From positions 1-64,000 of the forward strand of contig NZ_JAFHKK010000009.1 of the NCBI RefSeq assembly GCF_016937535.1: a stretch of 64,000 nucleotides of DNA, in the 5' to 3' direction. Every line of letters starts with the position of its first letter. Position 1 is the first letter of the stretch. The notes beneath the pieces are model-generated. The model saw only the letters and a list, made by a program, of their open reading frames with translations. It did no database searches and had not been told where the DNA came from. Source of the DNA: Sulfurospirillum tamanense. GTDB lineage: Bacteria > Campylobacterota > Campylobacteria > Campylobacterales > Campylobacteraceae. A program made the position numbers and the translations under genes. This document shows positions 1 through 64,000 of this stretch, piece after piece.

Positions 1-399
1 CCCAGACCAAAAATGCTCTATTACACCAAAAGACCAATATCCATCAAAACTATCATCCAAAAAAGGCAAATTCATCACATCTGCAACTTCCAAGTTTAGA
101 TTTGGATATTTTTCTAGCACTCTATTTACAGTCTCTTCAGCATAATCAACCCCAACAACATCAAATCCAGCATTTTGAAGAGCTATAACTTTACCGCAAA
201 GTCCACACCCACCTTCTAAAATCTTTGTTCTGCTATTGAGATATTTTTGTGTTATTTGAGGATATATTTTACTCAATCGCATTCCTGGGTCACCAACTAT
301 TCCTTCAGACCATTTTTTATCCCAGTATTCAGATGTGGCATTTTTTTCTATAACAACTAGTCTATTTGTATCAATGTCTATATATGTTTTTCTTTTCAT
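1..399 (-). CDS. SAM-dependent class I methyltransferase, 3' end outside the window
   Basis: The first 133 codons are visible and the gene runs off the left edge. It starts with ATG at 399 (MKRKTYIDIDTNRL). A class I methyltransferase core is seen: motif I LEGGCGLCGK at about residues 67-76, the acidic end of strand 2 in VVGVDYA at about 87-93, and a later FGVIEHF motif typical of the Methyltransf_11 group. It lies 21 bases downstream of the probable glycosyltransferase and is the last visible gene of the glycan operon, so it may methylate a sugar or an assembled glycan. The substrate cannot be told from the sequence. Confidence 0.8.
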   Translation of the reverse strand, partial: MKRKTYIDIDTNRLVVIEKNATSEYWDKKWSEGIVGDPGMRLSKIYPQITQKYLNSRTKILEGGCGLCGKVIALQNAGFDVVGVDYAEETVNRVLEKYPNLNLEVADVMNLPFLDDSFDGYWSFGVIEHFWSG

Positions 400-420
400 T
401 TATTTCCTACTTCTATAAAT

Positions 421-1626
421 CTAATCTTTGACAATTTTATCTACCACTTTTTTTACATTTTCCCCCAATGACTCAGCCGGATAAAACAATGAACGAATAT
501 CTTGCGAGAAAGAATTACACACTTCGAGCAAATGCTCCTTGTTGGAAAAGCAATCATAAATCTCTTTTTTTGCTTCTTCGCCATCGCTAATTAAGTAATA
601 TTTTTTTCTGTCATACAATAAATAATGATTAATATGGTAAGCATTATTAAGTTGCTTGGCAAGCGTTGAAAACTTATTTTGAGAATTAATTTTAATCTGC
701 ATAACGGGAAGTCCAAAAAGGGCTGCATCAATAGCAAATGTCGTCCCAAGGTTAATAACTAAATCCGCCATAAGCATTTCTTTAATCCTTGTTTCATTAT
801 AACTTTCAGCCAATAAAAGATTTTCTTTTTCTCCATGTGTATTAAATGAACATATTTCAACATTATCATAGCATCGAAATAGATTAAACATTTCTGGTTT
901 CTGGTTAGGTTTTGGCTTAATTAACAGCTTTAGACCCATTTCCTTAAGTGCTGTGCACAACAAAGTAACAAACTCGCATTCTTCCTTAAAAAGACCTCTT
1001 GGGGCTGTTTCTGAAAATGTGAATGCATACATAACTATAAAAACATTATCCTTTTTCAGAGGCTTTTTCCTACTCTCAAAAATATAGCGAAATGGCATTG
1101 GAAAAGATATGCCATAATTTACATCATGGTTAAATCTCTTCCAGTCACACAGTAAAGTTTCGTTCCAGCCAAAAACAAATTTAGACTTATGGCCCGATGC
1201 CTTGTCCAAAGAGGGATGGTCCCAACTTCCAATAAACGTATAAACATCAAGCTCCTTGTGTACAAGGAGCCAAGACAAGTGTATTTTTGTAACATAAACA
1301 ATTTTTTTGCTTTTAAGTGGATTTTTTACAAGAAAACTAAAAATTGTTTTGTATAAAAAAAGGAGTCCCTTACATGCTCCCTTGCTAAAAAGAAAATTGC
1401 ATGTCCTATTTAAAAACGAGTGTGTCTTTATTGCAATATAGTGCTTTTTTTCAATTTCTTCCAGAAAGATAGTTTCTCCTTTTGAAATTAAATCAGGAAA
1501 AGCACTTAGAACGCTTTTGGAAACACAAAAGTAAATCTTATAATTTCTTCTAAGGCACTCTTCTATATATGGCACCAATGACGCAAATTGCAATGGATAC
1601 CTTCCCATAAATGTTATTTCTCTCAA
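421..1626 (-). CDS. Putative glycosyltransferase of surface glycan synthesis
   Basis: A 401-residue soluble protein without a clear signal peptide. The C-terminal half reads like a GT-B type sugar or CDP-glycerol transferase: a lysine/proline-rich LLIKPKPNQKPE stretch near residue 235, then ADLVINLGTTFAIDAALFGLP near 290, which matches the second-domain pattern in which a short segment names the nucleotide site and is followed by 'AALFGLPV'. The N-terminal MGRYPLQFASLVPYIEE resembles the first Rossmann strand of such enzymes. It overlaps the CMP-legionaminate synthetase gene by 4 bases, so it is a candidate legionaminic acid transferase. That role is inferred from position only; I do not recognise the family with certainty. 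Confidence 0.5.
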   Translation of the reverse strand: MREITFMGRYPLQFASLVPYIEECLRRNYKIYFCVSKSVLSAFPDLISKGETIFLEEIEKKHYIAIKTHSFLNRTCNFLFSKGACKGLLFLYKTIFSFLVKNPLKSKKIVYVTKIHLSWLLVHKELDVYTFIGSWDHPSLDKASGHKSKFVFGWNETLLCDWKRFNHDVNYGISFPMPFRYIFESRKKPLKKDNVFIVMYAFTFSETAPRGLFKEECEFVTLLCTALKEMGLKLLIKPKPNQKPEMFNLFRCYDNVEICSFNTHGEKENLLLAESYNETRIKEMLMADLVINLGTTFAIDAALFGLPVMQIKINSQNKFSTLAKQLNNAYHINHYLLYDRKKYYLISDGEEAKKEIYDCFSNKEHLLEVCNSFSQDIRSLFYPAESLGENVKKVVDKIVKD

Positions 1627-2309
1627 GAATGCTCCTTAATGTATTTAGCCATCTCAAAATCAATCTCTTCGTCAATATCAACAGAGCTTTTTCTATCCAT
1701 CTTGTAAGCAAAGATATTTTCTTTTAGAAAAAAACTTTTTTCTTCTAAAAGCTTATCTGTTTTACATATATAAATAGCGCCATTCAGCCTAAAAAACTTT
1801 TCCAAGTCTTGACTTCGTTTACTTAAAACCTCATCTCTTAAAAAACCTTTCATGCTTCCATCGTTTGGTAGTGTGTTGGCCCAAAGTGGGCTATGGTCCA
1901 TTTCTGCTACACTTATAATGGCGTCAGCATTTTTTTCTTCAAGTAGTCCTATGGCTTCATCAATATGTCTTGCATTCCTCAATGGACTTGTAGGCTGCAG
2001 CAACACTATATAATCATACTTTTCAAAATTATTTACAGCATGCTCTATGACATCAAAACTGCCGGCCGTGTCACTTGCAAGCCCATCGGGCCTCTTGATA
2101 GTCTCTGCTCCATGCTGCTTTGATATCTCTAAAATCTCATCATCATCACTACTTACTACCACTCTATCAATATAGTTGCTTTTTAGTCCAGCTTCCACAC
2201 TCCAAACGACAAGAGGCTTCCCACATAAAACAAGTATATTTTTTCTAGGCAATCTTTTGCTTCCGCCACGCGCTGGAATAATCGCTAAAAAAGTTTTATT
2301 TTTATACAT
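1623..2309 (-). CDS. legF: CMP-N,N'-diacetyllegionaminic acid synthase (acylneuraminate cytidylyltransferase family)
   Basis: This 228-residue enzyme activates a nonulosonic acid with CTP. The N-terminus carries the family signature AIIPARGGSKRLPRKN (residues 9-24), followed by VVVSSDDDEIL and the LLQPTSPLR motif near residue 103. Length fits NeuA/LegF/PseF enzymes without extra domains. Neighbouring LegB, LegC, LegH, LegG and LegI homologues make legionaminic acid the likely substrate rather than sialic or pseudaminic acid. It overlaps the glycosyltransferase gene downstream by 4 bases and abuts ptmE upstream by a single shared base, so it is translated from one polycistronic message. Confidence 0.85.
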   Translation of the reverse strand: MYKNKTFLAIIPARGGSKRLPRKNILVLCGKPLVVWSVEAGLKSNYIDRVVVSSDDDEILEISKQHGAETIKRPDGLASDTAGSFDVIEHAVNNFEKYDYIVLLQPTSPLRNARHIDEAIGLLEEKNADAIISVAEMDHSPLWANTLPNDGSMKGFLRDEVLSKRSQDLEKFFRLNGAIYICKTDKLLEEKSFFLKENIFAYKMDRKSSVDIDEEIDFEMAKYIKEHS

Positions 2310-3355
2310 TAAAACACCTCACCATACTCATCATTGGCCTTTTTGTACTCTTCTATCCGCCCGATGTCCAGCCAATACTCTCTAAGCGGAAACGAGATAG
2401 CATTTTTATTGTCACTTATAATCTTGTCAAAAAGCGTAGGCATGTCGTAAAATTTATTTTGCGGGATAAGTTCAAGCACTTCGGGTGAGAGCATGTATAT
2501 CCCAGCACTTACAAAAAACTTATGGGTGGGTTTTTCTTCTATTGAGAGTATTTTGCTGTTCTTTACATGCACAACCCCATAAGGTACTTGAAAGTCGTAT
2601 TCTCGCACACACATGGTTCCCGTGGCATTGTTTGCCAGATGGTAGTCGTGTAGGTGCTCAAAGTTTACGTTAGTCAGCAGATCTCCATTCATGACAAAAA
2701 ACGGTTCTGTTGGCTTTACATGTAAGAGACTCAACGCTCCTGCTGTGCCCATTCTTTGCTCTTCAAAAACATACTCTATGCTAACACCAAACTCGCCACC
2801 ATCTCCAAAATACTCTTGTATCACGTGTGATTTGTAGTTCACACACATCACGATGTTAGCATAGCCATACTCTGCAAATTTTTCTATGATGGTCTGGAGA
2901 ATCGGCTTGTTGCCCACTTTGAGCATGGGTTTTGGGGTGTTGTCTGTGAGCGGTCGCAAGCGCGTGCCAAGTCCTCCTACCATTAGTACAACTTTATTTG
3001 TTTTTTGCCTTGGCTTGATGAGTTCTTCTATTTCCTGAATACCAACTATCTTGCCATTTTCATCTACGATGGGTATCTGATGCAGTTTTTTGGCAAGTGC
3101 TATCTTCAAAATCTCTTCTTTGGTGTCGCTAATGGTGGCGATGGTCGGGGTCGTAAAGGTGATGCTCTCAATAGAACTATCCAGAGTAAGCCCTTTGAGC
3201 AGCCCCCGCCTTATATCTCCATCGGTCAAAGTGCCTATTAGCCTATCGTCATCGTCCACGATCAAGGCGATTTGCATAGCTGCTTTGTCTATAATCTCTA
3301 AAGCTTCTTTTATGGTTGCGTTTTTATTGATCTTTATATTGTCTATGTTTTTCAT
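2309..3355 (-). CDS. ptmE: CBS-domain sugar nucleotidyltransferase, PtmE-like
   Basis: A 348-residue two-part protein. Residues 1-115 form a pair of CBS domains (IVDDDDRLIGTLTDGDIRR, and IPIVDENGKIVGI). From about 124 a nucleotidyltransferase domain follows with VVLMVGGLGTRLRPLTDNTPKPML, a variant of the pyrophosphorylase signature, and NGDLLTNVNF for the metal aspartate. In Campylobacter jejuni PtmE is the glucosamine-1-phosphate guanylyltransferase that supplies GDP-linked sugar for legionaminic acid synthesis. The same domain order and the location in a leg operon support that role here. The gene overlaps the deacetylase gene by 4 bases. Confidence 0.8.
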   Translation of the reverse strand: MKNIDNIKINKNATIKEALEIIDKAAMQIALIVDDDDRLIGTLTDGDIRRGLLKGLTLDSSIESITFTTPTIATISDTKEEILKIALAKKLHQIPIVDENGKIVGIQEIEELIKPRQKTNKVVLMVGGLGTRLRPLTDNTPKPMLKVGNKPILQTIIEKFAEYGYANIVMCVNYKSHVIQEYFGDGGEFGVSIEYVFEEQRMGTAGALSLLHVKPTEPFFVMNGDLLTNVNFEHLHDYHLANNATGTMCVREYDFQVPYGVVHVKNSKILSIEEKPTHKFFVSAGIYMLSPEVLELIPQNKFYDMPTLFDKIISDNKNAISFPLREYWLDIGRIEEYKKANDEYGEVF

Positions 3356-4011
3356 TTCACCTCTTTCAAAAGAACAAAACTCTCAGCATATTCGCATCCA
3401 CATGTGGCGCCCCTAAAAGTTGCCAGCGCTCTTATGTTTCGTTCACTTCTTGGAAAGGGATGTTCGGCTATTTCGCTTTTAAAAACTTTCATAATCTCTA
3501 TCTTTTTTTCAAAAAAATCACTTATATCTACAAATACATTTGGCACGAAACCCTCTTCTTTAATGCTTGGCGCAAATTCTGTTTCGCTCAAAGTTTCCAT
3601 CATATAAATTTTTTTGATAAAAGGATAACGGAATGATTTTGTACAGCTATAACTCACTTCAAATATTTTTCTATGATCACTATGAACATCACCTTTAAAA
3701 GGAAGATAGATAGTATTTGGTTGCACCTCATTGATTACTTTAGAAATAGCACCAATAAGCTCACTCATAGAATATTCGTCAACTTGCATTGTTTTTAGAC
3801 GTAGATTATGCACACTATCAAAGCCATACATGGCACCGACAAAGCTTAGTTCTTTTTCTCTTTGTGTATAGTAATTGTGGTCTTTGCTTAGCGTCGTACA
3901 AATAAGCCAATGAATTTCATCCCCGCTTGCTTTATGTTTTAGCAAGGTTCCTCCGCATCCCAAAGTTTCATCATCTGGGTGAACAGCAACTATTAAGACT
4001 TTGTTATTCAT
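3352..4011 (-). CDS. PIG-L/LmbE family deacetylase
   Basis: A 219-residue member of the PIG-L family, zinc enzymes that remove N-acetyl groups from sugars. The signature AVHPDDETLGCGG is at residues 9-21 (His and two Asp as zinc and catalytic residues) and the second histidine motif HSDH is near residue 112. It overlaps the formyltransferase gene upstream by 4 bases and ptmE downstream by 4. The pair deacetylase plus formyltransferase inside a legionaminic acid operon suggests replacement of an N-acetyl group by N-formyl on a sugar intermediate or product. The substrate is inferred. Confidence 0.82.
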   Translation of the reverse strand: MNNKVLIVAVHPDDETLGCGGTLLKHKASGDEIHWLICTTLSKDHNYYTQREKELSFVGAMYGFDSVHNLRLKTMQVDEYSMSELIGAISKVINEVQPNTIYLPFKGDVHSDHRKIFEVSYSCTKSFRYPFIKKIYMMETLSETEFAPSIKEEGFVPNVFVDISDFFEKKIEIMKVFKSEIAEHPFPRSERNIRALATFRGATCGCEYAESFVLLKEVK

Positions 4012-4889
4012 AGATACTCCCCAACTTTTGGTAGTTCTTTAAAATCATGTTCAATAATTTTTATTGCTTTATCATAGGTTTTTACAATAATTGCCTTATT
4101 GCTATTTTCTAAAACTTTTCCAAATTCAATATTATCTTTATCAAATTCTATCTCCTCAACTTTCCAAACAGATACATCTTGTCCATTGTATTCAATATGT
4201 GCTCCAATATAAGGTTTTGTCAATGCACGAACAAGATTATAGATTGCATTTGATGTCATTCTAAAGTCAATTTTTCCGTCAGCTTTTCCTCTTTTTCTCC
4301 AAACATTAGCTTTGTCGTGATTTTGCCTCACCCTTTTAAAGCTATTTTTTTGAAGTTTTGGCAAAAAATCTTTTATTTGATTTAATGCTATATTTGAAAT
4401 TTTACTATACAAACTTTTCGCATCATCTTCATATGAGATTTCAAACTCTTCTTGAGATAAAATATCCCCATCGTCAGCGCCTTCTTGCATAAAAAAGAAA
4501 GTTGAAGCACTTTTTTTAAGCCCTAAAGCCAGAGCCCAAACAAGTGGATGCCTTCCTCTATTTTGTGGCAATGCGGCAGGATGATAGCCAACTACACCCA
4601 TAGGCGCTAAAGTCAACAACTCTTTTTTTATTAAACTTGACCAGCCAAAGCAAAAAATGATGTCAGGACTCAAGGTCTTAACCCACTCAATATTTTCTCT
4701 TGAATTAATATCATCTATACATTTATAAGGTATTTTATTTTCTTTGCACAGAGGCGTTAAGTCTGCAAAATCACTATTAAAGGTTGATTTTGCTTTTGCA
4801 CAAACTCCAACTACTTCTGCTTTTAATTCAATTAGCCTATTCAAAGCTTTATATGAAAGCTCAACCGTTCCTATGAATAAAATTTTCAC
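4008..4889 (-). CDS. Formyltransferase-family protein (sugar N-formyltransferase candidate)
   Basis: A 293-residue protein related to methionyl-tRNA formyltransferase, with the N10-formyl-THF binding Rossmann core at residues 1-180. The active site loop reads VVGYHPAALPQNRGRHP (about residues 104-120). It keeps the catalytic His but has Gly where classical enzymes have Asn in N-x-H. The catalytic Asp is in EGADDGDIL near 145. It is translationally coupled to a PIG-L deacetylase and to legG, so it probably acts on a sugar amine, not on initiator tRNA. The Asn change may mark a sugar-modifying subfamily or altered chemistry. Confidence 0.75.
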   Translation of the reverse strand: MKILFIGTVELSYKALNRLIELKAEVVGVCAKAKSTFNSDFADLTPLCKENKIPYKCIDDINSRENIEWVKTLSPDIIFCFGWSSLIKKELLTLAPMGVVGYHPAALPQNRGRHPLVWALALGLKKSASTFFFMQEGADDGDILSQEEFEISYEDDAKSLYSKISNIALNQIKDFLPKLQKNSFKRVRQNHDKANVWRKRGKADGKIDFRMTSNAIYNLVRALTKPYIGAHIEYNGQDVSVWKVEEIEFDKDNIEFGKVLENSNKAIIVKTYDKAIKIIEHDFKELPKVGEYL

Positions 4890-6052
4890 ACATTAACCTT
4901 TAAGTCATAAAAAGATTTTTTCAAAATATTTCCCAAATCTACAGTTTTTAAAACCTCAACTATTTTTTTACTAGCACATCCATCGCCATAAGGATTTTTA
5001 GTAGTTTTTAGAATTTCTTGAAATTCTTGTGAATATAGCTTCGCAAAAGCTTGTTGGATTGAGCTTTTATTTGGCCCACAGTCAATTACACTGGCAGCCT
5101 TTATGCGACCTTTTTGCCTATCCCCTATGTTTATTGTTCCAATTTTAAAACTAGGAGTTTCGGCTAGTCCACTAGAGCTATTGCCCACTACAGCATCTAC
5201 AAGTTGTAAAGCACTTAGGTATTTTAGCTGCCCTAAAGAGGTAAATCCTACTGATTTATCAGAATTTTTTGCTACATACTCATCTATCATTTGGTTTATA
5301 ATCCTGCCGTCGGTGTCGCTATTTGCTTTTGTAAAAATGGTGTTTGTGTCTTGCAACTCATCAATAGCATCGAGCAACTCTTGAAATTGGTCTTTGGCGG
5401 TTGCATTTTCCAAAGTCACAGGATGAAAAGTGACTAGGATATTTTTTTTATTAAGTTTAAAATCAATAGACTTTTCAAACTCTTTGCATGTAAGAAGATT
5501 TAATCTTTTGATATTCTCAATCCCCATACCGCCTACATTAAACACTCTGCTCGGATGTTCTCCAAGCTGAATAACTCTATTTCTGTACTCTTCTGTTGCC
5601 ACAAAATGCAAATGGCTCATTTTGGTGATGCTATGGCGAATTGGCTCATCGATTAATCCCTCAGTGGCTTCGCCACCGTGCAGATGGGCTATGGGAACGC
5701 GCGCTATCATCGCAGCGCTTGCGGCGCTAAAGATTTCGTATCTATCTCCCAAGACAACAACCACGTCAGGCCTTAGCTCTTCGTAGGCTTCCGCAAAAGA
5801 TATTTGAGCCAATCCCATTGACTTTGAAATGCCAATAGGCGTGTCAGAAGACAAAAGCATCTCAATTTTTTTGCTACATGTAAACTCTTTTTCTATTTCT
5901 TTATACGTTAAACCAAACTCAGGGCTTAGATGCATCCCTGTGGCTATGATTTGAAGCTCCAATTCACGGTCAGATTCTATCTCCCTCATAAGCCAATAGA
6001 GCAACCCGTATTCCGCTCTAGTACCTGTAACTACACAAATTTTTCGTTTCAT
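4886..6052 (-). CDS. legG: UDP/GDP-sugar 2-epimerase, hydrolysing (LegG/NeuC)
   Basis: A 388-residue GT-B fold enzyme that hydrolyses the nucleotide from the diacetylated bacillosamine precursor while inverting C2. Family signs are the start KICVVTGTRAEYGLL (residues 3-17), LHGGEATEGLIDEPIRH near 120-136 with catalytic acids and histidine, VTFHPVT near 220 and NSSSGLAETPSF near 300. Length fits NeuC/LegG. It lies between legI upstream and the formyltransferase downstream, with 4-base overlaps on both sides, as expected for consecutive steps of one pathway. Confidence 0.87.
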   Translation of the reverse strand: MKRKICVVTGTRAEYGLLYWLMREIESDRELELQIIATGMHLSPEFGLTYKEIEKEFTCSKKIEMLLSSDTPIGISKSMGLAQISFAEAYEELRPDVVVVLGDRYEIFSAASAAMIARVPIAHLHGGEATEGLIDEPIRHSITKMSHLHFVATEEYRNRVIQLGEHPSRVFNVGGMGIENIKRLNLLTCKEFEKSIDFKLNKKNILVTFHPVTLENATAKDQFQELLDAIDELQDTNTIFTKANSDTDGRIINQMIDEYVAKNSDKSVGFTSLGQLKYLSALQLVDAVVGNSSSGLAETPSFKIGTINIGDRQKGRIKAASVIDCGPNKSSIQQAFAKLYSQEFQEILKTTKNPYGDGCASKKIVEVLKTVDLGNILKKSFYDLKVNV

Positions 6053-7047
6053 ATCAACTCATCTTCTTTATAATCTTTGAGCGCAACAGTTCCCATAATC
6101 TCATCCCATCGCATAGGACTTATACCATTTCCTGGGCGCTTGATGGTGATATTTCCTTCGCTTAAGATGTCGCCTTTTTTGATGGCTTTTTTTGCCACTA
6201 TACTTTTTCTAACTATTGCCTTGTTTGGCATTTCACTTTTGCTAGGTTTTTTTATGCTACTTCCTAGTGCTAGCTCTATATTGCGGATGGCTTTCACCAT
6301 GGCCTTTAGCTCATCTGGTTCTAGGCTCGCTTTGTGGTCTGGGCCTTCCATCGTTTTATCAAGTGTGAAGTGTTTTTCTATGCAGCTCGCCCCCAATGCC
6401 ACTGCCGCTATATCCACCTCTATGCCTAGAGTATGGTCACTGTAGCCGTACGCCACATCAAAAGTAGTACCGATAGTCACCATAGCTTTTAAGTTGACAT
6501 CTTCCATGGGAGTGGGGTACTGCGTGTTGGCATGAAGTACGGTGATGTTTTCTTTTTTCGTGCCAGCACTTGTGAGGATGTCTAGCGCATCTTCTATCTC
6601 TCCCATGTCCGCCATACCAGATGAAAGGATGACTTTTTTGCCCAGTTTTCCTAGGTATTTTAGATAGGGAAGATTAGTAATCTCACCACTTGGGATTTTA
6701 AATATATCAAGACCCAAGTCGCTCAAAAGCTCTATGCTGTCATGGTCAAAAGGGGTGGAAAGAAACATGATGTTTTTTTCCTTGCAGTATGCTATGAGTT
6801 CTTTGTGAATATCAACATTAAGCTCAAGCTTTTTGAGCATGTCGTATTGGGACTCATTTTTACTTGTCGTGTCTTTTTGGTACTCCGCTTTTTGCGCATT
6901 TTTGGACGCAAGCTTATCGGCCTTAAAGGTTTGAAATTTCACCGCATCCGCCCCAGCTTCTGCTGCTACATCGATGAGCTTTTTGGCAAGCTCTAAACTT
7001 CCATTGTGGTTTACCCCCGCTTCGGCTATGATGAAAACTTTTCTCAT
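6049..7047 (-). CDS. legI: N,N'-diacetyllegionaminate synthase (LegI/NeuB)
   Basis: A 332-residue synthase that condenses phosphoenolpyruvate with the free diamino-sugar to form legionaminic acid. The TIM-barrel domain starts with IIAEAGVNHNGSLELAKKL (residues 6-24) and contains DAVKFQTF, KIPSGEITN and the YSDHT loop. The C-terminal SAF (antifreeze-like) domain covers about residues 275-332, including KRPGNGISP. Both domains are complete and length is typical. It overlaps legG and legH by 4 bases each. Choice of legionaminic over sialic acid rests on the neighbouring legB and legC. Confidence 0.88.
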   Translation of the reverse strand: MRKVFIIAEAGVNHNGSLELAKKLIDVAAEAGADAVKFQTFKADKLASKNAQKAEYQKDTTSKNESQYDMLKKLELNVDIHKELIAYCKEKNIMFLSTPFDHDSIELLSDLGLDIFKIPSGEITNLPYLKYLGKLGKKVILSSGMADMGEIEDALDILTSAGTKKENITVLHANTQYPTPMEDVNLKAMVTIGTTFDVAYGYSDHTLGIEVDIAAVALGASCIEKHFTLDKTMEGPDHKASLEPDELKAMVKAIRNIELALGSSIKKPSKSEMPNKAIVRKSIVAKKAIKKGDILSEGNITIKRPGNGISPMRWDEIMGTVALKDYKEDELI

Positions 7048-7649
7048 TTTACTATACTCCCCGCTTTGATAAAACCATCTATAGTGACATACTCTTTACA
7101 TGTAGCGTTGCTTCCGTAGAAAGTATTTGCCTTTACATGTACACCACCGTTGATGATAGCGCCTGTGCTGATGTGGCAGTGTTCTTCTATGTGCACATCG
7201 TGCTCTACGAGGGCTTTTGAATTGATGATACAGTTTTTACCCACACTTGCGCTGGCGTTGACTAGCGCGTGGTGCATCACTACTGTTCCTTCTTCTAGTT
7301 TGGCGTGTTTAGATACATACGCCAAGGGTGAAATAATAACAGGGAGTGTAAAACCAACCTCTTTGGCAAGATTAAACAACCTAACGCGCAAAGCGTTTGA
7401 TGTGATGTGACCTACAGTGATGAGCGCATAGTTGCATGTAGAAACAAACTGTTTTAAGTCATCATCGCAGCCTATGACATCATAGCCCAATACTTTCTTG
7501 CCGATGTTTTCTTTGGTGTCTATGATGCCTAAGATGGTGTAAATGTTTTGTTGCTCGATGACATCGACAACTGACTTGCAGTGCCCCCCGCCGCCGATTA
7601 AGATAATGTTTAATTTTGAATTTTGAATTTTGAATTCTTTGTTATTCAT
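7044..7649 (-). CDS. legH: Sugar N-acetyltransferase (LegH/NeuD/PglD family) with a repeat-derived N-terminus
   Basis: A 201-residue left-handed beta-helix acetyltransferase. The N-terminal sugar-binding Rossmann part begins only at IILIGGGGHCKSVVD (residues 15-29), and hexapeptide repeats follow from about residue 90 (HALVNASASVGKNCIINSKALVEHD). Homologues normally start directly at the GGGGH strand. Here about 14 extra residues precede it, and these are translated from three copies of a seven-base repeat (7611-7636). It presumably acetylates the C4 amine made by LegC. It overlaps the four-helix-bundle gene by 8 bases, so that gene now feeds into it. Confidence 0.82.
   Translation of the reverse strand: MNNKEFKIQNSKLNIILIGGGGHCKSVVDVIEQQNIYTILGIIDTKENIGKKVLGYDVIGCDDDLKQFVSTCNYALITVGHITSNALRVRLFNLAKEVGFTLPVIISPLAYVSKHAKLEEGTVVMHHALVNASASVGKNCIINSKALVEHDVHIEEHCHISTGAIINGGVHVKANTFYGSNATCKEYVTIDGFIKAGSIVK
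7605..7638. repeat. Seven-base tandem repeat (AATTTTG)n, left flank of the four-helix-bundle gene
   Basis: Reading the plus strand, AATTTTG is repeated three times from 7612 and continues as AATTCTT. On the coding strand the unit is CAAAATT and encodes EFKIQNSKLN at the LegH N-terminus. The outer 17 bases, 7605-7621 (AATGTTTAATTTTGAAT), recur exactly in inverted orientation at 8022-8038 on the other side of the four-helix-bundle gene. Confidence 0.85.
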
Positions 7650-8007
7650 TTGTCGGCCTTGATGATTTTACTATGCTTGTTAGAAGTTTGATAATTTCTT
7701 CAATATCTAAAACCAATGATGCCACATGATTGTCGTTAGTATTTAAATAATCGGTTTTGGCCAGTAAGTCTATCCAGTATTTTGTCTCTCTTGCTTCTTT
7801 ACTTGCTATGCTCATCTTTGATATAAAGTCAGCTTTACTTTGTCCTGCTTGGGCTTCGTTTATATTTGCTCCTATTGATGTACCACTTCTTAGAAGTTGC
7901 TTTGACAAGACATATTCTTTTTTTTCATCACAAAGGTACTTGTAAAGTTTTACAATCCTTACAGCAAAAGCAAATGATTTATCTAAAATGATATTCTCCT
8001 GCTTCAT
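7642..8007 (-). CDS. Four-helix-bundle protein (23S rRNA intervening-sequence protein family)
   Basis: A 121-residue, mostly helical protein. The stretches LSKQLLRSGTSIGANINEAQ (residues 38-57) and FISKMSIASKEARETKYWI (61-79) are the typical core of the family first found in 23S rRNA intervening sequences and related to Avd of diversity-generating retroelements. The start ATG overlaps the stop of the truncated rhuM, and its end overlaps the legH start by 8 bases. It is bracketed by inverted 17-base repeats within seven-base repeat tracts. The biochemical role of the free-standing family is not known to me; nucleic-acid binding is assumed for Avd-like members. Confidence 0.85.
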   Translation of the reverse strand: MKQENIILDKSFAFAVRIVKLYKYLCDEKKEYVLSKQLLRSGTSIGANINEAQAGQSKADFISKMSIASKEARETKYWIDLLAKTDYLNTNDNHVASLVLDIEEIIKLLTSIVKSSRPTNE

Positions 8008-8375
8008 GCCGCTTTACCATCATTCAAAATTAAACATTTAAAATTCAACATCGAATCAGTTGCCCACTGGCGAAACCTGGTAGCTTTATGAGAACTTACC
8101 CTGTAGCCCACACTTATAATGGCGTCTAAATTATAGTGCTTGATAGTTCTTTTTACTTTTCTAGCACCCTCTTGGCGAACTACCGAGAAATCCTCGGTAG
8201 TTACAATTTCGTCCAATTCTTGCTCTTTATATATATTTTTTAAGTGCAAACTGACATTATCAGTGCTTGTTTCAAAAAGTTCTGATATTTGAATTTGACT
8301 CAACCAAACAGTATCGCTTTGAATGGAGATTTCAAGCTCAATTTCACCGTCGTTGTATTTAACTAAATCACTCAT
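8004..8375 (-). pseudogene. RhuM-family protein, C-terminally truncated
   Basis: The 123 residues cover only the N-terminal part of RhuM-type proteins, which are normally about 300-350 residues. Recognisable family blocks are DTVWLSQIQISELFETSTDN (residues 21-40), LHLKNIYKEQELDE (44-57), YNLDAIISVGYRVSSHKATR (about 81-100) and FRQWAT. After residue 107 the sequence changes to MLNFKCLILNDGKAA, which is translated from the right-hand heptad repeat, then stops. It overlaps legC by 4 bases upstream and the four-helix-bundle gene downstream. RhuM genes are common in mobile and toxin-associated islands; function is unknown. Confidence 0.75.
8022..8050. repeat. Inverted heptad-like repeat, right flank of the four-helix-bundle gene
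   Basis: Bases 8022-8038 are the exact reverse complement of 7605-7621. The next bases (TTAAAATTCAAC) continue the degenerate seven-base pattern. The tract lies inside the last codons of the truncated rhuM and supplies its new C-terminus and stop region. Confidence 0.8.
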
Positions 8376-9517
8376 ACTGGAAGCCTCACGCTACTTGGGA
8401 TATTCACAACCCGCTCTTCAAGATATTTTGCATTTTTTAGCTCTGTGCATTGACAATTTTCAAACATAACCAGCTCATTCATGAGTTTCCAAATGGGGCG
8501 GGTCATCACGCCTTGGTCGTTGGTGAATTGTAAAAAAGCATCACGCTGTGCCTTGTCCTTTAAAATCACCGCATTAAGCCAGTAGTTTGACTGGCTATCT
8601 TTTGGCTCTTTGACAAATTGCGCATCTTTACATGTAAGAAAAAACTCCTCGTAAGCTAGCGCTAAATTTCTCTTGTTTTCCAAAAATGCCTCTAATTGCT
8701 CAAGTTGTGCTACCAACAGCGCAGCATTGAGGTTTGGCATGCGGTAGTTGTAGCCCGACTCATCATGAACGAACTCCCATCGGTGCGGGAGCTTAGCTGT
8801 CGTGGTGAGGTGTTTGGCTTTTTTTGCTAAAACTTCATCATCAGTGACGATGACGCCGCCGCCGCCGCTAGTGATGATTTTATTGCCGTTAAAAGAAAAG
8901 GTGCCAAGCTGTCCAAAGGTTCCTGTATGTTTGTTTTTATAATAGCTTCCTAAGCTTTCAGCGGCATCTTCAACAAGAGAAATCTTCCATGTATCACAAA
9001 TTTCTTTGATGGCGTCTATCCGACACGGATGCCCAAAGGTGTGCATGGGAACGCACGCCTTGGTGGTTTTTCCAGTGGCTTTGTTGATGCATTGATTGTT
9101 CTTTAATGTGCAGTTTTCTTTCAAAAATTTATCGAGCGATTCGGGACTCATGCCAAGGGTATCCATGTCCACATCTACAAAGACAGGGCTCGCTCCGCAG
9201 TACGCTATGGCGTTACATGTAGCGATAAAACTGAGTGGTTGCGTGATGACTTCATCACCTTTCTCTACACCCGACAAGAGCAAGCTTGCATGTAAAGCCG
9301 CTGTGCCATTTACTGTCGCCACGGCATACTTGCTGCCCACGTAAGAGGCAAATTCTTTTTCAAACCGCTCCACATACGCCCCAACGCTTGAAACAAAGGT
9401 GGAGTCGATGCAATCATTCAGGTATTGCTTTTCGTTACCCATAAAACGTGGTTCGTGCAAAGGGATGAAATTATTGGTGCTAAATGCGTGCTTGATAAAC
9501 TCAACAATGCGCAGCAT
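8372..9517 (-). CDS. legC: PLP-dependent aminotransferase LegC
   Basis: A 381-residue member of the DegT/DnrJ/EryC1/StrS family that transaminates C4 of the 4-keto sugar made by LegB. Visible features are the PLP-binding GTAALHASLLL near residue 72, the conserved EDAAES near 180 and the Schiff-base lysine in FSFNGNKIITSGGGG (about residues 202-216). The LegC subgroup character is supported by the start IPLHEPRFMGNEKQYL. The genes on both sides overlap or abut. It follows legB directly, so the two enzymes are made together. The gene contains two TACATGTA palindromes. Confidence 0.88.
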   Translation of the reverse strand: MLRIVEFIKHAFSTNNFIPLHEPRFMGNEKQYLNDCIDSTFVSSVGAYVERFEKEFASYVGSKYAVATVNGTAALHASLLLSGVEKGDEVITQPLSFIATCNAIAYCGASPVFVDVDMDTLGMSPESLDKFLKENCTLKNNQCINKATGKTTKACVPMHTFGHPCRIDAIKEICDTWKISLVEDAAESLGSYYKNKHTGTFGQLGTFSFNGNKIITSGGGGVIVTDDEVLAKKAKHLTTTAKLPHRWEFVHDESGYNYRMPNLNAALLVAQLEQLEAFLENKRNLALAYEEFFLTCKDAQFVKEPKDSQSNYWLNAVILKDKAQRDAFLQFTNDQGVMTRPIWKLMNELVMFENCQCTELKNAKYLEERVVNIPSSVRLPV

Positions 9518-10704
9518 TACATTTTTCCATCAAGGTATTTACCCGTCTCTTTGTGCGCAAAATCGGGAATAAGCTTGAAAAACTCTTGCACGATTTCTTC
9601 CTTTGTCCACGCAAGATTTTGCTTGTAGTGTTTGATTGTATTTTCAAAAGCATTTAACTTCGTCTCATCAAATACGGTTTCGTTTTTAATGACGCCTAGG
9701 TTTACAAATCGCTCCATGTCCAGTGCTTCTTTTTCAGTAAAAAATTCTTCGAAGTCCTTTTCGCCCGTGGTGTCACTAGGCGTGAAAAGACAGGGCCATT
9801 TTCCTTTTTCTGGAAGCGTGCTGGCCAGTTCTCTGGCTTCATCTTCATCTTTACATGTAAAAGGTTCAAAACCTTTTGCTTTGAGGTATTTTACCGCAAT
9901 ATCCGCAAAGGTAATCAGGTGTAAATGTTCGCTTAATTTTGGGAAAAAAATGTCTCTATTTTCCCCAAAAATACAGCTCATCAAGCACAGCTCACCACTC
10001 TCTTGTGGCGTCACAAAATACCGCTTGATGTCATTAGGTGCCACAATAGGCTGGCGTTTTTCTAGCCGTTGATTAAACCCATGAAGCAGCGAACCATCGC
10101 TAAAAGCCACATTGGCAAAACGCGCCATTGAGATAGTGATGTCTTTAGACCTTCGCATGGCAAACATCTCCATGATGCGCTTACTCGCACCCATCATGTT
10201 TACAGGATTTGCCGCCTTGTCCGTGCTCACGCAAAAGTATTTTTTGACACCTTTTTTGATGGACTGGCGCAGTGTTTTGTCGGTATTGAAAATATTGGTT
10301 TCTATCATCCGCATGAGCGTAAAAGGGTCTTTTTCGCTACGCACATGTTTAAGAGCTGAGAGGTTTAGCACATAGTCGTACTTCCCGTCCGCTTCGATAA
10401 ACGCATCGTATTCCACACTCCCAACATCAAGAGCAAATGTCTGAAAATCCCCGTCAATGTAGCCAAAAGAACTACGAATGTCCCGCACCAACTCCACCAT
10501 GTTGTTTTCCGAAATGTCAACAACATGAAGTTTTCTAGGATTGCGTTTAAATATCTCCTTGGTTACAGCTTGGCCTATACTTCCAGCCCCACCAAGAACA
10601 AGAAAGGAGGAAGAAGAGACGATTTTTCTTAAGTCAGACTCATCTTGTTTGATGTCTTCTGTAAAAAGTGCTTGTGTTCTGCCTATGAGGGTTAGAATAT
10701 CCAT
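9517..10704 (-). CDS. legB: Nucleotide-sugar 4,6-dehydratase LegB
   Basis: A 395-residue soluble SDR enzyme of the FlaA1/PseB-like class. It has the NAD motif LVLGGAGSIGQAV near residue 36 and the catalytic block VSTDKAANPVNMMGASKRIME (about 155-175), in which the usual Tyr is replaced by Met, as is normal in this class. It would convert GDP- or UDP-GlcNAc to the 4-keto-6-deoxy sugar, the first committed legionaminic acid step. The first ATG is at 10704, sharing one base with the stop of the flippase gene (TGATG); a TTG one codon earlier is less likely. Confidence 0.83.
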   Translation of the reverse strand: MDILTLIGRTQALFTEDIKQDESDLRKIVSSSSFLVLGGAGSIGQAVTKEIFKRNPRKLHVVDISENNMVELVRDIRSSFGYIDGDFQTFALDVGSVEYDAFIEADGKYDYVLNLSALKHVRSEKDPFTLMRMIETNIFNTDKTLRQSIKKGVKKYFCVSTDKAANPVNMMGASKRIMEMFAMRRSKDITISMARFANVAFSDGSLLHGFNQRLEKRQPIVAPNDIKRYFVTPQESGELCLMSCIFGENRDIFFPKLSEHLHLITFADIAVKYLKAKGFEPFTCKDEDEARELASTLPEKGKWPCLFTPSDTTGEKDFEEFFTEKEALDMERFVNLGVIKNETVFDETKLNAFENTIKHYKQNLAWTKEEIVQEFFKLIPDFAHKETGKYLDGKM

Positions 10705-12452
10705 CAAGCTTCATCCTTTTCTTTCACATTGACTATTCTGCCATTTTCTAAAGTGATAATTTTACTACAACGTTCTACCGTACTAAGCCTGTGAGCTATC
10801 ATAATAATTGTTTTAGTGCCACTCATGTTGTCGATAGCTTTCATGACTTCTGCTTCGGTTTGGTTGTCTAGTGCACTTGTGGCTTCATCTAACACAAGGA
10901 GTTCTGGCTCATGATAAAGTGCACGAGCAATGCCAAGTCGCTGTCTTTGCCCACCGGAAAGCCGCACGCCTCGCTCGCCAATGATGGTATCGTACCCATG
11001 GTCTAGTCGCGAGACAAACTCGTGCACTTGGGCCATCTTGGCCACTTTTTCTACTTGAACTTTGTCTATTTTCTCTTTGTCAACCCCGAAGGCAATGTTG
11101 CTCACGATGGTGTCATCTGCCAGAAAGATGCTCTGAGACACATAGCCAATGGCGTTTTGCCACTGGCGGATGTTGTTGTTGGCAAGCTCGTGATTATCAA
11201 CCATGATTTTGCCATTTGTTGGATTTAGTAGTCCCAATACCACATCCACCAAAGTACTTTTCCCAGCCCCAGTAGTGCCTATGATACCTACAGTGGTATT
11301 GGCCGCGATGACTATATCTATATTATTGAGTGCAGGGGTGGTGGTGCCGGGGTAGATGAAAGAAATATTTTCTAGTTTTAGTTCGTTTTGTAGTCTTAGG
11401 CGACTGTGGTCGTTTGCAATGGTGATACAATCGTTAGAAGTGCTCAAATCTTCGAGTATATTGTCTATGGCAGCGACGCCAAACTTTATAGCGGTCATGG
11501 ATTTGTATATAATTTGTACAGCAGGCTTGAGCTTGAGCGCGCCCAGTGCATAGAGGCCAAGCACTGGCAGTAGCACGCCTATGTCTGCGCCGTCACTCGC
11601 TAAAGCATACATGGCCATAGCCAGCAAAGCCCCAAAGGCAATGACTTCTACAAGATACTGCGGTATCTCGCCCAATGTTTGATTGGTAGCGTTGTAGTGT
11701 GAGAATGCATAAGAAGGTGCATTGAAACTATCCAAATATACCTTTTCTCTTCCTAATACCTTAAGGTCTTTGATGCCGCCTATTGTCTCGGAGGTAATCT
11801 TAAAGCGCTGTGCATTTGCCTTGGCGCGTTTTTGACCGATGCGACCAAGGTACTTGCGGACTGTAGCGTACATGAGCACATAAAACCCACCAAAAAGACC
11901 TGCCAATATAAATGCAAGCACAGGGTCAACTAACACCAAAAACCCAACAAGTGCTATGACAAGTATGGCATAGGTAGTGAGATTCAAAGAAGGCAATATG
12001 GCCTGATTTATGACTACATCGGTTTCAGATAAAATGACTTTGCCAATGTCACTACTGTTGCGAGAGAGAAAGAAGCCATAAGGCTGATGCAGGTATTTTC
12101 TAAGAAGCTTTTGCCCGATGCTATGGCGGCGCATGTTTAAAAAGCGAAACTTAGCATAGCTAGTGACGCTGCGCACAACGGCGCTGATGAGTAGCATCAC
12201 GAGTGCAAAAATTCCTAATACCATCAAAAAGCTGTCTTTGCTTTTGAAGTTCAAAGAGGTGTAAACTGCGTTTAGATACGAGTTGGTCTCTATAGACTCT
12301 GGATTTCCTAACACTGAGAGAAAAGGCATGATAGACCCTACACCAAGGACTTCTAAAAATGCCATGAGTATCATGAGAAAAAGCAAAAGCAAGGCACGCT
12401 TTTTTTCGTGCGAAGTTAAGAGAGTCCAGATTTTTTTATAAATATCAGTCAT
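10704..12452 (-). CDS. ABC transporter, fused permease and ATPase (PglK-like lipid-oligosaccharide flippase)
   Basis: A 582-residue half-transporter. The first 330 residues hold about six membrane helices (for example LLLFLMILMAFLEVLGVGSI at 19-38). The ATPase domain has Walker A GTTGAGKST near 387, signature LSGGQRQRLGIARAL near 490 and Walker B LLVLDEATSALD near 512. Size and sequence resemble PglK, which flips undecaprenyl-linked oligosaccharide in Campylobacter, and also MsbA. Position inside the glycan locus and the unlinked PglF-like dehydratase at 19.6 kb favour the flippase role. Confidence 0.8.
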   Translation of the reverse strand: MTDIYKKIWTLLTSHEKKRALLLLFLMILMAFLEVLGVGSIMPFLSVLGNPESIETNSYLNAVYTSLNFKSKDSFLMVLGIFALVMLLISAVVRSVTSYAKFRFLNMRRHSIGQKLLRKYLHQPYGFFLSRNSSDIGKVILSETDVVINQAILPSLNLTTYAILVIALVGFLVLVDPVLAFILAGLFGGFYVLMYATVRKYLGRIGQKRAKANAQRFKITSETIGGIKDLKVLGREKVYLDSFNAPSYAFSHYNATNQTLGEIPQYLVEVIAFGALLAMAMYALASDGADIGVLLPVLGLYALGALKLKPAVQIIYKSMTAIKFGVAAIDNILEDLSTSNDCITIANDHSRLRLQNELKLENISFIYPGTTTPALNNIDIVIAANTTVGIIGTTGAGKSTLVDVVLGLLNPTNGKIMVDNHELANNNIRQWQNAIGYVSQSIFLADDTIVSNIAFGVDKEKIDKVQVEKVAKMAQVHEFVSRLDHGYDTIIGERGVRLSGGQRQRLGIARALYHEPELLVLDEATSALDNQTEAEVMKAIDNMSGTKTIIMIAHRLSTVERCSKIITLENGRIVNVKEKDEA

Positions 12453-12455
12453 TTA

Positions 12456-13727
12456 CTACAACCGCCCATCCGTTCGAGCTAACACACCCTTGATATCATA
12501 CACCACATTATCTTCCGTTTTTAGCTCCAAGGATTTAAATTCCTCGTGCGCTACGGCTAGAATGATTGCATCATAATGTTGAATGCTGAATGTTGAATGT
12601 TGAACTAAGTCAAGATTATACTCACGTTTCACCTCTTTTGCATCCGCCCACGGATCATACACATCTACCTCACACCCAAACTCTTGCAATTCCTTAATGA
12701 CGTCAATCACTCTAGAGTTTCTAATGTCGGGGCAGTTTTCTTTAAAAGTGATGCCAAGGACTAAGACCTTACTGCCTTCTATCTTGTGCCCTTTTTTGAT
12801 CATCAGCTTGATGACTTGATTGGCCACGTAGATGCCCATGTTGTCATTGAGCCTGCGGCCCGCTAGGATGATTTCAGGGTTGTAGCCCACAGCTTGGGCT
12901 TTGTGGGTGAGATAGTAAGGGTCCACGCCGATGCAATGCCCACCCACAAGGCCTGGCTTAAAGGGTAGAAAGTTCCACTTCGTGCCTGCGGCTTTGAGCA
13001 CTTCGCGGGTGTCAATGCCAAGCTTGTTAAAGATGATGGCCAGTTCATTCACAAAGGCAATGTTGATGTCGCGCTGAGTGTTTTCGATGACTTTGGCCGC
13101 TTCGGCTACTTTGATAGATGAAGCCAAGTACGTGCCTGCGGTGATGACACTTTTGTAAAGCGCATCTACTTTTTGGGCGACTTCTGGCGTAGAGCCGCTG
13201 GTGACTTTGAGAATCTTCGTGACCGTGTGCTCTTTGTCACCCGGATTAATGCGCTCAGGCGAGTAGCCACAAAAAAAGTCTTGGTTAAAGACAAGCCCCG
13301 AAACCTTTTCAAGCACAGGCACGCACTCTTCCTCCGTAGCACCCGGATATACGGTAGACTCGTAGATGACGATGTCGTTTGGCTTGAGGACTTTACCCAC
13401 GGTTTCACTCGCCTTGATGAGTGGCGTAAGGTCGGGGCGTTTGTGCGTGTCGATGGGCGTAGGAACCGTGATGATGTACACGGTGCAGTCTTTGATGTCT
13501 TCGATATTAGTGCTTACATGTAAAGCATTTTTACCCAAGCTTTTATTGTGCGCAGGTAAGACCGCTTTGAGTTGCTCAGGGGTTAGCTCCTTGGTGGTGT
13601 CCATACCATGACTCAGTTCATCAATGCGTTTTTGGCTAATGTCAAAACCGATGACTTCGTATTTGCCAGCAAAGGCATGTGCAAGGGGAAGGCCGACATA
13701 ACCTAGTCCGATGATGGCGAGTTTCAT
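12456..13727 (-). CDS. UDP-N-acetylhexosamine 6-dehydrogenase (TviB/WbpO-like)
   Basis: A 423-residue UDP-glucose/GDP-mannose dehydrogenase family enzyme that oxidises C6 to a carboxylate. It has the NAD motif [12 protein letters not shown] (4-15), the substrate block [11 protein letters not shown] near 174 and the catalytic cysteine in [12 protein letters not shown] near 266. The start [12 protein letters not shown] with TTKEL nearby resembles TviB, which makes UDP-GlcNAcA. A loop near residue 380 is encoded by four seven-base repeats (12575-12605) giving [12 protein letters not shown]. It starts 17 bases downstream of a segment that is duplicated upstream of the marR gene. Confidence 0.83.
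12575..12605. repeat. In-frame seven-base repeat inside the nucleotide-sugar dehydrogenase
   Basis: The plus strand reads AATGTTG, AATGCTG, AATGTTG, AATGTTG, AAC. On the coding strand the unit is CAACATT and encodes QHSTFSIQH. The tract lies in the variable segment just before the DAIILAVAH strand of the C-terminal domain. Confidence 0.85.
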
Positions 13728-13743
13728 AAGTATTCCTTGTATT

Positions 13744-13793
13744 TTTAAAAATTGAATTTTACACTTTTTGTTCTTTGGAGGCTTTAAAAAGCG
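13744..13793. promoter_or_regulatory. Duplicated upstream segment, copy 1
   Basis: Bases 13744-13764 are identical to 18499-18519 (21 of 21). With four mismatches in 34 bases the similarity extends to 13777, and with one gap through CTTTG..GGCTTTAA to about 13793. In both places it lies just upstream of a minus-strand gene. On that strand it contains TGTAAAAT, a possible extended -10. It may be a shared promoter or the edge of a rearranged block. Confidence 0.55.
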
Positions 13794-14104
13794 ACTCCTT
13801 GTGCCTTTTCTTTATGCCTTGCTTCTAGATGTTGCATACTTTTGTTTTGGACTTTGTCGTTAAAAATTCTCACCCTTGACTTGATAGGCGAGAAGGTATC
13901 AACACCGAAGTCGTCGATTGTTTTAGAAGTTTTCGTGCCAAGCGACTGGTTGCGGGACATGGTATCTATCTCTTCTTTGGTTGCCCTTCTGTCGCTACTC
14001 ACACTTTCCCATCCACTCTTTGGCACACCGCCTTTGGCAAGCTTGACTTCAAAGTCTTCCCATTCGATGTCGGTTAGTTTTTGGATGAGTTGCCGCTTGG
14101 TCAT
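13784..14104 (-). pseudogene. Fragment with an AlbA_2 (RecG-like/Schlafen-like) DNA-binding start
   Basis: From the ATG at 14104 the first 35 or so residues, MTKRQLIQKLTDIEWEDFEV and KLAKGGVPKSGWESVS, match the start of AlbA_2-domain proteins (putative DNA-binding regulators or RecG-related helicases), which normally continue with a serine/phenylalanine-rich segment and several hundred residues. Here the match ends at VSS and an unrelated, charged 70-residue tail follows. The gene is squeezed between fcl (stop 3 bases upstream) and the dehydrogenase. I take it as a decayed fragment joined to foreign sequence. The tail is not recognised. Confidence 0.55.
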
Positions 14105-14106
14105 AG

Positions 14107-15072
14107 TTACTGGCGCTGCCCCACATACCACCCATACACCCTACGCACACCCTCTTCTAACTCAACGTTGTGTTTCCACCCAAGCGCGTGTAGTTTTGAG
14201 GGGTCGGTACGTTTTATTAGAGTGCCGTCGGGTTTTTGGGTGTTAAATACCAACTCGCCTTTAAACCCAACGCTCTTTTTGATAAGCTCAGCCAACGCTT
14301 TGATGGACACATCCTCGCCCGTACCGATGTTAATGTGGGTGTTGCGCACCTCTTTACATGTAGAGCCATAGAGGTCTTTAAAGTCCACTTTTTCCATCAC
14401 AAACACGCATGCATCGGCCATGTCTTCAGAGTAGAGGAATTCACGCCGTGGTGTGCCGCTTCCCCAGATTTCAACGCTTGGGGCGTTTTGCTCTTTGGCT
14501 TCGTGCATTTTTCGCATGAGTGCGGGGAGTACGTGAGAGGTTTCAAGGTCAAAGTTGTCGTTTGGGCCGTAGAGATTAGTAGGCATGACGGAGATGAAGT
14601 TCGTGCCGTACTGGAGGTTGTAACTCTCACACATCTTGATGCCCGCTATCTTGGCGATAGCATAGGGTTCGTTGGTGTATTCGAGTTCGCTTGTAAGCAG
14701 GGAATCTTCTTTCATGGGTTGTGGGGCGTTTTTGGGGTAGATACATGTAGAGCCCAAAAAGAGTAGTTTTTTAACACCATGCACGTAGCTTTGGTGGATG
14801 ACATTGTTTTGAATCTGAAGATTTTCATAGATAAAATCGGCTCGGTACGTGTTGTTCGCGACGATGCCACCTACTTTGGCAGCAGCAAGGAAAACGTACT
14901 CGGGTTTTTCTGCCTCAAAAAACGCGCGGACTGCTTCTTGGTCTGTCAAATCAAGCTCCCCGTGGGTGCGGGTGATAATGTTGCTGTAGCCTTTACATGT
15001 AAGGGTTTTTAAAATGGCACTTCCAACCAATCCACGGTGTCCTGCTAGGTAGATTTTAGATGTTTTGTTCAT
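14107..15072 (-). CDS. fcl: GDP-L-fucose synthase
   Basis: A 321-residue SDR epimerase/reductase that converts GDP-4-keto-6-deoxymannose to GDP-L-fucose using NADPH. Evidence: NADP motif [11 protein letters not shown] (residues 9-19), [13 protein letters not shown] near 105 with the catalytic Ser-x-Cys, and YAIAK near 137 for the Tyr-Lys pair. Length matches Fcl/WcaG. It would act directly after Gmd, but a toxin-antitoxin pair now separates the two genes. It carries three TACATGTA palindromes, giving for example GSTCIYP and GSTCKEV. Confidence 0.9.
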
Positions 15073-15386
15073 TTATCATTCTCTTGATTCAATTTATTTG
15101 CATAGTCAGTCGAACCATGAAAGATTCTAATCAAATAAACTTCTTCTGTATCGTCCAATATTTTATAAATCACTATATGACTCTCATGGACTAAAACTCT
15201 ACACTCTCTTTTGATAAGTTTATTTTTACACTCTATGCCCATATGTGGATTTAGGCGTAATAGCCCTATCTTTTCTTCATATCCACGTAAATACTCTAGG
15301 GCATTTTGTGCACTTTGGGATGCTATGTGTTCAATGGCTTCATTGATATCTAGCTGAGCTTGATTGGAGTATCTGACACTATGCAT
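15069..15386 (-). CDS. Type II toxin, ParE/RelE superfamily
   Basis: A 105-residue protein with the ParE/RelE fold pattern: helices at the N-terminus ([16 protein letters not shown]), then [11 protein letters not shown] and the C-terminal strands [20 protein letters not shown] and [13 protein letters not shown]. These are normal for ParE-like toxins that act on gyrase or, in RelE members, on ribosome-bound mRNA. It overlaps its antitoxin gene by 8 bases and fcl by 4. The pair interrupts the gmd-fcl order, suggesting acquisition of the module by the operon. Confidence 0.8.
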
Positions 15387-15600
15387 ATTTTCTTTTTATT
15401 TCAGACATAATATCTTCATGCGATTTACCACTCATGCCAGAACTCAAGCCTTTATCAATCTCTTTTTCAAGATACGACCAGTCTTCTTGGGTAGTTTGTT
15501 TTTCAAGTATCTCTATTTCATTCTTTGGAAAACTACTCAAGTATTTCAACACCTTGTCAACTAATTTGTCCTGAACATTGATTTGAAATGTATGCATCAT
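15379..15600 (-). CDS. Antitoxin partner of the ParE/RelE-type toxin
   Basis: A 73-residue protein placed directly upstream of the toxin and overlapping it. The N-terminal half (MHTFQINVQDKLVDKVLKYL) is a short strand plus helix; the C-terminal part EKEIDKGLSSGMSGKSHEDI ends in a basic EIKRKYA tail. The 'GL.SG.S..SHEDIM' ending is common in antitoxins paired with ParE/RelE toxins in Bacteroidetes and Campylobacterota. Two ATG codons in a row occur at 15600 and 15597, preceded by AAAGGACAG. No DNA-binding domain can be assigned by eye with confidence. Confidence 0.72.
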   Translation of the reverse strand: MMHTFQINVQDKLVDKVLKYLSSFPKNEIEILEKQTTQEDWSYLEKEIDKGLSSGMSGKSHEDIMSEIKRKYA

Positions 15601-15628
15601 CTGTCCTTTTTATTTTATTTTATCAAAA

Positions 15629-16774
15629 CTACTCATAATAGCTCATCGTCTTGTAGCCACCCTCTTTGAGGTAGACGTCTTTTGTCATGAGTTTCAAGTC
15701 ACTTGCCATCATGTCTTCTACAAGATTTTGCAGGTTATATTCACGCTTCCAGCCTAGTTTTTGCTCGGCTTTGGTTGGGTCGCCTAGGAGTAAGTCTACT
15801 TCTGTTGGGCGGAAATAGCGTGGGTCGACCTCGACGACTGTAGCGCTAAGTGTTAAGTGTGTAGTGTTAAGGTTTAGTTCTTTTGTTCTATTTTCATTTA
15901 TAGCGTCGATGATCCCTTTTTCTTCAACACCCACGCCCTCAAATCTAAGCGTTATCCCACAGTAGTCAAAGCTCATCTTTACAAAGTCTCTAACAGTGGT
16001 AGTTTGTCCCGTGGCAATAACCCAGTCTTCAGGCTCCTTTGTTTGCAAAATCATCCACATCATTTTGACATAGTCTTTCGCATGGCCCCAGTCGCGCTTG
16101 GCGTCAAGGTTGCCCAGATAGAGTTTATCCTGAAGACCTAGGGCTATTTTGCTAGCCGCGCGAGTGATCTTGCGCGTTACAAAGGTTTCCCCACGCACAG
16201 GGCTTTCGTGATTAAATAAAATCCCATTGCACGCAAACATCCCGTACGCCTCGCGGTAATTGACGGTAATCCAGTAGGCATACATCTTCGCCACCGCGTA
16301 AGGAGAGCGTGGATAAAACGGTGTGGTTTCACGTTGGGGTGTTTCTTGGACTTTTCCGTAGAGCTCACTCGTGGAAGCTTGGTAGATTTTTGTTTTTTTC
16401 TCTAAACCCAAGAGTCGCACGGCTTCGAGGATGCGCAGGGTTCCTGTGCCATCGGCATTGGCCACGTACTCGGGGGTTTCAAAGCTTACATGTACATGGC
16501 TCATGGCCGCAAGGTTGTAGATTTCATCGGGTTGGGTTTCTTGGATGATGCGTGTGAGGTTCATGGAGTCGGTCATGTCGCCATAATGCAAAATGAGATT
16601 GCGGTTTTCCACGTGGGGGTCTTGGTAAAGATGGTCAATACGGTCCGTGTTAAAAAGCGAGGCACGGCGTTTGATGCCGTGAACGATGTAGCCTTTTTTG
16701 AGTAAGAATTCTGCGAGATACGAGCCATCTTGCCCCGTAATGCCAGTGATTAACGCTACTTTTTGCTGTGTCAT
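15629..16774 (-). CDS. gmd: GDP-mannose 4,6-dehydratase
   Basis: From the ATG at 16774 ([20 protein letters not shown]) the protein is 381 residues, close to the usual 345-375. That start lies one base after the manC stop; a longer frame reaching 16864 lies wholly inside manC and is not needed. Motifs are the NADP loop [22 protein letters not shown] near 128 and [15 protein letters not shown] with the catalytic Tyr and Lys. An insert near residue 310 ([15 protein letters not shown]) is encoded by a seven-base repeat tract. The enzyme makes the GDP-4-keto-6-deoxymannose used by Fcl. Confidence 0.9.
15847..15881. repeat. In-frame seven-base repeat inside gmd
   Basis: Five heptads on the plus strand: TAAGTGT, TAAGTGT, GTAGTGT, TAAGGTT, TAGTTCT. 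They encode [11 protein letters not shown] immediately before the conserved [11 protein letters not shown] strand of Gmd, at a place where other Gmd proteins have a short loop. Confidence 0.75.
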
Positions 16775-16775
16775 G

Positions 16776-18164
16776 TTAGTTTTGCTCCCTTTGGTAGTCA
16801 TCTTCGAGCCGCACGATGTCATCTTCGCCTGTGTATTCACCCACTTGGGCTTCGATGATGACAAGTGGTAATTTTCCTTGGTTTTCTAGTCGGTGGATTT
16901 GGCCAGCTTTGATGTAGGTGGATTCGTTAGGGTTAAGAATAAACGTTTCCTCCTCGACCTTCACAGTAGCACATCCGCTCACGACTATCCAGTGCTCGTT
17001 GCGGTGAAAGTGTTTCTGAAGGCTGAGGCGTTTGCCAGGCTTCACCTCTATGCGTTTGATTTTATAGCCAGGCGAATCTTCTAGCACGGTGTAACTCCCC
17101 CATGGTCGGTACCCTGTAAGATGCGTAGCGCCAAGAGTTGAGTGTTGTGCATTTAGTTCTTGGACGACTTTTTTAACCTCTTGCGAGCTTCCACGTTTGG
17201 ATACAAGCAGCGCATCTCCCGTATCGACGATGATACACTCCTCCATGCCCACCGTGGCGATGGCACGCTCTGCGCCGTAGATAAGGTTGTTTTTAGAGTC
17301 AATAGCGATGTGCCGAGGGTTTTGAGTGTTTCCATTGCTGTCTTTAGGCAGTGTTTCGTAAAGGCTATCAAAACTCCCCACATCGCTCCAACCAATATCA
17401 CTTGGAACAACTTTAACTTTTTTGCTTTTTTCCATCACTGCGTAATCGATGCTATCAGAAGGAATGGCCTCCATGAGAGAATGCTGGATTCTTATTGTTG
17501 AATGTTGCGTGGTTTTATGCTCAAACGCGGCTTTACATGTAGCGTATATTTCAGGCGAATGGACTTGGAGTTCTTCCAAAAATACACCTGCTTTAAACAA
17601 AAACATGCCGCTATTCCAGTAGTAGTTTCCCGCTTTTAGGTATTTTTTAGCGGTATCAACATCAGGTTTTTCATGAAATGCCTTTACATGTAAGCCTTCT
17701 GCCTCGATGTATCCAAAGCCAGTTTCAGCAAAGGTTGGCGTAATGCCAAAGGTGACAAGGTTCCCCTCGCGCGCAAGGGATTGTGCTTTTTGGATCGCCT
17801 TTTGGTATTCTCTCTCGTCTTTAATGAGATGGTCGCTTGGTGTTACTAGCACAAGCTCCTCTTTTTCTAACGCCATGCAAGCTAGCGCAATAGCAGGGGC
17901 GGTGTTGCGCGGTGTTGGCTCTAGCAGAAAAGTCGAATCATGGGTTTTAAATGTTGCATTTTCCTCAAGTTGATCAAGGGCAAGAAAATATTGCTCCGTG
18001 CTGGAGACAATCAACAAACGCTCACAGATACTAATATTGCGCTCTAAAGTGAGCTGAAAGAGGGATTTTTTATCAAAAAGTTTGATGAATTGTTTAGGCA
18101 TGAGTGTGCGACTAAGAGGCCAAAGTCTTGTCCCAGAACCGCCACAGAGGATGATATTAGTCAT
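16776..18164 (-). CDS. manC: Mannose-1-phosphate guanylyltransferase / mannose-6-phosphate isomerase
   Basis: A 462-residue bifunctional type II enzyme. The guanylyltransferase domain begins [20 protein letters not shown] (4-23), followed by PKQF and the sugar-binding VEKPD-like FHEKPD near 160. The cupin isomerase domain begins at [12 protein letters not shown] (about 350) with [18 protein letters not shown] carrying the metal histidines. It supplies GDP-mannose to Gmd. Two seven-base repeat tracts encode [10 protein letters not shown] (near 230) and [10 protein letters not shown] (near 340), both in linkers between conserved blocks. It overlaps the marR gene by 4 bases. Confidence 0.9.
17131..17155. 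repeat. Degenerate seven-base repeat in manC, domain linker
   Basis: The plus strand shows CCAAGAG, TTGAGTG, TTGTGCA, then TTTAGTTCTT, which is the same ending as in the gmd tract. It encodes [10 protein letters not shown] between the nucleotidyltransferase and isomerase domains. This is the most degenerate of the tracts. Confidence 0.5.
17479..17506. repeat. Seven-base repeat in manC, loop of the transferase domain
   Basis: Four heptads on the plus strand: GAATGCT, GGATTCT, TATTGTT, GAATGTT. The coding strand gives [13 protein letters not shown] between the FEHK helix and the conserved [12 protein letters not shown] block, a place that varies in length among ManC proteins. Confidence 0.65.
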
Positions 18165-18469
18165 TGCCGCCCCTTCATTTTTTCCAACTCCCTTTGTAAC
18201 TCTTCATACTCGCATTTTTTGCGGGCGATAAACTTCTCCGTTAGCTTGATTTTTTCTTCGATGCCTTCTTTAGTGAGGAGGTATTTGTAGTTTTTCTTTT
18301 GGGTAGAGTTGGCAAAGTTTTCAACTTTAATGAGGCCTTTGAGGGTGAGGGCTTTGAGGATGTAATTAACCTTGCCAACTGAGTAGCCAATCTCATCAGC
18401 AATGGATTTTTGCGTGACAACTTTGTCTGTGAGGCGCAAGATTTTTAGCACCGCTTCTTCATTTGCCAA
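18161..18469 (-). CDS. MarR-type EPS-associated transcriptional regulator
   Basis: A 102-residue winged-helix protein. The recognition helix region is VTQKSIADEIGYSVGKVNYI (residues 18-37) and the wing is KVENFANSTQKKNYKYLLT. A charged coiled-coil-like tail (ARKKCEYEELQRELEKMK) follows. This matches the small MarR-like family found at the head of exopolysaccharide clusters. It is the first gene of the minus-strand operon with manC and gmd, overlaps manC by 4 bases and likely regulates this locus. A perfect 14-base palindrome lies about 100 bases upstream. Confidence 0.82.
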   Translation of the reverse strand: MANEEAVLKILRLTDKVVTQKSIADEIGYSVGKVNYILKALTLKGLIKVENFANSTQKKNYKYLLTKEGIEEKIKLTEKFIARKKCEYEELQRELEKMKGRQ

Positions 18470-18498
18470 TCAACACTCCTTTACATGTAAAAATGAAA

Positions 18499-18549
18499 TT
18501 TAAAAATTGAATTTTACACCTTCTGCACTTTGAATGGCTTTAATGTTTA
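18499..18549. promoter_or_regulatory. Duplicated upstream segment, copy 2
   Basis: This is the second copy of the segment at 13744-13793, identical over 21 bases. It lies 30 bases upstream of the marR start, next to a TTACATGTAA palindrome at 18481-18490. On the minus strand it offers TGTAAAAT as a possible -10 for the marR-manC-gmd-fcl operon. Confidence 0.5.
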
Positions 18550-18571
18550 ATTAATTTCTGCATTATTTTAT

Positions 18572-18585
18572 GTAATTATAATTAC
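18572..18585. promoter_or_regulatory. 14-base perfect palindrome between the divergent glycan operons
   Basis: GTAATTATAATTAC is a perfect palindrome between the marR operon and the plus-strand sugar-phosphate transferase gene. Size and symmetry suit a MarR dimer site, and it also contains a TATAAT on each strand. A short hairpin (AAAGCC and GGCTTT arms) follows at about 18589-18610. Confidence 0.4.
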
Positions 18586-18641
18586 TACAAAGCCCGCAAT
18601 TGTAGGCTTTGGCGCTTACTTATTTTTGAGTTTCTTCTTGT

Positions 18642-18647
18642 TATAAT
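18642..18647 (+). promoter_or_regulatory. -10 element for the transferase-pglF operon
   Basis: TATAAT preceded by TTG lies 30 bases upstream of the TTG start codon at 18677. No good -35 is seen, which is usual for Campylobacterota promoters. Confidence 0.45.
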
Positions 18648-18676
18648 ACGCCACAACACTTCATAAAAGGGTCTGC

Positions 18677-19642
18677 TTGCTTTACTTCATTGCATTTTTA
18701 GCTGCCTTTGGACTCACCTACCTTGTCCGCCACTACGCCCTCAAAAAATCCCTCTTAGCCGAAGTTAACGCGCGCAGTTCTCACACAACCCCCACGCCCC
18801 ATGGCGGTGGCGTTGCTATCGCACTCACATGGTTTGCGGGACTTGGGTATCTTTACATGTACGGGCAAATTGCCTCTCCTCTTTTTTTCGCACTGTTATG
18901 GGGGGTGCTCTTGTGCGGAGTGAGTTTTTTAGACGACTTAATCGAACTTAAACCTCGCATTCGCCTTGGGGTTCAAGTGCTCGTCGCCCTTGGCGGACTC
19001 TTTAGCCTTGGCGGGTTTCACACGCTTGCTCTAGGCTTTTTAGACATTTCAAGCCCTCTGCTTACCACGCTTTTTGCCCTCTTGCTCATCTTGTGGTACA
19101 TCAACCTTTATAACTTCCTAGACGGCATCGACGGCTACGCGGGAAGCGAGGGGATTTTTCTTGGGCTTGCGGGACTTATGCTGTTTGGTGGCGCACACTT
19201 TGGGCTTTTAGCGGTGTGCATTTTGGGCTTTTTGGTTTGGAATTGGCACAAAGCCAAGATTTTTATGGGTGACGTGGGCAGCACACTTTTGGGCTATAAT
19301 GTGGCTATTTTTACGCTCTACTACGCCACCCTTGAAAGCAGCAACTTGTGGGTGTGGATTGTCCTCTTTGGGCTGTTTTGGGCCGACGCCACGCTAACGC
19401 TTTTGCGACGTTTTTTACAAAAGGAAAAACTCTCTCAAGCCCACAAAAAACACGCCTACCAACGCCTCGTGCAAGCGGGCTGGAGACACGACCACGTGGT
19501 GCTTGGGGGCATGGTGGTAAATGTGCTTTTGCTAGGCATGATCCTCTTCTTGCCCCTTTGGGCAAGCTTTACATGTAGCCTTGTATTACTTGGGCTTGTG
19601 TTGGTCTTTGTAGAAAAACGAAAAAGGTTTGTTTCATGCTAG
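18677..19642 (+). CDS. Undecaprenyl-phosphate sugar-1-phosphate transferase (WbpL/WecA type, glycosyltransferase family 4)
   Basis: A 321-residue polytopic membrane protein of the MraY/WecA family that starts a lipid-linked glycan on undecaprenyl phosphate. Motifs: HTTPTPHGGGVAIA (36-49), the metal-binding LDDLIELKPRIR (about 91-102), NLYNFLDGIDGYAG (about 143-156) and the loop ending KKHAYQRLVQAGWRHDHV (about 260). These place it nearest WbpL. The start is TTG at 18677 with AAAGGG six bases before it. It overlaps the dehydratase gene by 7 bases. The sugar added is unknown, but the PglF-like neighbour suggests a 6-deoxy-HexNAc. Confidence 0.83.
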   Translation: MLYFIAFLAAFGLTYLVRHYALKKSLLAEVNARSSHTTPTPHGGGVAIALTWFAGLGYLYMYGQIASPLFFALLWGVLLCGVSFLDDLIELKPRIRLGVQVLVALGGLFSLGGFHTLALGFLDISSPLLTTLFALLLILWYINLYNFLDGIDGYAGSEGIFLGLAGLMLFGGAHFGLLAVCILGFLVWNWHKAKIFMGDVGSTLLGYNVAIFTLYYATLESSNLWVWIVLFGLFWADATLTLLRRFLQKEKLSQAHKKHAYQRLVQAGWRHDHVVLGGMVVNVLLLGMILFLPLWASFTCSLVLLGLVLVFVEKRKRFVSC

Positions 19643-21366
19643 GAATTGATAAACGTATTTTAAATTTTTTGGTCATCATTCTTCTCTCTTTGGGGACCTT
19701 TTGGTGGACGTTTCTCATTTTTCACAAACCTTTTCACTGGCAAGGTGTTGCGCTTGTCATCGGCGCGCGTTTTTTGGCTTCTTTACTCATTTTTAAAGAC
19801 TATTCTCTGAGTTGGTCGCGCGCTTCGCAATTAACCTTTTTACTTAAAAGCGTTGTCTATTTGGCTGCTTTTGCGGTGTATATGCCGCTGTTATACACCA
19901 AGATTCCCATCGCCCTTTTGGCGTCAGAACTCTTCTTTTACCTCTTTAGCATCAATTTTGCCATGTACCTCTACAGTTATTTGGTCAACAAAAACAAGGT
20001 AACAAAGACAAAAAACGTTGTCATTTTTGGCGCAGGGAAAGCGGGCATGAAACTGGAAGAAGAGTACCGAGGGAGTGAATTTAAAGTGAAATATTTTGTG
20101 GACGATGACCCCATTTTACACAAACGTTCCATCGACAGCATTCGTATCCTCTCACCCAAAAAACTCAAAAAACGCTTAGGCAACACCAAGTTGGACTTGC
20201 TTGTCATTGCCATGCCCTCCGCCCCAAAAGAGCGCACTAAAAAGATTTACACTGAACTTTCTCCCTATTTTCATACAGTTAAAATCTTACCTTCTTTGGA
20301 AGAAATCCTTCAAGACAAAAACTTTGCCACCCAACTTAAAGACATCTCCGTTGAAGACCTTTTGGCCAGACGCCCCAAAGACTTAGATAGCCTAGCCATC
20401 GAACAATTTATCAAAAACAAAAAAGTACTCATCACAGGAGCCGGAGGAAGCATCGGCAGTGAAATCAGCCGCCAATGCGCCAAATACGGCGCAAGCAAGC
20501 TCATCTTGCTTGATCACAGTGAGTACAATCTCTACGCCATTGCCGAAGCACTGTGTGAGTACAAACCCACGTTGGTCATGCAGTCAGTCATTAACCTTGA
20601 CCTTCTTGCCCAAACTTTCCAAACCCATCGGCCCGACATCGTCATTCATGCTGCAGCGTACAAACACGTCCCCTTAGTAGAAGAAAACATCACCGAAGCC
20701 ATCCGCAACAACATCCTAGGCACCAAAAACGTCATCGACTGCGCCATCGCGCACAACGCCCAAAAATGCGTCATTATCTCCACCGACAAAGCCGTGCGCC
20801 CCACCAATGTCATGGGGGCCACCAAGCGCATCTGCGAACTCTACGCCCAAAACATCAACACCCCTCAAAACACTGAAATCGTTGCGGTACGTTTTGGCAA
20901 CGTCCTAGGCTCAAGTGGCAGTGTCATTCCCAAGTTCAAAGCTCAGATCGCCGCAGGTGGGCCCATCACCGTGACACACCCAGACATCACCCGCTACTTC
21001 ATGCTCATCCCCGAAGCCTGTCTCTTAGTGCTTCAAGCGGCGAGCATTGGCAAGGGGGGTGAGATTTTCATCCTCGACATGGGCGAGCCTGTCAAGATTG
21101 TCGATTTGGCAAAAAAGATGGTTGAATTAAGTGGAAAAAAAGAAGTGGACATCACGTTTACTGGGCTTAGACCTGGAGAAAAACTGTACGAAGAACTGCT
21201 CATCGAAGGTTCTGAAACCTCCACCCAATACGAGTCCATCACCGTCGCAAGCCAAACCCACTACCCCATCGAAAAACTCAACGGGGATATTGAAGCCCTT
21301 CTTACATGTAAAGAAAAGGTAAAAAAACTCAAAGAAATTGTGCCAGAATTTGACCACAAACCCTAA
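19636..21366 (+). CDS. pglF: Membrane-bound UDP-GlcNAc 4,6-dehydratase (PglF/WbpM/FlaA1 family)
   Basis: A 576-residue enzyme. About four membrane helices fill residues 1-115, a CoA-binding-like Rossmann domain (VVIFGAGKAGMKLEEEYRG, near 132) follows, and the catalytic SDR domain starts at KKVLITGAGGSIGSEI (about 258). The active-site block is IISTDKAVRPTNVMGATKR near 380, with Met in place of Tyr as normal for this class. It makes the UDP-4-keto-6-deoxy sugar for bacillosamine- or QuiNAc-type residues and fits the preceding transferase. It is the last gene before the hipBA insert; its stop lies 4 bases from the ssrA-like repeat. Confidence 0.87.
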   Translation: MLGIDKRILNFLVIILLSLGTFWWTFLIFHKPFHWQGVALVIGARFLASLLIFKDYSLSWSRASQLTFLLKSVVYLAAFAVYMPLLYTKIPIALLASELFFYLFSINFAMYLYSYLVNKNKVTKTKNVVIFGAGKAGMKLEEEYRGSEFKVKYFVDDDPILHKRSIDSIRILSPKKLKKRLGNTKLDLLVIAMPSAPKERTKKIYTELSPYFHTVKILPSLEEILQDKNFATQLKDISVEDLLARRPKDLDSLAIEQFIKNKKVLITGAGGSIGSEISRQCAKYGASKLILLDHSEYNLYAIAEALCEYKPTLVMQSVINLDLLAQTFQTHRPDIVIHAAAYKHVPLVEENITEAIRNNILGTKNVIDCAIAHNAQKCVIISTDKAVRPTNVMGATKRICELYAQNINTPQNTEIVAVRFGNVLGSSGSVIPKFKAQIAAGGPITVTHPDITRYFMLIPEACLLVLQAASIGKGGEIFILDMGEPVKIVDLAKKMVELSGKKEVDITFTGLRPGEKLYEELLIEGSETSTQYESITVASQTHYPIEKLNGDIEALLTCKEKVKKLKEIVPEFDHKP

Positions 21367-21370
21367 AAAA

Positions 21371-21387
21371 TGGTGGAAGTCGAGGGA
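21371..21387. repeat. Copy of the tmRNA 3' end (candidate att site, distal)
   Basis: TGGTGGAAGT at 21371-21380 repeats the last ten bases of the tmRNA gene at 23254-23263 in the same orientation, and GGGA follows after three bases at both sites (14 of 17 equal). The two copies bracket hipBA, as expected for integration at the tmRNA 3' end. Confidence 0.55.
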
Positions 21388-21400
21388 TGGCACTGGCTAT

Positions 21401-21426
21401 TTATTCCCCTATTAATAGGGGAATAA
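21401..21426. promoter_or_regulatory. 26-base perfect palindrome upstream of hipBA
   Basis: A perfect inverted repeat with arms TTATTCCCCTATT and AATAGGGGAATAA. It follows pglF by about 35 bases. It could end pglF transcription as a hairpin, although only a weak T-run follows (AAAAGTTTATT), or serve as a HipB operator; Escherichia coli HipB sites have TATCC and GGATA arms eight bases apart. Confidence 0.6.
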
Positions 21427-21458
21427 AAGTTTATTAGACACCTCGAAGTCAAATCTCT

Positions 21459-21494
21459 GTATCAATAAATACACTATAGTATGTTTATTGATAC
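21459..21494. promoter_or_regulatory. 36-base imperfect palindrome, probable hipBA operator/promoter
   Basis: Outer arms GTATCAATAAA and TTTATTGATAC match perfectly, and the centre CTATAG is symmetric, with only a few mismatches between. It lies 105 bases before the hipB start. The centre includes TATAGT, a usable -10, so a bound HipB dimer would cover the promoter. Autoregulation by HipB is known for the family; binding here is inferred. Confidence 0.55.
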
Positions 21495-21598
21495 TTTTTG
21501 CATTTATTCTCTATTAACTACGCAATAGTGTTGTTTTTAATTTGCAATTAATGTACAATTTCAAAAAACACATTAAAGTGTGGTTATTGGAGCATGGC

Positions 21599-21847
21599 AT
21601 GAGAATTGTTAAGCAGAGAAACCCACCAAAAGAGACCGTATTGAAAACTTCAGAAGATTTTGGGAAGCTGATTGTTTCAAGACGAACTTCTCTTGGACTC
21701 ACACAACAAATGGCAGCACAATTGTGCAATATCAACACGCAAACACTTGCAAAAATTGAAAAAGGCAATGCACTTACTGGTCTTAATAATGCGTTAAAAG
21801 TAGCGGCAAATCTTGGCATTAAAATCCAATTTACAATAGAGGATTAA
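21599..21847 (+). CDS. hipB: HipB-type antitoxin, XRE-family DNA-binding protein
   Basis: From the ATG at 21599, which has GGAG six bases upstream, the protein is 82 residues, close to HipB of Escherichia coli (88). The helix-turn-helix is LGLTQQMAAQLCNINTQTLA and KIEKG (about residues 31-55). Upstream ATG and TTG codons at 21551 and 21542 would add 16-19 residues without family support. It is followed directly by hipA with no spacer. It should neutralise HipA and repress the operon through the palindromes upstream. The codon use is more AT-rich than that of the pglF gene before it. Confidence 0.83.
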   Translation: MRIVKQRNPPKETVLKTSEDFGKLIVSRRTSLGLTQQMAAQLCNINTQTLAKIEKGNALTGLNNALKVAANLGIKIQFTIED

Positions 21848-23137
21848 ATGAATAATTTTTTACACATCTTTTATCAAAACAGAGTAATTGGCCGCTTAGA
21901 GGCAGATGATGCTGAAAATTTTTCACTTTCTTACTCTAATGACTGGAAAGAGAGTGGTTTTCCCATATCTCCCGCCTTGCCTTTATCTGGAAACTTTACG
22001 TCAAAAGATGTTAAAAATTTTATCGTAAACCTTTTGCCAGAAGGTGAGGGGTTAGAAAAACTAAGCCAATTGTGTCAAATCAGCAAAGCCAATCACTTCG
22101 GACTGTTAAGAGCTATAGGAAAAGAAACATCTGGGGCCCTCTCTTTTGGTACAGAAAGTGCCATTGCAACAACTTTTAGAAAAGTAAGCCAAGCAGAGCT
22201 AACCCAAAGAATTTTAGATAGAAAAAAGACCCCCATTACCGTTTGGGATGGAAAAGTAAGACTATCTTTGTCTGGAGTGCAGGAAAAATTACCTGTTGCA
22301 ATCATTGATGGCGAGTTTGGTTTTGGCGAAGGAGATCTAGCTTCGACACATATTTTAAAATTTGGCAATAATGACAATTTAGTATGGAACGAGTTTTTAT
22401 CACTTGAGCTTGCAAAGGCAGCAGGACTCATGGTTAACAAGGCTCAAATTCGTTATTTCAGCGAAGAACCTGTTCTTTTCATTGAGCGATTTGACCGAGA
22501 AATTAAAGATTCGGGAAAACAGGTAAACAAGCTACATTTGATTGATGGTTGCCAACTTCTTTCTATGCCGCCAAGTTACAAATACGAGCGGAATTTTGGC
22601 AAGGGAAGAGATGTGCAAGATATCAGGCAAGGCGTCACCCTCCAAAAGCTATTTGGCGCACAAAATCATATGGTAGTCCCGGCGCTCTACCTTCACTCTT
22701 TAATCACGTGGAAACTCGTCAATCTGTGCTTAGGCAATAGCGATGCTCACGGAAAAAACATCTCTTTTTTCATCAACACATCAGGGAAGCTCCAGCTTAC
22801 GCCGTTTTACGATATTGCAAACATTACACTTTATGAAGAGTATGACCATGATTTGGCTATGGCAATTGGAGATCAGTTTGAAATGATGAAAATTTCCGCT
22901 TACGACTTAGCGCTTCATTGCAACACCATCAACATAAAAGAAACCCTTTTAATCTCTATTTTTAATACTATCCAGACAAAAATATTGAAGCATATAGAGT
23001 CCAAAAAACTTCACAGTCTAAACTCCATAGACAGCTCTTTTGTAGAAGAATTTTCAAACAACATTGTCGCAAGAATGGAATATCTTAAACATAGCATGGA
23101 TGAGTTAAAGCAGGGTGATTTTAGGGGATATTTTTAA
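21848..23137 (+). CDS. hipA: HipA-type serine/threonine kinase toxin
   Basis: A 429-residue complete HipA. The N-terminal couple_hipA domain covers about residues 5-105 (FYQNRVIGRLEADD and LPLSG). The kinase part has LSGVQEKLPV near 140, STHILKF near 164, the catalytic LGNSDAHGKNISFF near 297 and LTPFYDIA near 319 with the metal-binding Asp. HipA phosphorylates glutamyl-tRNA synthetase in Escherichia coli and halts translation. All key residues seem present, so it is likely active. It ends 117 bases from the 3' end of the tmRNA gene; the gap shows nothing I recognise. Confidence 0.87.
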   Translation: MNNFLHIFYQNRVIGRLEADDAENFSLSYSNDWKESGFPISPALPLSGNFTSKDVKNFIVNLLPEGEGLEKLSQLCQISKANHFGLLRAIGKETSGALSFGTESAIATTFRKVSQAELTQRILDRKKTPITVWDGKVRLSLSGVQEKLPVAIIDGEFGFGEGDLASTHILKFGNNDNLVWNEFLSLELAKAAGLMVNKAQIRYFSEEPVLFIERFDREIKDSGKQVNKLHLIDGCQLLSMPPSYKYERNFGKGRDVQDIRQGVTLQKLFGAQNHMVVPALYLHSLITWKLVNLCLGNSDAHGKNISFFINTSGKLQLTPFYDIANITLYEEYDHDLAMAIGDQFEMMKISAYDLALHCNTINIKETLLISIFNTIQTKILKHIESKKLHSLNSIDSSFVEEFSNNIVARMEYLKHSMDELKQGDFRGYF

Positions 23138-23253
23138 TCTTATCCAAGGCAACAAGCTCGCTTATTGTCTCTATCTGAAACCATAAAAGAGCTTTCTCTG
23201 AGGGGCTGTAAAATACAAATCTAGCACAGATAGTAATCTACAATAAAAATATA

Positions 23254-23270
23254 TGGTGGAAGTGTGGGGA
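23254..23270. repeat. tmRNA 3' end as candidate att site, proximal copy
   Basis: The last bases of ssrA (TGGTGGAAGT on the plus strand, then GTGGGGA) are the intact copy of the direct repeat whose partner lies at 21371. The 3' ends of tmRNA genes are common targets of integrases. Confidence 0.55.
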
Positions 23271-23622
23271 ATCGAACCCCAGTCCAAAAACAACTTAACC
23301 TCGGCGTCTACATGCTTAGCAGAACTGTTAAATTTCATCTTGTGTCGTACAGTTCCCAAAACTTCACCAGACTAAGACCTAAGGCTCAAAATGCGCGCGG
23401 TCACGTCGCATCTCAAAGCTATCTATGGGGGTTAACCTCGCCGAAACTGCCTAGATAGCATCCGCAGAGCGAGGCCTCCTAAAAGGTTACTTACGCAGCT
23501 TTAGCGTAAGCAGGAGCGTAATTTGTATTGTTTGCGTTTAAGTTTAGTGGATTGTTTTGCGCCAAATCCAAGGCGGCATGCAACCAAAGCCAACCTGCTC
23601 CTGTCGAAGCCAAGTCACTCCC
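23254..23622 (-). ncRNA. ssrA: Transfer-messenger RNA
   Basis: The minus strand begins GGGAGTGACTTGGCTTCGAC and ends with TTCGATTCCCC, ACACTTCCACCA, giving the tRNA-like half with an encoded CCA. The tag frame reads ANNTNYAPAYAKAA followed by TAA, at about 23535-23490. This is close to the Campylobacter tag ANNVKFAPAYAKAA. Length is about 369 bases and it is one-piece. It starts about 10 bases after the trpA stop, so it may be co-transcribed and processed. Its 3' end is duplicated at 21371. Confidence 0.95.
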
Positions 23623-23632
23623 ACAGAAAACC

Positions 23633-24373
23633 CTAAGAATTAATAACATCCTTAATGGTTCGCGCAAGGGTCGATATCTTACTCACTTTCTGTGTTCCTG
23701 TCAAGCCCTCATCCAAAAGCACCTTCACAAAGGCACTTCCCACAATAACCCCGTCTACCCCTTTGGCTTTTTCTTTAGCGGTTTTTTCATCCACGCCAAA
23801 CCCTACATAAATAGGCGTTTGAGTGACGCTGCGAATGGTTTCAATCGTAGGTGCCAAGTCTTCCGCTGCCCCGCTTCCGGTGATGCCCGCGTAAGCCACG
23901 AGGTAAATAAACTTTTGACTCTCTTTGGCCACCATCGCGATGCGTTCACGCGAATGGGTTGGCGCAACAAAATCAATCAAATGCAACCCTGCACCCTCAA
24001 CCAAACCTTTGTACCCTTGCGCCTCTTCATGAGGCAAATCAGGGATGATAAATCCATTTACCCCCGCGTGTCTTGCCTTGGCGATAAAATAGTCCATCCC
24101 TTTGTGATAGAATGGATTAAAATACCCCATCCACATCGTGTCTATTTTGGGTGCTATTTGCGCGGAAATCTCAAACAAATGCTCAAGCTTGAAGCCCTGT
24201 TGCAAGGCTTTCAAATTTGCCGCTTCAATCACAGGACCGTCCGCCACTGGATCCGAAAAAGGAATCCCAAGCTCGAGGGTGTCTACTCCGTTCTCTTTCA
24301 GGCTTAACGCCACATCAATACTCAACTGCACATCGGGGAATCCCGCCGTAATATAGGCTACAAGGTGTTTCAA
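23633..24373 (-). CDS. trpA: Tryptophan synthase alpha subunit
   Basis: A 246-residue TIM barrel that splits indole-3-glycerol phosphate. The start YITAGFPDVQLSIDVALSL, the catalytic Glu in LELGIPFSDP (near residue 36) and the catalytic Asp in DPVADGPVI (near 45) are seen, as is VGFGVDEKTAK near 190 for phosphate binding. It is slightly shorter at the N-terminus than the 260-270 residue norm. No trpB is adjacent, so the trp genes are split. It overlaps the Hpt gene upstream by 4 bases. Confidence 0.92.
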   Translation of the reverse strand: MKHLVAYITAGFPDVQLSIDVALSLKENGVDTLELGIPFSDPVADGPVIEAANLKALQQGFKLEHLFEISAQIAPKIDTMWMGYFNPFYHKGMDYFIAKARHAGVNGFIIPDLPHEEAQGYKGLVEGAGLHLIDFVAPTHSRERIAMVAKESQKFIYLVAYAGITGSGAAEDLAPTIETIRSVTQTPIYVGFGVDEKTAKEKAKGVDGVIVGSAFVKVLLDEGLTGTQKVSKISTLARTIKDVINS

Positions 24374-24783
24374 TTTTTTTCCAATTCAAAAGGTACTTTA
24401 ATAATAAGAGGGTTAAGCATCGAGAAGTAGGGAGCGTCATTTTCTATATCTTGACGGTAAGAGGCAAACTGATCGCTTGTTAACAACAACCAATCGATAA
24501 ACGCTTCACTGGCGGGGCCTTTGAGTAGTCTGGCTTCCTCTACGACTTCTTCCCCCAAGGAGGCAAGTTTGATAATGGGGTCAAGGCGCACAAACCCTGC
24601 TGCGGATTTGATGTTATGGAAAATGCGAAACAATTCGCCAATATTTTCCTCATACAGTCCTTGCTTGGAAAGCCCAATGATGAGGGGTTCCATCGACTCA
24701 CACATGATGCCATAGTGGGTCATAAAATCCTCAACAATTTCGAGGTCAAAATCAAGTTCCATTTGTGAAAAAATACCCATCAA
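24370..24783 (-). CDS. Hpt-domain phosphotransfer protein
   Basis: A 137-residue all-helical protein. The phosphorylation motif is LFRIFHNIKSAAGFVRLDPI (residues 51-70) with His56 as the phospho-acceptor, followed by LASLGEEVVEEARLL. This is the pattern of histidine phosphotransfer domains such as those of CheA P1. No kinase or regulator domain is attached and no partner gene is adjacent, so its two-component partners are unknown. Linkage with trpA by a 4-base overlap is probably operon packing rather than function. Confidence 0.8.
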   Translation of the reverse strand: MMGIFSQMELDFDLEIVEDFMTHYGIMCESMEPLIIGLSKQGLYEENIGELFRIFHNIKSAAGFVRLDPIIKLASLGEEVVEEARLLKGPASEAFIDWLLLTSDQFASYRQDIENDAPYFSMLNPLIIKVPFELEKN

Positions 24784-24856
24784 ACCTTCCTTCCAAAGAA
24801 TTGCAATTGTACCATTTTTTTGCTAAAATCCATTCACTTCAGCCAAAGGCAACCCC

Positions 24857-25666
24857 ATGAGCATTGTCTCACAAAAGACAACCAAACATACGATTTTATC
24901 GATAAAAAAGAAAAAAAACAACGCCCCCATTGTGATGATCACCGCCTACGACGCCCTCTTTGCTTCTCTCTTTGCGCCCCACGCTGACATCCTTCTTGTG
25001 GGGGACAGTTTGCAGATGAGTTTTGGAGGCCAAAGCGACACACTAGGTGCCACCATGGACATCATGCTGTACCATACCAAAGCCGTGTGCCAAGGCGCTC
25101 CCGGAGCACTTGTAGTGCTTGACATGCCCTTTGGAAGCTACGCCACGCCCGAAATTGGCCTCGCTAATGCCATGCGTGTTTACCAAGAAAGTGCCGCAAC
25201 TGCGGTAAAAATCGAAGGCGGAAAAGAGCGCGCAGCCCTCATTTCCCACCTTACATGTAACGGTATCGCCGTCATGGGGCACATCGGGCTACTCCCCCAA
25301 AACGTGCGCGCCGAGGGAGGGTACAAGGTCAAAGGCAAAGACGCCGACCAAGAAGCCGCGCTCATCCAAGACGCTAAAGCCTTAGAAAAAGCGGGTGTGT
25401 TTTGCATGGTGATTGAGGGTGTAGTGTCCGAGGTCGCCACCAAGGTCGCCCAAAGCGTCAATGTCCCGCTCATCGGAATCGGTGCGGGCAATGGCGTGGA
25501 CGGACAAGTGCTTGTGTGGAGTGACGCCTTTGGGTTTTTCAACGAGTTCAAACCCAAGTTTGTCAAACGCTACCTCGAAGGAGCGACGCTCATCGAAGAA
25601 GCCATGGCAACGTATGCCAAAGAAGTGACAGCGCGCCAGTTTCCAGACGCCACAACGAGCTATTAA
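24857..25666 (+). CDS. panB: 3-methyl-2-oxobutanoate hydroxymethyltransferase
   Basis: A 269-residue decameric enzyme of pantothenate synthesis that transfers a hydroxymethyl group from methylene-THF to ketoisovalerate. Motifs: [14 protein letters not shown] (about 27-40), [12 protein letters not shown] near 52 with the metal Asp, VKIEGG near 115 and [18 protein letters not shown] near 205. Length is typical. It shares one base with ruvB (TAATG). A TTACATGTAA palindrome at 25251 encodes LTCN. Confidence 0.93.
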
Positions 25667-26673
25667 TGGAACGCATCATCGAAATCGAAAAGATGAGTTT
25701 TGAGAGCGAATACGAAAGCTCTTTGCGCCCTAGTACGTGGGAAGATTACATCGGGCAAGAGAAAATCAAAAAGAACCTCCAAGTCTTTATCAAAGCATCC
25801 AAAAAACGCAATGAAGCCCTAGACCACGTGCTTTTCTTTGGCCCTCCAGGGCTTGGAAAAACCACACTCGCTTACCTCATCGCCGCTGAGATGGGTGCCA
25901 ATATCAAAATCACCGCCGCGCCCATGATTGAAAAGAGTGGCGACTTGGCCGCTATTTTAACCAACCTTGAAGAGGGCGATGTGCTCTTCATTGACGAAAT
26001 CCACCGTCTCTCTGCCTCAATCGAAGAGATTCTTTACCCTGCCATGGAGGATTTTCGTCTTGACATTATCATCGGTTCTGGCCCCGCGGCACAGACCATT
26101 AAAATCGACCTGCCCCGTTTTACGCTCATCGGTGCCACGACGCGCGCGGGGATGATAAGCTCACCGCTTCGTGACCGCTTTGGGATGCACTTTCGTTTGC
26201 AGTTTTACACCCCCGAAGAGCTAGGGCGCATCGTTCAAAAAGCGGGACAAAAGCTCGAAAAACCCTGCCTTAATGAAGCCGCAGCCGAACTTGCCAAGCG
26301 GGCAAGAGGAACCCCACGCATCGCCCTTCGGCTGTTAAAACGGGTGCGCGATTACGCGGACGTGGAAGATGAAGCTGTCATTAGCCTAGAACGCGCCCAA
26401 TACGGGCTAGATGAACTAGGCGTCAACGACATGGGGTTTGATGAAATGGACTTGCGGTTTTTGCGCATTTTGCTCGAATCCAAAGGGCGTCCTTTGGGGC
26501 TTGGCACCATTGCTGCGGCATTGAGCGAGGACGAAGGCACGGTGGAAGATGTCATCGAACCTTACCTCATCGCCAAAGGTTACATCGAACGCACCGCACG
26601 TGGACGCATTGCGACGCCCAAATGCTACGAAGTGTTTCGGCTCACACCCGGGGCCAAAAACCTATTTGCCTAA
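25666..26673 (+). CDS. ruvB: Holliday junction branch-migration ATPase RuvB
   Basis: A 335-residue AAA+ motor that works with RuvA and RuvC. Evidence: [19 protein letters not shown] at 21-39, Walker [12 protein letters not shown] near 61, Walker [11 protein letters not shown] near 107, sensor 1 LIGATTRAG near 155, and the C-terminal winged helix [17 protein letters not shown] near 305-321. The first ATG at 25666 or MSFES nine codons later could be used; the former shares a base with the panB stop. The gene ends convergently with the dynamin-like gene, overlapping by 4 bases. Confidence 0.95.
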
Positions 26674-28670
26674 TCCTTACATGTAAAGGCTTCAAGCGCC
26701 TCAATATGCCTTACATGTAAGGCTTTTCTCTCCTCTAAAAAGGCTATTTTTTCGGCTTTTATCTTGGAAAATTGGCGCATGAGCCAGTCGTAATTTTTGT
26801 TCAAAAAAGTGTTGCGCGAATGCATCATATTTTCTAACTCATACAGATGAAAGCTGGTACGTAGGCGTGTTTTGATTTCCTCCAATTTGGGTTGATAAAG
26901 AGGAAACTGGCTTGGATTTTCTTCGTAGAGTTTAATGGACTCACTGATTTTGCGCTCCAAAAATCCCACACTCACTTCCGTCGCGTTTTGGTAGTTAAAA
27001 CTCACCGCCGAACTTAAGTGGTTAAATTGGGAGGAGATTTGTGCATAAGAACCTCGAATCTCATCGTTAAAAGGCTTTAAAAAAGTCTCGTACGCCTTGG
27101 AAGCAAAACGGCGCAACGCAGCAAAAGCATCCTTGCTGTGCAAGGCATCTTGGGGAGTTTTGGCTTCATAGATTTTTTGCCACCCTTGCACGGCACGCTC
27201 AAATTCTTTGTAAATCAGGCTGTTTTCTTGGTTTACTACATCTTGAATCACGCGCAGGTTTTTCACGTATTGTTTGAACATCTTGCCAATCAAATCTTCA
27301 TCGTAAAACAACACCTTGTACACTCGGTCTGCATGAATCTTCGCCACACGGTATTCGTGGGGAATGTACGTTGTTTTGCCTTTCAAAAGCCCCGCTTTTT
27401 GGGCTCCATAACGCACGCGAGTTTCGCTGTCGATGTGCGTAAAAATCTCCGATGCAATCTTGTCGATGATGTTTTCGATTTTTACAAACGCCAAACCAAG
27501 CTCTTTACCAAAGCGCGCTTTCAAAGCTTCAAAGGTTTGTTGTGCCTTAGCTTCAAAGGTTTCCAAGATGTCCTCAAGAGCCTCATGGGCCGCCATGATT
27601 TCACGGTGTTGGGCGAGGATGCGCCCGCGCAAAGAAGTGAGCTCTTTTTGAATCGCGTACACTTTAGCATCTTGGGCTTGCGGGCGAATCTCTTGGGAGA
27701 TAAACCCTAACACCGCTTCGATATTGGAATCTTGCAACAAAGAAGCGTTACTTGCACTGTCTGAAGCGGCAATGCGCGCAACCCTTTGCAAATACCCCTC
27801 AATCTGCGCCTCTAGCGCCTCTTTTTGCGGAAGAAACTGGGCTTGTTTACATGTAAGCTCCAGCCCCTCAAGCAAATCCTCAAGGGTTGCCTCAAGTTGT
27901 GCTTCATGGCTGTGAGAACGCGCTTCAAGGGCTTGTTTGGCGGAAATCGCTACCACTTCGCCAAAGTATTCGCCTAAGGCTTCTTTGACATAAGCCGTAG
28001 TTTTTTGGATGTTTTCTTCGGAAAATTTATCTTTTTGGTTGAGCACGCACAAGGATTTTGACGCGTAGGCGTCCATGTACTGTTCCAACACTTCCACTTC
28101 ACTCAGCTTCCCTGCATTGTCCATCAAGGTGAGCCAAATGATGCCATCGACCTCCCTAAGTACCGCTTGGGTGGTTTCAGTGTCGCTGTGGGCTTGGGAA
28201 TTTAGCCCTGGCGTGTCCACGAAAACCACTTCTTTCAAAAGCTCCAAAGGGGCATACAGGGTGAGGTATTTGGTTTGCTCTACGCTTTCACGCTGGTCTG
28301 TAAAACTGGCGATATTTTCAACCCCATAAAACGCTTCGCGTCCATCATAATAATGCACTTGAAGCTTAAACTCCTCCCCGTAGCGGATGTAGTTGACCTT
28401 GGATGTGACTGGCGTTACGCCAGTAGGGAGGATGTTTTTGGAAAGAAGGGCGTTTAAAAAGGTAGATTTTCCGCTGGAAAACTGCCCCGTAATCGCCACT
28501 TTCATAGGCTCTTCCACACGGCGCACAAGAGCATCAAGTGCCTCTTTCAAAGGGGATTCTTCGTGCATCAACGTTTGCCTAAAGGCTTCGATGGCTCCAA
28601 GCAAAGGGTGGGTAAAGGTTTTGGGCGGGTAATAAGCTTTGATAAAGGCGTCAAAAAGTGGGTGTCTCAT
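26670..28670 (-). CDS. Dynamin-like GTPase, second of a pair
   Basis: A 666-residue bacterial dynamin-family protein. G1 is [18 protein letters not shown] (59-76), the switch I threonine lies in [13 protein letters not shown] (about 80-92), G3 is DTPGLNSQ near 150 and G4 is NQKDKF near 210. Long helical stalk segments fill the C-terminal 400 residues. Campylobacter jejuni has two such adjacent proteins (Cj0411/Cj0412, DLP1/DLP2) that act together as a heterotetramer tethering membranes. Same order and 4-base overlap are seen here. Three TTACATGTAA palindromes lie in the gene, two near its 3' end. Confidence 0.85.
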
Positions 28671-30976
28671 GGGCGCACCCCGTCAAAATACGCCATGACT
28701 TCTTCGAGGCCGGCACGTTTTTGTCTTAGTTCTTGCTTGCGCACGTCAAGGGTTTTTTGCTCACTCAACGCCAGTGCCAACGCCTCTTTCAAGGCTTTTT
28801 CTTCTTCGTCAATCTGCGCCCTTGCTTCTTGGGCAGGGGCTTGGGTTTGGGCGTAAAACTGCGCCACCATCTCACTGCCCACTTCGTATAATCGCGGCAT
28901 GCTTTTGTGCTCCAATTGTTCAAAAAAAGTAGCAATGGTCTTCTCCATCGCTTCAAACAGGGGTTCGGTTTGCTTTTTGGAAGCCCGCGCCACAAGTCCA
29001 CATAAGACATCGCTAAGCAAGGAATTATCCGCGCTCAACAACCCTTTTTTGGCCGCTTCGTCGATGTACGCTTTGGGGTCAAAGGCAAGAGGTTCGATGG
29101 CACACACAGTGGCGTACTCCACACTCAAAGACTCACTTTGAGCACCCATGTGGCGGTACAACGCAAAGCGGTATTCGCGCAAGGTGTCCATGAGACCGTC
29201 TTTGACTGCAGTATAAATCATCATTTCAAGACGCTCGGACTTTGGAAAACGGCTCTCTTTGCGCAAGGTGTAGGTGATGTCGCTGGCCAGTCGGCGTAAA
29301 AGTTCGGCGCGAAGGGTGGCAAAACGAGAGCTGGCAAATTGCTTCATGGTGGCAAGGTAGCTTTCAAATTCCCCTTTGAGACGCTCTAGTTCTTCCAATA
29401 AACGCTCCAAATTTGCCCGCACGTTTTGTTCTTTCAAAGCGTCGTACCTGCGCTCTAGCTCTTCCACGGAAACATCCAAACGCGCAAGGTGCTCGCCATA
29501 CTGGGTGTGTTGTTGCTCGCAAACAAGTCGCAACGCTTTTGTGTTAGCCCCAATAGCCAAGGTCGCGCGCTCGTTTTCTTTGCCAAACAACACTTCGTGC
29601 AAGTAGCGCTCAATGGCCAAAATTCCCGTTTGTTCTTCGTCGTAACCGCGCGCTAAGGCCTCTTTAGCTCGACCCGTGCGGTGCCACAGTGCGAGCTCTC
29701 CTGCGACGGGAAAGATGGCGATTTTCTTTAAAATAGGCTCAATGAGCTGCGCTTTTCCGAGGGACTTGAGTTGGTTGGTGATGCTTCGCGTGGTGTATTC
29801 TATCACTTCCTCAAGCTCAGCACTGCTTAGCATATCTACCCGCGTAATCAAAATCACAAGGCGCGAAATGCGTTGGTACGTTAACGCATCGATGATAAAA
29901 TCCACGTCTTTTTTGGTGGCAGATTGGCTCGCGTTCATGAGGTGAATCATGACATCGCATTGCACCAAATACTGCTTGGTAATCTCCTCGCGCTGCACCA
30001 CAGGATCATCAAGACCGGGAGTATCTACGATGCTTACCCCCTCTTGGGCTAAGGCCACGTCCGTGTACAGCTCAACGCATTTGACGAGGTTGCATTTCCC
30101 TTCGGAGAGCTTAGCGGAGGTAAATTGGCCTAGGGTTTCAAGGGGGATGGTTTGGGAAACACCTTCAGGGCGCACCAGCGTTGCCCACTCTGCGCCAAAA
30201 CGCGCTTTGGTAGTTTCCACAAAACGGGCCATCGACTCGCTGTTTTGCGCACTTTGTTCGATGCTTTCCCACTCTGCGGCATTCCAAAAATGCACGATTG
30301 CTTGGGGTGTGGTGGCGTGCTTGATGATGGCAAGGTTGGCCGTTTCGGGGACAGTGGATGTTCCTAGGATTTCTTGTTTTAACAAGGCATTTAAAAAGGT
30401 GGATTTTCCTGCGTTCATAACCCCAGTGATGCCGATGGAAAAGGCAGTATCTCCAAGGCGTTGGATGACGCTTTGGCAGCTCTCCTTGAGACTTTGGCTC
30501 TCCAAAAGCTCCTCAAAAAGCGTATGGGCAACTTTTAACAATGCCTCTTTTTGCCCGTGAAAATCAAACCCTTCCGCCACGGGCATGTCGAGGGAAAACG
30601 CAGGAAGTGAGGGCTCTACATGTAAAGGGAGTTGGTGCAAAGCTTCTTGCTGTTTTTGAGGGAGAATAGCTGCTTTGTGGAGCGCATCCAAGCACGCCAG
30701 CGTTTCTTGCCACATTGTGGCATCACATAAAAGATATGCAAGAAGAGCTTTTTGGGCACAACACATAGCCTCATGCGTGGTTGGTTCTTCTTTAAATATA
30801 AGCTCATAAGCTTCTTGAAATGAGGGGAGGTTTTTAACATAATCAAAATTTTCAGCATTCACGGTTAGCACCATCGAAAAAAGCGAGGGAGCAAACTCTG
30901 GCATAAAAAGTGCGGGAGAAAAATCAGAACAAGCAGTGGGCCAAAAAGAGGCTAGGTAAGATTCGACTTCTTTCAT
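28667..30976 (-). CDS. Dynamin-like GTPase, first of a pair
   Basis: A 769-residue partner of the preceding protein. An N-terminal helical extension of about 170 residues precedes G1 [18 protein letters not shown] (about 180-197). G3 is DTPGLDDP near 318 and G4 is TRVDML near 380. The rest is helical and coiled-coil rich (for example RARAQIDEEEKALKEALALA near 730). It starts at 30976, with AGAAGG a few bases before it and a TTACATGTAA palindrome at 30987-30996 abutting that site. Membrane fusion, fission or stress repair are the roles known for the family. Confidence 0.85.
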   Translation of the reverse strand: MKEVESYLASFWPTACSDFSPALFMPEFAPSLFSMVLTVNAENFDYVKNLPSFQEAYELIFKEEPTTHEAMCCAQKALLAYLLCDATMWQETLACLDALHKAAILPQKQQEALHQLPLHVEPSLPAFSLDMPVAEGFDFHGQKEALLKVAHTLFEELLESQSLKESCQSVIQRLGDTAFSIGITGVMNAGKSTFLNALLKQEILGTSTVPETANLAIIKHATTPQAIVHFWNAAEWESIEQSAQNSESMARFVETTKARFGAEWATLVRPEGVSQTIPLETLGQFTSAKLSEGKCNLVKCVELYTDVALAQEGVSIVDTPGLDDPVVQREEITKQYLVQCDVMIHLMNASQSATKKDVDFIIDALTYQRISRLVILITRVDMLSSAELEEVIEYTTRSITNQLKSLGKAQLIEPILKKIAIFPVAGELALWHRTGRAKEALARGYDEEQTGILAIERYLHEVLFGKENERATLAIGANTKALRLVCEQQHTQYGEHLARLDVSVEELERRYDALKEQNVRANLERLLEELERLKGEFESYLATMKQFASSRFATLRAELLRRLASDITYTLRKESRFPKSERLEMMIYTAVKDGLMDTLREYRFALYRHMGAQSESLSVEYATVCAIEPLAFDPKAYIDEAAKKGLLSADNSLLSDVLCGLVARASKKQTEPLFEAMEKTIATFFEQLEHKSMPRLYEVGSEMVAQFYAQTQAPAQEARAQIDEEEKALKEALALALSEQKTLDVRKQELRQKRAGLEEVMAYFDGVRP

Positions 30977-31087
30977 TTTTCCTTCTTTACATGTAAGTCA
31001 CATTTAAGAAGGCAAAAGGGTATCACAAAAAAGGAAAGAGGGGCATTAAAAAAATAACCTGCCCCATTCTTTCAATAGAGTTTAACC

Positions 31088-32536
31088 TCAGGCCGCGTTT
31101 TGCTCCCTAAGTGTCTCATCCAGATAATCAAACATTTTTTTACTCTCTTGTTCCACTTCTTTAAAGAGCCCAATAATTTCCTCTTGGTGCCCCAAAAGCG
31201 TCTCTTCACCCTCTTTGGTGTAGCGGGCTACTTTTTCTACGTTGGTATAAAGTTTTTGATACGGAACGTAAATCTTCTCATAGCTTCTGGCATTTTCAAA
31301 TAACTTTTTACCCTCTTGGGTATACCATTTTCCAAATTCCGTCGCATCAAGGCCTGGTAGGTTATGGTAAACCCCTGCCACATAAACGGCATTATAGGTG
31401 TCGGATTTGAAAATAGCATGGTGCATCTTTGCCAAAGTTGTATCGATGGTGCGCTGAATAGAGCCGATGCTCACGGAGGTTGCGCTAGAATAAGAGAGCA
31501 ACTCTTCAAACGTAGAAGAAAGTTTATCAAGAGTCGTGTTGGATTCATCGGCATTGGCTTTCATTTTTACTGCACTTGCCTCAATTTCACTGGTTTCTTG
31601 TTGCAACGTTTTGATAGAAATTTCAATCTCTGCGGTCGCTTTTTGGGTTGTTTCGGCAAGCTTTCGTACCTCATCAGCCACTACGGCAAACCCGCGTCCG
31701 TGCTCTCCTGCGCGCGCGGCTTCGATGGCAGCATTAAGGGCCAAAAGGTTGGTCTTGTCAGCAATGTCGTTGATGGTTTCTACCACACTACTAATCTCTT
31801 CGGTGCGTTGAGCCAACACGCGAATACTTGATTCGTTTTGATCCACATACTGCACTAAGCGAATAATTTTTTCTACCGTTTCATTAAGGTCGTTATAACT
31901 CTCTTTTGTTTTTTGACTTGAAATTTCACTGTTTGAAACAATTTCCTTAAGGCGCTCCACGACGGTTTTTAAATCTTGTTGCACCGTACTAAAATCATCC
32001 GAAGAACTACTCACGCGGGCAAGTTCCGCATTGAGGGTGTTTTTGGCAATAAATTCATGGTTGGCCTTCATTGCACTCACTGCGGTATTGATAAGATTTG
32101 ACTGGGCTTTAAACTCGCCGTGCATTCCTTTTTGCAAAATTTTACGGCCGAATTGCTCTTTGGAAGCAGCCTGAATGGTTGCATTTACTTCCTTGGTAAG
32201 AAGTTCAAAATTATCCAACAGCATGTTCATGTTGGAACACAACGTCTTAAGCTCTCCACCATCCCTTACTTTAACAATACGTCCATGGAGATTACCGTGA
32301 GAACTCTTGTCAACAATGTCTGCTAAAGAATGAATCGTTGCTTGGACCTTGCGAATATTGATAAACATAAACCAAGCAAGAGCAAAATTAGAAAGGCTAA
32401 TAACCTGAATCGCATGAAAACCATTAACATATACTTCAAGAAAAAAAACAAGCGTAAATGCTACAAGAGAGATAATATTGGCATATTGAATTTTTGCCAA
32501 TGAAGAAATTTTATTCAAAGGAAAGGATGAAATCAT
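31088..32536 (-). CDS. Methyl-accepting chemotaxis protein with CZB-like end (CetA-like)
   Basis: A 482-residue receptor without a large periplasmic domain. Two hydrophobic helices lie at residues 18-57, a HAMP-like region follows, and the signalling hairpin [20 protein letters not shown] lies near 262-281. The C-terminus has a CZB-type domain (HHAIFKSD near 365, then [13 protein letters not shown] near 400), but Thr stands where the zinc-binding Cys of CZB domains is expected. The gene overlaps by 26 bases with an upstream single-PAS gene. That pair matches the bipartite energy-taxis system CetA/CetB of Campylobacter jejuni. Confidence 0.8.
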
Positions 32537-33017
32537 CGTAGCTCACCTTGTGTTGGGATAGGGTTTCGTTTAAAAGTCGAATAGAGGCATCCATGCCACC
32601 ACCACGTTCAGCTTGGAGCATTTTTTCATACAAGGGGACAACTGCTTCGACTCCTTTTTGGCTTGGGGATCGGCGCACAGAGTGATACCCTGTAATAGCC
32701 TTTGTTTTGGGGTCAAATTCAGGCGTAACAAAGGCATGCACCCAATAAAATTTTCCTGTTTTTGAACGGTTTTTTACATAAGCAAAGATCTCTTTTCCTC
32801 CGCTAATGGTGTCCCACAAAAGTTTAAACACTGCACGAGGCATGTCGGGATGCCGTAAAATATTATGCGGCGCATCAATTAATTCGTCTTCGCTATACTC
32901 GGAGACTTCTATAAAAAGGTCATTGGCGTAGGTAATGCGACCTTTTAAATCTGTTTTAGAGACGATGAAAAGATTTTCATCAAAGCGTAGTTCATTCCCA
33001 TGTTGCGTAATCTTCAC
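32511..33017 (-). CDS. PAS-domain energy sensor (CetB/Aer-like)
   Basis: A 168-residue soluble protein with one PAS domain. The block [20 protein letters not shown] (14-33), [20 protein letters not shown] (about 46-65) and the Aer-type [13 protein letters not shown] near 93 are typical of FAD-binding PAS domains of the Aer family. A helical tail follows. It has no membrane segment or signalling domain of its own and overlaps the downstream receptor gene, so it probably works as a separate redox-sensing subunit, as CetB does. Confidence 0.82.
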
Positions 33018-33119
33018 GAATGCTCTCCTTTAACGTGTCTCAATTTTAAAAACTAGTAGTATATCGAAAAAAAGTAAGATAAAAGAGGATTCTGTAGTTG
33101 GTGTTACAAAGATAAGAGC

Positions 33120-33141
33120 GCCGCAACCAAAAGGTTGCGGC
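33120..33141 (-). terminator. Hairpin downstream of frdB
   Basis: A nine-base perfect stem (GCCGCAACC and GGTTGCGGC) with a four-base loop lies 16 bases after the frdB stop. On the minus strand it is followed by GCTCTTATCTTTG, a broken T-run. It probably ends frdCAB transcription. Confidence 0.6.
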
Positions 33142-33157
33142 AAAGAAAAGAAGGGTA

Positions 33158-33877
33158 TTATTTAAGAGCTACAAGCTTACGGCGCATGTAGGCAATTTTG
33201 CTTTGAAGCGGAAGGTGCTTGGGGCAATAATCTTCGCAAGCCAAAAGACTCATACATCCAAAAACACCATCGTCATCACCGACAAGCTCATAATAATCCT
33301 CATCAGTTCTCTCATCCAGTGGATCAACCTCAAAACGTGCAATACGGTTTAGTCCAACCGCCCCCACAAAATCTGGACGCATTAACTTGGTGCCACACGC
33401 CGCAACACAGATGCCACACTCAATACAACGGTCTAGTTCAAAGGCTTGGTCTGCAATCTCAGGCTCAATGCGCTCTTCGATTTTTGAAATGTCGGTCACT
33501 TTTGAGGAGTGAATCCAGCTTTCAACACGCTTGCTCATTGCGTCCATCCACACGCCTGTGTTGACAGAAAGGTCTTTGATGAGTTTAAATGCTGGCATTG
33601 GCATGAGTTGAATCACGCCATCAGGAAAATCTTTCGTAAGGGTTCGACATGCTAATTTTGGCTCACCATTAACCATCATGCCACAACTTCCGCAAATACC
33701 TGCACGACACACAAAGTCAAAGCTCAAATCTGCGTCGTATTTTTCACGAATCATATTAAGAGCAATGAACAAGGTCATCCCTGGCGTTTCTTCCAATGTA
33801 TATTCTGCAAAATGGGGCTTAGAAATCTTGCTTTGTGGGTCATATTTTAGTGCCCGAATGGTGATTTTTCTACTCAT
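33158..33877 (-). CDS. frdB: Fumarate reductase iron-sulfur subunit
   Basis: From the ATG at 33877 (AGGAG five to six bases upstream) it has 239 residues, the size of Wolinella FrdB. The [2Fe-2S] ligands are in [15 protein letters not shown] and the later Cys of PKLAC (about 58-78). The other two clusters are bound by [12 protein letters not shown] near 151 and [10 protein letters not shown] near 212 with a preceding CMSLLAC. It passes electrons from the menaquinol-oxidising FrdC to FrdA. The start lies within the last codons of frdA. Confidence 0.95.
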
Positions 33878-35858
33878 AACCAACTCCTACTCGTTCGTTA
33901 AGTGCTTTAAATTGAGGTTGTAGTTCAAACGGCATTAGCGCATCTTGAATTTCATGACGGCTTTTTCCGGCTTTTTCCATCTCTTCACGAATGCAATCCA
34001 CTTCTTCTTGGCGTTTTGCGCTATCGGGGTGTTCAATAATGTTCCCTTTAACACCGTATCCCCTAAACGCTGGCGGGATTTCCATTTTCATGATATCCAA
34101 TGGCTCATATTCAACCGTTGGCATCAAGTCTCCTTCTTTCCATGAAGTAAGGGTTCGGTTTAGCCAGTTGGCATCATCCCGCTTGAGGTAATCTTCACGG
34201 TAGTGTGCTCCACGGCTTTCAGTACGGCGAAGAGCGCCCTCAGCAAGGCACAATGCAAGCTTAAGCATCATAGGCACACGATAGGCTTCTTCAAGCTCAG
34301 GATTGGCGGCACGTGTTTTTGATTTTACGGTAACATCGTGTGATTTTTTCAAAAGCTCTTGAAGTTCATTTACTGCCTCTGTTAAACCCTTGTGGTCTCT
34401 AAAAATAGACACCTTGTCCCACATAATGTCTTTCATACGATTTTTGATAGTAAAGATATCGTTTTTACCCTCACCCTTGAGGAGATGATCGATAAACGCT
34501 TCTTGTTTTTTTACCGCACGTTCAATGGCTGTAGTACTTACCGTAATTTGCGTTGTTGTACAGTGTTTTGCAAAGTAATCTCCTACAATCATCCCCGCTA
34601 CAACAGTTTCACTTACGGAGTTCCCACCCAAACGGTTAAATCCGTGCATATCCCAGCACGCTGCTTCACCGGCACTAAAGAGGCCTTTAAGGGTTGGAGA
34701 TTCACCTTTTGCATTGGTGCGGATGCCACCCATGGAGTAGTGTTGCATTGGAAGAACTGGTGCCCACCCTTTTGGACCTTCATCCGCAGGGTCAATGCCG
34801 TTAAAGATCTGGCAAATTTCTTGTACGTCGCGCAAGTTTTTCTCAATGTGCTCACGGCCGAGAATCGAAATGTCAAGCCAAACGTGCTCGCCATACGGAG
34901 AAGGAACGCCCTTGCCATTACGGATGTGTTCCATCATACGACGGCTTACAACGTCACGGCTAGCTAACTCTTTTTTCTCAGGTTCATAATCAGGCATAAA
35001 ACGGTGTCCGTCCACGTCACGCAACAAACCACCATCCCCGCGGCATCCTTCTGTCAACAAAATACCGGAAGGAACGATGGGCGTTGGGTGAAACTGAACC
35101 GCTTCCATGTTACCAAGTTTTGCAACACCTGTTTCAAGAGCGATGGCCGCGCCGATACCTTCACAGTTTACTGCGTTGGTTGTTTGTCGGTATAATCGTC
35201 CGTATCCACCTGTAGCAATCAAGGTTCCTTTGGCAACATACGCGGTCAATTCCCCTGTCACCAAATCACGCACAACAGCACCAAAGCACTGGTTGTTCTC
35301 GTGGATCAGCGCGATAGCTTCTTTACGGTCTTCCACATTTACATTGTGCTTCAACGCTTCGTTAGCAACAGCAAATAACATGGTGTGGCCTGTTGCGTCG
35401 GAGGTGTAGCAGGTGCGCCATTTTTTTGTGCCACCAAAGTCACGTGAGTGAATCAACCCGTGGACTTCTTCTTTCTCATCAATCACAGTACGCTCAGCAT
35501 TAATAATCGCTGTACGTTTACCCCGTGAAATACGTGTCCAAGGCACGCCCCAAGCAGCAAGCTCGCGAATGGCTTTAGGCGCAACGGTAACAAACATCCG
35601 CGCGACGTCTTGATCACAGCCCCAGTCGCTTCCTTTGACCGTATCTTGAAAGTGCAAGTCTTCGTTATCTCCTTCACTCATTTTGGAGTTTCCTAAACTT
35701 GCTTGCATTCCCCCTTGCGCAGCAGCAGAGTGCGAACGCTTTACAGGAATCATGCTCAGCACTGTTGTGCTCAACCCTTGCCTAGCGGTTTCTACTGCGG
35801 CTCGAAGCCCCGCCAAACCACCTCCAATTACCAATGCGTCACAGTATTTGATATTCAT
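33870..35858 (-). CDS. frdA: Fumarate reductase flavoprotein subunit
   Basis: A 662-residue catalytic subunit. It has the FAD dinucleotide fold [14 protein letters not shown] (12-25) and His43 in [10 protein letters not shown] for covalent FAD attachment. The active site block is [20 protein letters not shown] near 285. Length equals that of epsilonproteobacterial FrdA (about 656). It lies between frdC and frdB and shares one base with frdC. The complex reduces fumarate with menaquinol at the cytoplasmic face; reversal as succinate dehydrogenase is also known in this group. This 7 kb region carries no TTACATGTAA copy. Confidence 0.96.
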
Positions 35859-36640
35859 TATGCCTTCACCTTTCCGTCATGTCGCAATTCTAGATGAGAT
35901 GTTCGCTCATAGCGCTCACCCGCATTATCTCTATGTTCATAGCCAATTTTTACATATGCTGCAAGTGTTACGAGACCGAGTCCCAAAAAGAACACCGTAA
36001 TCGCCCATTTTAGTTTTTTGAGCTTTGCTCTTGTTTCCTTAGCATTCGCACCTTCAAACCATCCCCATTTAACGCAAAGACGATACAACCCGATACTTCC
36101 GTGGAATTCAACAGCTAAAAGTAAAAGAAGGTAAAAAGGCCACATAATATCGGTATACATTCTGTCCGCCGAAGCGTACGGACCAATTTCATGTGATTTT
36201 GCAAACATCATCGCAAGATGTGCAGAACCCAAGAAGAACAATACAAAACCTGTAGCAGCCTGAATAAACCATAAAGATGTGTCCTTATGGTTCATCATGC
36301 CCATATGTGTACGATACGATTGCCATTGTCTAAAATTAATCGGCAATTTTCTCATTGCAAGAAGTCCGTGTGCGATAAATACCGCCGACACAACCAACAC
36401 TGCAAATGAAGTGATAGCCGGTTGGGGTTCTTTTAAAAACATACTTCCCTCAAGCATTTGAACTACGTCGTACATAAAGTCTTTGCTAATTAAAATGGTA
36501 GAAACAAAGAACATGTGCACCCACATAAACAATCCCAAAAAGAGCCCTGTCGCACTCTGGATATAATCCAGTTGTGCAGGCAACTTACTCTTCTTGCCCT
36601 CAACTGACTTGCCTAAAAAACCTTCAATTAGGTCACTCAC
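35858..36640 (-). CDS. frdC: Fumarate reductase diheme cytochrome b subunit
   Basis: A membrane anchor with five helices. The best start is GTG at 36640 with AAAGGA seven bases upstream, giving 260 residues (Wolinella FrdC has 256). A frame reaching ATG 36730 adds 30 residues without homology. Axial and other conserved histidines occur in [41 protein letters not shown] and [11 protein letters not shown]. It oxidises menaquinol and carries two hemes b. It is the first gene of frdCAB. The 157 bases upstream hold its promoter, with no element I can define sharply. Confidence 0.93.
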
Positions 36641-36797
36641 GCTAGATCCTTTCACTAGAAATTTATTTCCACAGGTAAAAAACAGGGGAAGTCTCCCTGT
36701 TTTCAAAGCCAAGAAAAACTTACAAAGCATTCGCGTTTGCCCTTAAGTCATCCTTTATACTTGCAACTATAACAAAAAGATGGGACAAAAATGAGAC

Positions 36798-37613
36798 TCA
36801 ACGGGCGCGTTTTTTCATAAGAAACAAGTACAAAATCACAGAAACACTCAGCATCATTAAAGAAAGCAATTGCCCCATACTCATCCACTCTCCCACGATA
36901 AATCCCAATTGGTAATCAGGCTCCCTCCAAAACTCTGCCACAAACCTCGCCACCGAATACAAGGCACCATACAGCGCAATCAACTCACCTTCAAAACGTT
37001 TTTTGTGACGGTAGGCATATAAAACAACAAATACCACAATCCCTTCAAGCACCGCTTCGTACAGCTGAGAGGGGTGGCGAAACACGCCTGCCACGTAAAT
37101 CCCCCATGGCATTTCTGTAGCACGTCCGATGAGTTCTTGATTGAGAAAATTACCCACACGTCCAAACACATAAGCCAAAGGCACCGAGAGGGCCACAAGG
37201 TCTAAAAAGCTCCACGGGTTTTTGTTGTGGCGTTTTGAAAACCCCCACGTGGCCAATAGAAACCCCACAAGCGCACCGTGGTAGCTCATGCCGCGGATCC
37301 CCACAAATGTCCCATCAATAAAGGGGTTAAACATCTGCCAAGGGTGGGTCAAATAGTAAACAACATTGGGGTCATAAAAAAGAATATATCCTATGCGCGC
37401 ACCTAAAATCACTCCTATTTCTACCCATAAAAAATAGGTATCCAAGGCTTTTTCACCAAAAGGAAGGCTGTCTTTTTTCACAAACCATTTGGCAATAAAC
37501 AGCGCGCTCAAAAGCGCCATTACGTACATAATTCCATACCAATGCACCGCAATGGGGCCTAAAGAAACAGCAACAGGATCAAAGTGGCTGTAGATGTGAT
37601 GCCAATATTCCAT
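36798..37613 (-). CDS. lgt: Phosphatidylglycerol-prolipoprotein diacylglyceryl transferase
   Basis: A 271-residue membrane enzyme with about seven helices. The Lgt signature GRVGNFLNQELIGRAT is near residues 151-166, and HGALVGFL near 114 holds the catalytic His region. HPSQLYEAVLEG near 180 is also typical. It modifies the lipobox Cys of prelipoproteins, such as the efflux outer-membrane and adaptor proteins encoded later in this window. AAGGAG precedes the ATG by five bases. Confidence 0.94.
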   Translation of the reverse strand: MEYWHHIYSHFDPVAVSLGPIAVHWYGIMYVMALLSALFIAKWFVKKDSLPFGEKALDTYFLWVEIGVILGARIGYILFYDPNVVYYLTHPWQMFNPFIDGTFVGIRGMSYHGALVGFLLATWGFSKRHNKNPWSFLDLVALSVPLAYVFGRVGNFLNQELIGRATEMPWGIYVAGVFRHPSQLYEAVLEGIVVFVVLYAYRHKKRFEGELIALYGALYSVARFVAEFWREPDYQLGFIVGEWMSMGQLLSLMMLSVSVILYLFLMKKRAR

Positions 37614-37728
37614 AACACTCCTTGAAAAGGCTTAATTTTAATATAGACTTAATTACACTTGGCTTTACATGTAAAGATAGATTTGGCTTCTTAGGGTTAT
37701 ACTACCTTTCGCGAAACAAGGAGAGAAT

Positions 37729-38325
37729 ATGGACATTGCAACGATTTTAAGCTCAGAGTGGTTTGGACTCTATGGCGTGCCACTTCTTATCTGCTTGGCG
37801 CGCATCACGGACGTTACTATTGGCACCTTGCGCATCATTTTTGTAGCCAAAGGCTTGCGGCGCGTGGCTCCCGTTTTAGGCTTTTTTGAAATTATTATCT
37901 GGCTTACCGCCCTCACCCAAGTCATGGGCAACCTCACCAACCCTGTCAACTTTTTTGCCTACGCGCTAGGCTTTTCTCTGGGGAATTATTTGGGCATTTA
38001 CATCGAAAATCGTTTGGCCCTTGGTATGGTGGTCATTCGCATCATCACCAAACGCGACTCCCATGCTCTTGCCACAAAACTGCGTGAAATCGGACACAGT
38101 GTCACGTCCTTGGACGCCGAGGGCAACGATGGTCCAGTCAATGTCGTCTTTACAGTTGTCAAACGCTCTCAGACTAAAAAAATCATACCGCTTATCCAAC
38201 ACTACAACCCGCGCGCGGTTTACTCCATTGAGGATGTCAGGCACGTGAGTGACCCAAACTTCCCCATGAAAACCCCTCTGGCGCGCAAAGGCATCGCTGA
38301 GCGTTTGCGCGGGGTGGCAAAATAA
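37729..38325 (+). CDS. UPF0316/DUF2179 family membrane protein
   Basis: A 198-residue protein with three membrane helices at about 15-100 (including LLICLARITDVTIGTLRIIF) and a C-terminal soluble DUF2179 domain (VVFTVVKRSQTKKIIPLIQH near 140). This matches the UPF0316 family, for which no reaction is established. It begins with ATG after AAGGAGAGAAT. Its promoter region, shared with lgt in divergent orientation, contains a TTACATGTAA palindrome at 37665 and TATACT near 37698 as a likely -10. Confidence 0.8.
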   Translation: MDIATILSSEWFGLYGVPLLICLARITDVTIGTLRIIFVAKGLRRVAPVLGFFEIIIWLTALTQVMGNLTNPVNFFAYALGFSLGNYLGIYIENRLALGMVVIRIITKRDSHALATKLREIGHSVTSLDAEGNDGPVNVVFTVVKRSQTKKIIPLIQHYNPRAVYSIEDVRHVSDPNFPMKTPLARKGIAERLRGVAK

Positions 38326-38326
38326 G

Positions 38327-39880
38327 TTAACTTTTTAGGATAGAAAAATTCTCCACCCCGCCCTTCCATTCAAGGGTATACAAATCTTCACGGCGCGAAC
38401 GGAAGTTGCGCACGCTTCCGCGCTCACGAAGCTCCTTTAAAAGACGCACGTCAAGGTCGGCTACAAGGGTCATCTCGGTATTTGGCGTGGCTTCGGCGAT
38501 AGTCGCATCATGAGCAAACGCATAATCTGAAGGACTAAACACCGCCGCTTGAGAGTACTGAATGTCCATATTTTCTACCTTGGGCAAGTTGCCCACACTG
38601 CCCGAGATAACCACATAGCATTCGTTTTCAATAGCCCGCGCTTGGGCACAACGACGCACGCGCAAATAGGCGTTTTTGGTGTCTGTCCAGTAAGGCACAA
38701 ACAAAATATCAACCCGATGCTTGGCAAGCAATCTTGAAAGCTCCGGAAACTCCACGTCGTAACAAATGAGCACACCGATGCGCCCTGTGTCCGTTTCAAA
38801 AACAGAGAGTTTATCGCCCCCTTGCATCCCCCAGTACGCTTCCTCATCAGGAGTGATGTGAAGCTTCTTTTGAAAGGCATGGGTGCCATCGCGTCGGCAC
38901 AGGTAGCTGGTATTGTAAAGCACTTGGTCGCGGTATTCGGGCATGCTTCCTGCGATGATGTTGGTGTTGTAGCGTACTGCCATTTGTCCGATTTTTTCTA
39001 CTAACTCATCCGTATAGCTAGCCACGGTGCGAATGGCAGCTTCGGGGCTTTCTTCGGGGTGCAAGGCCATGAGAGGTGCGTTAAAAAACTCAGGAAAGAG
39101 CACAAAATCCGACTGGTACCCCGCCATGGCGTCTACAAAAAACTCCACTTGATCTAAAAACTCTTCCACGCTCCGCACACTGCGCATCTGCCATTGCACC
39201 GCGCCGATGCGAATGATAGAACGGGTAATGATAGGCTGTTCGGGGCTCTCTTCGTACTCGACGTTACTCCACTCTAGCAAGGTGGCGTACTCTTTGGACG
39301 CTTGGTCGCCTTTAAGATAGCCTTTAAGAATCCGCCGCACGTGAAAGTCGTTGGCCAGTTGAAAGCCAAGTACAGGGTCGCTGATTTCTTTGTGTTTGAC
39401 TTGTTCGATATAGCGCGCGGGAGTCATTTCGTGGGCGTATTTAGCATAACCAGGGATGCGCCCCCCTGCGATGATGCGTTTGAGGTTGAGCCATACGCAC
39501 AGTTCTTTGCGCGCATCGTACAGCCGCCTTCCAAGGCGAAGTCCACGGTACTCTGGGTCTACAAACACGTCCAAACCGTACAAGGTGTCACCTTCGGGAT
39601 CGTGGGTGGTCAATAAGCCTGCCCCTGTGATCTCTTCGTAGGTGTGGCGGTCGCCAAATTTACCATAATTCACAATCAAACTTTGCGCTGCTGCGACAAC
39701 TTTGCTGTCATCTTCGATACAAATCTGCCCTTCGGGAAAGGCTTTGAGTTGGGCATAAAACTCTTTTTTTGTCCACCCGCCAAGGGTGGGGTAGACTTTG
39801 TCCATAATCGCTTTTATATCTGCATAATCTTCGCGTCGCAAGTTTCGTAAAATCAGCTTGCTCGCATGTTTTTCTGCCAT
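38327..39880 (-). CDS. GNAT acetyltransferase fused to a carbon-nitrogen hydrolase
   Basis: A 517-residue fusion from the ATG at 39880, which has AGGAG eight bases upstream. Residues 1-190 form a GNAT domain (DVFVDPEYRGLRLGRRLYDA near 108). Residues 215-500 are a nitrilase-superfamily domain with the Glu in LFPEFFNAP near 258, Lys in FQKKLHITPDE near 335 and catalytic Cys in VLICYDVEFPE near 376. Such fusions are widespread and called by similarity amidohydrolase-acetyltransferases; the substrate is unknown. A frame extending to 39916 passes through a TTACATGTAA palindrome and is not the likely start. Confidence 0.85.
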   Translation of the reverse strand: MAEKHASKLILRNLRREDYADIKAIMDKVYPTLGGWTKKEFYAQLKAFPEGQICIEDDSKVVAAAQSLIVNYGKFGDRHTYEEITGAGLLTTHDPEGDTLYGLDVFVDPEYRGLRLGRRLYDARKELCVWLNLKRIIAGGRIPGYAKYAHEMTPARYIEQVKHKEISDPVLGFQLANDFHVRRILKGYLKGDQASKEYATLLEWSNVEYEESPEQPIITRSIIRIGAVQWQMRSVRSVEEFLDQVEFFVDAMAGYQSDFVLFPEFFNAPLMALHPEESPEAAIRTVASYTDELVEKIGQMAVRYNTNIIAGSMPEYRDQVLYNTSYLCRRDGTHAFQKKLHITPDEEAYWGMQGGDKLSVFETDTGRIGVLICYDVEFPELSRLLAKHRVDILFVPYWTDTKNAYLRVRRCAQARAIENECYVVISGSVGNLPKVENMDIQYSQAAVFSPSDYAFAHDATIAEATPNTEMTLVADLDVRLLKELRERGSVRNFRSRREDLYTLEWKGGVENFSILKS

Positions 39881-39982
39881 GAATGCTCCTTTACATGTAA
39901 AGGTATTGTAACACAAGGTGGCAACACTTTAGGCTTCTTGAAGCATTGCCCCAAAACAAAACAAAGCGCTCCTTTTCTTTGT

Positions 39983-41968
39983 TTATTTTGGGGTGCTAGT
40001 TTTAAACTGAGCAAGCATGGCAATAAGCTCATGGGACAAGGTTGCAACCTCTTTGGCAACCTTGTCGGCTTCTGAAATACTTGTACTGTTTGAAGCCGAA
40101 ATATCTTGCAGGGTTTCTAGCTTGCGCACAAAAGCATCCATAAGCCCGGCACTTTGGTTAACTGCTTGTGTTGTTTCAGTGATGCTTTTCGCAGCAGTTC
40201 CCATAGTCGCACTCACCGCCTCAACCTCGCTTTGAACCTCATCTGTTTGCTCCACCAGTACGCGCACGCGCTGAGTGCCAGCATTCATTTCGCCACTTGT
40301 ATCTACAATAGATTGAACAATCACGTTAATCGTAGCGTTAATTTCAATGAGAGATTTTTGTGTTTTTTCGGCCAGTTTTCGCACCTCATCGGCCACCACG
40401 GCAAACCCGCGCCCGTGCTCTCCTGCCCGCGCGGCTTCGATGGCAGCATTGAGAGCCAAAAGGTTGGTCTGCTCCGCAATATCCGCAATCACATCCAGTA
40501 CAGATTTCACCTGTTCTGCATCATGACTTAATTGGGTTAACTTGCCTGCAAGCTCCATTTCCATATGGGAATTTTCACTGACTTTTTCAATTGTATTAAC
40601 AATCAATACACGAGCATGCTCTAATTGCTTATGGGCTTCTAGCATTTCACCTTGCGTTGTGTTTGCCTCTTTGGAAACCCCCAAGAGAGCTTTTTTGAGC
40701 GCCAAAGCCTCACTAGAATTCTCTTTGATGATATCAACCTCACGAGTAATATTTGTCAATATTTGACCAAAAGCCGAGGCAAGCTCACCTGAAACGGCAA
40801 CATTTTGCCTAGCCCCTTCTTGCGTCTTAGTAATCACACCGTGCAGCCCTTCTACAAACTCGCCCAAAGAAGTGTATATTCCGCTAAATTCATCCTGCAC
40901 ATTGCTGTGAATACGTCGACCCAAATCCTTACTTGTTGCAACATCCAAAATGGTTTTGCGCAAGGCATTAACACGCCGTTGTATGTCTCTGGCTATCACC
41001 CAGCCAATCACCAATGAAAAAAGAAAAATAGCACTTCCTATAAGAGCGTCCGTCAAAGCGGTAGATTTGTGTGCTGCCATAACAGCATCGATTTCTTGGG
41101 AGATTTTATCATCAACTTCTTTAAGTTGGTCTATTTTTTCCGTCATGGTTGCAAACCAACTTTCCGCATTGACACCAAAGTTTCCCTCGCTTCCCTTGCT
41201 AATAGCTAGGTTTCTCAGGCGGGCCACTTCAGCAAAAGAGGGGTGTTTTTGTGCTTGTGCATAATACCCGCGCACTTGCGCTGTGGTGTTGTCATAAAAC
41301 ACTGACATGTACGAAGCTTGCTCTGCGATGAGCGTTATTACCCGTTCAAACATGCCTGGCGCAAAACGATCTGCACCAAAGGTACCGCTAAGCACTGCGC
41401 GCTCAACCCCCGCGCGCTCTTTAGCTTTAAGATAAGCCGTATAGGCCACAAGGGCTCTGGTAACATCGTTTTTCGGAGAGAGCGTGGCGGCGTAGGCAGT
41501 AATGTCAAGCATTTTATTGTTCATGTCGGTGTAATATTTTACCACTTGACCCAATGGAAGCTCAAGGGCGCTCACGCGCTCACGCATATTTGCCAATTGG
41601 CTTAAATCCTCAAGCAGAGCATCAACTTCTTCTTTGAAAGAGGAAGGGTAGACAGAAAAATCCACCAAAGAGGCTACCCTCTTAAACGCGCCCACTTGTT
41701 TGTCAGTAGCACTACGCTGAGCTGGAAGCGTTTGTGCGAACTGTGCACCTTTGCTGCCCGTAAAACCTGCGCTCATACCCCGTTCTTTTTGGGTTTCGTG
41801 AATCAAAAGTGAAATACTTTTACTCATCTCAACAAGAGCATGCACCTGTGTAAGTTGAGTATTAAACCGGTAATCATCCACTACTTTTGTAGCGGTCAGA
41901 TACACCAAGCCAATCAGCGGAATAAACGTTAGGGCGAGCAGTTTGCTCTTAATGCCAAGCTGAATCAT
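39983..41968 (-). CDS. Methyl-accepting chemotaxis protein with NIT sensor domain
   Basis: From the ATG at 41968 it has 661 residues. One membrane helix lies near residues 8-27, then a large periplasmic nitrate/nitrite-sensing (NIT) domain ([20 protein letters not shown] near 55-74 is the signature region), a second helix near 310, HAMP, and the signalling tip [20 protein letters not shown] near 510-530. Nitrate or nitrite is the ligand type known for NIT receptors. The Shine-Dalgarno sequence lies in the 3' arm of a strong hairpin, which may control translation. Confidence 0.83.
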
Positions 41969-41970
41969 AA

Positions 41971-42000
41971 AATCTCCTTGCAAAAACTAGCAAGGAGATT
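41971..42000 (-). promoter_or_regulatory. Hairpin that hides the ribosome-binding site of the NIT receptor
   Basis: Perfect 11-base arms (AATCTCCTTGC and GCAAGGAGATT) enclose an eight-base loop. On the transcribed minus strand the 3' arm contains AAGGAGATT, the Shine-Dalgarno of the gene starting at 41968. The upstream arm thus can block initiation. The alternative reading, a terminator for the gene before it, is possible because TTTT follows. Confidence 0.6.
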
Positions 42001-42022
42001 AACATAGTTATGATTTTTTCGC

Positions 42023-42055
42023 CATGACCTGCATCAAAGCTTTTAGCAGGTCATG
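42023..42055 (-). terminator. Hairpin after the broken receptor gene
   Basis: Ten-base arms CATGACCTGC and GCAGGTCATG enclose a 13-base loop a few bases after the stop of the gene at 42063. No T-run follows on the minus strand, so termination would be weak. Confidence 0.45.
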
Positions 42056-42062
42056 TAAAAAT

Positions 42063-42968
42063 CTAGACCTTAAACTCCTCAAGTTTGGCGCGCAGTCTGT
42101 CGGTCTGGGTGCGCAGATTGTGAGATGCTTCGACAATGTGGTTTACGTCTGTTGAGTTTTTGGTTGCCATGGTGTCTGCTTTGAGTACCACTTCAATGAG
42201 TTTTTGCGCTTCTTGCTCAATGGTTTTTGAGCCCTCCAAGGAGCGATCAACCACCCCGTCCACATCGCGCATAAGCAAGGAAACCTCATCTACTGAGGCT
42301 TGCACTTCTTCGGAGTTTTTGGCGAGTTTTTGAATCTCTTTGGAATTGTTGGAGATAGAATGAGAAATCTCTTCGATAGAGCGCACAGTACCCTCAACGG
42401 TTGTGTTGATCTCCTCCAGACTTGTTTGCGTTCTTTCTGCCAAGATTCGCACCTCATCGGCTACTACAGCAAAACCTCTCCCGTGCTCCCCTGCACGCGC
42501 AGCTTCGATGGCAGCATTAAGAGCCAAAAGATTTGTCTGGTCTGCAATTTCACCAATGGCTTCAAGAACATTTTTGATTGCGGAAGTTTCTTTGGTTAGG
42601 GTACCTAGACGCGCAGTAAGCAGTTGGTCGTTTTTAGTGCTTTGGTTTACCACGCCCGCTAACTGTGTGACCAAATCCCGCGCATACTGCAAACGTGTTT
42701 CGGCCTTTTGGAGGTTTTCTTTTGTGGCCTTTGATTCTTTTAGAGTTTCTTGGATAATGGTAATGGAGTGCTCTTGGGTGGTTTTGATACCCCTGTTCAT
42801 GGCAAGCTGCTCCTTGAAACTACTCTCTAGCGCTACACACAAATGGCTAAGTTGATTGGAGATAGAGGCATTTTCCTTGGATGTATCGATGGCGTTTTTG
42901 ACAGTAGCGTGGATTTTTTCGATAAACCGATTAACACTTTTACCCGCGCGCCCGAGTTTGCATGGCAC
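42063..42968 (-). pseudogene. Cytoplasmic half of a methyl-accepting chemotaxis protein
   Basis: A 301-residue open frame holding the coiled-coil signalling part only. The tip [20 protein letters not shown] is near 147-166 and long heptad-type helices lie on both sides. It opens at a GTG right after an in-frame TAG and has neither a membrane helix nor a HAMP domain. The periplasmic sensor is in the next frame upstream, overlapping by 29 bases. Together they look like one receptor that lost its second membrane helix and HAMP and suffered a frame change. A soluble receptor made by re-initiation is the alternative. Confidence 0.65.
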
Positions 42969-43554
42969 CTATCACTGCATCAATACCATCCACATAAACC
43001 CCCGTCCCAATAATCCAATCCCACCCTGGATGTACGATAACATAAGAAAGTTTTGGCTGTGGGTCTTCGTAGCCTGGTTTTGCCCACTGGTATTCCACCA
43101 CACCGCCTGCGACACTGGCTTTGGTCACTTGCACCATTTCCATAAACAACGCTTTACCCGCTGGGTCTTTGATGTTGCGCAAATCTGCACCATTAAGTTT
43201 TGGATTAATGGGGTGCATCACCATTTTTGGCGAACTGTCATTAACCCAAAAATACCCCTCATCGTTAAGGTCAAATCGCATGGTTTTTAGTGCATTTAGC
43301 GCTGCATTTTTAGCGTTTTCTTCACCCATTTCTTGGCGTTGCTTGTAGTAATGCTCCACCAAATCATAAGCAATCTGAACACTATTCTCCAAATCTCGTG
43401 CGATTTTTTGAATCAGGTCTTCTCGGTATTGTGCTTCAAAATCCTGAGAAAGACGCTGCATTCCGTGAAAACCAACGGCGCTAAAAATAACAGCAATCCC
43501 AATCATAGGCGGAATGAGCAAGAAGAAGATTTTAGTACTGATGAATTTAAACAT
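42940..43554 (-). pseudogene. Sensor half of a chemotaxis receptor (single Cache domain)
   Basis: A 204-residue protein with an N-terminal membrane helix (FFLLIPPMIGIAVIFSAVGF, about 10-29) and a periplasmic sCache_2 domain. The typical blocks YFWVNDSSPKMVMHPINP (near 103) and WDWIIGTGVYVDGIDAVI (near 178) are present. It ends eight residues after the Cache domain, where a second membrane helix should start. Without it the sensor cannot reach the signalling half. The ligands of such domains are often small organic acids; this cannot be read here. Confidence 0.7.
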
Positions 43555-43690
43555 GAGCGCTCCAGTGGGGTTTTGTGATGATTTTAAGCCCAGAGGGATT
43601 AAAACTCTATTAAAAAATGTACAAATTAACCATTGTGTGGCGAAATAATCCTAAACGAAACGTTAAGTGACACTCTTTGAAGCCCCTTCC

Positions 43691-43712
43691 ACACCTTTAC
43701 ATGTAAAGGTGT
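43691..43712. repeat. TTACATGTAA dispersed palindrome family (longest copy, 22 bases)
   Basis: Here the palindrome is perfect over 22 bases, with core CTTTACATGTAAAG. TTACATGTAA also starts at 2716, 8628, 9851, 13514, 14993, 17684, 18481, 21302, 25251, 26677, 26711, 27847, 30987, 37665, 39891, 46134, 50096, 51265, 52793, 56819 and 63285. The shorter TACATGTA core occurs in addition at 5875, 7097, 7134, 9214, 14355, 14752, 16487, 17534, 18854, 19570, 30617, 49437, 54855 and 57537. Total 36 by eye. Within genes the ten-base form is read as FTCK or LHV(K); the third frame would give a stop. One-base variants (TTACAAGTAA at 53826 and 63237) also occur. Confidence 0.9.
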
Positions 43713-43783
43713 AGCCTAGGCGTACATAAAGGTTTTTTTGATACGATTGTGCCATAAAAATATTTAGGGTTTCAGGACACTGG

Positions 43784-44962
43784 ATGCAGATAACCACTTT
43801 GGTTCATAACTATGGCTTCACCGAAGAAGATGCCTTTAAATTACGTGAAATTCGTCCGCTGCTTGTGCTAGAAATCGACCGTTTTATCCAAGAGTTTTAT
43901 CTCTTTGTTTTTCGTTTTGAACATGCCAAAAAGTTTATTCAGTCTCCTGAAGCTCAAGCCAAGCACCAACAAGAGGTCACCAAATGGTTCAAGAGTCTTT
44001 TTGGTGGTGCTTATGGAAAATTTTATATCTTAAAGCTAAAACGCATCAGCGAAGCGCATGTGAACATTGGACTGCCTGCACACTACGTCAATGCTGCCTT
44101 TAGCTTTGTGCGACGCTTTATCAAAGAAGTTTTGATTGACAACGGTCGGCTTTGTGCCCTAGGTGCGGTGGATAAAATCATCGACATCAACCTCGACGTA
44201 CTGACCATTAGCTACCAAGAAGAAGAGCAATCCAAGCTCATCCACGAAGTGGTTTTTTTGCGCAAATCCATCAAGGCGTCTGCCATCACGCCCTACGCCC
44301 AGCCCATTTACAACAGCCGAAGCCTTTTGCCTGAAAAAAACGAATGCCTCATGCGCCTCATTGACCCCCTAAATAAAGAAGTTCATTCGATTCTGCCTTA
44401 TCTTGAAACATCCAAAAAGGTCAAGCTCTACCGCGCGCTCATGCAACAAATGGTGCAAAAATCATTTGCTTTTTTCTCCACCAAAGCGGTGGATTTTAGC
44501 CTCAACTTAAGCTATGAGGACATCACGGATGAACCCTTTGTGGCAGAACTTTTTAGCTACATTGATGGCCACATGGCGCCAAAGCATATTATTTTTGAAA
44601 TCGTAGAGAGCGATTTTATTCAGGATTTTGCTGTAGTGGACTCTTTTGCCAAAAAGATTCGCGCTAAAGGGTGCAAGTTGGCGATTGATGATTTTGGCAG
44701 TGGGTTTTCTAGTATGCACCATGTTTTGGCGCTCAAACCCGAATACATAAAGATTGATGGTTCGCTCATCAAACACCTTGACACCTCTTCCCAGTCGCGC
44801 ACGGTCGTGAGAAACATCGTCAACATGGCGCAAGAACTCGGCGCAAAAACCATCGCCGAGTACATTCACAACGAAGCCATTTTGCGTCAAGCGCAAGCGT
44901 TGGGAGTGGACTACTTGCAAGGGTTTCACCTCGCCAAACCTGCTCCTCTAGAGAACGCCTAG
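43784..44962 (+). CDS. Globin-coupled cyclic-di-GMP phosphodiesterase (EAL)
   Basis: A 392-residue soluble protein. Residues 1-150 form a protoglobin-type sensor; the likely proximal heme His lies in KRISEAHVNIGLPAHYVNAA (about 85-104). The EAL domain covers about 165-390. The EAL triplet itself is ECL (in EKNECLMRL), but the metal and catalytic residues appear kept: the Glu and Arg of ExLxR, Asn in FSLNLS, Glu in IIFEIVES, IDDFGSG, the Lys of YIKIDGSLI, and AEYIHNE. So it is probably active and responds to oxygen or another gas. It ends convergently with the NosL gene, overlapping by 4 bases. Confidence 0.82.
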   Translation: MQITTLVHNYGFTEEDAFKLREIRPLLVLEIDRFIQEFYLFVFRFEHAKKFIQSPEAQAKHQQEVTKWFKSLFGGAYGKFYILKLKRISEAHVNIGLPAHYVNAAFSFVRRFIKEVLIDNGRLCALGAVDKIIDINLDVLTISYQEEEQSKLIHEVVFLRKSIKASAITPYAQPIYNSRSLLPEKNECLMRLIDPLNKEVHSILPYLETSKKVKLYRALMQQMVQKSFAFFSTKAVDFSLNLSYEDITDEPFVAELFSYIDGHMAPKHIIFEIVESDFIQDFAVVDSFAKKIRAKGCKLAIDDFGSGFSSMHHVLALKPEYIKIDGSLIKHLDTSSQSRTVVRNIVNMAQELGAKTIAEYIHNEAILRQAQALGVDYLQGFHLAKPAPLENA

Positions 44963-46065
44963 TCTAGGCTTTGCACTAACGCCAACGTTATCTCCTCAAA
45001 CCGCACCACTTGCTTGCCGCGGTGGTCTTTTAAAAACCCCTCAGCTTGGCTTTTGGTGCGAAAAGGGATGAGTTCATGTCCCATAGGGCCGTACATGGTA
45101 CTGCCTACCACATAAAAGGCTTCGCGGCCATCGAGGGCTTCGAGGGTGTAGTAGTCGGTCACTTTGATGGCAGGGTTTTGCATGGGGGCATGGGCGTATT
45201 TTTGAGGGTCGAAATAGAACTTCATCATGTCTTTTACCCCATCAAAATAGTGCGTATGGGCCTCGTCTTTGAGCATAGCAGCCCATTTGGGGTACTTGGC
45301 CACAAACATCCCGCACACAGGACACTTGGCATCTTCAGGGACGTCAATCTGCGCCACATGGGTATGTTCAAACCGTTTGACTTCCCACAAGTACAATGCC
45401 ACAGGCTGCAAGTCGCCCTCGCCTTCTAGGTTTTGGCACAACCCTTTGCCTACAATGTCAGCCTTGAGTTCGCTAATGGTGTTGTAATGCATGGGGTCAA
45501 TCTCTTGGCACTTGAGCTCATAGACCTTTTTTCCCTTGGGGTAAACCATGTTTTTCTTGCGGTTGTCGGTCATGGCAAGGTCTTTTTCCAAATCCTCAAG
45601 GGCGCGGGCAAAGGCTTTTTCAAAGTCTGTTAACTCCCCGCCATACTGGGCTTGAAACGCTTTTGCCGCCGCCTCGGTGCTAAAGGCGTATTTGCTCACC
45701 ATGGTCATGGTGCCAGGAGCCTTGGAGCCTAGCACATAAAAGGCCTCATGCACATCAATAAGCACGTCTGTATCGACCGCCACCACGAGCATTTGCCCTA
45801 AGCGCTCTTTGATGGCTGGCATATCTACCGCCAAACAGCGCATGGAGCAGTACTGTTTTTTCGTGCCATCGGTGAGCTTAACGGCGTGATTGGTCTTGTA
45901 AAACAGGGGGAGCTTCATGCCACAGATGGGGCACCACTCTTTTTGCGGCCCCTCTTGAATCAGTTGCGGCGCGTTGTTGGTCGCTTGTTTACTAAACTCC
46001 ATAGCGCCAACGCCAAAAGTAAAACACAACACCAGTGCTGCCATCCAAATCCCAAAGCGTTTCAT
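44959..46065 (-). CDS. Exported protein with two NosL-like copper-binding domains
   Basis: A 368-residue protein from the ATG at 46065 with a signal peptide (MKRFGIWMAALVLCFTFGVG). Two NosL-type domains are visible. The first has EWCPICGMKLPLFYKT near 44-59 and KQYCSMRCLAVD near 72; the second has AKCPVCGMFVAKYPKW near 245. Both end in a ...AFYVVGS/AFYVLGSK strand block followed by a helix. NosL is the Cu(I) chaperone for nitrous oxide reductase, but no nos genes are present here. It lies next to hemJ, and metal delivery to an oxidase or reductase is a guess. Confidence 0.75.
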   Translation of the reverse strand: MKRFGIWMAALVLCFTFGVGAMEFSKQATNNAPQLIQEGPQKEWCPICGMKLPLFYKTNHAVKLTDGTKKQYCSMRCLAVDMPAIKERLGQMLVVAVDTDVLIDVHEAFYVLGSKAPGTMTMVSKYAFSTEAAAKAFQAQYGGELTDFEKAFARALEDLEKDLAMTDNRKKNMVYPKGKKVYELKCQEIDPMHYNTISELKADIVGKGLCQNLEGEGDLQPVALYLWEVKRFEHTHVAQIDVPEDAKCPVCGMFVAKYPKWAAMLKDEAHTHYFDGVKDMMKFYFDPQKYAHAPMQNPAIKVTDYYTLEALDGREAFYVVGSTMYGPMGHELIPFRTKSQAEGFLKDHRGKQVVRFEEITLALVQSLD

Positions 46066-46146
46066 TTGTCTGCCTTTTTGTGAAAATTTTAAGAAAAGCA
46101 TACACTAGAAGTGTTAAAGCAGTGTTAGAACCCTTACATGTAAGGA

Positions 46147-46662
46147 CTACTTTTTGCCTTTGGCGTTTAAAATGAAGTAGATGATAACCCCAAACACCCC
46201 AAGCACTCCGACAGAGAAAAGCAGTGGCGTACTTTTGAGAATGACATAGGTCACGATGAGAATGGAAAGGGCGGTGGGGACTTCGTTGTACGCGCGGAAA
46301 AATTTACCGCTTTTGGTACACGTGCCTTTGGCCAGTTGCTTGCGGTAGTGTTCCAAAGAAAAAGAGTACGCCATCAGCACTACCACCACCGTGAGCTTGG
46401 CATGCATCCACCCGCCACCACTCATCACCGAGGGATTTAAGGCTATCATAGCTAGACCACTTAAGACCGTCGCCCACAACGCAGGCAAACCGATGTATTT
46501 GTACAGCTTAAACTCCTGAATCTCCACCACCTGCGTGAACTCTTTTTTCTCCCTGTGCTCCACATGGTACACAAACAAACGGGGCAGGTAAAACAACATC
46601 GCCATCCACGACATAAAAGACATCACATGAAACACCAAAATCCACAAATAGTAGTCCATCAT
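46147..46662 (-). CDS. hemJ: Protoporphyrinogen IX oxidase HemJ
   Basis: A 171-residue membrane protein with four helices. The first helix has the conserved His in ILVFHVMSFMSWMAMLFYLP (9-28). FKLYKYIGLPAL near 50 and the WMHAKLTVVVVLM block near 84 are also conserved in HemJ (UPF0093). It oxidises protoporphyrinogen in the penultimate step of heme synthesis and is the usual form in Campylobacterota. hemN and hemB lie within 8 kb, though not in one operon. A TTACATGTAA palindrome lies just after the stop. Confidence 0.88.
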   Translation of the reverse strand: MMDYYLWILVFHVMSFMSWMAMLFYLPRLFVYHVEHREKKEFTQVVEIQEFKLYKYIGLPALWATVLSGLAMIALNPSVMSGGGWMHAKLTVVVVLMAYSFSLEHYRKQLAKGTCTKSGKFFRAYNEVPTALSILIVTYVILKSTPLLFSVGVLGVFGVIIYFILNAKGKK

Positions 46663-46750
46663 CGCTCCTTGGTAAAATGGAGCGATTGTACCTCAAAAGG
46701 GTAAATCAAAAGGCAATTTGGGGCGGGCGAACACAGGAGAAAAGGCTTAA

Positions 46751-47002
46751 CTACAAGTCGCTGAGGTTTACTTTGCGTGGCATAAATACCTCATCCCTTC
46801 TCTCTCCCACTTCTTTCAGAAGAAGATAATCATCAAGCATTTCCATCATTTTTTCATAAGTTTTAGAAGGCACCAAGTAGGCACTTGCCACGTTGTGGTT
46901 CAAAATCGCCACGACTTCATCACCCGCCTGCTCTAAAACTTGCGTGGGAGATTTTTTGAGTTCTGTGATGCTTGCGGTAAAACGAGACAAAATAGGTTGC
47001 AT
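46751..47002 (-). CDS. Phd/YefM-type antitoxin without a visible toxin
   Basis: From the ATG at 47002 the protein has 83 residues. MQPILSRFTASITELKKSPT starts the Phd/YefM fold, and VVAILNHNVASAYLVPSKTY is the strand-helix block of StbD/RelB-type members. A helical tail (MMEMLDDYLLLKE) should bind a toxin. No toxin frame follows in the 88 bases before the hemJ start, and none precedes it. An upstream extension to 47053 lacks family support. It may be an orphan left after loss of the toxin, or it may act on a toxin elsewhere. Confidence 0.75.
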   Translation of the reverse strand: MQPILSRFTASITELKKSPTQVLEQAGDEVVAILNHNVASAYLVPSKTYEKMMEMLDDYLLLKEVGERRDEVFMPRKVNLSDL

Positions 47003-47110
47003 TTTAAATACCTTTTTTAGTGCTCGCCCCAAAGATGGTTTTATTGCTGGCAAAGACGCATATAGAATATTTTCATAATTATCTAGTTGTGCTAATTGGC
47101 AAAAAATGAA

Positions 47111-47650
47111 CTATAAACAATTCAAGACTTGCTTTGTCTTTTTCTGAAACTGTTTCGTAAAAAACGCGACATTGTTGGTAAAAACTTCCTTTACAATATT
47201 TTGCTCTTTATATTGTTTTAAATCAAATTGTATAGCACCTTTTGCCACGCCACATTTATATCTATCCCTAGGTTCAACACAGTCTTTGTAACATACGCAG
47301 TAAATAAAATTGTAATTGTTTTTTTGTATATTTAAAGTACTCAAGAGTCCATCTAATTCTCTTTTGCCTTCTTCTAATTTTTCTTTAATTTCAGTATTGC
47401 CTATATCGGATGGTTTTTGATTCTTAAATTCAATGCAATAAATGTCACTGTCCTTGACATAAAGCGCATCAAAGGATTTTGGTCGCATGTTCGAATTAGG
47501 GTATTTTTCCTCAATAATCCTATCATAATCAATAACTTCTTGACGCTCGTCAGCACACAAAGAAATACTATGAGCATCATCAAAGCTCGTTTTCCTAAAA
47601 GTGCTCTGAAATGAAGAGTAACTTCGAATAAATACGCTAATATCAGCCAT
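47111..47650 (-). CDS. Putative PD-(D/E)xK-like nuclease, partner of the adjacent ATPase
   Basis: From the ATG at 47650 the protein has 179 residues. The block SFDALYVKDSDIYCIEFKNQ (about 54-73) has the Asp, then Glu-x-Lys order on neighbouring strands, as in PD-(D/E)xK nucleases. No other domain is recognised. It overlaps the ATPase gene by 8 bases and is visibly more AT-rich than the genes outside the pair. ATPase plus small nuclease is a common plan for phage-defence modules; that function is inferred. Extension upstream to 47791 runs inside the ATPase gene and is unlikely. Confidence 0.5.
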   Translation of the reverse strand: MADISVFIRSYSSFQSTFRKTSFDDAHSISLCADERQEVIDYDRIIEEKYPNSNMRPKSFDALYVKDSDIYCIEFKNQKPSDIGNTEIKEKLEEGKRELDGLLSTLNIQKNNYNFIYCVCYKDCVEPRDRYKCGVAKGAIQFDLKQYKEQNIVKEVFTNNVAFFTKQFQKKTKQVLNCL

Positions 47651-48674
47651 GTAACAAATTCTCACTATCCATTTCATCAAATGTATCAAAAGGTTCAGAA
47701 AGTTTTTTAAAAATCTCAGAGAGTGTTTGACTATTGCTTTCATCAACCTGTTTAATTTTCCCATCTTGGGCAATATAAAAATTTGAATCAATTTTTTCTA
47801 ATTCGCCGTATCTTTGTAGGGCCTCTACCATATAAGGACTGTGAGAATTGACCAAAACTTTTACTTTATTTTTTACCAAGCCAACAATGACTCTAGCCAT
47901 AGCGAGTTGCCATTTTGGGTGCAAGTGAACTTCTGGCTCATCCAAGATAAGGCACACTTTTGGATTCAGAAAACGATTTTCATTTAGCAACTGCAATAGG
48001 CCAAAAGATTTAATACCAAAAGCTGTATTAGCCATTTCCATTTTTAGGGCTTTAGCGACAAAGTATTTATAAAAAAAGAACTTCCCGCCTTCTAATTTAA
48101 ATTCTCCGCCTATAGTTTTTTGAATTTCTTCTTGGATTTTTCTTTGTTTTTTAACTCTGGGATAGGGGTTTGGTTTGGAAATTTTATCAAATAAATCCCA
48201 TATCACATAAGGATAAGTTATATCAAAATCAAGCGCATAATCAAATTTTTGCCTTTCTTTCATTTTCCCAATGCTATTAAAAAAATCGACCATATCAAAA
48301 ACGATAGGAGATTGAACAATCGTTGCATCAAAAAAACGCTTTCCTTCATTCTTTCCTCTTCTAAATTCTTTTACAAAATTTTTATCGACAATATGAGCAT
48401 AGGCTACCTCTTTTTGATGGTCGTCCACTAAGGAAATTGTTCCATCAAGGGAAACATTACCATCAAAAACCAAATTAAGCCTTGTTGCAAGTATCTCTTT
48501 TTCTTTTTGTTGTAGGTTTTTATTACGTGCAATGTTGTCGGATTTGACAAGGCAAAACAAAGCCTTACCCAATGTACTTTTCCCTGTATCATTTTCACCC
48601 GCTATAACAGTAAGTCCGTTTATTTTAACACTTGCTTCTTCTACTAGTCCAATATTTCTAAGCTGAAGTTTCAT
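47643..48674 (-). CDS. OLD/ABC-like AAA ATPase, putative defence component
   Basis: From the ATG at 48674 (preceded by AAAAAGG) it has 343 residues. It begins MKLQLRNIGLVEEASVKING, followed by Walker A VIAGENDTGKSTLGKALF (about 23-40). Walker B and the following His are in VCLILDEPEVHLHPKWQLAM near 250-269, and KVLVNSHSPYMVEAL near 285 is the typical H-loop region. This is the AAA_15/AAA_21 type found in OLD, retron-associated and other defence ATPases. No TOPRIM domain is fused. It ends in overlap with the nuclease-like gene. Confidence 0.78.
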   Translation of the reverse strand: MKLQLRNIGLVEEASVKINGLTVIAGENDTGKSTLGKALFCLVKSDNIARNKNLQQKEKEILATRLNLVFDGNVSLDGTISLVDDHQKEVAYAHIVDKNFVKEFRRGKNEGKRFFDATIVQSPIVFDMVDFFNSIGKMKERQKFDYALDFDITYPYVIWDLFDKISKPNPYPRVKKQRKIQEEIQKTIGGEFKLEGGKFFFYKYFVAKALKMEMANTAFGIKSFGLLQLLNENRFLNPKVCLILDEPEVHLHPKWQLAMARVIVGLVKNKVKVLVNSHSPYMVEALQRYGELEKIDSNFYIAQDGKIKQVDESNSQTLSEIFKKLSEPFDTFDEMDSENLLHG

Positions 48675-48705
48675 TTCTTTGCCTTTTTTACTAAACAATT
48701 GTTAA

Positions 48706-49992
48706 TCATAACACATTTGTCGACTTCACATTCTCTTCCCTAAGTGCGCTAGCGATGAGTTCGATGGGGTTTTTGAAGACCACGTCGGACTTGGCATGGT
48801 AAAGAGCGTCGCCTAGTTGCATGCGACACGCACTGCATTCTGCGCTTACGACCTTGGCGCCTGTGGCGTTTATCATGGTGGCTTTGGGCTCGCCTGCGGC
48901 TTTGGCGAAGCGGTAGTTTTCTAACTGCATGGTCACGCCGCCAAATCCACAGCAACGGTTGGGGTCGCTCATCTCGCGCATCACGAAGTTTTGGGCGATG
49001 AGCGCGCGGGGTTCTTTCCAAACCCCTTGCATTTTGCGGGCGTGGCAAGGGTCATGGTAGGTTACCACCTCGGAGCGTTTGGCTTTGCGCGCAAGCAGGT
49101 CTTTGAGGTTTGTTTTTTTCTCCAAATAATCCGTCGCCATGTAAATCATCGGGCGGATGGCCTCGGCTCTGGCTTTCCACTCGGGCTGGTCGTGGAAAAA
49201 GTGCACGTAGTCTTCTTTGATCATGGCGCTACAGGTGGCTTCGGGGATGATGATGGCCTCTAGCGTCTCTTTGAAACTCTCGATGTATTCGATGTTAAAC
49301 TTCCCAAGGGCGTCCACACTGGCAAAATCCCCCGTAAAATACGAAGGTGCCCCACAGCATTTTTGCTGCTTGATGAGGTACACATCAATCTCCAACGCCT
49401 TCAATATCTCTAGTAGTGCCTTGCCGATGTCCGTGTACATGTAGTTGGCCAAACAGCCGATAAACACGCCTACTTTGCCCTTACCACCGTTGATGATGAC
49501 TTCAGGATGAGAGTTTAAAAAGCTTTTTTTCGCCAAACTTGGAAGCAAACGGTCGAGTTTCACGATGGGGAAGTCGCGCAAACTCATGGAGCGTTTTTCG
49601 GGGTGGAGTTTGAACCCGCACGTTTGAAACACATACCCAAACCTCGCCAAGATGTCCATGATACCCCGATTGCGCAAGAGGAAAAACGCCAAGCGTTTGT
49701 ACCACGCAATGCCGTATTTTTGGGCGATGTCGTAGCGGGCTTGCTCGATGACCATGTCCACTTTGAGGCTATTGGGACACACATCCACGCAGTTGGTGCA
49801 CAAAAAACAGCTCTCAAAAATCTTCTTGGCCGTGCGGTCAAGCTCTAGTTTTCCTTTTTGATACGCGCCCAAAAGATGCAAAAACCCTCTAGGACTGGTG
49901 GTTTCGTCGGGGTTGACTTGGTGGATGGTACACACAGGGATACACTTGCCGCATTTCACGCACGCATCTGAGGTGACATTAAAAGCAAACAT
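48706..49992 (-). CDS. (Fe-S)-binding oxidoreductase subunit, GlcF/GlpC-like
   Basis: A 428-residue protein with two [4Fe-4S] ferredoxin motifs at the N-terminus (CVKCGKCIPVC at about 11-21 and CFLCTNCVDVCP near 62) and two CCG domains: QQKCCGAPSYF near 210 and NRCCGFGGVTM near 348. These are found in the Fe-S subunits of glycolate, glycerol-3-phosphate and lactate oxidising enzymes and in heterodisulfide reductase-like proteins. No flavoprotein partner is adjacent. It starts 2 bases after the hemN stop, so it may be co-expressed with hemN. The electron donor is unknown. Confidence 0.8.
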   Translation of the reverse strand: MFAFNVTSDACVKCGKCIPVCTIHQVNPDETTSPRGFLHLLGAYQKGKLELDRTAKKIFESCFLCTNCVDVCPNSLKVDMVIEQARYDIAQKYGIAWYKRLAFFLLRNRGIMDILARFGYVFQTCGFKLHPEKRSMSLRDFPIVKLDRLLPSLAKKSFLNSHPEVIINGGKGKVGVFIGCLANYMYTDIGKALLEILKALEIDVYLIKQQKCCGAPSYFTGDFASVDALGKFNIEYIESFKETLEAIIIPEATCSAMIKEDYVHFFHDQPEWKARAEAIRPMIYMATDYLEKKTNLKDLLARKAKRSEVVTYHDPCHARKMQGVWKEPRALIAQNFVMREMSDPNRCCGFGGVTMQLENYRFAKAAGEPKATMINATGAKVVSAECSACRMQLGDALYHAKSDVVFKNPIELIASALREENVKSTNVL

Positions 49993-49994
49993 GG

Positions 49995-51362
49995 TTACAC
50001 CGTCTTACTAAAGCGACGTTGGGATTCAGGAATCTTCCCAAGGTACGCATCAAAAGGCATACAGATATTGCGGATGAGCATGGTGCCCGTGGGGCTTACA
50101 TGTAAGGCTTCTTTGCTCACGCTCACAAGTCCTGCGTCCACAAACTCTTGCAAGGCTTCAATGGCGTCTTTAAAGTACGCAAAAAAATCGATGCCAAAGC
50201 GCGTTTCGATGGCCGTGATATTCAGCTTAAAATTGCTCATCATCTCCATGATGACCGCCTTGCGAAGCACGTCATCCTCACTCAACACGAGTCCTCGGTG
50301 CACAGGCAATTGCCCCGCGTCAAGGGCGGCTTCGTAGGCTTTCATGTCCTTGAAGTTTTGCACGTAGTGGCGCTCGCCTTCCCCGATGCTCGTAAGCCCC
50401 ACGCCGACCAAATCCGCGCCACCTTTGGTGGTGTAGCCTTGGAAATTGCGGTGCAATTCGCCTTTTTCGATGGCCTTAAAAAGCTCATCTTCAGGCTTAG
50501 CAAAGTGGTCCATGCCTATCATCTTGTAGCCGTTGCGTTGCAAAAAGTCAATGGTGTACTGCAAGATGGCCAGTTTCACACTGGGGTGCGGTAAGGTGGT
50601 TTCGTCGAACTTGCGCATGGTTTTTTTCATCCACGGCACATGGGCGTAGTTAAAGATAGCAAAGCGGTCAGGACTGAGCGTCAGGGCGAGCTCTAGGGTC
50701 TCTTTAAAGGTCTCTAGGGTTTGGTAAGGAAGCCCGTAAATGAGGTCCATGTTTACCGAAGTGATGCCCGCAGCCCGTGCCAAATCCACCGCGCGTTTGG
50801 TCACTTCGTAAGGCTGAATGCGGTGAATCTCTTTTTGCACCACCGCGTTAAAATCTTGCACCCCGTAACTCACGCGGTTAAATCCGTTACCCACCAGTAC
50901 GTCTAATTGTTCGCTGGTTAAAAAGCGCGGGTCTATCTCACAGCTCACCTCCGCCTCAGGGTCAAAGTGTGGGAAAAAACGGCGGATAAGCGCGATGATG
51001 CGCCCCAGTTGCTCGGCGTTAAAATAGGTCGGCGTACCGCCCCCAAAGTGCAGTTGCAACACTTGACGTGACATGTCCAAATGTTCACTTAAAAGGGTTA
51101 GCTCTTTTTCAAGGTAACCGATGTAGCGCTCTTTTTTCTCCTCTTTGCTCGTAAACTCCACGTTACAGCCGCAAAAATAGCAAGCACTCCGACAAAAGGG
51201 CAAGTGAAAATACAACGAGAGTTTTTTAGAACGATCCTGCGCTTGTAAAATACCCTCGTAGTCTTTACATGTAAAGCCCTCGTGAAACTCTGGCGCTGTG
51301 GGGTAGCTCGTGTAGCGCGGCCCCGGTCTTGAATACTTGGTAAAGGTGTCAAAATCAATCAT
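49995..51362 (-). CDS. hemN: Oxygen-independent coproporphyrinogen III oxidase
   Basis: A 455-residue radical SAM enzyme that makes protoporphyrinogen IX without oxygen. The cluster motif is HLPFCRSACYFCGC (about 53-66) and LHFGGGTPTYF lies near 105. YGVQDFN and MDLIYGLPYQT follow, and a C-terminal HemN domain ends with GLVSVSKEALHVSPTG. The extra Cys after CxxxCxxC is typical of true HemN. It overlaps the UPF0763 gene by 4 bases. Two TTACATGTAA copies lie in frame, giving GFTCKD and LHVS. Confidence 0.93.
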   Translation of the reverse strand: MIDFDTFTKYSRPGPRYTSYPTAPEFHEGFTCKDYEGILQAQDRSKKLSLYFHLPFCRSACYFCGCNVEFTSKEEKKERYIGYLEKELTLLSEHLDMSRQVLQLHFGGGTPTYFNAEQLGRIIALIRRFFPHFDPEAEVSCEIDPRFLTSEQLDVLVGNGFNRVSYGVQDFNAVVQKEIHRIQPYEVTKRAVDLARAAGITSVNMDLIYGLPYQTLETFKETLELALTLSPDRFAIFNYAHVPWMKKTMRKFDETTLPHPSVKLAILQYTIDFLQRNGYKMIGMDHFAKPEDELFKAIEKGELHRNFQGYTTKGGADLVGVGLTSIGEGERHYVQNFKDMKAYEAALDAGQLPVHRGLVLSEDDVLRKAVIMEMMSNFKLNITAIETRFGIDFFAYFKDAIEALQEFVDAGLVSVSKEALHVSPTGTMLIRNICMPFDAYLGKIPESQRRFSKTV

Positions 51363-51853
51363 GCGTGGCCTTGGCTAGCGTTCATAAAATCTTTTAGGTT
51401 TACAAACAAACTGGGGTGTTGTTTTTTGATATTTCCCACCAGTCTGTCGAGGTCTACGTTAATGGCCTTGGTGTCTTTAGACTGACTTGCAAGGGCGCGA
51501 ATCTCATCCATCGCCACCGTCCACACGTCGTGAAAATCCACAGGGATGTGTTGCCAAATGGTCTTTTCAAGCTTGAGGTTAAAGTTTTCTTGCTGGGTGC
51601 GGCGCAAGCCTTCCACCATCCGTGTCAACGACTCGATAGACACAAGGGTGTAGAGCTTTTGCTTGTTATCGATGGCAAACCACGGCTCCGCCCCCTCCCA
51701 ACTGCCGCTTTTGAGCTTCAGGGTTTTTTGGTTTGGGTCATCGGTCTCTACAATCTCAAATACCGTTTTTTCGCCATTACCGTCCATGCCGATGCGTTTG
51801 GCGATGGCTTCGATGGCTTCATGCAAGGGAAGGTTTTTCTTTGTTTCACTCAT
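51359..51853 (-). CDS. UPF0763/DUF2603 family protein
   Basis: A 164-residue soluble protein with no catalytic motif that I can see. Its sequence (for example KTLKLKSGSWEGAEPWFAID near 44 and FNLKLEKTIWQHIPVDFHDV near 91) matches a family confined to Campylobacterales, which supports the taxonomic assignment. It lies between argF (stop 3 bases upstream) and hemN. Function is unknown; conserved neighbourhood with hemN and argF suggests only a shared operon. Confidence 0.78.
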   Translation of the reverse strand: MSETKKNLPLHEAIEAIAKRIGMDGNGEKTVFEIVETDDPNQKTLKLKSGSWEGAEPWFAIDNKQKLYTLVSIESLTRMVEGLRRTQQENFNLKLEKTIWQHIPVDFHDVWTVAMDEIRALASQSKDTKAINVDLDRLVGNIKKQHPSLFVNLKDFMNASQGHA

Positions 51854-51856
51854 GGA

Positions 51857-52783
51857 TTACTCCTTTTTCTGGCGATCCAACCACACCATGATGCCCTTTT
51901 GGGCATGCAAGCGGTTTTCCGCCTCATCAAAAATCTCATCAGCGTGGGCTTCAAACACCGCTTCGCTTACCTCATAGTCGCGGTACGCGGGCAAGCAGTG
52001 CAAGAACATCGCGCCCGCTTTGGCACGCGCCATCATCGCATCATCGACCATGAACCCTTGGAAATCCCGCAAGCGTTTCTCTTTTTCGGCTTCTTGCCCC
52101 ATGGAAACCCACGTGTCTGTGGTCACCACATCCGCGCCTTCTACGGCTTTGTTGGGGTCATTCATCAGCTCAATCACCGCGCCACTTTGGGCTGCAAAGA
52201 CTAGCGCATCTTGGGTGACTTGGGCATCAGGTTCGTAGCCCTTAGGGGTAGCCACACGCAGGGTAAAGCCCAGCTTGGAAGCGAGCATCATCCACGAATG
52301 GACGATGTTGTTGCCATCTCCTACGTACGCGACCACGGGGTTTTCTACCCTAGAGTACTCTTGCATGGTGAGGTAATCTGCCATGATTTGCACAGGATGG
52401 TACATGTCGCTAAGGCCGCTAATGACAGGGGCGTTAGAGTAGCGCGCAAACTCTTCAAGGGTGCTTTGAGAAAAGGTACGAATCATCACCAAGTCGACCA
52501 TGCGCCCGATGACGCGCGCCGTGTCTTTCATGGGTTCCCCGCGTCCAAGTTGCAAGTCATTGGCCGAGAGAAAGAGTCCCTTGCCTCCAAGTTGGTGGAT
52601 GCCCACTTCAAAACTCACACGGGTTCGTGTGGAGCTTTTTTCAAAAATCATCCCCAAAACCTGCCCGTTAAGATAAGGCTCATGGTGGCCTGCCTTGGTT
52701 TGGGCTTTAATCTCTTCCGCGAGACTTAACATCTCTAAAATTTCGTCTTTGGTAAAATCTTTTAACGTCAAAAAATGTCTCAT
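51857..52783 (-). CDS. argF: Ornithine carbamoyltransferase
   Basis: A 308-residue enzyme of arginine synthesis. The carbamoyl phosphate site is [13 protein letters not shown] (about 49-61), with [11 protein letters not shown] near 126, [10 protein letters not shown] near 149 and the ornithine loop [15 protein letters not shown] near 262-276. All catalytic residues are visible and length is normal. The start is 10 bases from a TTACATGTAA palindrome whose half AAGGA overlaps the ribosome-binding site. hemB lies just upstream on the same strand. Confidence 0.94.
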
Positions 52784-52805
52784 GGTTTATCCTTACATGT
52801 AAAGG

Positions 52806-53777
52806 TTATGGGCGCAACAATGCCGCTACTTCTTTGGCGTGGTAGGTGATAATCATGTCTGCTCCCGCGCGCTTGAAACCCAGCATGGTCTCCATCATCA
52901 CACGGTCGTAGTCGATGACCCCTGCTTTGGCCGCGGCTTTGAGCATGGCGTATTCGCCACTGACATTATACACGCACAGAGGCAACGACGTGGCGTTTTT
53001 CACTTCGCGAATGATGTCAAGGTACGCTAGTGCGGGCTTGACCATGAGCACATCCGCCCCTTGTAGCTCATCTTCCACCGACTCGGCCACCGCTTCACGG
53101 CGGTTCGCAGGGTCCATCTGATAACTGCGACGATCCCCAAAACTAGGCGCAGACTCGGCCACGTCGCGAAACGGCCCGTAGTAGGCACTGGCAAATTTGG
53201 TCGAGTAACTCATGAGCGGTAAGTTCTCAAACCCTGCCCCATCAAGGGCATCGCGCAGCATGGCAATGGTGCCGTCCATCATCCCGCTAGGGGCGAGCAT
53301 GTCCACGCCAGCGCGGGCATGAATGAGGGCTTGCTGGGCTAAAATCTCCAAGGTCGCATCGTTGTCCACGCTCTCGCGCTTGACGTCCAAGATGCCGCAA
53401 TGCCCGTGGTCGGTGTACTCGCAAAAGCACAAATCGGTGATAACAAACAACGACGGACACGCCGCCTTGATAGCGCGCACTGCCTTGGCCATGATGCCAT
53501 GTTCGCACAGCGCGTCGCTCCCGATGCTGTCTTTGGTGCTAGGAATCCCAAAGAGCATAATGCTTTTAATGCCAAGGGCTTCAAGCCCCTTGCACTCTTC
53601 TAGCACCACGTCTAGGCTCATCTGAAACACGCCGGGCATGGAAGCCACTTCGGTTTTAATGCCTTCGCCTTCGCGGACAAAAAGCGGGTAGATTAAATCA
53701 TCGCAACTTAGCTTTGTCTCTTGCACCATCGCACGTGAGGCTGGGTGGAGCCGTAAGCGCCTAAATCTTTTAAACAT
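52806..53777 (-). CDS. hemB: Porphobilinogen synthase (delta-aminolevulinic acid dehydratase)
   Basis: From the ATG at 53777 (AAAGGACAG upstream) it has 323 residues, the family norm; a longer frame to 53852 is unlikely. The two Schiff-base lysines are in [16 protein letters not shown] near 195 and in [14 protein letters not shown] near 247. The site [14 protein letters not shown] near 117 has Cys residues for a zinc-type active site, and [16 protein letters not shown] near 216 matches the family. It makes the first pyrrole of heme synthesis. Confidence 0.94.
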
Positions 53778-53895
53778 ACTCTGTCCTTTGGTTTGATACA
53801 ATGCGCCATTTGCAACACGGTTGCACGTTAGGCCTTTACAAGTAAAGCGCAAAAATGAAAAAGTATTAGTCTAGCACACAGGGAGTTAATAAAAG

Positions 53896-54459
53896 ATGAA
53901 TATTGAGATTTCCGAAGTTGCCAATCTCCCCTCACGTTTTGGCACCTTTAAAATTCAAACCTTCAAAGAAGGCCCTAAAGAACATCTTGTCATTTTCAAA
54001 GAACCTTTAAGCGCTGAACCCGTGGTGCGCATTCACAGCGAATGCCTCACAGGAGATGCCATTGGGAGTTTAAAATGCGATTGCCGGGACCAACTTGAAG
54101 CTTCGTTAGCATGCATTGAAAAAGAAGGAGGGATGGTCATTTACCTGCGTCAAGAAGGGCGCAACATCGGCCTTTTAAACAAGGTCAACGCCTACGCCCT
54201 CCAAGACAAGGGATTTGACACGGTAGAGGCTAACCACCAACTGGGCTTTGAGGCGGATGAGCGCACCTACGAAGTGGTGGAAACCATCCTAAAACACTTT
54301 AACATCACAGCCATTCAACTGCTCACCAACAACCCTAAAAAGCTTCAAGGGCTGAAAAATATCACCATCACCAAGCGCCTACCCATCATCATCCTCTCCA
54401 ACCCCCACAACAAGGGCTATTTGAAGGTCAAACAAGAACAGATGGGCCACTTGCTTTAG
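53896..54459 (+). CDS. ribA: GTP cyclohydrolase II
   Basis: A 187-residue single-domain enzyme that starts riboflavin synthesis from GTP. Zinc ligands are the three Cys in HSECLTGDAIGSLKCDCRDQ (about 49-68); YLRQEGRNIGL near 87 and LTNNPKKLQGL near 142 complete the active site. It is the stand-alone form, not fused to RibB. GGGAG precedes the ATG by about nine bases. It ends convergently with the universal stress protein gene, overlapping by 4 bases. Confidence 0.93.
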   Translation: MNIEISEVANLPSRFGTFKIQTFKEGPKEHLVIFKEPLSAEPVVRIHSECLTGDAIGSLKCDCRDQLEASLACIEKEGGMVIYLRQEGRNIGLLNKVNAYALQDKGFDTVEANHQLGFEADERTYEVVETILKHFNITAIQLLTNNPKKLQGLKNITITKRLPIIILSNPHNKGYLKVKQEQMGHLL

Positions 54460-55316
54460 CGCAAGAGCAATAAGGGCACGCCCGCTCTTGCAATCATCTT
54501 GGCCGTAAAACTGCCAAAGAGTTTATCGCGCAACCGGTTATGACTAAAAGCACCCATGGCGATAAGCTCCATGTTTTCTTTAGCCTGATACCCCAACAAA
54601 CTCTCCACCGCTTCACCCTCAAGTGCCACAAAGTGCACTTTCCCTTCGACACCCGCCATTAAAGGCTTGGCGCTCTCTAGGGTCTCTTGAGCTTTTTTAA
54701 TGCTACTCTCCACACACACAATGTGCCGTTCCACGGCTTTGAGCAACGGGGTTTGGGCAACGGTTTCAAGGGCTTTTTTAGCACTTTTAGACCCATCATA
54801 AGCAATCATCACTTTACGCGGTTCTTTAAAGGGCGCATTGACAAGCAAAATCGGTACATGTAAAGAGCGAATCACCTCTTCTACTTGCTCACCCACGACC
54901 CGTTCTTGCCCCTCGTGGTCTTGACCGCTGAGGCCTAAAATAAGCATGCGCGTTTGGGCTTCTAGGTCTTGAACGTTTTCATAGAGGCTTCCGTGGCGTT
55001 GCAACGAGGCCACCTCAACACCTTCTTCAACGCCTTCCTTTAGGCGTTCAAGCATTTCTCTGCCAAAATCTATCATGACCTTGCTTTTGGCGCGCTCTTC
55101 TTCGACGAGGGCGTCCAAAAGGTCATCACGCCCGCCCAGGGTGATGTTTCCTGAAAGGTCTGTATTTCCCCCTGTTTTTGGGTTTTCAATGGTGTTAAAC
55201 AAGGTCAACGGAGTTTGGGTTGTTTTGGCAAACAGTACGCCAAAATCCCGTACGGCTTCGCTGTAAGTTGAGCCGTCTACGCAGGCTAAAATGGTTTGTT
55301 TAAATGCTAGTGGCAT
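54456..55316 (-). CDS. Universal stress protein with two UspA domains
   Basis: A 286-residue tandem UspA protein. The first domain begins TILACVDGSTYSEAVRDF (8-25) and the second PRKVMIAYDGSKSAKKALET (about 160-179). The nucleotide-binding glycine motif in the second half is MGAFSHNRLRDKLFGSFT near 259; in the first the matching loop LGLSGQDHEGQE is degenerate. The gene shares one base with the SulP transporter gene upstream, as often seen for Usp-transporter pairs. A stress or anion-balance role is inferred from that. Confidence 0.83.
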   Translation of the reverse strand: MPLAFKQTILACVDGSTYSEAVRDFGVLFAKTTQTPLTLFNTIENPKTGGNTDLSGNITLGGRDDLLDALVEEERAKSKVMIDFGREMLERLKEGVEEGVEVASLQRHGSLYENVQDLEAQTRMLILGLSGQDHEGQERVVGEQVEEVIRSLHVPILLVNAPFKEPRKVMIAYDGSKSAKKALETVAQTPLLKAVERHIVCVESSIKKAQETLESAKPLMAGVEGKVHFVALEGEAVESLLGYQAKENMELIAMGAFSHNRLRDKLFGSFTAKMIARAGVPLLLLR

Positions 55317-56809
55317 TAATGGCCTCCCATGATTTTTTCAATTTCTTCGGGCTTATCGTGTACGCCAAAACGGTCAATGATGGTACGCGTAGCATCGTTT
55401 TGCCCAACCAATTCTACCCTAGCTCCCTCACGGCGAAACTTAATGACCGCTTTATCCAGCGCATACACTGCTGAAACATCCCAAAAGTGAGCGCTTGAGA
55501 GGTCGATGATGACCGTATCGACCACTTCTTTAAAGTCAAAGGTAGCGTAAAATTTGTCCGCGGAATTAAAAAAGACTTGGCCTATTACGGTGTACGTACG
55601 CGTGTTGGTTGCTTCATCATAGGCATTTTCCACGTACATAAAGTGGCTGATTTTGTTGGCAAAAAAGAGCGAAGCTAGTAGCACTCCCACAAGCACACCG
55701 TACGCAAGGTTGTGGCTCCACACCACCACGACCACGGTTGCTACCATGACGATAGAGGTAGAAACAGGAAGGGTTTTAAGCTGCTTAATAGAGCCCCAAT
55801 CAAAGGTACCAATGGCAACCATGATCATAATCGCCACCAATGCTGCCATAGGAATGATGGAAACATACTCACTCAAAAACACCACCATCAAGAGCAAAAA
55901 CACGCCCGACATCAGGGTCGAAAGGCGCCCACGTCCGCCTGATTTGATGTTGATGATAGACTGGCCAATCATCGCACATCCTGCCATCCCGCCCATAAAA
56001 CCTGTAGCGACGTTAGCAAGACCTTGGGCTTTACATTCGCGGTTTTTGTCACTTTTGCTATCAGTCAAATCATCCACGATGGTTGCGGTCATTAAAGATT
56101 CAAGCAACCCTACCACGGTAAGAGAAAGGGCGTAAGGGAAGATGATAGCCAAAGTTTCAAAGTTCAAAGGAATCTGAGGAATCAAAAACACAGGTAAGGT
56201 ATCAGGTAACGCGCCCATGTCGCCCACGGTGCGCACATCAAGCCCAAGGAGTATCACTGCAACACTTAACACAACAATAGTCACCAAAGGCGAAGGAATC
56301 AACTTGCCGATTTTTGGCACGTAGGGGAAAAGATAGATGATACCAAGTCCTACCAAGGTAAGTGCATACACGTGCCACGTGACATTGGTAAGCTCAGGAA
56401 GTTGTGCAAGGAAGATGAGAATCGCCAAGGCATTCACAAAGCCAATCACCACCGCGCGAGGCACAAAGCTCATGAGTTGCCCCAGTTTTAAATACCCTGC
56501 GACTAATTGCAACACGCCCGTGAGCACCGTGGCGGCCAGAAGGTATTCAAGACCATGGTCGCGCACAAGGGTAACCATCAACAACGCCATCGCGCCTGTT
56601 GCCGCAGAAATCATCGCAGGACGCCCGCCCGCAATAGCGGTCACTACAGCGATACAAAATGAAGCGTATAACCCAACTTTGGGGTCAACCCCCGCAATAA
56701 TCGAAAAGGCAATGGCTTCAGGAATAAGCGCAAGCGCCACTACTAGACCCGCTAGTACGTCGCCTTTGATATTCCCTAGCCACTCTTTTTTTGTCGATAA
56801 AAACAGCAT
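55316..56809 (-). CDS. SulP family anion transporter with STAS domain
   Basis: A 497-residue carrier. About ten to twelve membrane helices fill residues 20-385, including the family block [20 protein letters not shown] (26-45) and [20 protein letters not shown] near 273. A STAS domain follows from 405 to 490 ([20 protein letters not shown]). Substrates of the family are sulfate, bicarbonate or dicarboxylates, and this one cannot be chosen by eye. The palindrome TTACATGTAA lies 10 bases before the ATG and merges with the AAAGGGG ribosome-binding site. Confidence 0.87.
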
Positions 56810-56849
56810 AACTCCCCTTTACATGTAATAAAAAAAAGGGGGATTATAC

Positions 56850-58256
56850 TTAATTATTGCTTAATTTAAGGTTATCTTCCAGATTCCACCCGCCGCCTAG
56901 GGCTTTGATGAGAGAAATGTCGCCGCTTAGGACGGCTTGTTGCGCTTGCACAACGCCCAGTTGCGCTTCGAGTAAACTGCGTGTCGCATCCAGCACACTG
57001 AGGTAGTCTGAGACTCCTTTTTCATAGCGCAGTGTACTTAGTTCCAACAGACGCGCCTGAATGGTCTCTTGGGTTTTGAGGTACTCTCTGGAAGCCGCAA
57101 GACTTTGGCGCGCACTTAGTGCTTCGTGTACTTCGTTAAACGCACGGTACACGCTTTGCTCATAGGCCAAGCGGGCCAACTCTTGCGCCGCCTTTGCTTG
57201 CTCAACACCCGCTGCAACACGCCCAAAATCAAACAAAGGCGCTACCAAAGAACCCCCAAGACTCCATGTGTTGGCCGAAGAGCGCACCAAGTTGCCAAGG
57301 GCCGCACTCTCGTATCCCAAAGCACCCGAGAGGCTAATGGAAGGAAAATGGGCGGCTTTTGCCACGTGGATGTCGGCATTGGAGGCCCGCAAGGCATACA
57401 GTGCCGCTTGGATGTCAGGGCGCTGTTCTAAAAGCGAGGAAGGAAGCCCCTCAGGCACCGTGATAGAGTCTGGCAAACTCGCGCGCTCCAACACAACCTC
57501 TTCGCCAAAAAGCTTGTCTGGCGCAGTACCCAGCAGTACATGTAAAGCACTTTTTTGGCGCACAAGCGCGTTTTCAATACTCTCCAAAGTAGATTTTGCT
57601 TGGGTTACTAGCGCCTCATTAGCAAGCACTTCATACTCTGAAACCACGCCATAGCGTAGCTTTTTACGCATGATATCCAAGGCCTCTTCACGCAAAGCCA
57701 CCGTACGCGCAGCAATCTCTTTTTGTTCATTAAGTGCCACTACTGCAAAATAACTGTCCACTACCGACGCCACAAGCCCCAACCGTACCGCATCTTGGCT
57801 TGCTTTAGAAGCCAAAAGAGACTGGGTTGCGGAACGGTCGGCCATTTTAAGCTTTCCCCATAGGTCTAATTCGTAACCAAGAACGGCACTTAACGCATAC
57901 GCATTCCCCCTTGCTTGCGGTGCACCTGAGGCTGTTTCGCCACTGGTTTGCTGACGACCCGCTGAGGCTGTGCCGCTGAGGCTTGGATAACGTTGCGCCT
58001 GAGCACCACTAAGGTAAGCGCTCGCTAGCGCCACATTTGCAGCAGCTGTTTGTAAATCGTGATTGTAAAGGAGGGCTTCTTCCACAAGCCCATTAAGCCG
58101 CACATCCCCATAAGCCTCCCACCACTGCGATGAAACAGATTCTTTTTCTTCCCCTTGGACTGTCGCAACAGCCAAAGGCACAGGACCTGAAAGCTGGGCG
58201 CAACCGCTTAAAAAAAGAAGGGTTGTTGCCCCTATTAAAAAACTATGCCACTTCAT
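56850..58256 (-). CDS. cmeC: Outer-membrane efflux lipoprotein (CmeC/OprM type)
   Basis: From the ATG at 58256 (AAAGGAGACAAAC upstream) it has 468 residues. The signal peptide ends with lipobox LSGC at about residues 16-19. Two TolC-type repeats follow, with SSQWWEAYGDVRLNGLVEEA near 41, GYELDLWGKLKMADRSA near 130 and APLFDFGRVAAGVEQAKAA near 335. It forms the outer channel of the RND pump whose two other genes precede it; its start overlaps the pump gene by 14 bases. Lgt encoded at 36.8 kb would lipidate it. Confidence 0.9.
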   Translation of the reverse strand: MKWHSFLIGATTLLFLSGCAQLSGPVPLAVATVQGEEKESVSSQWWEAYGDVRLNGLVEEALLYNHDLQTAAANVALASAYLSGAQAQRYPSLSGTASAGRQQTSGETASGAPQARGNAYALSAVLGYELDLWGKLKMADRSATQSLLASKASQDAVRLGLVASVVDSYFAVVALNEQKEIAARTVALREEALDIMRKKLRYGVVSEYEVLANEALVTQAKSTLESIENALVRQKSALHVLLGTAPDKLFGEEVVLERASLPDSITVPEGLPSSLLEQRPDIQAALYALRASNADIHVAKAAHFPSISLSGALGYESAALGNLVRSSANTWSLGGSLVAPLFDFGRVAAGVEQAKAAQELARLAYEQSVYRAFNEVHEALSARQSLAASREYLKTQETIQARLLELSTLRYEKGVSDYLSVLDATRSLLEAQLGVVQAQQAVLSGDISLIKALGGGWNLEDNLKLSNN

Positions 58257-61200
58257 GTTTGTCTCCTTTTTTTGCGGTAAATCGCTCATTAAGTTTTGCC
58301 AACCAGCTGTAAAAGAGCGGGATAAAGAAAAGAGCGACCGTCGTTGCCAAAATCATCCCGCCAATGACCCCTGTTCCGATGGCATGGCGACTCGCCGCGC
58401 CTGCGCCCGTACTTATGGCCAACGGCACAACTCCAATAGTAAAGGCCAAAGAGGTCATGACAATGGGTCTAAAGCGTAGTTTTGCAGCCTCTAGGGTCGC
58501 CTCGTAAATACTTTTTCCTTTTTCTTGAGCCTGCATCGCAAACTCTACAATCAAAATGGCATTTTTAGCCGAAAGGCCCATCAAGACCAAAAGACCAATC
58601 TGGAAATAAATGTCGTTATCTAGCCCACGAAGATACACTGCAGCAATCGCCCCAAGCACGGCAAAAGGGACCGAACTTACGACCGCTAAAGGCATGAGCC
58701 AGCGCTCATACTGCGCCGCTAAAATCAAAAAGATAAACACGGCACCAAACAAAAAGGCCAATGAACCTGTGCCTTCCATCTCTTTTTCTTGGTACGATGT
58801 CCCAATCCATCCCACCGTGTAACCCTCCGGCAAAACCTCTTTGGTCACTGCTTCAATGGCATGTAACGCGTCCCCCGAAGTAAACCCAGGTGCAGGGTCG
58901 CCCATCATTTTAGCCGCAGGAAAGGCGTTAAACCGCTCGACCACATCTGGCCCAATAATACGCTCATAACTTACAAGAGCGCCCAATGGGATGAGCTCGC
59001 CTCCAGAGGCGCGCACAAAGACATTGGATAAATCTTCTGGGCTTTCACGGTACGAAGCCTCCGATTGAAGGTTGACTTTATAGGTACGTCCAAAAAGATT
59101 GAAATCATTCACATAATACGCGCCAAACGTGGCCTGCAACGCGGCGTACACATCGCCAATTGCCACGCCAAGGGCCTTCGCCTTTTGGCGGTCCAATTCA
59201 ATGTGATACTGAGGCACTGAAATATCAAACGTCGTACGTACCTGCTGAAGTTCAGGGCGTTGATTAGCTTTAGCTGCAACCGCTTGGGCGATGTCACTGA
59301 GCTCTTTCAAAGAAGCACCCGTTCGGTCTTGAATATACATTTCAAAACCACCACCCAAGCTTAGCCCATTAATAGGAGGAGGATTAAGGGCAAAGTTGAT
59401 AGCATCGGGGATTTGGCTCATTTGCCCATTAAGTTGTCCGCTGATAGCACTTGAAGACTGGTGTGCTAAAGGGCGCTTTGACCAATCTTGGAGATTAATA
59501 AAGGTGGTCGCCGCACTGGTTTTGGGTGTGCCACTTAAAATATCGAATCCTGCAATAGAAATAGCGTATTGGATATTTTCATTGCTTACAGCAATTTTAG
59601 AAATTTCGTCGCGCACAGCTTCGGTTCGATTTAAAGAAGCAGCTGGAGGCAAAGAGGTAACCGCTAGTAAAAACCCCTTGTCTTCCATGGGCACAAGTCC
59701 TGTGGGAACTTTTGTGAACAAATGGTACATCGTCCCCATAAGTGCAGCGATAATCACAAGACTGATGATGCCATGACGCACCACCCAACCCACGCCACCC
59801 GTAAACCAACGGGTAGAAGCATCAAAAAGTTGGTTAAATTTTCTAATAAACCAAAAAGGTTTAGGTTGGTCTTTTTTCAAAAAGACCGCGCACAGTGCGG
59901 GTGTGAGTGTGAGTGCCACCATGCCTGAAATAATTACCGAAATAACAATCGTCACCGCAAACTGTTGGTACATCTGTCCCGTAAATCCACCCATGAAAGC
60001 AACAGGTGTAAACACGGCACTAAGCACCAACACAATCGCAACCAATGGCCCTGTGATTTCTTGCATGGCTTGAACTGTTGCCTCCTTGACACTCAGTTCA
60101 GGATGGGCGTGCAAAATCCGCTCCACGTTTTCGATGACAATAATCGCATCATCCACCACGATACCAATAGCTAACACGAGGCCAAAGAGGGTCAAAAGGT
60201 TGATGGAAAAACCGAGCATATACATGCCCGCAAACGCCCCAATAATGGAAACAGGAATGGCTAAAATAGGGATAATGGTTGCACGAATATTTCCTAAAAA
60301 CAGATAGACGATACCCACAACAAGCACCAAAGCTTCTAGAAAAGTAATGATGACTTCTTGGACAGATATTTCCACAAATTTGGTCGTGTCGTAAGGAACA
60401 ACATAAGTCATTTGTTCAGGGAAGTTTTGAGAAATGCGCTCCATTGCTGCATCCACAAGCTTGGCGGTTTCAAGCGCATTGGCTCCTGATTGGAGATAAA
60501 TACCAATAGGCACCATGGGCTGTCCATTGAGCGTAGAGCTTACATCATAAGACTCAGATCCTAATTCAATGCGAGCAATGTCGCTAAGGAGGAGCGACGA
60601 ACCATCGCTGTTGGTGCGAATAATAATGCTACCAAATCCCGCAGCATCATCAAAACGCCCTTGGGTTGAGACAGTATAGGTAAAAGCTTCTTTGCCTGCG
60701 ATTGGCATCTGATTGAACCTGCCTGCGGCAAATTGGGCGTTTTGCTCCCTAATGGCCCCAATAACATCTGAAGGCGTTAGGTTAAATTGGGAGAGTTTGT
60801 CAGGTTGCATCCAAATACGCATAGAATAATCTTGGACACCAAAAAAGGAAGCATCCCCCACCCCTTTGACGCGCTTAAGCTCGTCAATCACGTTAATCAA
60901 AGCGTAGTTTGCCATAGTCACCGTGTCAAAGGCTTCATCTTCCGCCAAAATAGCGATGACCTTTAAAATGGCTGAAGAGCGCTTGCGAACGGTTACACCA
61001 CGGTTTTGCACCTCTGCTGGCAACGAAGAGAGGGCTGCTTGGACGCGGTTATTGACATTGATGGTTGCTTGGTCGGCGTCAGTACCAATCTCAAAATAGA
61101 CATTGAGGTTCATTTGCCCGCTAGAAGAAGCGGTGGAGGTCATGTAAATCATGTCTTCCACCCCATTAATTTGCTGTTCAATCTGCGCTGCCACCGTTTT

Positions 61201-61377
61201 GGCAATCGTTTCAGCGTTTGCACCCGCATACGTCGCGCTCACAGTCACTTGGGGTGGAACCACCTCGGGGTACTCTTCCACCGGCAAAATCCGCATGGAC
61301 ATGAGTCCAGCGATGATTACCACAATGGAAAGCACCGTCGCAAAAATAGGCCGATTGATAAAAAATTTGGAAAACAT
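58243..61377 (-). CDS. cmeB: RND multidrug efflux permease (CmeB/AcrB type)
   Basis: A 1044-residue inner-membrane transporter of the HAE1 group. It starts MFSKFFINRPIFATVLSIVV, and the proton-relay aspartates are in LVLAIGIVVDDAIIVIENVE near 400. The two large periplasmic loops and twelve helices fit by length, and GLSAKNAILIVEFA near 938 marks the second half. It takes drugs, bile or detergents from periplasm or membrane and passes them to the outer channel. The gene begins 9 bases after the adaptor stop. No TTACATGTAA occurs in this 5.7 kb operon beyond one core in cmeC. Confidence 0.93.
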   Translation of the reverse strand: MFSKFFINRPIFATVLSIVVIIAGLMSMRILPVEEYPEVVPPQVTVSATYAGANAETIAKTVAAQIEQQINGVEDMIYMTSTASSSGQMNLNVYFEIGTDADQATINVNNRVQAALSSLPAEVQNRGVTVRKRSSAILKVIAILAEDEAFDTVTMANYALINVIDELKRVKGVGDASFFGVQDYSMRIWMQPDKLSQFNLTPSDVIGAIREQNAQFAAGRFNQMPIAGKEAFTYTVSTQGRFDDAAGFGSIIIRTNSDGSSLLLSDIARIELGSESYDVSSTLNGQPMVPIGIYLQSGANALETAKLVDAAMERISQNFPEQMTYVVPYDTTKFVEISVQEVIITFLEALVLVVGIVYLFLGNIRATIIPILAIPVSIIGAFAGMYMLGFSINLLTLFGLVLAIGIVVDDAIIVIENVERILHAHPELSVKEATVQAMQEITGPLVAIVLVLSAVFTPVAFMGGFTGQMYQQFAVTIVISVIISGMVALTLTPALCAVFLKKDQPKPFWFIRKFNQLFDASTRWFTGGVGWVVRHGIISLVIIAALMGTMYHLFTKVPTGLVPMEDKGFLLAVTSLPPAASLNRTEAVRDEISKIAVSNENIQYAISIAGFDILSGTPKTSAATTFINLQDWSKRPLAHQSSSAISGQLNGQMSQIPDAINFALNPPPINGLSLGGGFEMYIQDRTGASLKELSDIAQAVAAKANQRPELQQVRTTFDISVPQYHIELDRQKAKALGVAIGDVYAALQATFGAYYVNDFNLFGRTYKVNLQSEASYRESPEDLSNVFVRASGGELIPLGALVSYERIIGPDVVERFNAFPAAKMMGDPAPGFTSGDALHAIEAVTKEVLPEGYTVGWIGTSYQEKEMEGTGSLAFLFGAVFIFLILAAQYERWLMPLAVVSSVPFAVLGAIAAVYLRGLDNDIYFQIGLLVLMGLSAKNAILIVEFAMQAQEKGKSIYEATLEAAKLRFRPIVMTSLAFTIGVVPLAISTGAGAASRHAIGTGVIGGMILATTVALFFIPLFYSWLAKLNERFTAKKGDKHEVA

Positions 61378-61386
61378 GCCAGACCC

Positions 61387-62481
61387 TTACGGATTTTCAA
61401 CGCGCACAGGGGCGTTGGGACGAAGCTTGGTAAGGCTATTGAGGATAAGCTCTTCACCGCCTTTAAGGCCTGATTGGATGATAAACATCCCTTCCCTAGG
61501 CTCATCAATCACAACGGGTACTTTTTGAACCTTTCCCTCTTGATGCACATACACAAACGAGCCAGTAGCATCTTGCATAAGCGCACTTTGAGGAATGGCT
61601 ATGCTGTTGCGCGCCACCAAACCCTCCAAACGAACCCGTGTAAACAATCCTGGCATTAAGATGTTCTCAGGGTTTTCAAAGGTAGCACGGGCCTGGATGG
61701 TGGAAGTTGCAGGATTAATAGTGGCATCCATATAGGTAATTTCGCCTTTATTTTCAAGGGGGTTTCCCCCCATTAAAAGACGCACATCAGCACCCTTAAA
61801 CGCCTCTTTATGCTTTAAAATATCACGATCTGGCAAAGAAAAAGCCACATGAACAGGATCTACTTGCGTAATGCTTACAAGCTTGGTGCTTGAAGAGGTG
61901 ATGTAGTTCCCCTCATCTAGCAAAGCTAGGCCTGCTACTCCTGAACTAGGAGCGTAAATCTTGGTATACTCTAAATCAATTTTGGCAAGGTCGCGGGTCG
62001 CCTTAGCTGCTTCAAAAGAAGCCTTTGCTGCGTCGTAGGTTTTAAGCGCATTGTCGTACACTTGCTGGCTTAACGCGTTCGCCTCGTACAACGCTTGCGT
62101 GCGCTCCCAGTCCCGCTTTGCTGCTTTAAGAGCCGCTTCTTGAACACCCAAAGAAGCCACGGCCTGATTGTAAGTGGCTTGGTATTTGGCAGGATCGATT
62201 TCGTAAAGCAAATCACCTTTTTGCACCACTTGGCCTTCTTTAAAATGTTTTGCCATAAGCTGGCCTGGCACCCTAGCTACAACGTCTACGTATTGAACAC
62301 TGTGAACTTTGGCGGGGTATTCGTAGCTTAGAGGAATATCCGCAGGCTGAACAACAAGGGTTTTTACTACAGGTGCGGGTCTAGCAGGTGGCGTTGCTTG
62401 GCTGGTCTCTTCCCCTAAACACCCTGTTAAAAAGAGCACTAGCGCTACGCTACACACACTTTGTATTAGCCGATTTTGCAT
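61387..62481 (-). CDS. cmeA: Periplasmic adaptor lipoprotein of the RND pump (CmeA/AcrA type)
   Basis: A 364-residue membrane-fusion protein. The lipobox is LTGC after a short signal peptide (residues 1-21). The lipoyl-like part has VVARVPGQLMAKHFKEGQVV (about 67-86), followed by a helical hairpin at 100-160, a beta-barrel (DPVHVAFSLPDRDILKHKEA near 206) and a C-terminal membrane-proximal domain. It links CmeB and CmeC. It is the first gene of the operon, with a consensus promoter and a CmeR-like operator just upstream. Confidence 0.92.
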   Translation of the reverse strand: MQNRLIQSVCSVALVLFLTGCLGEETSQATPPARPAPVVKTLVVQPADIPLSYEYPAKVHSVQYVDVVARVPGQLMAKHFKEGQVVQKGDLLYEIDPAKYQATYNQAVASLGVQEAALKAAKRDWERTQALYEANALSQQVYDNALKTYDAAKASFEAAKATRDLAKIDLEYTKIYAPSSGVAGLALLDEGNYITSSSTKLVSITQVDPVHVAFSLPDRDILKHKEAFKGADVRLLMGGNPLENKGEITYMDATINPATSTIQARATFENPENILMPGLFTRVRLEGLVARNSIAIPQSALMQDATGSFVYVHQEGKVQKVPVVIDEPREGMFIIQSGLKGGEELILNSLTKLRPNAPVRVENP

Positions 62482-62496
62482 TGTTATCTCCGATTT

Positions 62497-62512
62497 TGTA
62501 ATTTTTATTACA
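62497..62512. promoter_or_regulatory. CmeR-type operator
   Basis: TGTAATTTTTATTACA is an inverted repeat with six-base arms. It differs only in the centre from TGTAATAAATATTACA, the CmeR site of Campylobacter jejuni cmeABC. It lies between the cmeA promoter and start codon, where bound repressor would block transcription. Confidence 0.8.
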
Positions 62513-62526
62513 TTAAAAAGCCAGCG

Positions 62527-62555
62527 ATTATACTCTGGTATTTTTAATATGTCAA
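62527..62555 (-). promoter_or_regulatory. Consensus promoter of the efflux operon
   Basis: On the minus strand TTGACA and TATAAT are separated by exactly 17 bases, both perfect. This is unusually good for Campylobacterota, whose promoters mostly lack a -35. The -10 ends about 46 bases before the cmeA start, with the operator between. Confidence 0.85.
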
Positions 62556-62560
62556 CCTTA

Positions 62561-63214
62561 CTAGAGCCCCTTGCAGAAAATCCCCACCAATTGGGTCAAA
62601 GCGCGTGCTTTTGCTTCGGGCGAAATGTCAATCTCTACCCCCAAAACCCGCCGAAATAAAAAGGGGTCTTTAAGGGCGTGCAAAAATTGGTGGCTTGCTA
62701 AATTGGTATCTTGGACACGAATCTTACCTTGCGCCTTGGCCGCATCAAGGCGCAAGGTAATCAATGTTGCGATTTTGTCGCCAGCATGGTCTAAAAACAA
62801 TTTGCCAAGCTTTCCATTGTCACGATGTCCTTCGCTAATAATCAAACGGTGAAACAACACCGCATCTTGCGTGCTCACTAAGTCTAAAAATTCACTACCA
62901 ACAGCCATCAAAAAGCCGCTTAAGTCCTCTTCTCCCAAGGCTATTTTTTGTTCTATCCCTTCAAAAATGAGCGCCATTTTGTATTCAAGCACCGCAGCAA
63001 AAAGCCCCTCTTTGTTTCCAAAAATCTTATACACTGTTGAGAGCGAGCCACCTGAGCGTTGGATGATTTGATTCATACCCGCTTTTTCAAAACCCTCTTC
63101 CAAAAAAACCTCTCCGGCGGCTTCTAAGAGTTTCTTGTATCGGACCATGCCTTTGGGCGTTAGACTGGTTGATGTTTCCATGGGTGTTTCTCCTCTTGTT
63201 GCATGTTCTGCCAT
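62561..63214 (-). CDS. cmeR: TetR-family repressor of the efflux operon (CmeR-like)
   Basis: A 217-residue regulator from the ATG at 63214 (GGGGAG eight bases upstream); ATG at 63181, with GAGGAG upstream, is equally possible and gives 206 residues. The DNA-binding domain includes LLEAAGEVFLEEGFEKAGMN and IIQRSGGSLSTVYKIFGNKE, the recognition helix. The C-terminal ligand domain is variable, as normal. It precedes cmeABC on the same strand, as in Campylobacter, and the operator between them fits CmeR. It would release the promoter on binding bile salts or drugs. Confidence 0.87.
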   Translation of the reverse strand: MAEHATRGETPMETSTSLTPKGMVRYKKLLEAAGEVFLEEGFEKAGMNQIIQRSGGSLSTVYKIFGNKEGLFAAVLEYKMALIFEGIEQKIALGEEDLSGFLMAVGSEFLDLVSTQDAVLFHRLIISEGHRDNGKLGKLFLDHAGDKIATLITLRLDAAKAQGKIRVQDTNLASHQFLHALKDPFLFRRVLGVEIDISPEAKARALTQLVGIFCKGL

Positions 63215-63303
63215 TTTACTCACTCCCCCCTTGAATTACAAGTAAAGTTCGCTTTTACTGTAGATTTGCTACAATCATTTGACGTTACATGTAAAGGTTT
63301 TTC

Positions 63304-63792
63304 ATGAAATTTACCTTTTTTTCCTTTTCCTTTCTCGTGCGTTTTAGCCTCTTTTTTGGCACCCTATTGATTTTGAGCGAAGGGCGCCTTAGCACTCCTT
63401 TGCTTTTGATGTGCGCCCTTGGTCTCACTCTTATCTACCAGGCCGTCTCCCTGGGAAAAGGGCACCGCCTCCACCTTGGCAACACCTTGCGGTTTGTACC
63501 TTTTTTCTTGTACCACTCTTTTCTTGGCGCCCTTGGGGTTGCTAAGCTGATTTTCAAACGTGACATTGCCCTTTCGCCACGCTACCACACGCTCACCCTT
63601 CGCGGCAACCCTTCCACCAATGCTATCACGGGCAACGTCTTTAGCCTTATGCCAGGAACCCTTAGTGTAGCGCTTCGTCCACACGCTCTAACCCTACACA
63701 TTTTAGATGAGTCGCTTTTTGATGAGGCCCTCATACAACAAACACACCAAAAGCTTGAATCCCTTTTCATTCTCTCAAGCGGGAGTGCTTGA
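63304..63792 (+). CDS. mrpE: Mrp-type sodium/proton antiporter subunit E
   Basis: A 162-residue membrane protein of the MnhE/MrpE/PhaE family. Helices lie at about 5-25, 28-48 and 62-84, and the C-terminal soluble domain has the conserved NVFSLMPGTLSVALRPHALT (about 114-133) ending in a short helix. It overlaps the next gene (ATGA). The subunit is needed for assembly of the Mrp antiporter. A TTACATGTAA palindrome at 63285 runs into AAAGG, which serves as its ribosome-binding site. TACAAT near 63270 is a possible -10. Confidence 0.83.
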   Translation: MKFTFFSFSFLVRFSLFFGTLLILSEGRLSTPLLLMCALGLTLIYQAVSLGKGHRLHLGNTLRFVPFFLYHSFLGALGVAKLIFKRDIALSPRYHTLTLRGNPSTNAITGNVFSLMPGTLSVALRPHALTLHILDESLFDEALIQQTHQKLESLFILSSGSA

Positions 63793-64000
63793 TGTATTTT
63801 ATTGTGGCGGTGGTGTTGCTCATCAATATCATGGTCGCGTTTTGGTTTGTGTTGCGTACCTCTGGCGAGGGCGACAAATTACTCACTTCACTCTTGCTTA
63901 GCACCACAGGTATTTGTATTTTATTGGTATTTTACGGGTTAAGCGGAGAGGGGTCTTTTTTAGACATTGGCCTTGTTTTTGCCTTGCTTTCGGCGGTAGC
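63792..64000 (+). CDS. mrpF: Mrp-type antiporter subunit F, cut by the window end
   Basis: The first 69 codons are visible, starting MYFIVAVVLLINIMVAFWFV. Two hydrophobic helices are present (residues 2-20 and 36-52) and a third begins at LVFALLSAVA. MrpF is a three-helix protein of about 85-95 residues, and DIGLVFALLSAVA near the end matches its conserved final helix. ATG overlaps the mrpE stop (ATGA), as in other mrp operons. Subunit G and the others would follow outside the window. Confidence 0.75.
   Translation, partial: MYFIVAVVLLINIMVAFWFVLRTSGEGDKLLTSLLLSTTGICILLVFYGLSGEGSFLDIGLVFALLSAV

Follow-up and report, generated by a model that had tools for sequence, protein, structure and literature searches.

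A HIP1-like iterated palindrome in Campylobacterales that co-occurs with a solitary D12 adenine methyltransferase

What HIP1 does and how it came about have been debated questions since 1995, and the uptake sequences DUS (Neisseria) and USS (Pasteurellaceae) are thought to be maintained by drive. HIP1 (GCGATCGC) and the alternate HIPs of cyanobacteria are palindromes that differ between lineages, each matching its own methyltransferase (PMC4390886). A mismatch-repair ratchet has been proposed as the explanation of HIP1 in these organisms. Classical uptake sequences are asymmetric and have a graded excess of mismatched forms (PMC1939737). According to three reports, C. jejuni undergoes CtsM/RAATTY methylation-dependent transformation (PMC10046745, PMC8437040, PMC8627207), and the first states that only RA(m6)ATTY-methylated DNA is imported (PMC10046745). 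ICEA is a family of CATG endonucleases (PMC10423294), and iceA1 is 52% identical to NlaIII (PMC2749054).

The window analyzed here, a stretch of 64,000 nucleotides, harbors 22 copies of the decamer TTACATGTAA versus 0.08 expected, a number reached by none of 100 shuffles, and 36 copies of its core TACATGTA versus 0.51 expected (Table 1). These counts reproduce those of the preliminary description, with expectations even lower than the ones given there. The 2.46 Mb genome contains 1059 copies of TTACATGTAA and a single copy of the reversed control; within 462 kb, 194 copies were found versus 0.65 expected. The octamer TACATGTA occurs 1480 times in the whole genome, compared to 27 for its control. 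The palindrome is neither bound to this locus nor near its expected count, the two outcomes against which the preliminary description had set its claim. Such a gross genome-wide excess is one mark of a HIP. Another is that imperfect copies differ mostly in their outermost positions, as is the case here: in 476 kb every one-off variant of the core is at background (0-5 each), which makes the core all-or-none, and variation is confined to the outer T/A of TTACATGTAA, with a similar pattern in Sulfurospirillum. Excess and outer-base deviations bear out the resemblance to HIP1 noted earlier, and within Campylobacterales TTACATGTAA qualifies as an iterated palindrome of the HIP1 type. The extended consensus is approximately C-Y-TTACATGTAA-R-G. 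A literature search for the decamer TTACATGTAA returned unrelated sequences only. Viral contigs with CTTTACATGTAAAG mostly have one copy each and are uninformative.

Table 1. Positions of the palindrome and of its core within the window
Feature	Position	Strand	Basis
TTACATGTAA site	2716..2725		decamer count
TACATGTA core only	5875..5882		core count
TACATGTA core only	7097..7104		core count
TACATGTA core only	7134..7141		core count
TTACATGTAA site	8628..8637		decamer count
TACATGTA core only	9214..9221		core count
TTACATGTAA site	9851..9860		decamer count
TTACATGTAA site	13514..13523		decamer count
TACATGTA core only	14355..14362		core count
TACATGTA core only	14742..14749		core count
TTACATGTAA site	14993..15002		decamer count
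TACATGTA core only	16487..16494		core count
TACATGTA core only	17534..17541		core count
TTACATGTAA site	17684..17693		decamer count
TTACATGTAA site, intergenic	18481..18490		decamer count + gene positions
TACATGTA core only	18854..18861		core count
TACATGTA core only	19570..19577		core count
TTACATGTAA site	21302..21311		decamer count
TTACATGTAA site	25251..25260		decamer count
TTACATGTAA site, close pair 1st	26677..26686		decamer count
TTACATGTAA site, close pair 2nd	26711..26720		decamer count
TTACATGTAA site	27847..27856		decamer count
TACATGTA core only	30617..30624		core count
TTACATGTAA site, intergenic	30987..30996		decamer count + gene positions
TTACATGTAA site, intergenic	37665..37674		decamer count + gene positions
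TTACATGTAA site	39891..39900		decamer count
TTACATGTAA site, intergenic	43697..43706		decamer count + gene positions
TTACATGTAA site, intergenic	46134..46143		decamer count + gene positions
TACATGTA core only	49436..49443		core count
TTACATGTAA site	50096..50105		decamer count
TTACATGTAA site	51265..51274		decamer count
TTACATGTAA site, intergenic	52793..52802		decamer count + gene positions
TACATGTA core only	54855..54862		core count
TTACATGTAA site, intergenic	56819..56828		decamer count + gene positions
TACATGTA core only	57537..57544		core count
TTACATGTAA site, intergenic	63285..63294		decamer count + gene positions

It is hardly credible that TTACATGTAA is an ordinary dispersed regulatory operator, a repeat or a restriction-site effect. 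In a 476 kb sample, 145 of 200 sites (72%) are coding, where they are read as LHVx or xTCx, and the same 200 sites have no bias toward gene starts. The remaining 55 are intergenic, in 7% of the sequence, and this approximately 5-fold enrichment per base is what an operator or repeat would have in its favor. However, no repeat unit longer than ~14 bp was found around the sites, and the gene-internal positions together with the lack of a longer unit led to rejection of the operator or repeat explanation, in agreement with the earlier argument that mostly coding copies do not make an ordinary operator. Active restriction, for its part, results in site avoidance rather than excess (PMC4687349). 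The motif-free stretches previously offered as a signal are due to chance: the distances between sites are distributed exponentially (KS p = 0.72). Gaps >5 kb number three in the window, where 2.4 are expected.

The preliminary description had also proposed a search for a solitary methyltransferase. The source genome encodes such an enzyme outside the window (G000:C40:8025-8993), a 322-aa orphan D12-class adenine methyltransferase that matches PF02086; searches of NCBIfam and PDB sequences with it gave no match. Among 200 genomes surveyed, 8 are core-rich, defined as having at least 500 copies of TACATGTA, and all 8 encode a class (i) D12 methyltransferase, which has 45 carriers in total (hypergeometric 4e-6). 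The co-occurrence extends across about four independent genera. One genome that is 99% complete (G019) has 246 cores and no detected methyltransferase; either the cores are a remnant or the gene lies in an assembly gap. Methyltransferases of the PF01555 type were rejected as the cause, as their distribution does not match that of the palindrome. The class (i) enzyme could be incidental, with another protein recognizing TTACATGTAA and the two sharing lineages by chance. Many class (i) carriers lack the palindrome, and the flanking consensus reaches beyond CATG, as such a coincidence would allow. Yet it would have to recur across those genera, CATG is central to several different palindromes enriched in carriers, including TATCATGATA and TTCATGAA, and sites have decayed where the gene is cleanly missing (see below). 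Coincidence is thus improbable, and a link between palindrome and methyltransferase can be held with high confidence.

The methyltransferase belongs to the iceA-associated M.HpyI/NlaIII group. Elsewhere, its class (i) relatives adjoin genes for ICEA/NlaIII-type (CATG) endonucleases, and among 4-base palindromes CATG shows the strongest depletion around class (i) genes; this linkage and depletion suggest that the enzyme is specific for CATG. Phage relatives are annotated as "ulcer associated adenine specific DNA methyltransferase". The cognate endonuclease and site avoidance that characterize an iceA/NlaIII restriction-modification system were not found: no endonuclease gene lies beside the methyltransferase in the core-rich genomes examined, ICEA/PF05315 genes are absent from these genomes, and CATG is not avoided in the source genome (2382 versus 2516).

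Comparison of orthologs in relatives, another of the checks suggested at the outset, revealed strong conservation. Between two Sulfurospirillum genomes (G138 and G180), 83 of 95 palindromes are identical, compared to 11.8% for any 10-mer. Identity is 0.94-0.98 across exactly 10 bp and ~0.7 immediately outside, while four-fold sites are 43% identical, a near-saturating neutral divergence. Sites are kept in coding (63/71) and non-coding (22/24) sequence. In a third Sulfurospirillum (G192), which groups with G138 (689 informative sites versus 534 and 434), the methyltransferase gene is missing from its syntenic position and 22 of 24 shared sites have disappeared; this loss represents one event on a small tree. 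The sites are therefore dispensable, since they were lost along with the methyltransferase. In one alternative to an uptake mark, the methylated palindrome would be an internal genome-maintenance site, for replication, segregation, nucleoid or site-specific repair, with copies kept without uptake by purifying selection or template-directed repair. Retention of the same orthologous positions despite the neutral divergence is consistent with this role, and the lack of graded core near-matches fits recognition by a stringent binding protein or enzyme. Nonetheless, dispensability argues against it, spacing is random without even coverage, clustering is limited to a few pairs 21-36 bp apart, and no reader protein was found for the palindrome; a maintenance role is rather unlikely. 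Of the causes originally left open (uptake mark, methylation target, repair), the methyltransferase link has gained support; nucleoid or repair roles have no positive evidence but retain some probability.

The favored cause is an uptake or self mark read through methylation. By analogy with CtsM/RAATTY, a mark of self DNA that depends on methylation and is kept up by uptake and recombination is assigned a probability of roughly 0.5. The CATG target of the solitary methyltransferase would form the center of the iterated palindrome TTACATGTAA, and the enzyme would methylate it; the methylated palindromes would act as a "self" mark, with methylation itself being what is read. DNA with the methylated motif would be preferentially taken up and recombined, as shown for CtsM/RAATTY, which would restore mutated sites and spread new ones, and sites would decay once the methyltransferase is lost. 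An enzyme with simple CATG specificity would act on ~12,000 other CATG sites as well, so something must read the longer palindrome. The asymmetry and graded mismatched forms of classical uptake sequences speak against an uptake reading, as the core here has no excess of one-mismatch forms. ComEC is present in 12 of 12 genomes tested and does not discriminate, because genomes with and without the palindrome have it alike. Natural transformation is documented neither for the genus of the source genome nor, in the literature searched, for Sulfurospirillum.

Elhai's ratchet would make the sites a by-product of methyl-directed mismatch repair, in which MutS/MutL and a methyl-dependent nickase bias mutations toward the palindrome. 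The anatomy is as in HIP1, a palindrome around a methyltransferase site with deviations only at outer bases, but the mismatch repair that the ratchet requires appears to be lacking. MutL was not found above cut-off in any of 12 genomes, all core-rich ones included, with the control matched in 14 of 14. MutS1 was likewise not found above cut-off; G000, G001 and G012 have only MutS2-type matches, and Sulfurospirillum has a divergent MutS in genomes with and without the palindrome. The ratchet is therefore very unlikely here. Since TTACATGTAA represents an independent HIP-like system, in a phylum other than that of HIP1 and with no MutL found, the mismatch-repair explanation published for HIP1 cannot hold in general.

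In Campylobacter, TAAATTTA, one case of the RAATTY motif, is enriched 3-8 fold in several genera, and a class (ii) methyltransferase 26-31% identical to the class (i) enzyme is probably CtsM. Given this identity and the CATG of the enriched core, the solitary enzyme appears to be neither a CtsM ortholog nor directed at RAATTY. Tentatively, and with somewhat less assurance than for the self mark itself, orphan methyltransferases may have been repeatedly domesticated from restriction systems in Campylobacterales, each lineage building its own palindromic barcode (TTACATGTAA, TATCATGATA, TTCATGAA, TAAATTTA) that is methylation-read at uptake, maintained by recombination drive and erased on enzyme loss; HIP1 may be of the same kind. 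The findings suggest that HIPs and orphan methyltransferases are linked with DNA uptake that is gated by methylation. The forces that keep highly iterated palindromes become directly testable in this system, which offers hosts that can be cultivated (Sulfurospirillum), a candidate enzyme, an enzyme-less sister genome and, in CtsM, a mechanistic precedent from the same order.

Finally, the system can be placed among those described. Like HIP1, it is a thousand-copy palindrome with near-matches off at the outer bases (PMC4390886), and the putative methyltransferase target lies inside it. Unlike HIP1, TTACATGTAA is AT-rich with a CATG core, is paired with a D12 adenine enzyme of iceA/M.HpyI descent, occurs in another phylum, without core one-off excess and with no MutL found, and has decayed in a sister genome from which the enzyme is gone. 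DUS and USS are similar in density (~1 copy per 2 kb) and in being genic yet intergenic-enriched, but they are not palindromes, show graded near-matches (PMC1939737) and have no methyltransferase link. The methyltransferase is of the same family as that of iceA1-hpyIM/NlaIII, but here there is no endonuclease and the palindrome is over-represented, not under-represented. CtsM/RAATTY shares the order, a partnerless D12-type enzyme and an enriched palindrome, TAAATTTA, within its target; here the target is presumably CATG instead of RAATTY, the palindrome is longer and rarer (~1000 versus ~27,000 sites), and a role in uptake is proposed by analogy.

The ten-base palindrome TTACATGTAA occurs 22 times in the 64-kb window, where 0.08 copies are expected, and its eight-base core TACATGTA 36 times against 0.51 expected. 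The excess over chance claimed in the preliminary description is therefore real, and the genome-wide count suggested there extends it: the 2.46-Mb genome of S. tamanense (G000), whose contig C9 is the window, contains 1059 decamers and a single copy of the reversed control. In 462 kb of this genome the decamer was observed 194 times against 0.65 expected, and the motif is the top over-represented palindrome at 6, 8 and 10 bases. The core is all-or-none, as each single-base variant is at background (0-5 copies in 476 kb). In the same 476 kb, preferences are graded at the outer T/A pair and at the two bases beyond it, giving the extended consensus C-Y-TTACATGTAA-R-G; the anatomy in Sulfurospirillum is much alike. 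Most copies are coding, as first described: 145 of 200 sites lie within genes, translated as LHVx or xTCx. The remaining 55 are intergenic, in 7% of the DNA, a density per base approximately 5-fold higher. Spacings are exponential (KS p 0.72), with three window gaps above 5 kb against 2.4 expected, indicating that the motif-free stretches noted in the preliminary description reflect chance. Pairs 15-50 bp apart are in slight excess (7 versus ~2.8 expected); pairs separated by 21-36 bp are listed below, together with genes named in the text. The window also encodes a tmRNA with the tag ANNTNYAPAYAKAA.

Locations of close palindrome pairs and of genes named in the text
Feature	Sequence	Position	Strand
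Close pair of palindromes, 21-36 bp apart	Window	26677-26720	
Close pair of palindromes, 21-36 bp apart	G000, contig C1	4327	
Close pair of palindromes, 21-36 bp apart	G000, contig C1	47802	
Close pair of palindromes, 21-36 bp apart	G000, contig C1	67300	
Close pair of palindromes, 21-36 bp apart	G000, contig C1	153923	
tmRNA gene	Window	23254-23622	minus
D12 methyltransferase gene	G000, contig C40	8025-8993	
Cas9-like protein gene	G168, locus L074	5469-8630	

Of 200 genomes from the order, counting G000, no more than eight are rich in the core (at least 500 copies): G000, G001, G012, G051 and G066 from the window's own family, and the Sulfurospirillum genomes G138, G168 and G180. Several genomes of genus g10 are weakly enriched (55-250 cores versus 9-33 for the control). 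A plasmid of S. diekertiae (G138:C2, NZ_CP059996.1, 39,868 bp) has a single TTACATGTAA in 20 kb, where a chromosomal stretch of that length holds ~8, and carries a second class (i) methyltransferase (L082).

The solitary methyltransferase that the preliminary description proposed to seek is likely represented by a D12 adenine methyltransferase (PF02086; MNYIGSK...DPPY), class (i), which is present in 45 of the 200 genomes and in all eight rich ones (hypergeometric 4e-6, an overstatement because the rich genomes make up ~4 independent genera). The G000 gene is flanked by genes for an SDR, a small membrane protein and an MFS transporter, and no endonuclease was found among its neighbors. ICEA (PF05315) adjoins close relatives of the enzyme in 22 of ~107 loci, and no ICEA gene was found in rich genomes; iceA1 is the CATG endonuclease and M.HpyI the CATG methyltransferase that goes with it (PMC10423294; PMC2749054). 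Of the four-base palindromes around class (i) loci, CATG shows the deepest depletion, down to 2 versus 88 expected. A recurrent 299-aa protein without a Pfam or NCBIfam match adjoins CATG methyltransferases in 45 of the ~107 loci (L099 and 44 others, mostly Bacteroidota) and is likely an undescribed family of CATG restriction endonucleases. In the methyltransferase tree, the orphans linked to palindromes occupy at least three distinct positions. Two of these have long stems, with 2.05 and 0.92 changes per column, which would fit enzymes that changed after loss of an endonuclease partner. The cheY-methyltransferase locus of G168 is directly adjoined by the gene for a 1053-aa Cas9-like protein and its cas genes.

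Comparison of sister species, also proposed at the outset, reveals upkeep site by site. G138 and G180 share 77% identity, and their four-fold sites are near saturation (43% identical). Nonetheless, 83 of 95 G138 palindromes are unchanged in G180 (background 11.8%), with 63/71 coding and 22/24 non-coding sites kept. Identity is 0.94-0.98 across exactly the ten palindrome bases and ~0.7 in either flank. In the reverse direction 83 of 114 are identical, so gain or loss of sites also happens. Between G000 and the same-genus genome G001, seven of eight palindromes are kept. The conservation is a footprint at individual sites, more than a compositional habit. Dependence of upkeep on the methyltransferase, or on something lost alongside it, is indicated most strongly by G192, a fourth Sulfurospirillum genome with just 49 decamers. 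G192 groups with G138 (689 informative positions versus 534 and 434; 82% versus 78% identity), and therefore descends from an ancestor that had the system. At the syntenic place, between a 362-aa gene plus a small gene on one side and cheY on the other, G192 has no methyltransferase gene. G192 has lost 22 of the 24 sites common to G138 and G180, and its identity within the ten bases is not above that of the flanks.

Other class (i) carriers have other palindromes: G154 has TATCATGATA (22 versus 1.0 expected, 220 kb), a Campylobacterales bin TTCATGAA (7 versus 0.4), a Sulfurimonas bin ACATGT (23 versus 4.4) and another Sulfurospirillum bin TTACATGTAA (7 versus 0.1). In G154 (L077, L086, L087, L205-L207, L282-L286), TACCGGTA is also enriched (11 versus 1.7), perhaps as a second iterated palindrome. 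The flavor of CATG-core palindromes is discordant with the methyltransferase tree; thus, the outer bases are probably fixed by a reader, not by CATG specificity. Campylobacter has a second class of ~363 aa, 26-31% identical to class (i), whose length and near-universal presence fit CtsM/Cj0208, the RAATTY enzyme, which it probably is. The ratio of TAAATTTA, an instance of RAATTY, to its reverse is mostly 3-8 fold in Campylobacter genera g3-g6 (among G003-G119), 1-2 fold in g2 and mostly ~1 in other families, with G126 and G189 as exceptions that make the signal not fully specific. C. portucalensis (L161, L287) has 46 copies versus 5 expected in 21 kb. TAAATTTA may be a palindrome that formed around the target of CtsM.

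In C. jejuni, only RA(m6)ATTY-methylated DNA is imported (PMC10046745; PMC8627207). By analogy, we propose that the methylated palindrome may label self DNA for uptake; sites would then be restored and spread through biased recombination. ComEC was found in all genomes tested, palindrome-free ones included, and so permits this idea without supporting it. The chief alternative is that the palindrome has an internal role in maintenance. Classical uptake sequences are not palindromes and have near-matches in graded excess (PMC1939737), unlike the sharp core seen here. Were uptake responsible, whatever reads the motif would have to be strict. The mismatch-repair model of HIP1 (PMC4390886) is disfavored as the source of the palindrome, since MutL was found in none of 12 genomes tested and MutS1 over the cut-off in none of eight. 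A divergent MutS of 985-988 aa (~290 bits to MutS1) is present in the Sulfurospirillum genomes G138, G168, G180 and G192 and in their relative G154, in none of which MutL was found.

Literature searched with TTACATGTAA yielded no description of such a system, and no report of such a palindrome was found in literature on the Campylobacterota, most subscription papers being outside the search. The likeness to the cyanobacterial HIP1 noted in the preliminary description holds: this is a HIP-type system, from a phylum new to the type and based on a different enzyme class. The Campylobacterales case contributes direct evidence that sites are maintained and that they are lost together with the enzyme.

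Follow-up and report, generated by a model that had tools for sequence, protein, structure and literature searches.

The gene pair described here is of a kind already known from WonAB, from the OLD-ABC ATPase and REase operons, from PD-T4-4 and from HEC-02. WonAB, the closest tested system, is encoded by the WASA-1 prophage of V. cholerae and combines an OLD-ABC ATPase with a PD-(D/E)xK protein. Experiments in V. cholerae established that phage defence requires ATPase residues as well as the nuclease lysine, that overproduced WonB is toxic only when WonA is present, and that activation stops translation and arrests growth with no loss of genomic DNA; simple sequestration of the nuclease was excluded experimentally (PMC12137116). 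Operons of the class 'OLD-ABC ATPase + novel REase' had been delineated earlier in silico (Krishnan et al. 2020, cited with WonAB in PMC12137116). PD-T4-4 is a two-gene system of E. coli whose partner class is listed as PD-(D/E)xK (PMC10952713), and HEC-02 (hma-embedded candidate 02 in PADLOC) is an untested candidate.

The window, i.e. the whole stretch of 64,000 nucleotides that was analyzed, carries a pair of this kind on its minus strand. We consider it likely that these two genes form a defence system against phages (or mobile elements) that acts by abortive infection, with a PD-(D/E)xK nuclease under the control of an ABC-type ATPase. What is new is the conserved family to which the nuclease belongs, the sites that this family occupies, and the exchange of sensor and effector within it.

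The ATPase and its nuclease-like partner

The pair and its immediate surroundings comprise the following features:

47643..48674, minus strand: gene of the ABC/OLD-type ATPase (343 aa), the proposed sensor/regulator of the pair
47111..47650, minus strand: gene of the PD-(D/E)xK nuclease-like partner (179 aa), so assigned from the family alignment, the AlphaFold2 model and the family matches of its relatives
47643..47650, minus strand: 8-nt overlap of the two genes, the same in nearly all relatives
48576..48599, minus strand: Walker A motif of the ATPase (GENDTGKS, residues 26–33), with no change up to residue 32 among 23 relatives and S33 near-invariant
47916..47954, minus strand: Walker B motif and D-loop (LILDEPEVHLHP), near-invariant
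47832..47849, minus strand: H-loop (NSHSPY), with N276, H278, S279, P280 and Y281 invariant and S277 near-invariant
47423..47470, minus strand: putative catalytic motif of the partner (D61 ... E74-F-K76), invariant in 23 sequences
46751..47053, minus strand: orphan Phd/YefM-type antitoxin gene (Pfam PhdYeFM_antitox, 9.6e-10), outside the system; a ParE toxin gene lies at the same site in the sister species
48706..49992, minus strand: 4Fe-4S/CCG redox gene, outside the system, forming the conserved edge of a variable site (the sister species G798 has 91% DNA identity as far as the gene's end and other cargo beyond)

The layout is that given in a preliminary description of the locus: both reading frames are present and overlap by 8 nt, the pair is AT-rich (31–35% GC vs 45–55% in the neighbours), and its flanks are heme and redox housekeeping genes, with hemJ on one side and the 4Fe-4S/CCG protein and hemN on the other. 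The adjoining antitoxin gene, described as an orphan, indeed has no toxin gene beside it in the window. The same description had pointed to the lack of the palindrome TTACATGTAA in the pair. None of the 22 copies in the 64-kb window (0.08 expected; sites include 2716, 8628, 46134 and 63285) lies inside the pair, but this carries no weight: at a density of about one per 2.9 kb, their lack in 1.56 kb is unremarkable, and we rejected it as a sign of foreign origin since chance suffices. In the sister species (L105), the palindrome is likewise found next to the variable site. Flanking repeats, considered as traces of insertion at the pair, proved to be just weak AT-rich matches.

The ATPase belongs to the ABC class (OLD/PtuA-type), as judged from its Walker A, Walker B and H-loop motifs and from its fold. 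Two Pfam models, AAA_15 (3e-17) and AAA_21 (4e-12), match it above cut-off, and its best PADLOC matches are PD-T4-4_A (7e-32, over the C-terminal half), HEC-02A (8e-31, over nearly the full length), PDC-M47A and NsnB. A Foldseek search of the PDB with the AlphaFold2 model (pLDDT 87) placed PtuA (Septu, retrons) at the top, with Rad50, SMC heads, GajA and OLD close behind, down to an E value of 1e-9.

The 179-aa partner alone gave no significant match in direct searches of Pfam, PADLOC, NCBIfam, PHROGs and the PDB. The nuclease-like motif noticed earlier (FDALYV...CIEFKNQ) is nevertheless real and conserved: the alignment of the partner family (23 sequences) shows no variation at D61, E74, F75 and K76 and almost none at N77 and Q78. 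Eight of these 23 sequences match NERD (best 3e-4), and other models matched by relatives are PDDEXK_9, SduA_C (7e-4), Cas4 (Cas4_II, 2e-3) and REase. The AlphaFold2 model, a check that the preliminary description had proposed, is confident (pLDDT 90). It retrieved no solved structure at E<0.001 with Foldseek, and the weak matches include many PD-(D/E)xK proteins (cap-snatching endonucleases, Nt.BspD6I, a Hjc-type resolvase and Can2). From the invariant residues, the matches of the relatives and these weak structural matches, we take the partner to have a PD-(D/E)xK fold; that it acts as a nuclease is a prediction. In the family, Cys32 is also invariant and the C-terminal Cys178 near-invariant. 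The idea that the C-terminal cysteine is a fossil of an overlapping glyQ start (ATGCTAAC) was rejected because copies far from glyQ retain it.

A Rad50/SMC/OLD-like head, together with nuclease motifs related to those of NERD, Cas4 and Shedu, could also be read as belonging to a DNA-degrading system directed against plasmids or transformation (Wadjet/OLD-like) rather than to abortive phage defence. We regard this as unlikely, however: the ATPase has neither the long coiled coil of SMC proteins nor a Toprim part, and WonAB arrests growth while genomic DNA is kept (PMC12137116).

Relation to described systems and distribution

The pair resembles WonAB in being a two-gene operon for an OLD-type ABC ATPase and a small PD-(D/E)xK protein, with agreement in gene order and motifs, in the position of the catalytic lysine (71 in WonB as published, K76 in the window's nuclease), and in having variable inserts and an ATPase C-terminal extension proposed as a nuclease dock. 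The two differ in the spacing between the Walker A lysine and the Walker B glutamate (266 in WonA from published positions vs about 214 residues in the window's ATPase) and in the size given for the partner (16.1 kDa for WonB vs 179 aa); the likeness to WonB and to the operons of Krishnan et al. is drawn from their published descriptions.

HEC-02 and PD-T4-4, both of which match on the ATPase side as given above, were rejected as the exact identity of the pair on account of their partners. HEC-02B is a PD-(D/E)xK-like protein of about 171 positions, and an intermediate (L034) matches both HEC-02B and the window family; yet the HEC-02B model matched neither the window's nuclease nor any of its 22 relatives, and a comparison of the two profiles was weak (probability 24%, E 8.5e-4). 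In addition, the HEC-02 pairs of Pseudomonadota overlap by 4 nt, vs 8 nt in the window family. The PD-T4-4_B model gave no match to the window's nuclease at E<=1, and its matches in other genomes display a different motif (...FVLIELKS...). Because the partner models do not match, the pair cannot be filed under either system. Septu (PtuAB) shares the fold of the ATPase, 8eea being the best match in the PDB, and in the sister species the chromosomal site of the pair is taken by PDC-M62, but both have an HNH nuclease as partner instead of a PD-(D/E)xK protein.

The preliminary description had called the pair undescribed and its partner different from those of Gabija, PARIS and Septu. The second statement holds, since the partner matched none of the models of the GajB helicase, the AriB Toprim protein and the PtuB HNH nuclease. 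The first was too broad: the kind has been published (WonAB, the in-silico class, PD-T4-4 and, as a candidate, HEC-02); the nuclease itself has no direct match among the families of PADLOC, Pfam and NCBIfam.

Matches to the window's nuclease were found in 17 of 397 Campylobacterota genomes, and further relatives in Beggiatoaceae and Thiomargarita; the evidence is comparative throughout and many of the genomes are drafts. Campylobacterota and Beggiatoaceae share the pair as a conserved unit. Wherever a locus was long enough to be assessed, the ATPase gene lies directly upstream of the nuclease gene, in most cases with the same overlap of 8 nt, and every intact nuclease of the family was accompanied by its ATPase. 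Against a defence role, most relatives occur on their own among housekeeping genes, not in large defence islands. A tblastn search of plasmids and phages with the nuclease returned no match; the more distant pair L034 lies on a viral contig, next to a serine recombinase in what is presumably an integrative element. The wider class of ABC ATPases paired with PD-(D/E)xK proteins is large, with HEC-02-type and other pairs in Pseudomonadota.

Occupied and empty sites

In the sister species G798, the sequence diverges from that of the window beyond the end of the CCG gene, and the same site (L105:4864-7666) holds a ParE-type toxin gene (Pfam 8e-10) with a small upstream ORF, then an ATPase and HNH pair matching the PADLOC candidate PDC-M62A/B at 1e-113 and 4e-62. 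As different candidate defence cargo occupies one site, the window's site resembles a defence hotspot.

In Sulfurovaceae, most relatives lie at the purE–glyQ junction and are co-oriented with both genes, the stop codon of the nuclease gene overlapping or touching the glyQ start. Within this one bacterial family, 82 junctions were informative: an ATPase related to that of the window is present at 31, a short gap at 48 and other content at three, absence from the junction being compatible with copies elsewhere in the genome. Mapped on a GlyQ tree, this distribution takes a minimum of 14 gains or losses (bootstraps give 13–15, well-supported branches force at least five, and shuffled labels give 25).

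A cassette that is co-oriented with purE and glyQ and ends on the glyQ start might serve its neighbours in housekeeping or under stress, for instance by tuning glyQ translation or nucleotide metabolism, and its setting is at first sight the non-defence context that the preliminary description had said would speak against its reading. We find this role very improbable. The cassette is absent from the junction in 51 of the 82 genomes and has been gained or lost repeatedly, as stated above; its nuclease is replaced by unrelated types; and the neighbours are others at the window, in Sulfurospirillum, at nif-adjacent loci and in Beggiatoaceae. The purE–glyQ context argues for defence, not metabolism, because it is an occupied-or-empty hotspot with effector swapping.

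The cargo of the 31 occupied junctions, tallied by hand, is as follows:

17 of 31: the window's nuclease type (type 1), intact
2 of 31: the window's type, broken (a frameshift in L140, in-frame loss of the core in L104)
3 of 31: type 2 nuclease (VDSLLIN…FVEFKD)
3 of 31: type 3 nuclease (PDMIYI…WFIEFKSS)
4 of 31: type 4 partner (CDKVIEC…LVEEKS)
1 of 31: a ricin-like gene in the place of the nuclease
1 of 31: a fused remnant

The window's nuclease has remote relatives in types 2 and 3. The type 4 partner (L084, L113, L115 and L116) has no detectable relation to it and belongs to no recognisable Pfam or PADLOC family, and none of types 2–4 has a PADLOC name. The ATPases that accompany type 4 have a different N-terminus (MAKELAHFKNF). 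Two purE–glyQ junctions (L093:2391-2801; L127, oriented locus, about 3107-3508) bear a ricin-type beta-trefoil gene, which in one case follows a type-3 ATPase in the nuclease's place and in the other occurs with no ATPase.

A second in-frame deletion of the nuclease core, beside an intact ATPase gene, was found in another genome (L018), and L119 retains an in-frame fusion remnant of both genes with the glyQ junction kept. The deletions in L104 and L018 and the L119 fusion suggest selection to maintain translation into the next gene. L008, considered as a broken ATPase, was rejected as such, being a single open frame with a longer insert.

Loss of the nuclease core with retention of the ATPase at least twice (L104 and L018), with no intact nuclease lacking its ATPase, is also what a toxin–antitoxin or selfish addiction module would produce, in which the ATPase restrains a nuclease toxin, the cassette persists because cells that lose it are killed, and defence is incidental; the overlapping 'antitoxin'-like gene upstream and the toxin–antitoxin genes at the same site point the same way. 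However, the ATPase contains a hypervariable segment that is independent of the nuclease (see below) and for which a simple antitoxin would have no need, in most close relatives the site is unoccupied, and simple sequestration was excluded in the case of WonAB (PMC12137116). We therefore think an addiction module rather unlikely, and retain a defence role as the probable function of the pair, a role which, like the ATPase class and the PD-(D/E)xK reading, had been put forward in the preliminary description and is supported by family models, alignment, structures and site variability.

Modules of the ATPase and a proposed mechanism

Two parts of the ATPase bear on how the pair may work:

48321..48554, minus strand: hypervariable segment from the Walker A helix to the Q-loop (residues 41–118), the proposed sensor, with 12% mean pairwise identity vs 76% in the N-lobe and 68% in the C-core
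47646..47774, minus strand: C-terminal tail (residues 301–343), the proposed nuclease-coupling segment, whose similarity tracks that of the nuclease and which has type-specific motifs

Along the protein, mean pairwise identity thus runs from 76% (residues 1–40) through 12% (41–118), 31% (119–215) and 68% (216–300) to 44% (301–343). In the type-1 set (21 pairs), similarity in segment 41–118 does not follow that of the nuclease (Mantel rho 0.04, p 0.35), a measure of independence that is limited by an alignment near noise in this segment. Concordant and discordant pairs are for that reason better evidence than rho. Indeed, nucleases that are 80% identical accompany sensors that are 18% identical (L006 and L007), and the window and L092 have nucleases 64% alike and sensors 14% alike. 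Outside its own clade, the window's sensor is closest to those of L139 (48%), L111 (45%) and L148 (39%), and despite these window-like sensors L139 carries a type 3 nuclease and L148 a type 2 nuclease. By contrast with segment 41–118, the tail co-varies with the nuclease in the same set (Mantel rho 0.78, p 0.0002), and there is one tail motif per nuclease type (SEPFDxFEEMDS…NG, SLENFKW, LKKLKMxKYxND and LLDPLEEIxWEY).

On the basis of this module pattern and of the published experiments on WonAB (PMC12137116), we propose the following mechanism. In the ATPase, whose nucleotide-binding core is conserved, the hypervariable middle would recognise some sign of infection, the head would pass the signal on and the C-terminal tail would hold the nuclease. 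Through the binding or hydrolysis of ATP, the ATPase would then license the nuclease, which would cut nucleic acid (RNA or DNA) and, by analogy with WonAB, abort the infection. We are evenly divided over a broader proposal, namely that the pairs form a modular cassette family in which the hypervariable sensor segment and the nuclease are exchanged independently by recombination at a fixed site in the essential purE–glyQ operon, without an integrase, the partner-specific tail serving as a coupling plug and the window copy being a displaced member.

Pairs of an ABC ATPase and a nuclease are widespread, and this family bears on what they sense and on how the nuclease is switched on. It offers natural chimeras, i.e. 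one nuclease with different sensors, one sensor type with different nucleases, and nuclease-dead copies, so that swapping experiments could directly locate the parts responsible for sensing and coupling. For further small defence cassettes, the purE–glyQ junction is a compact place to search.
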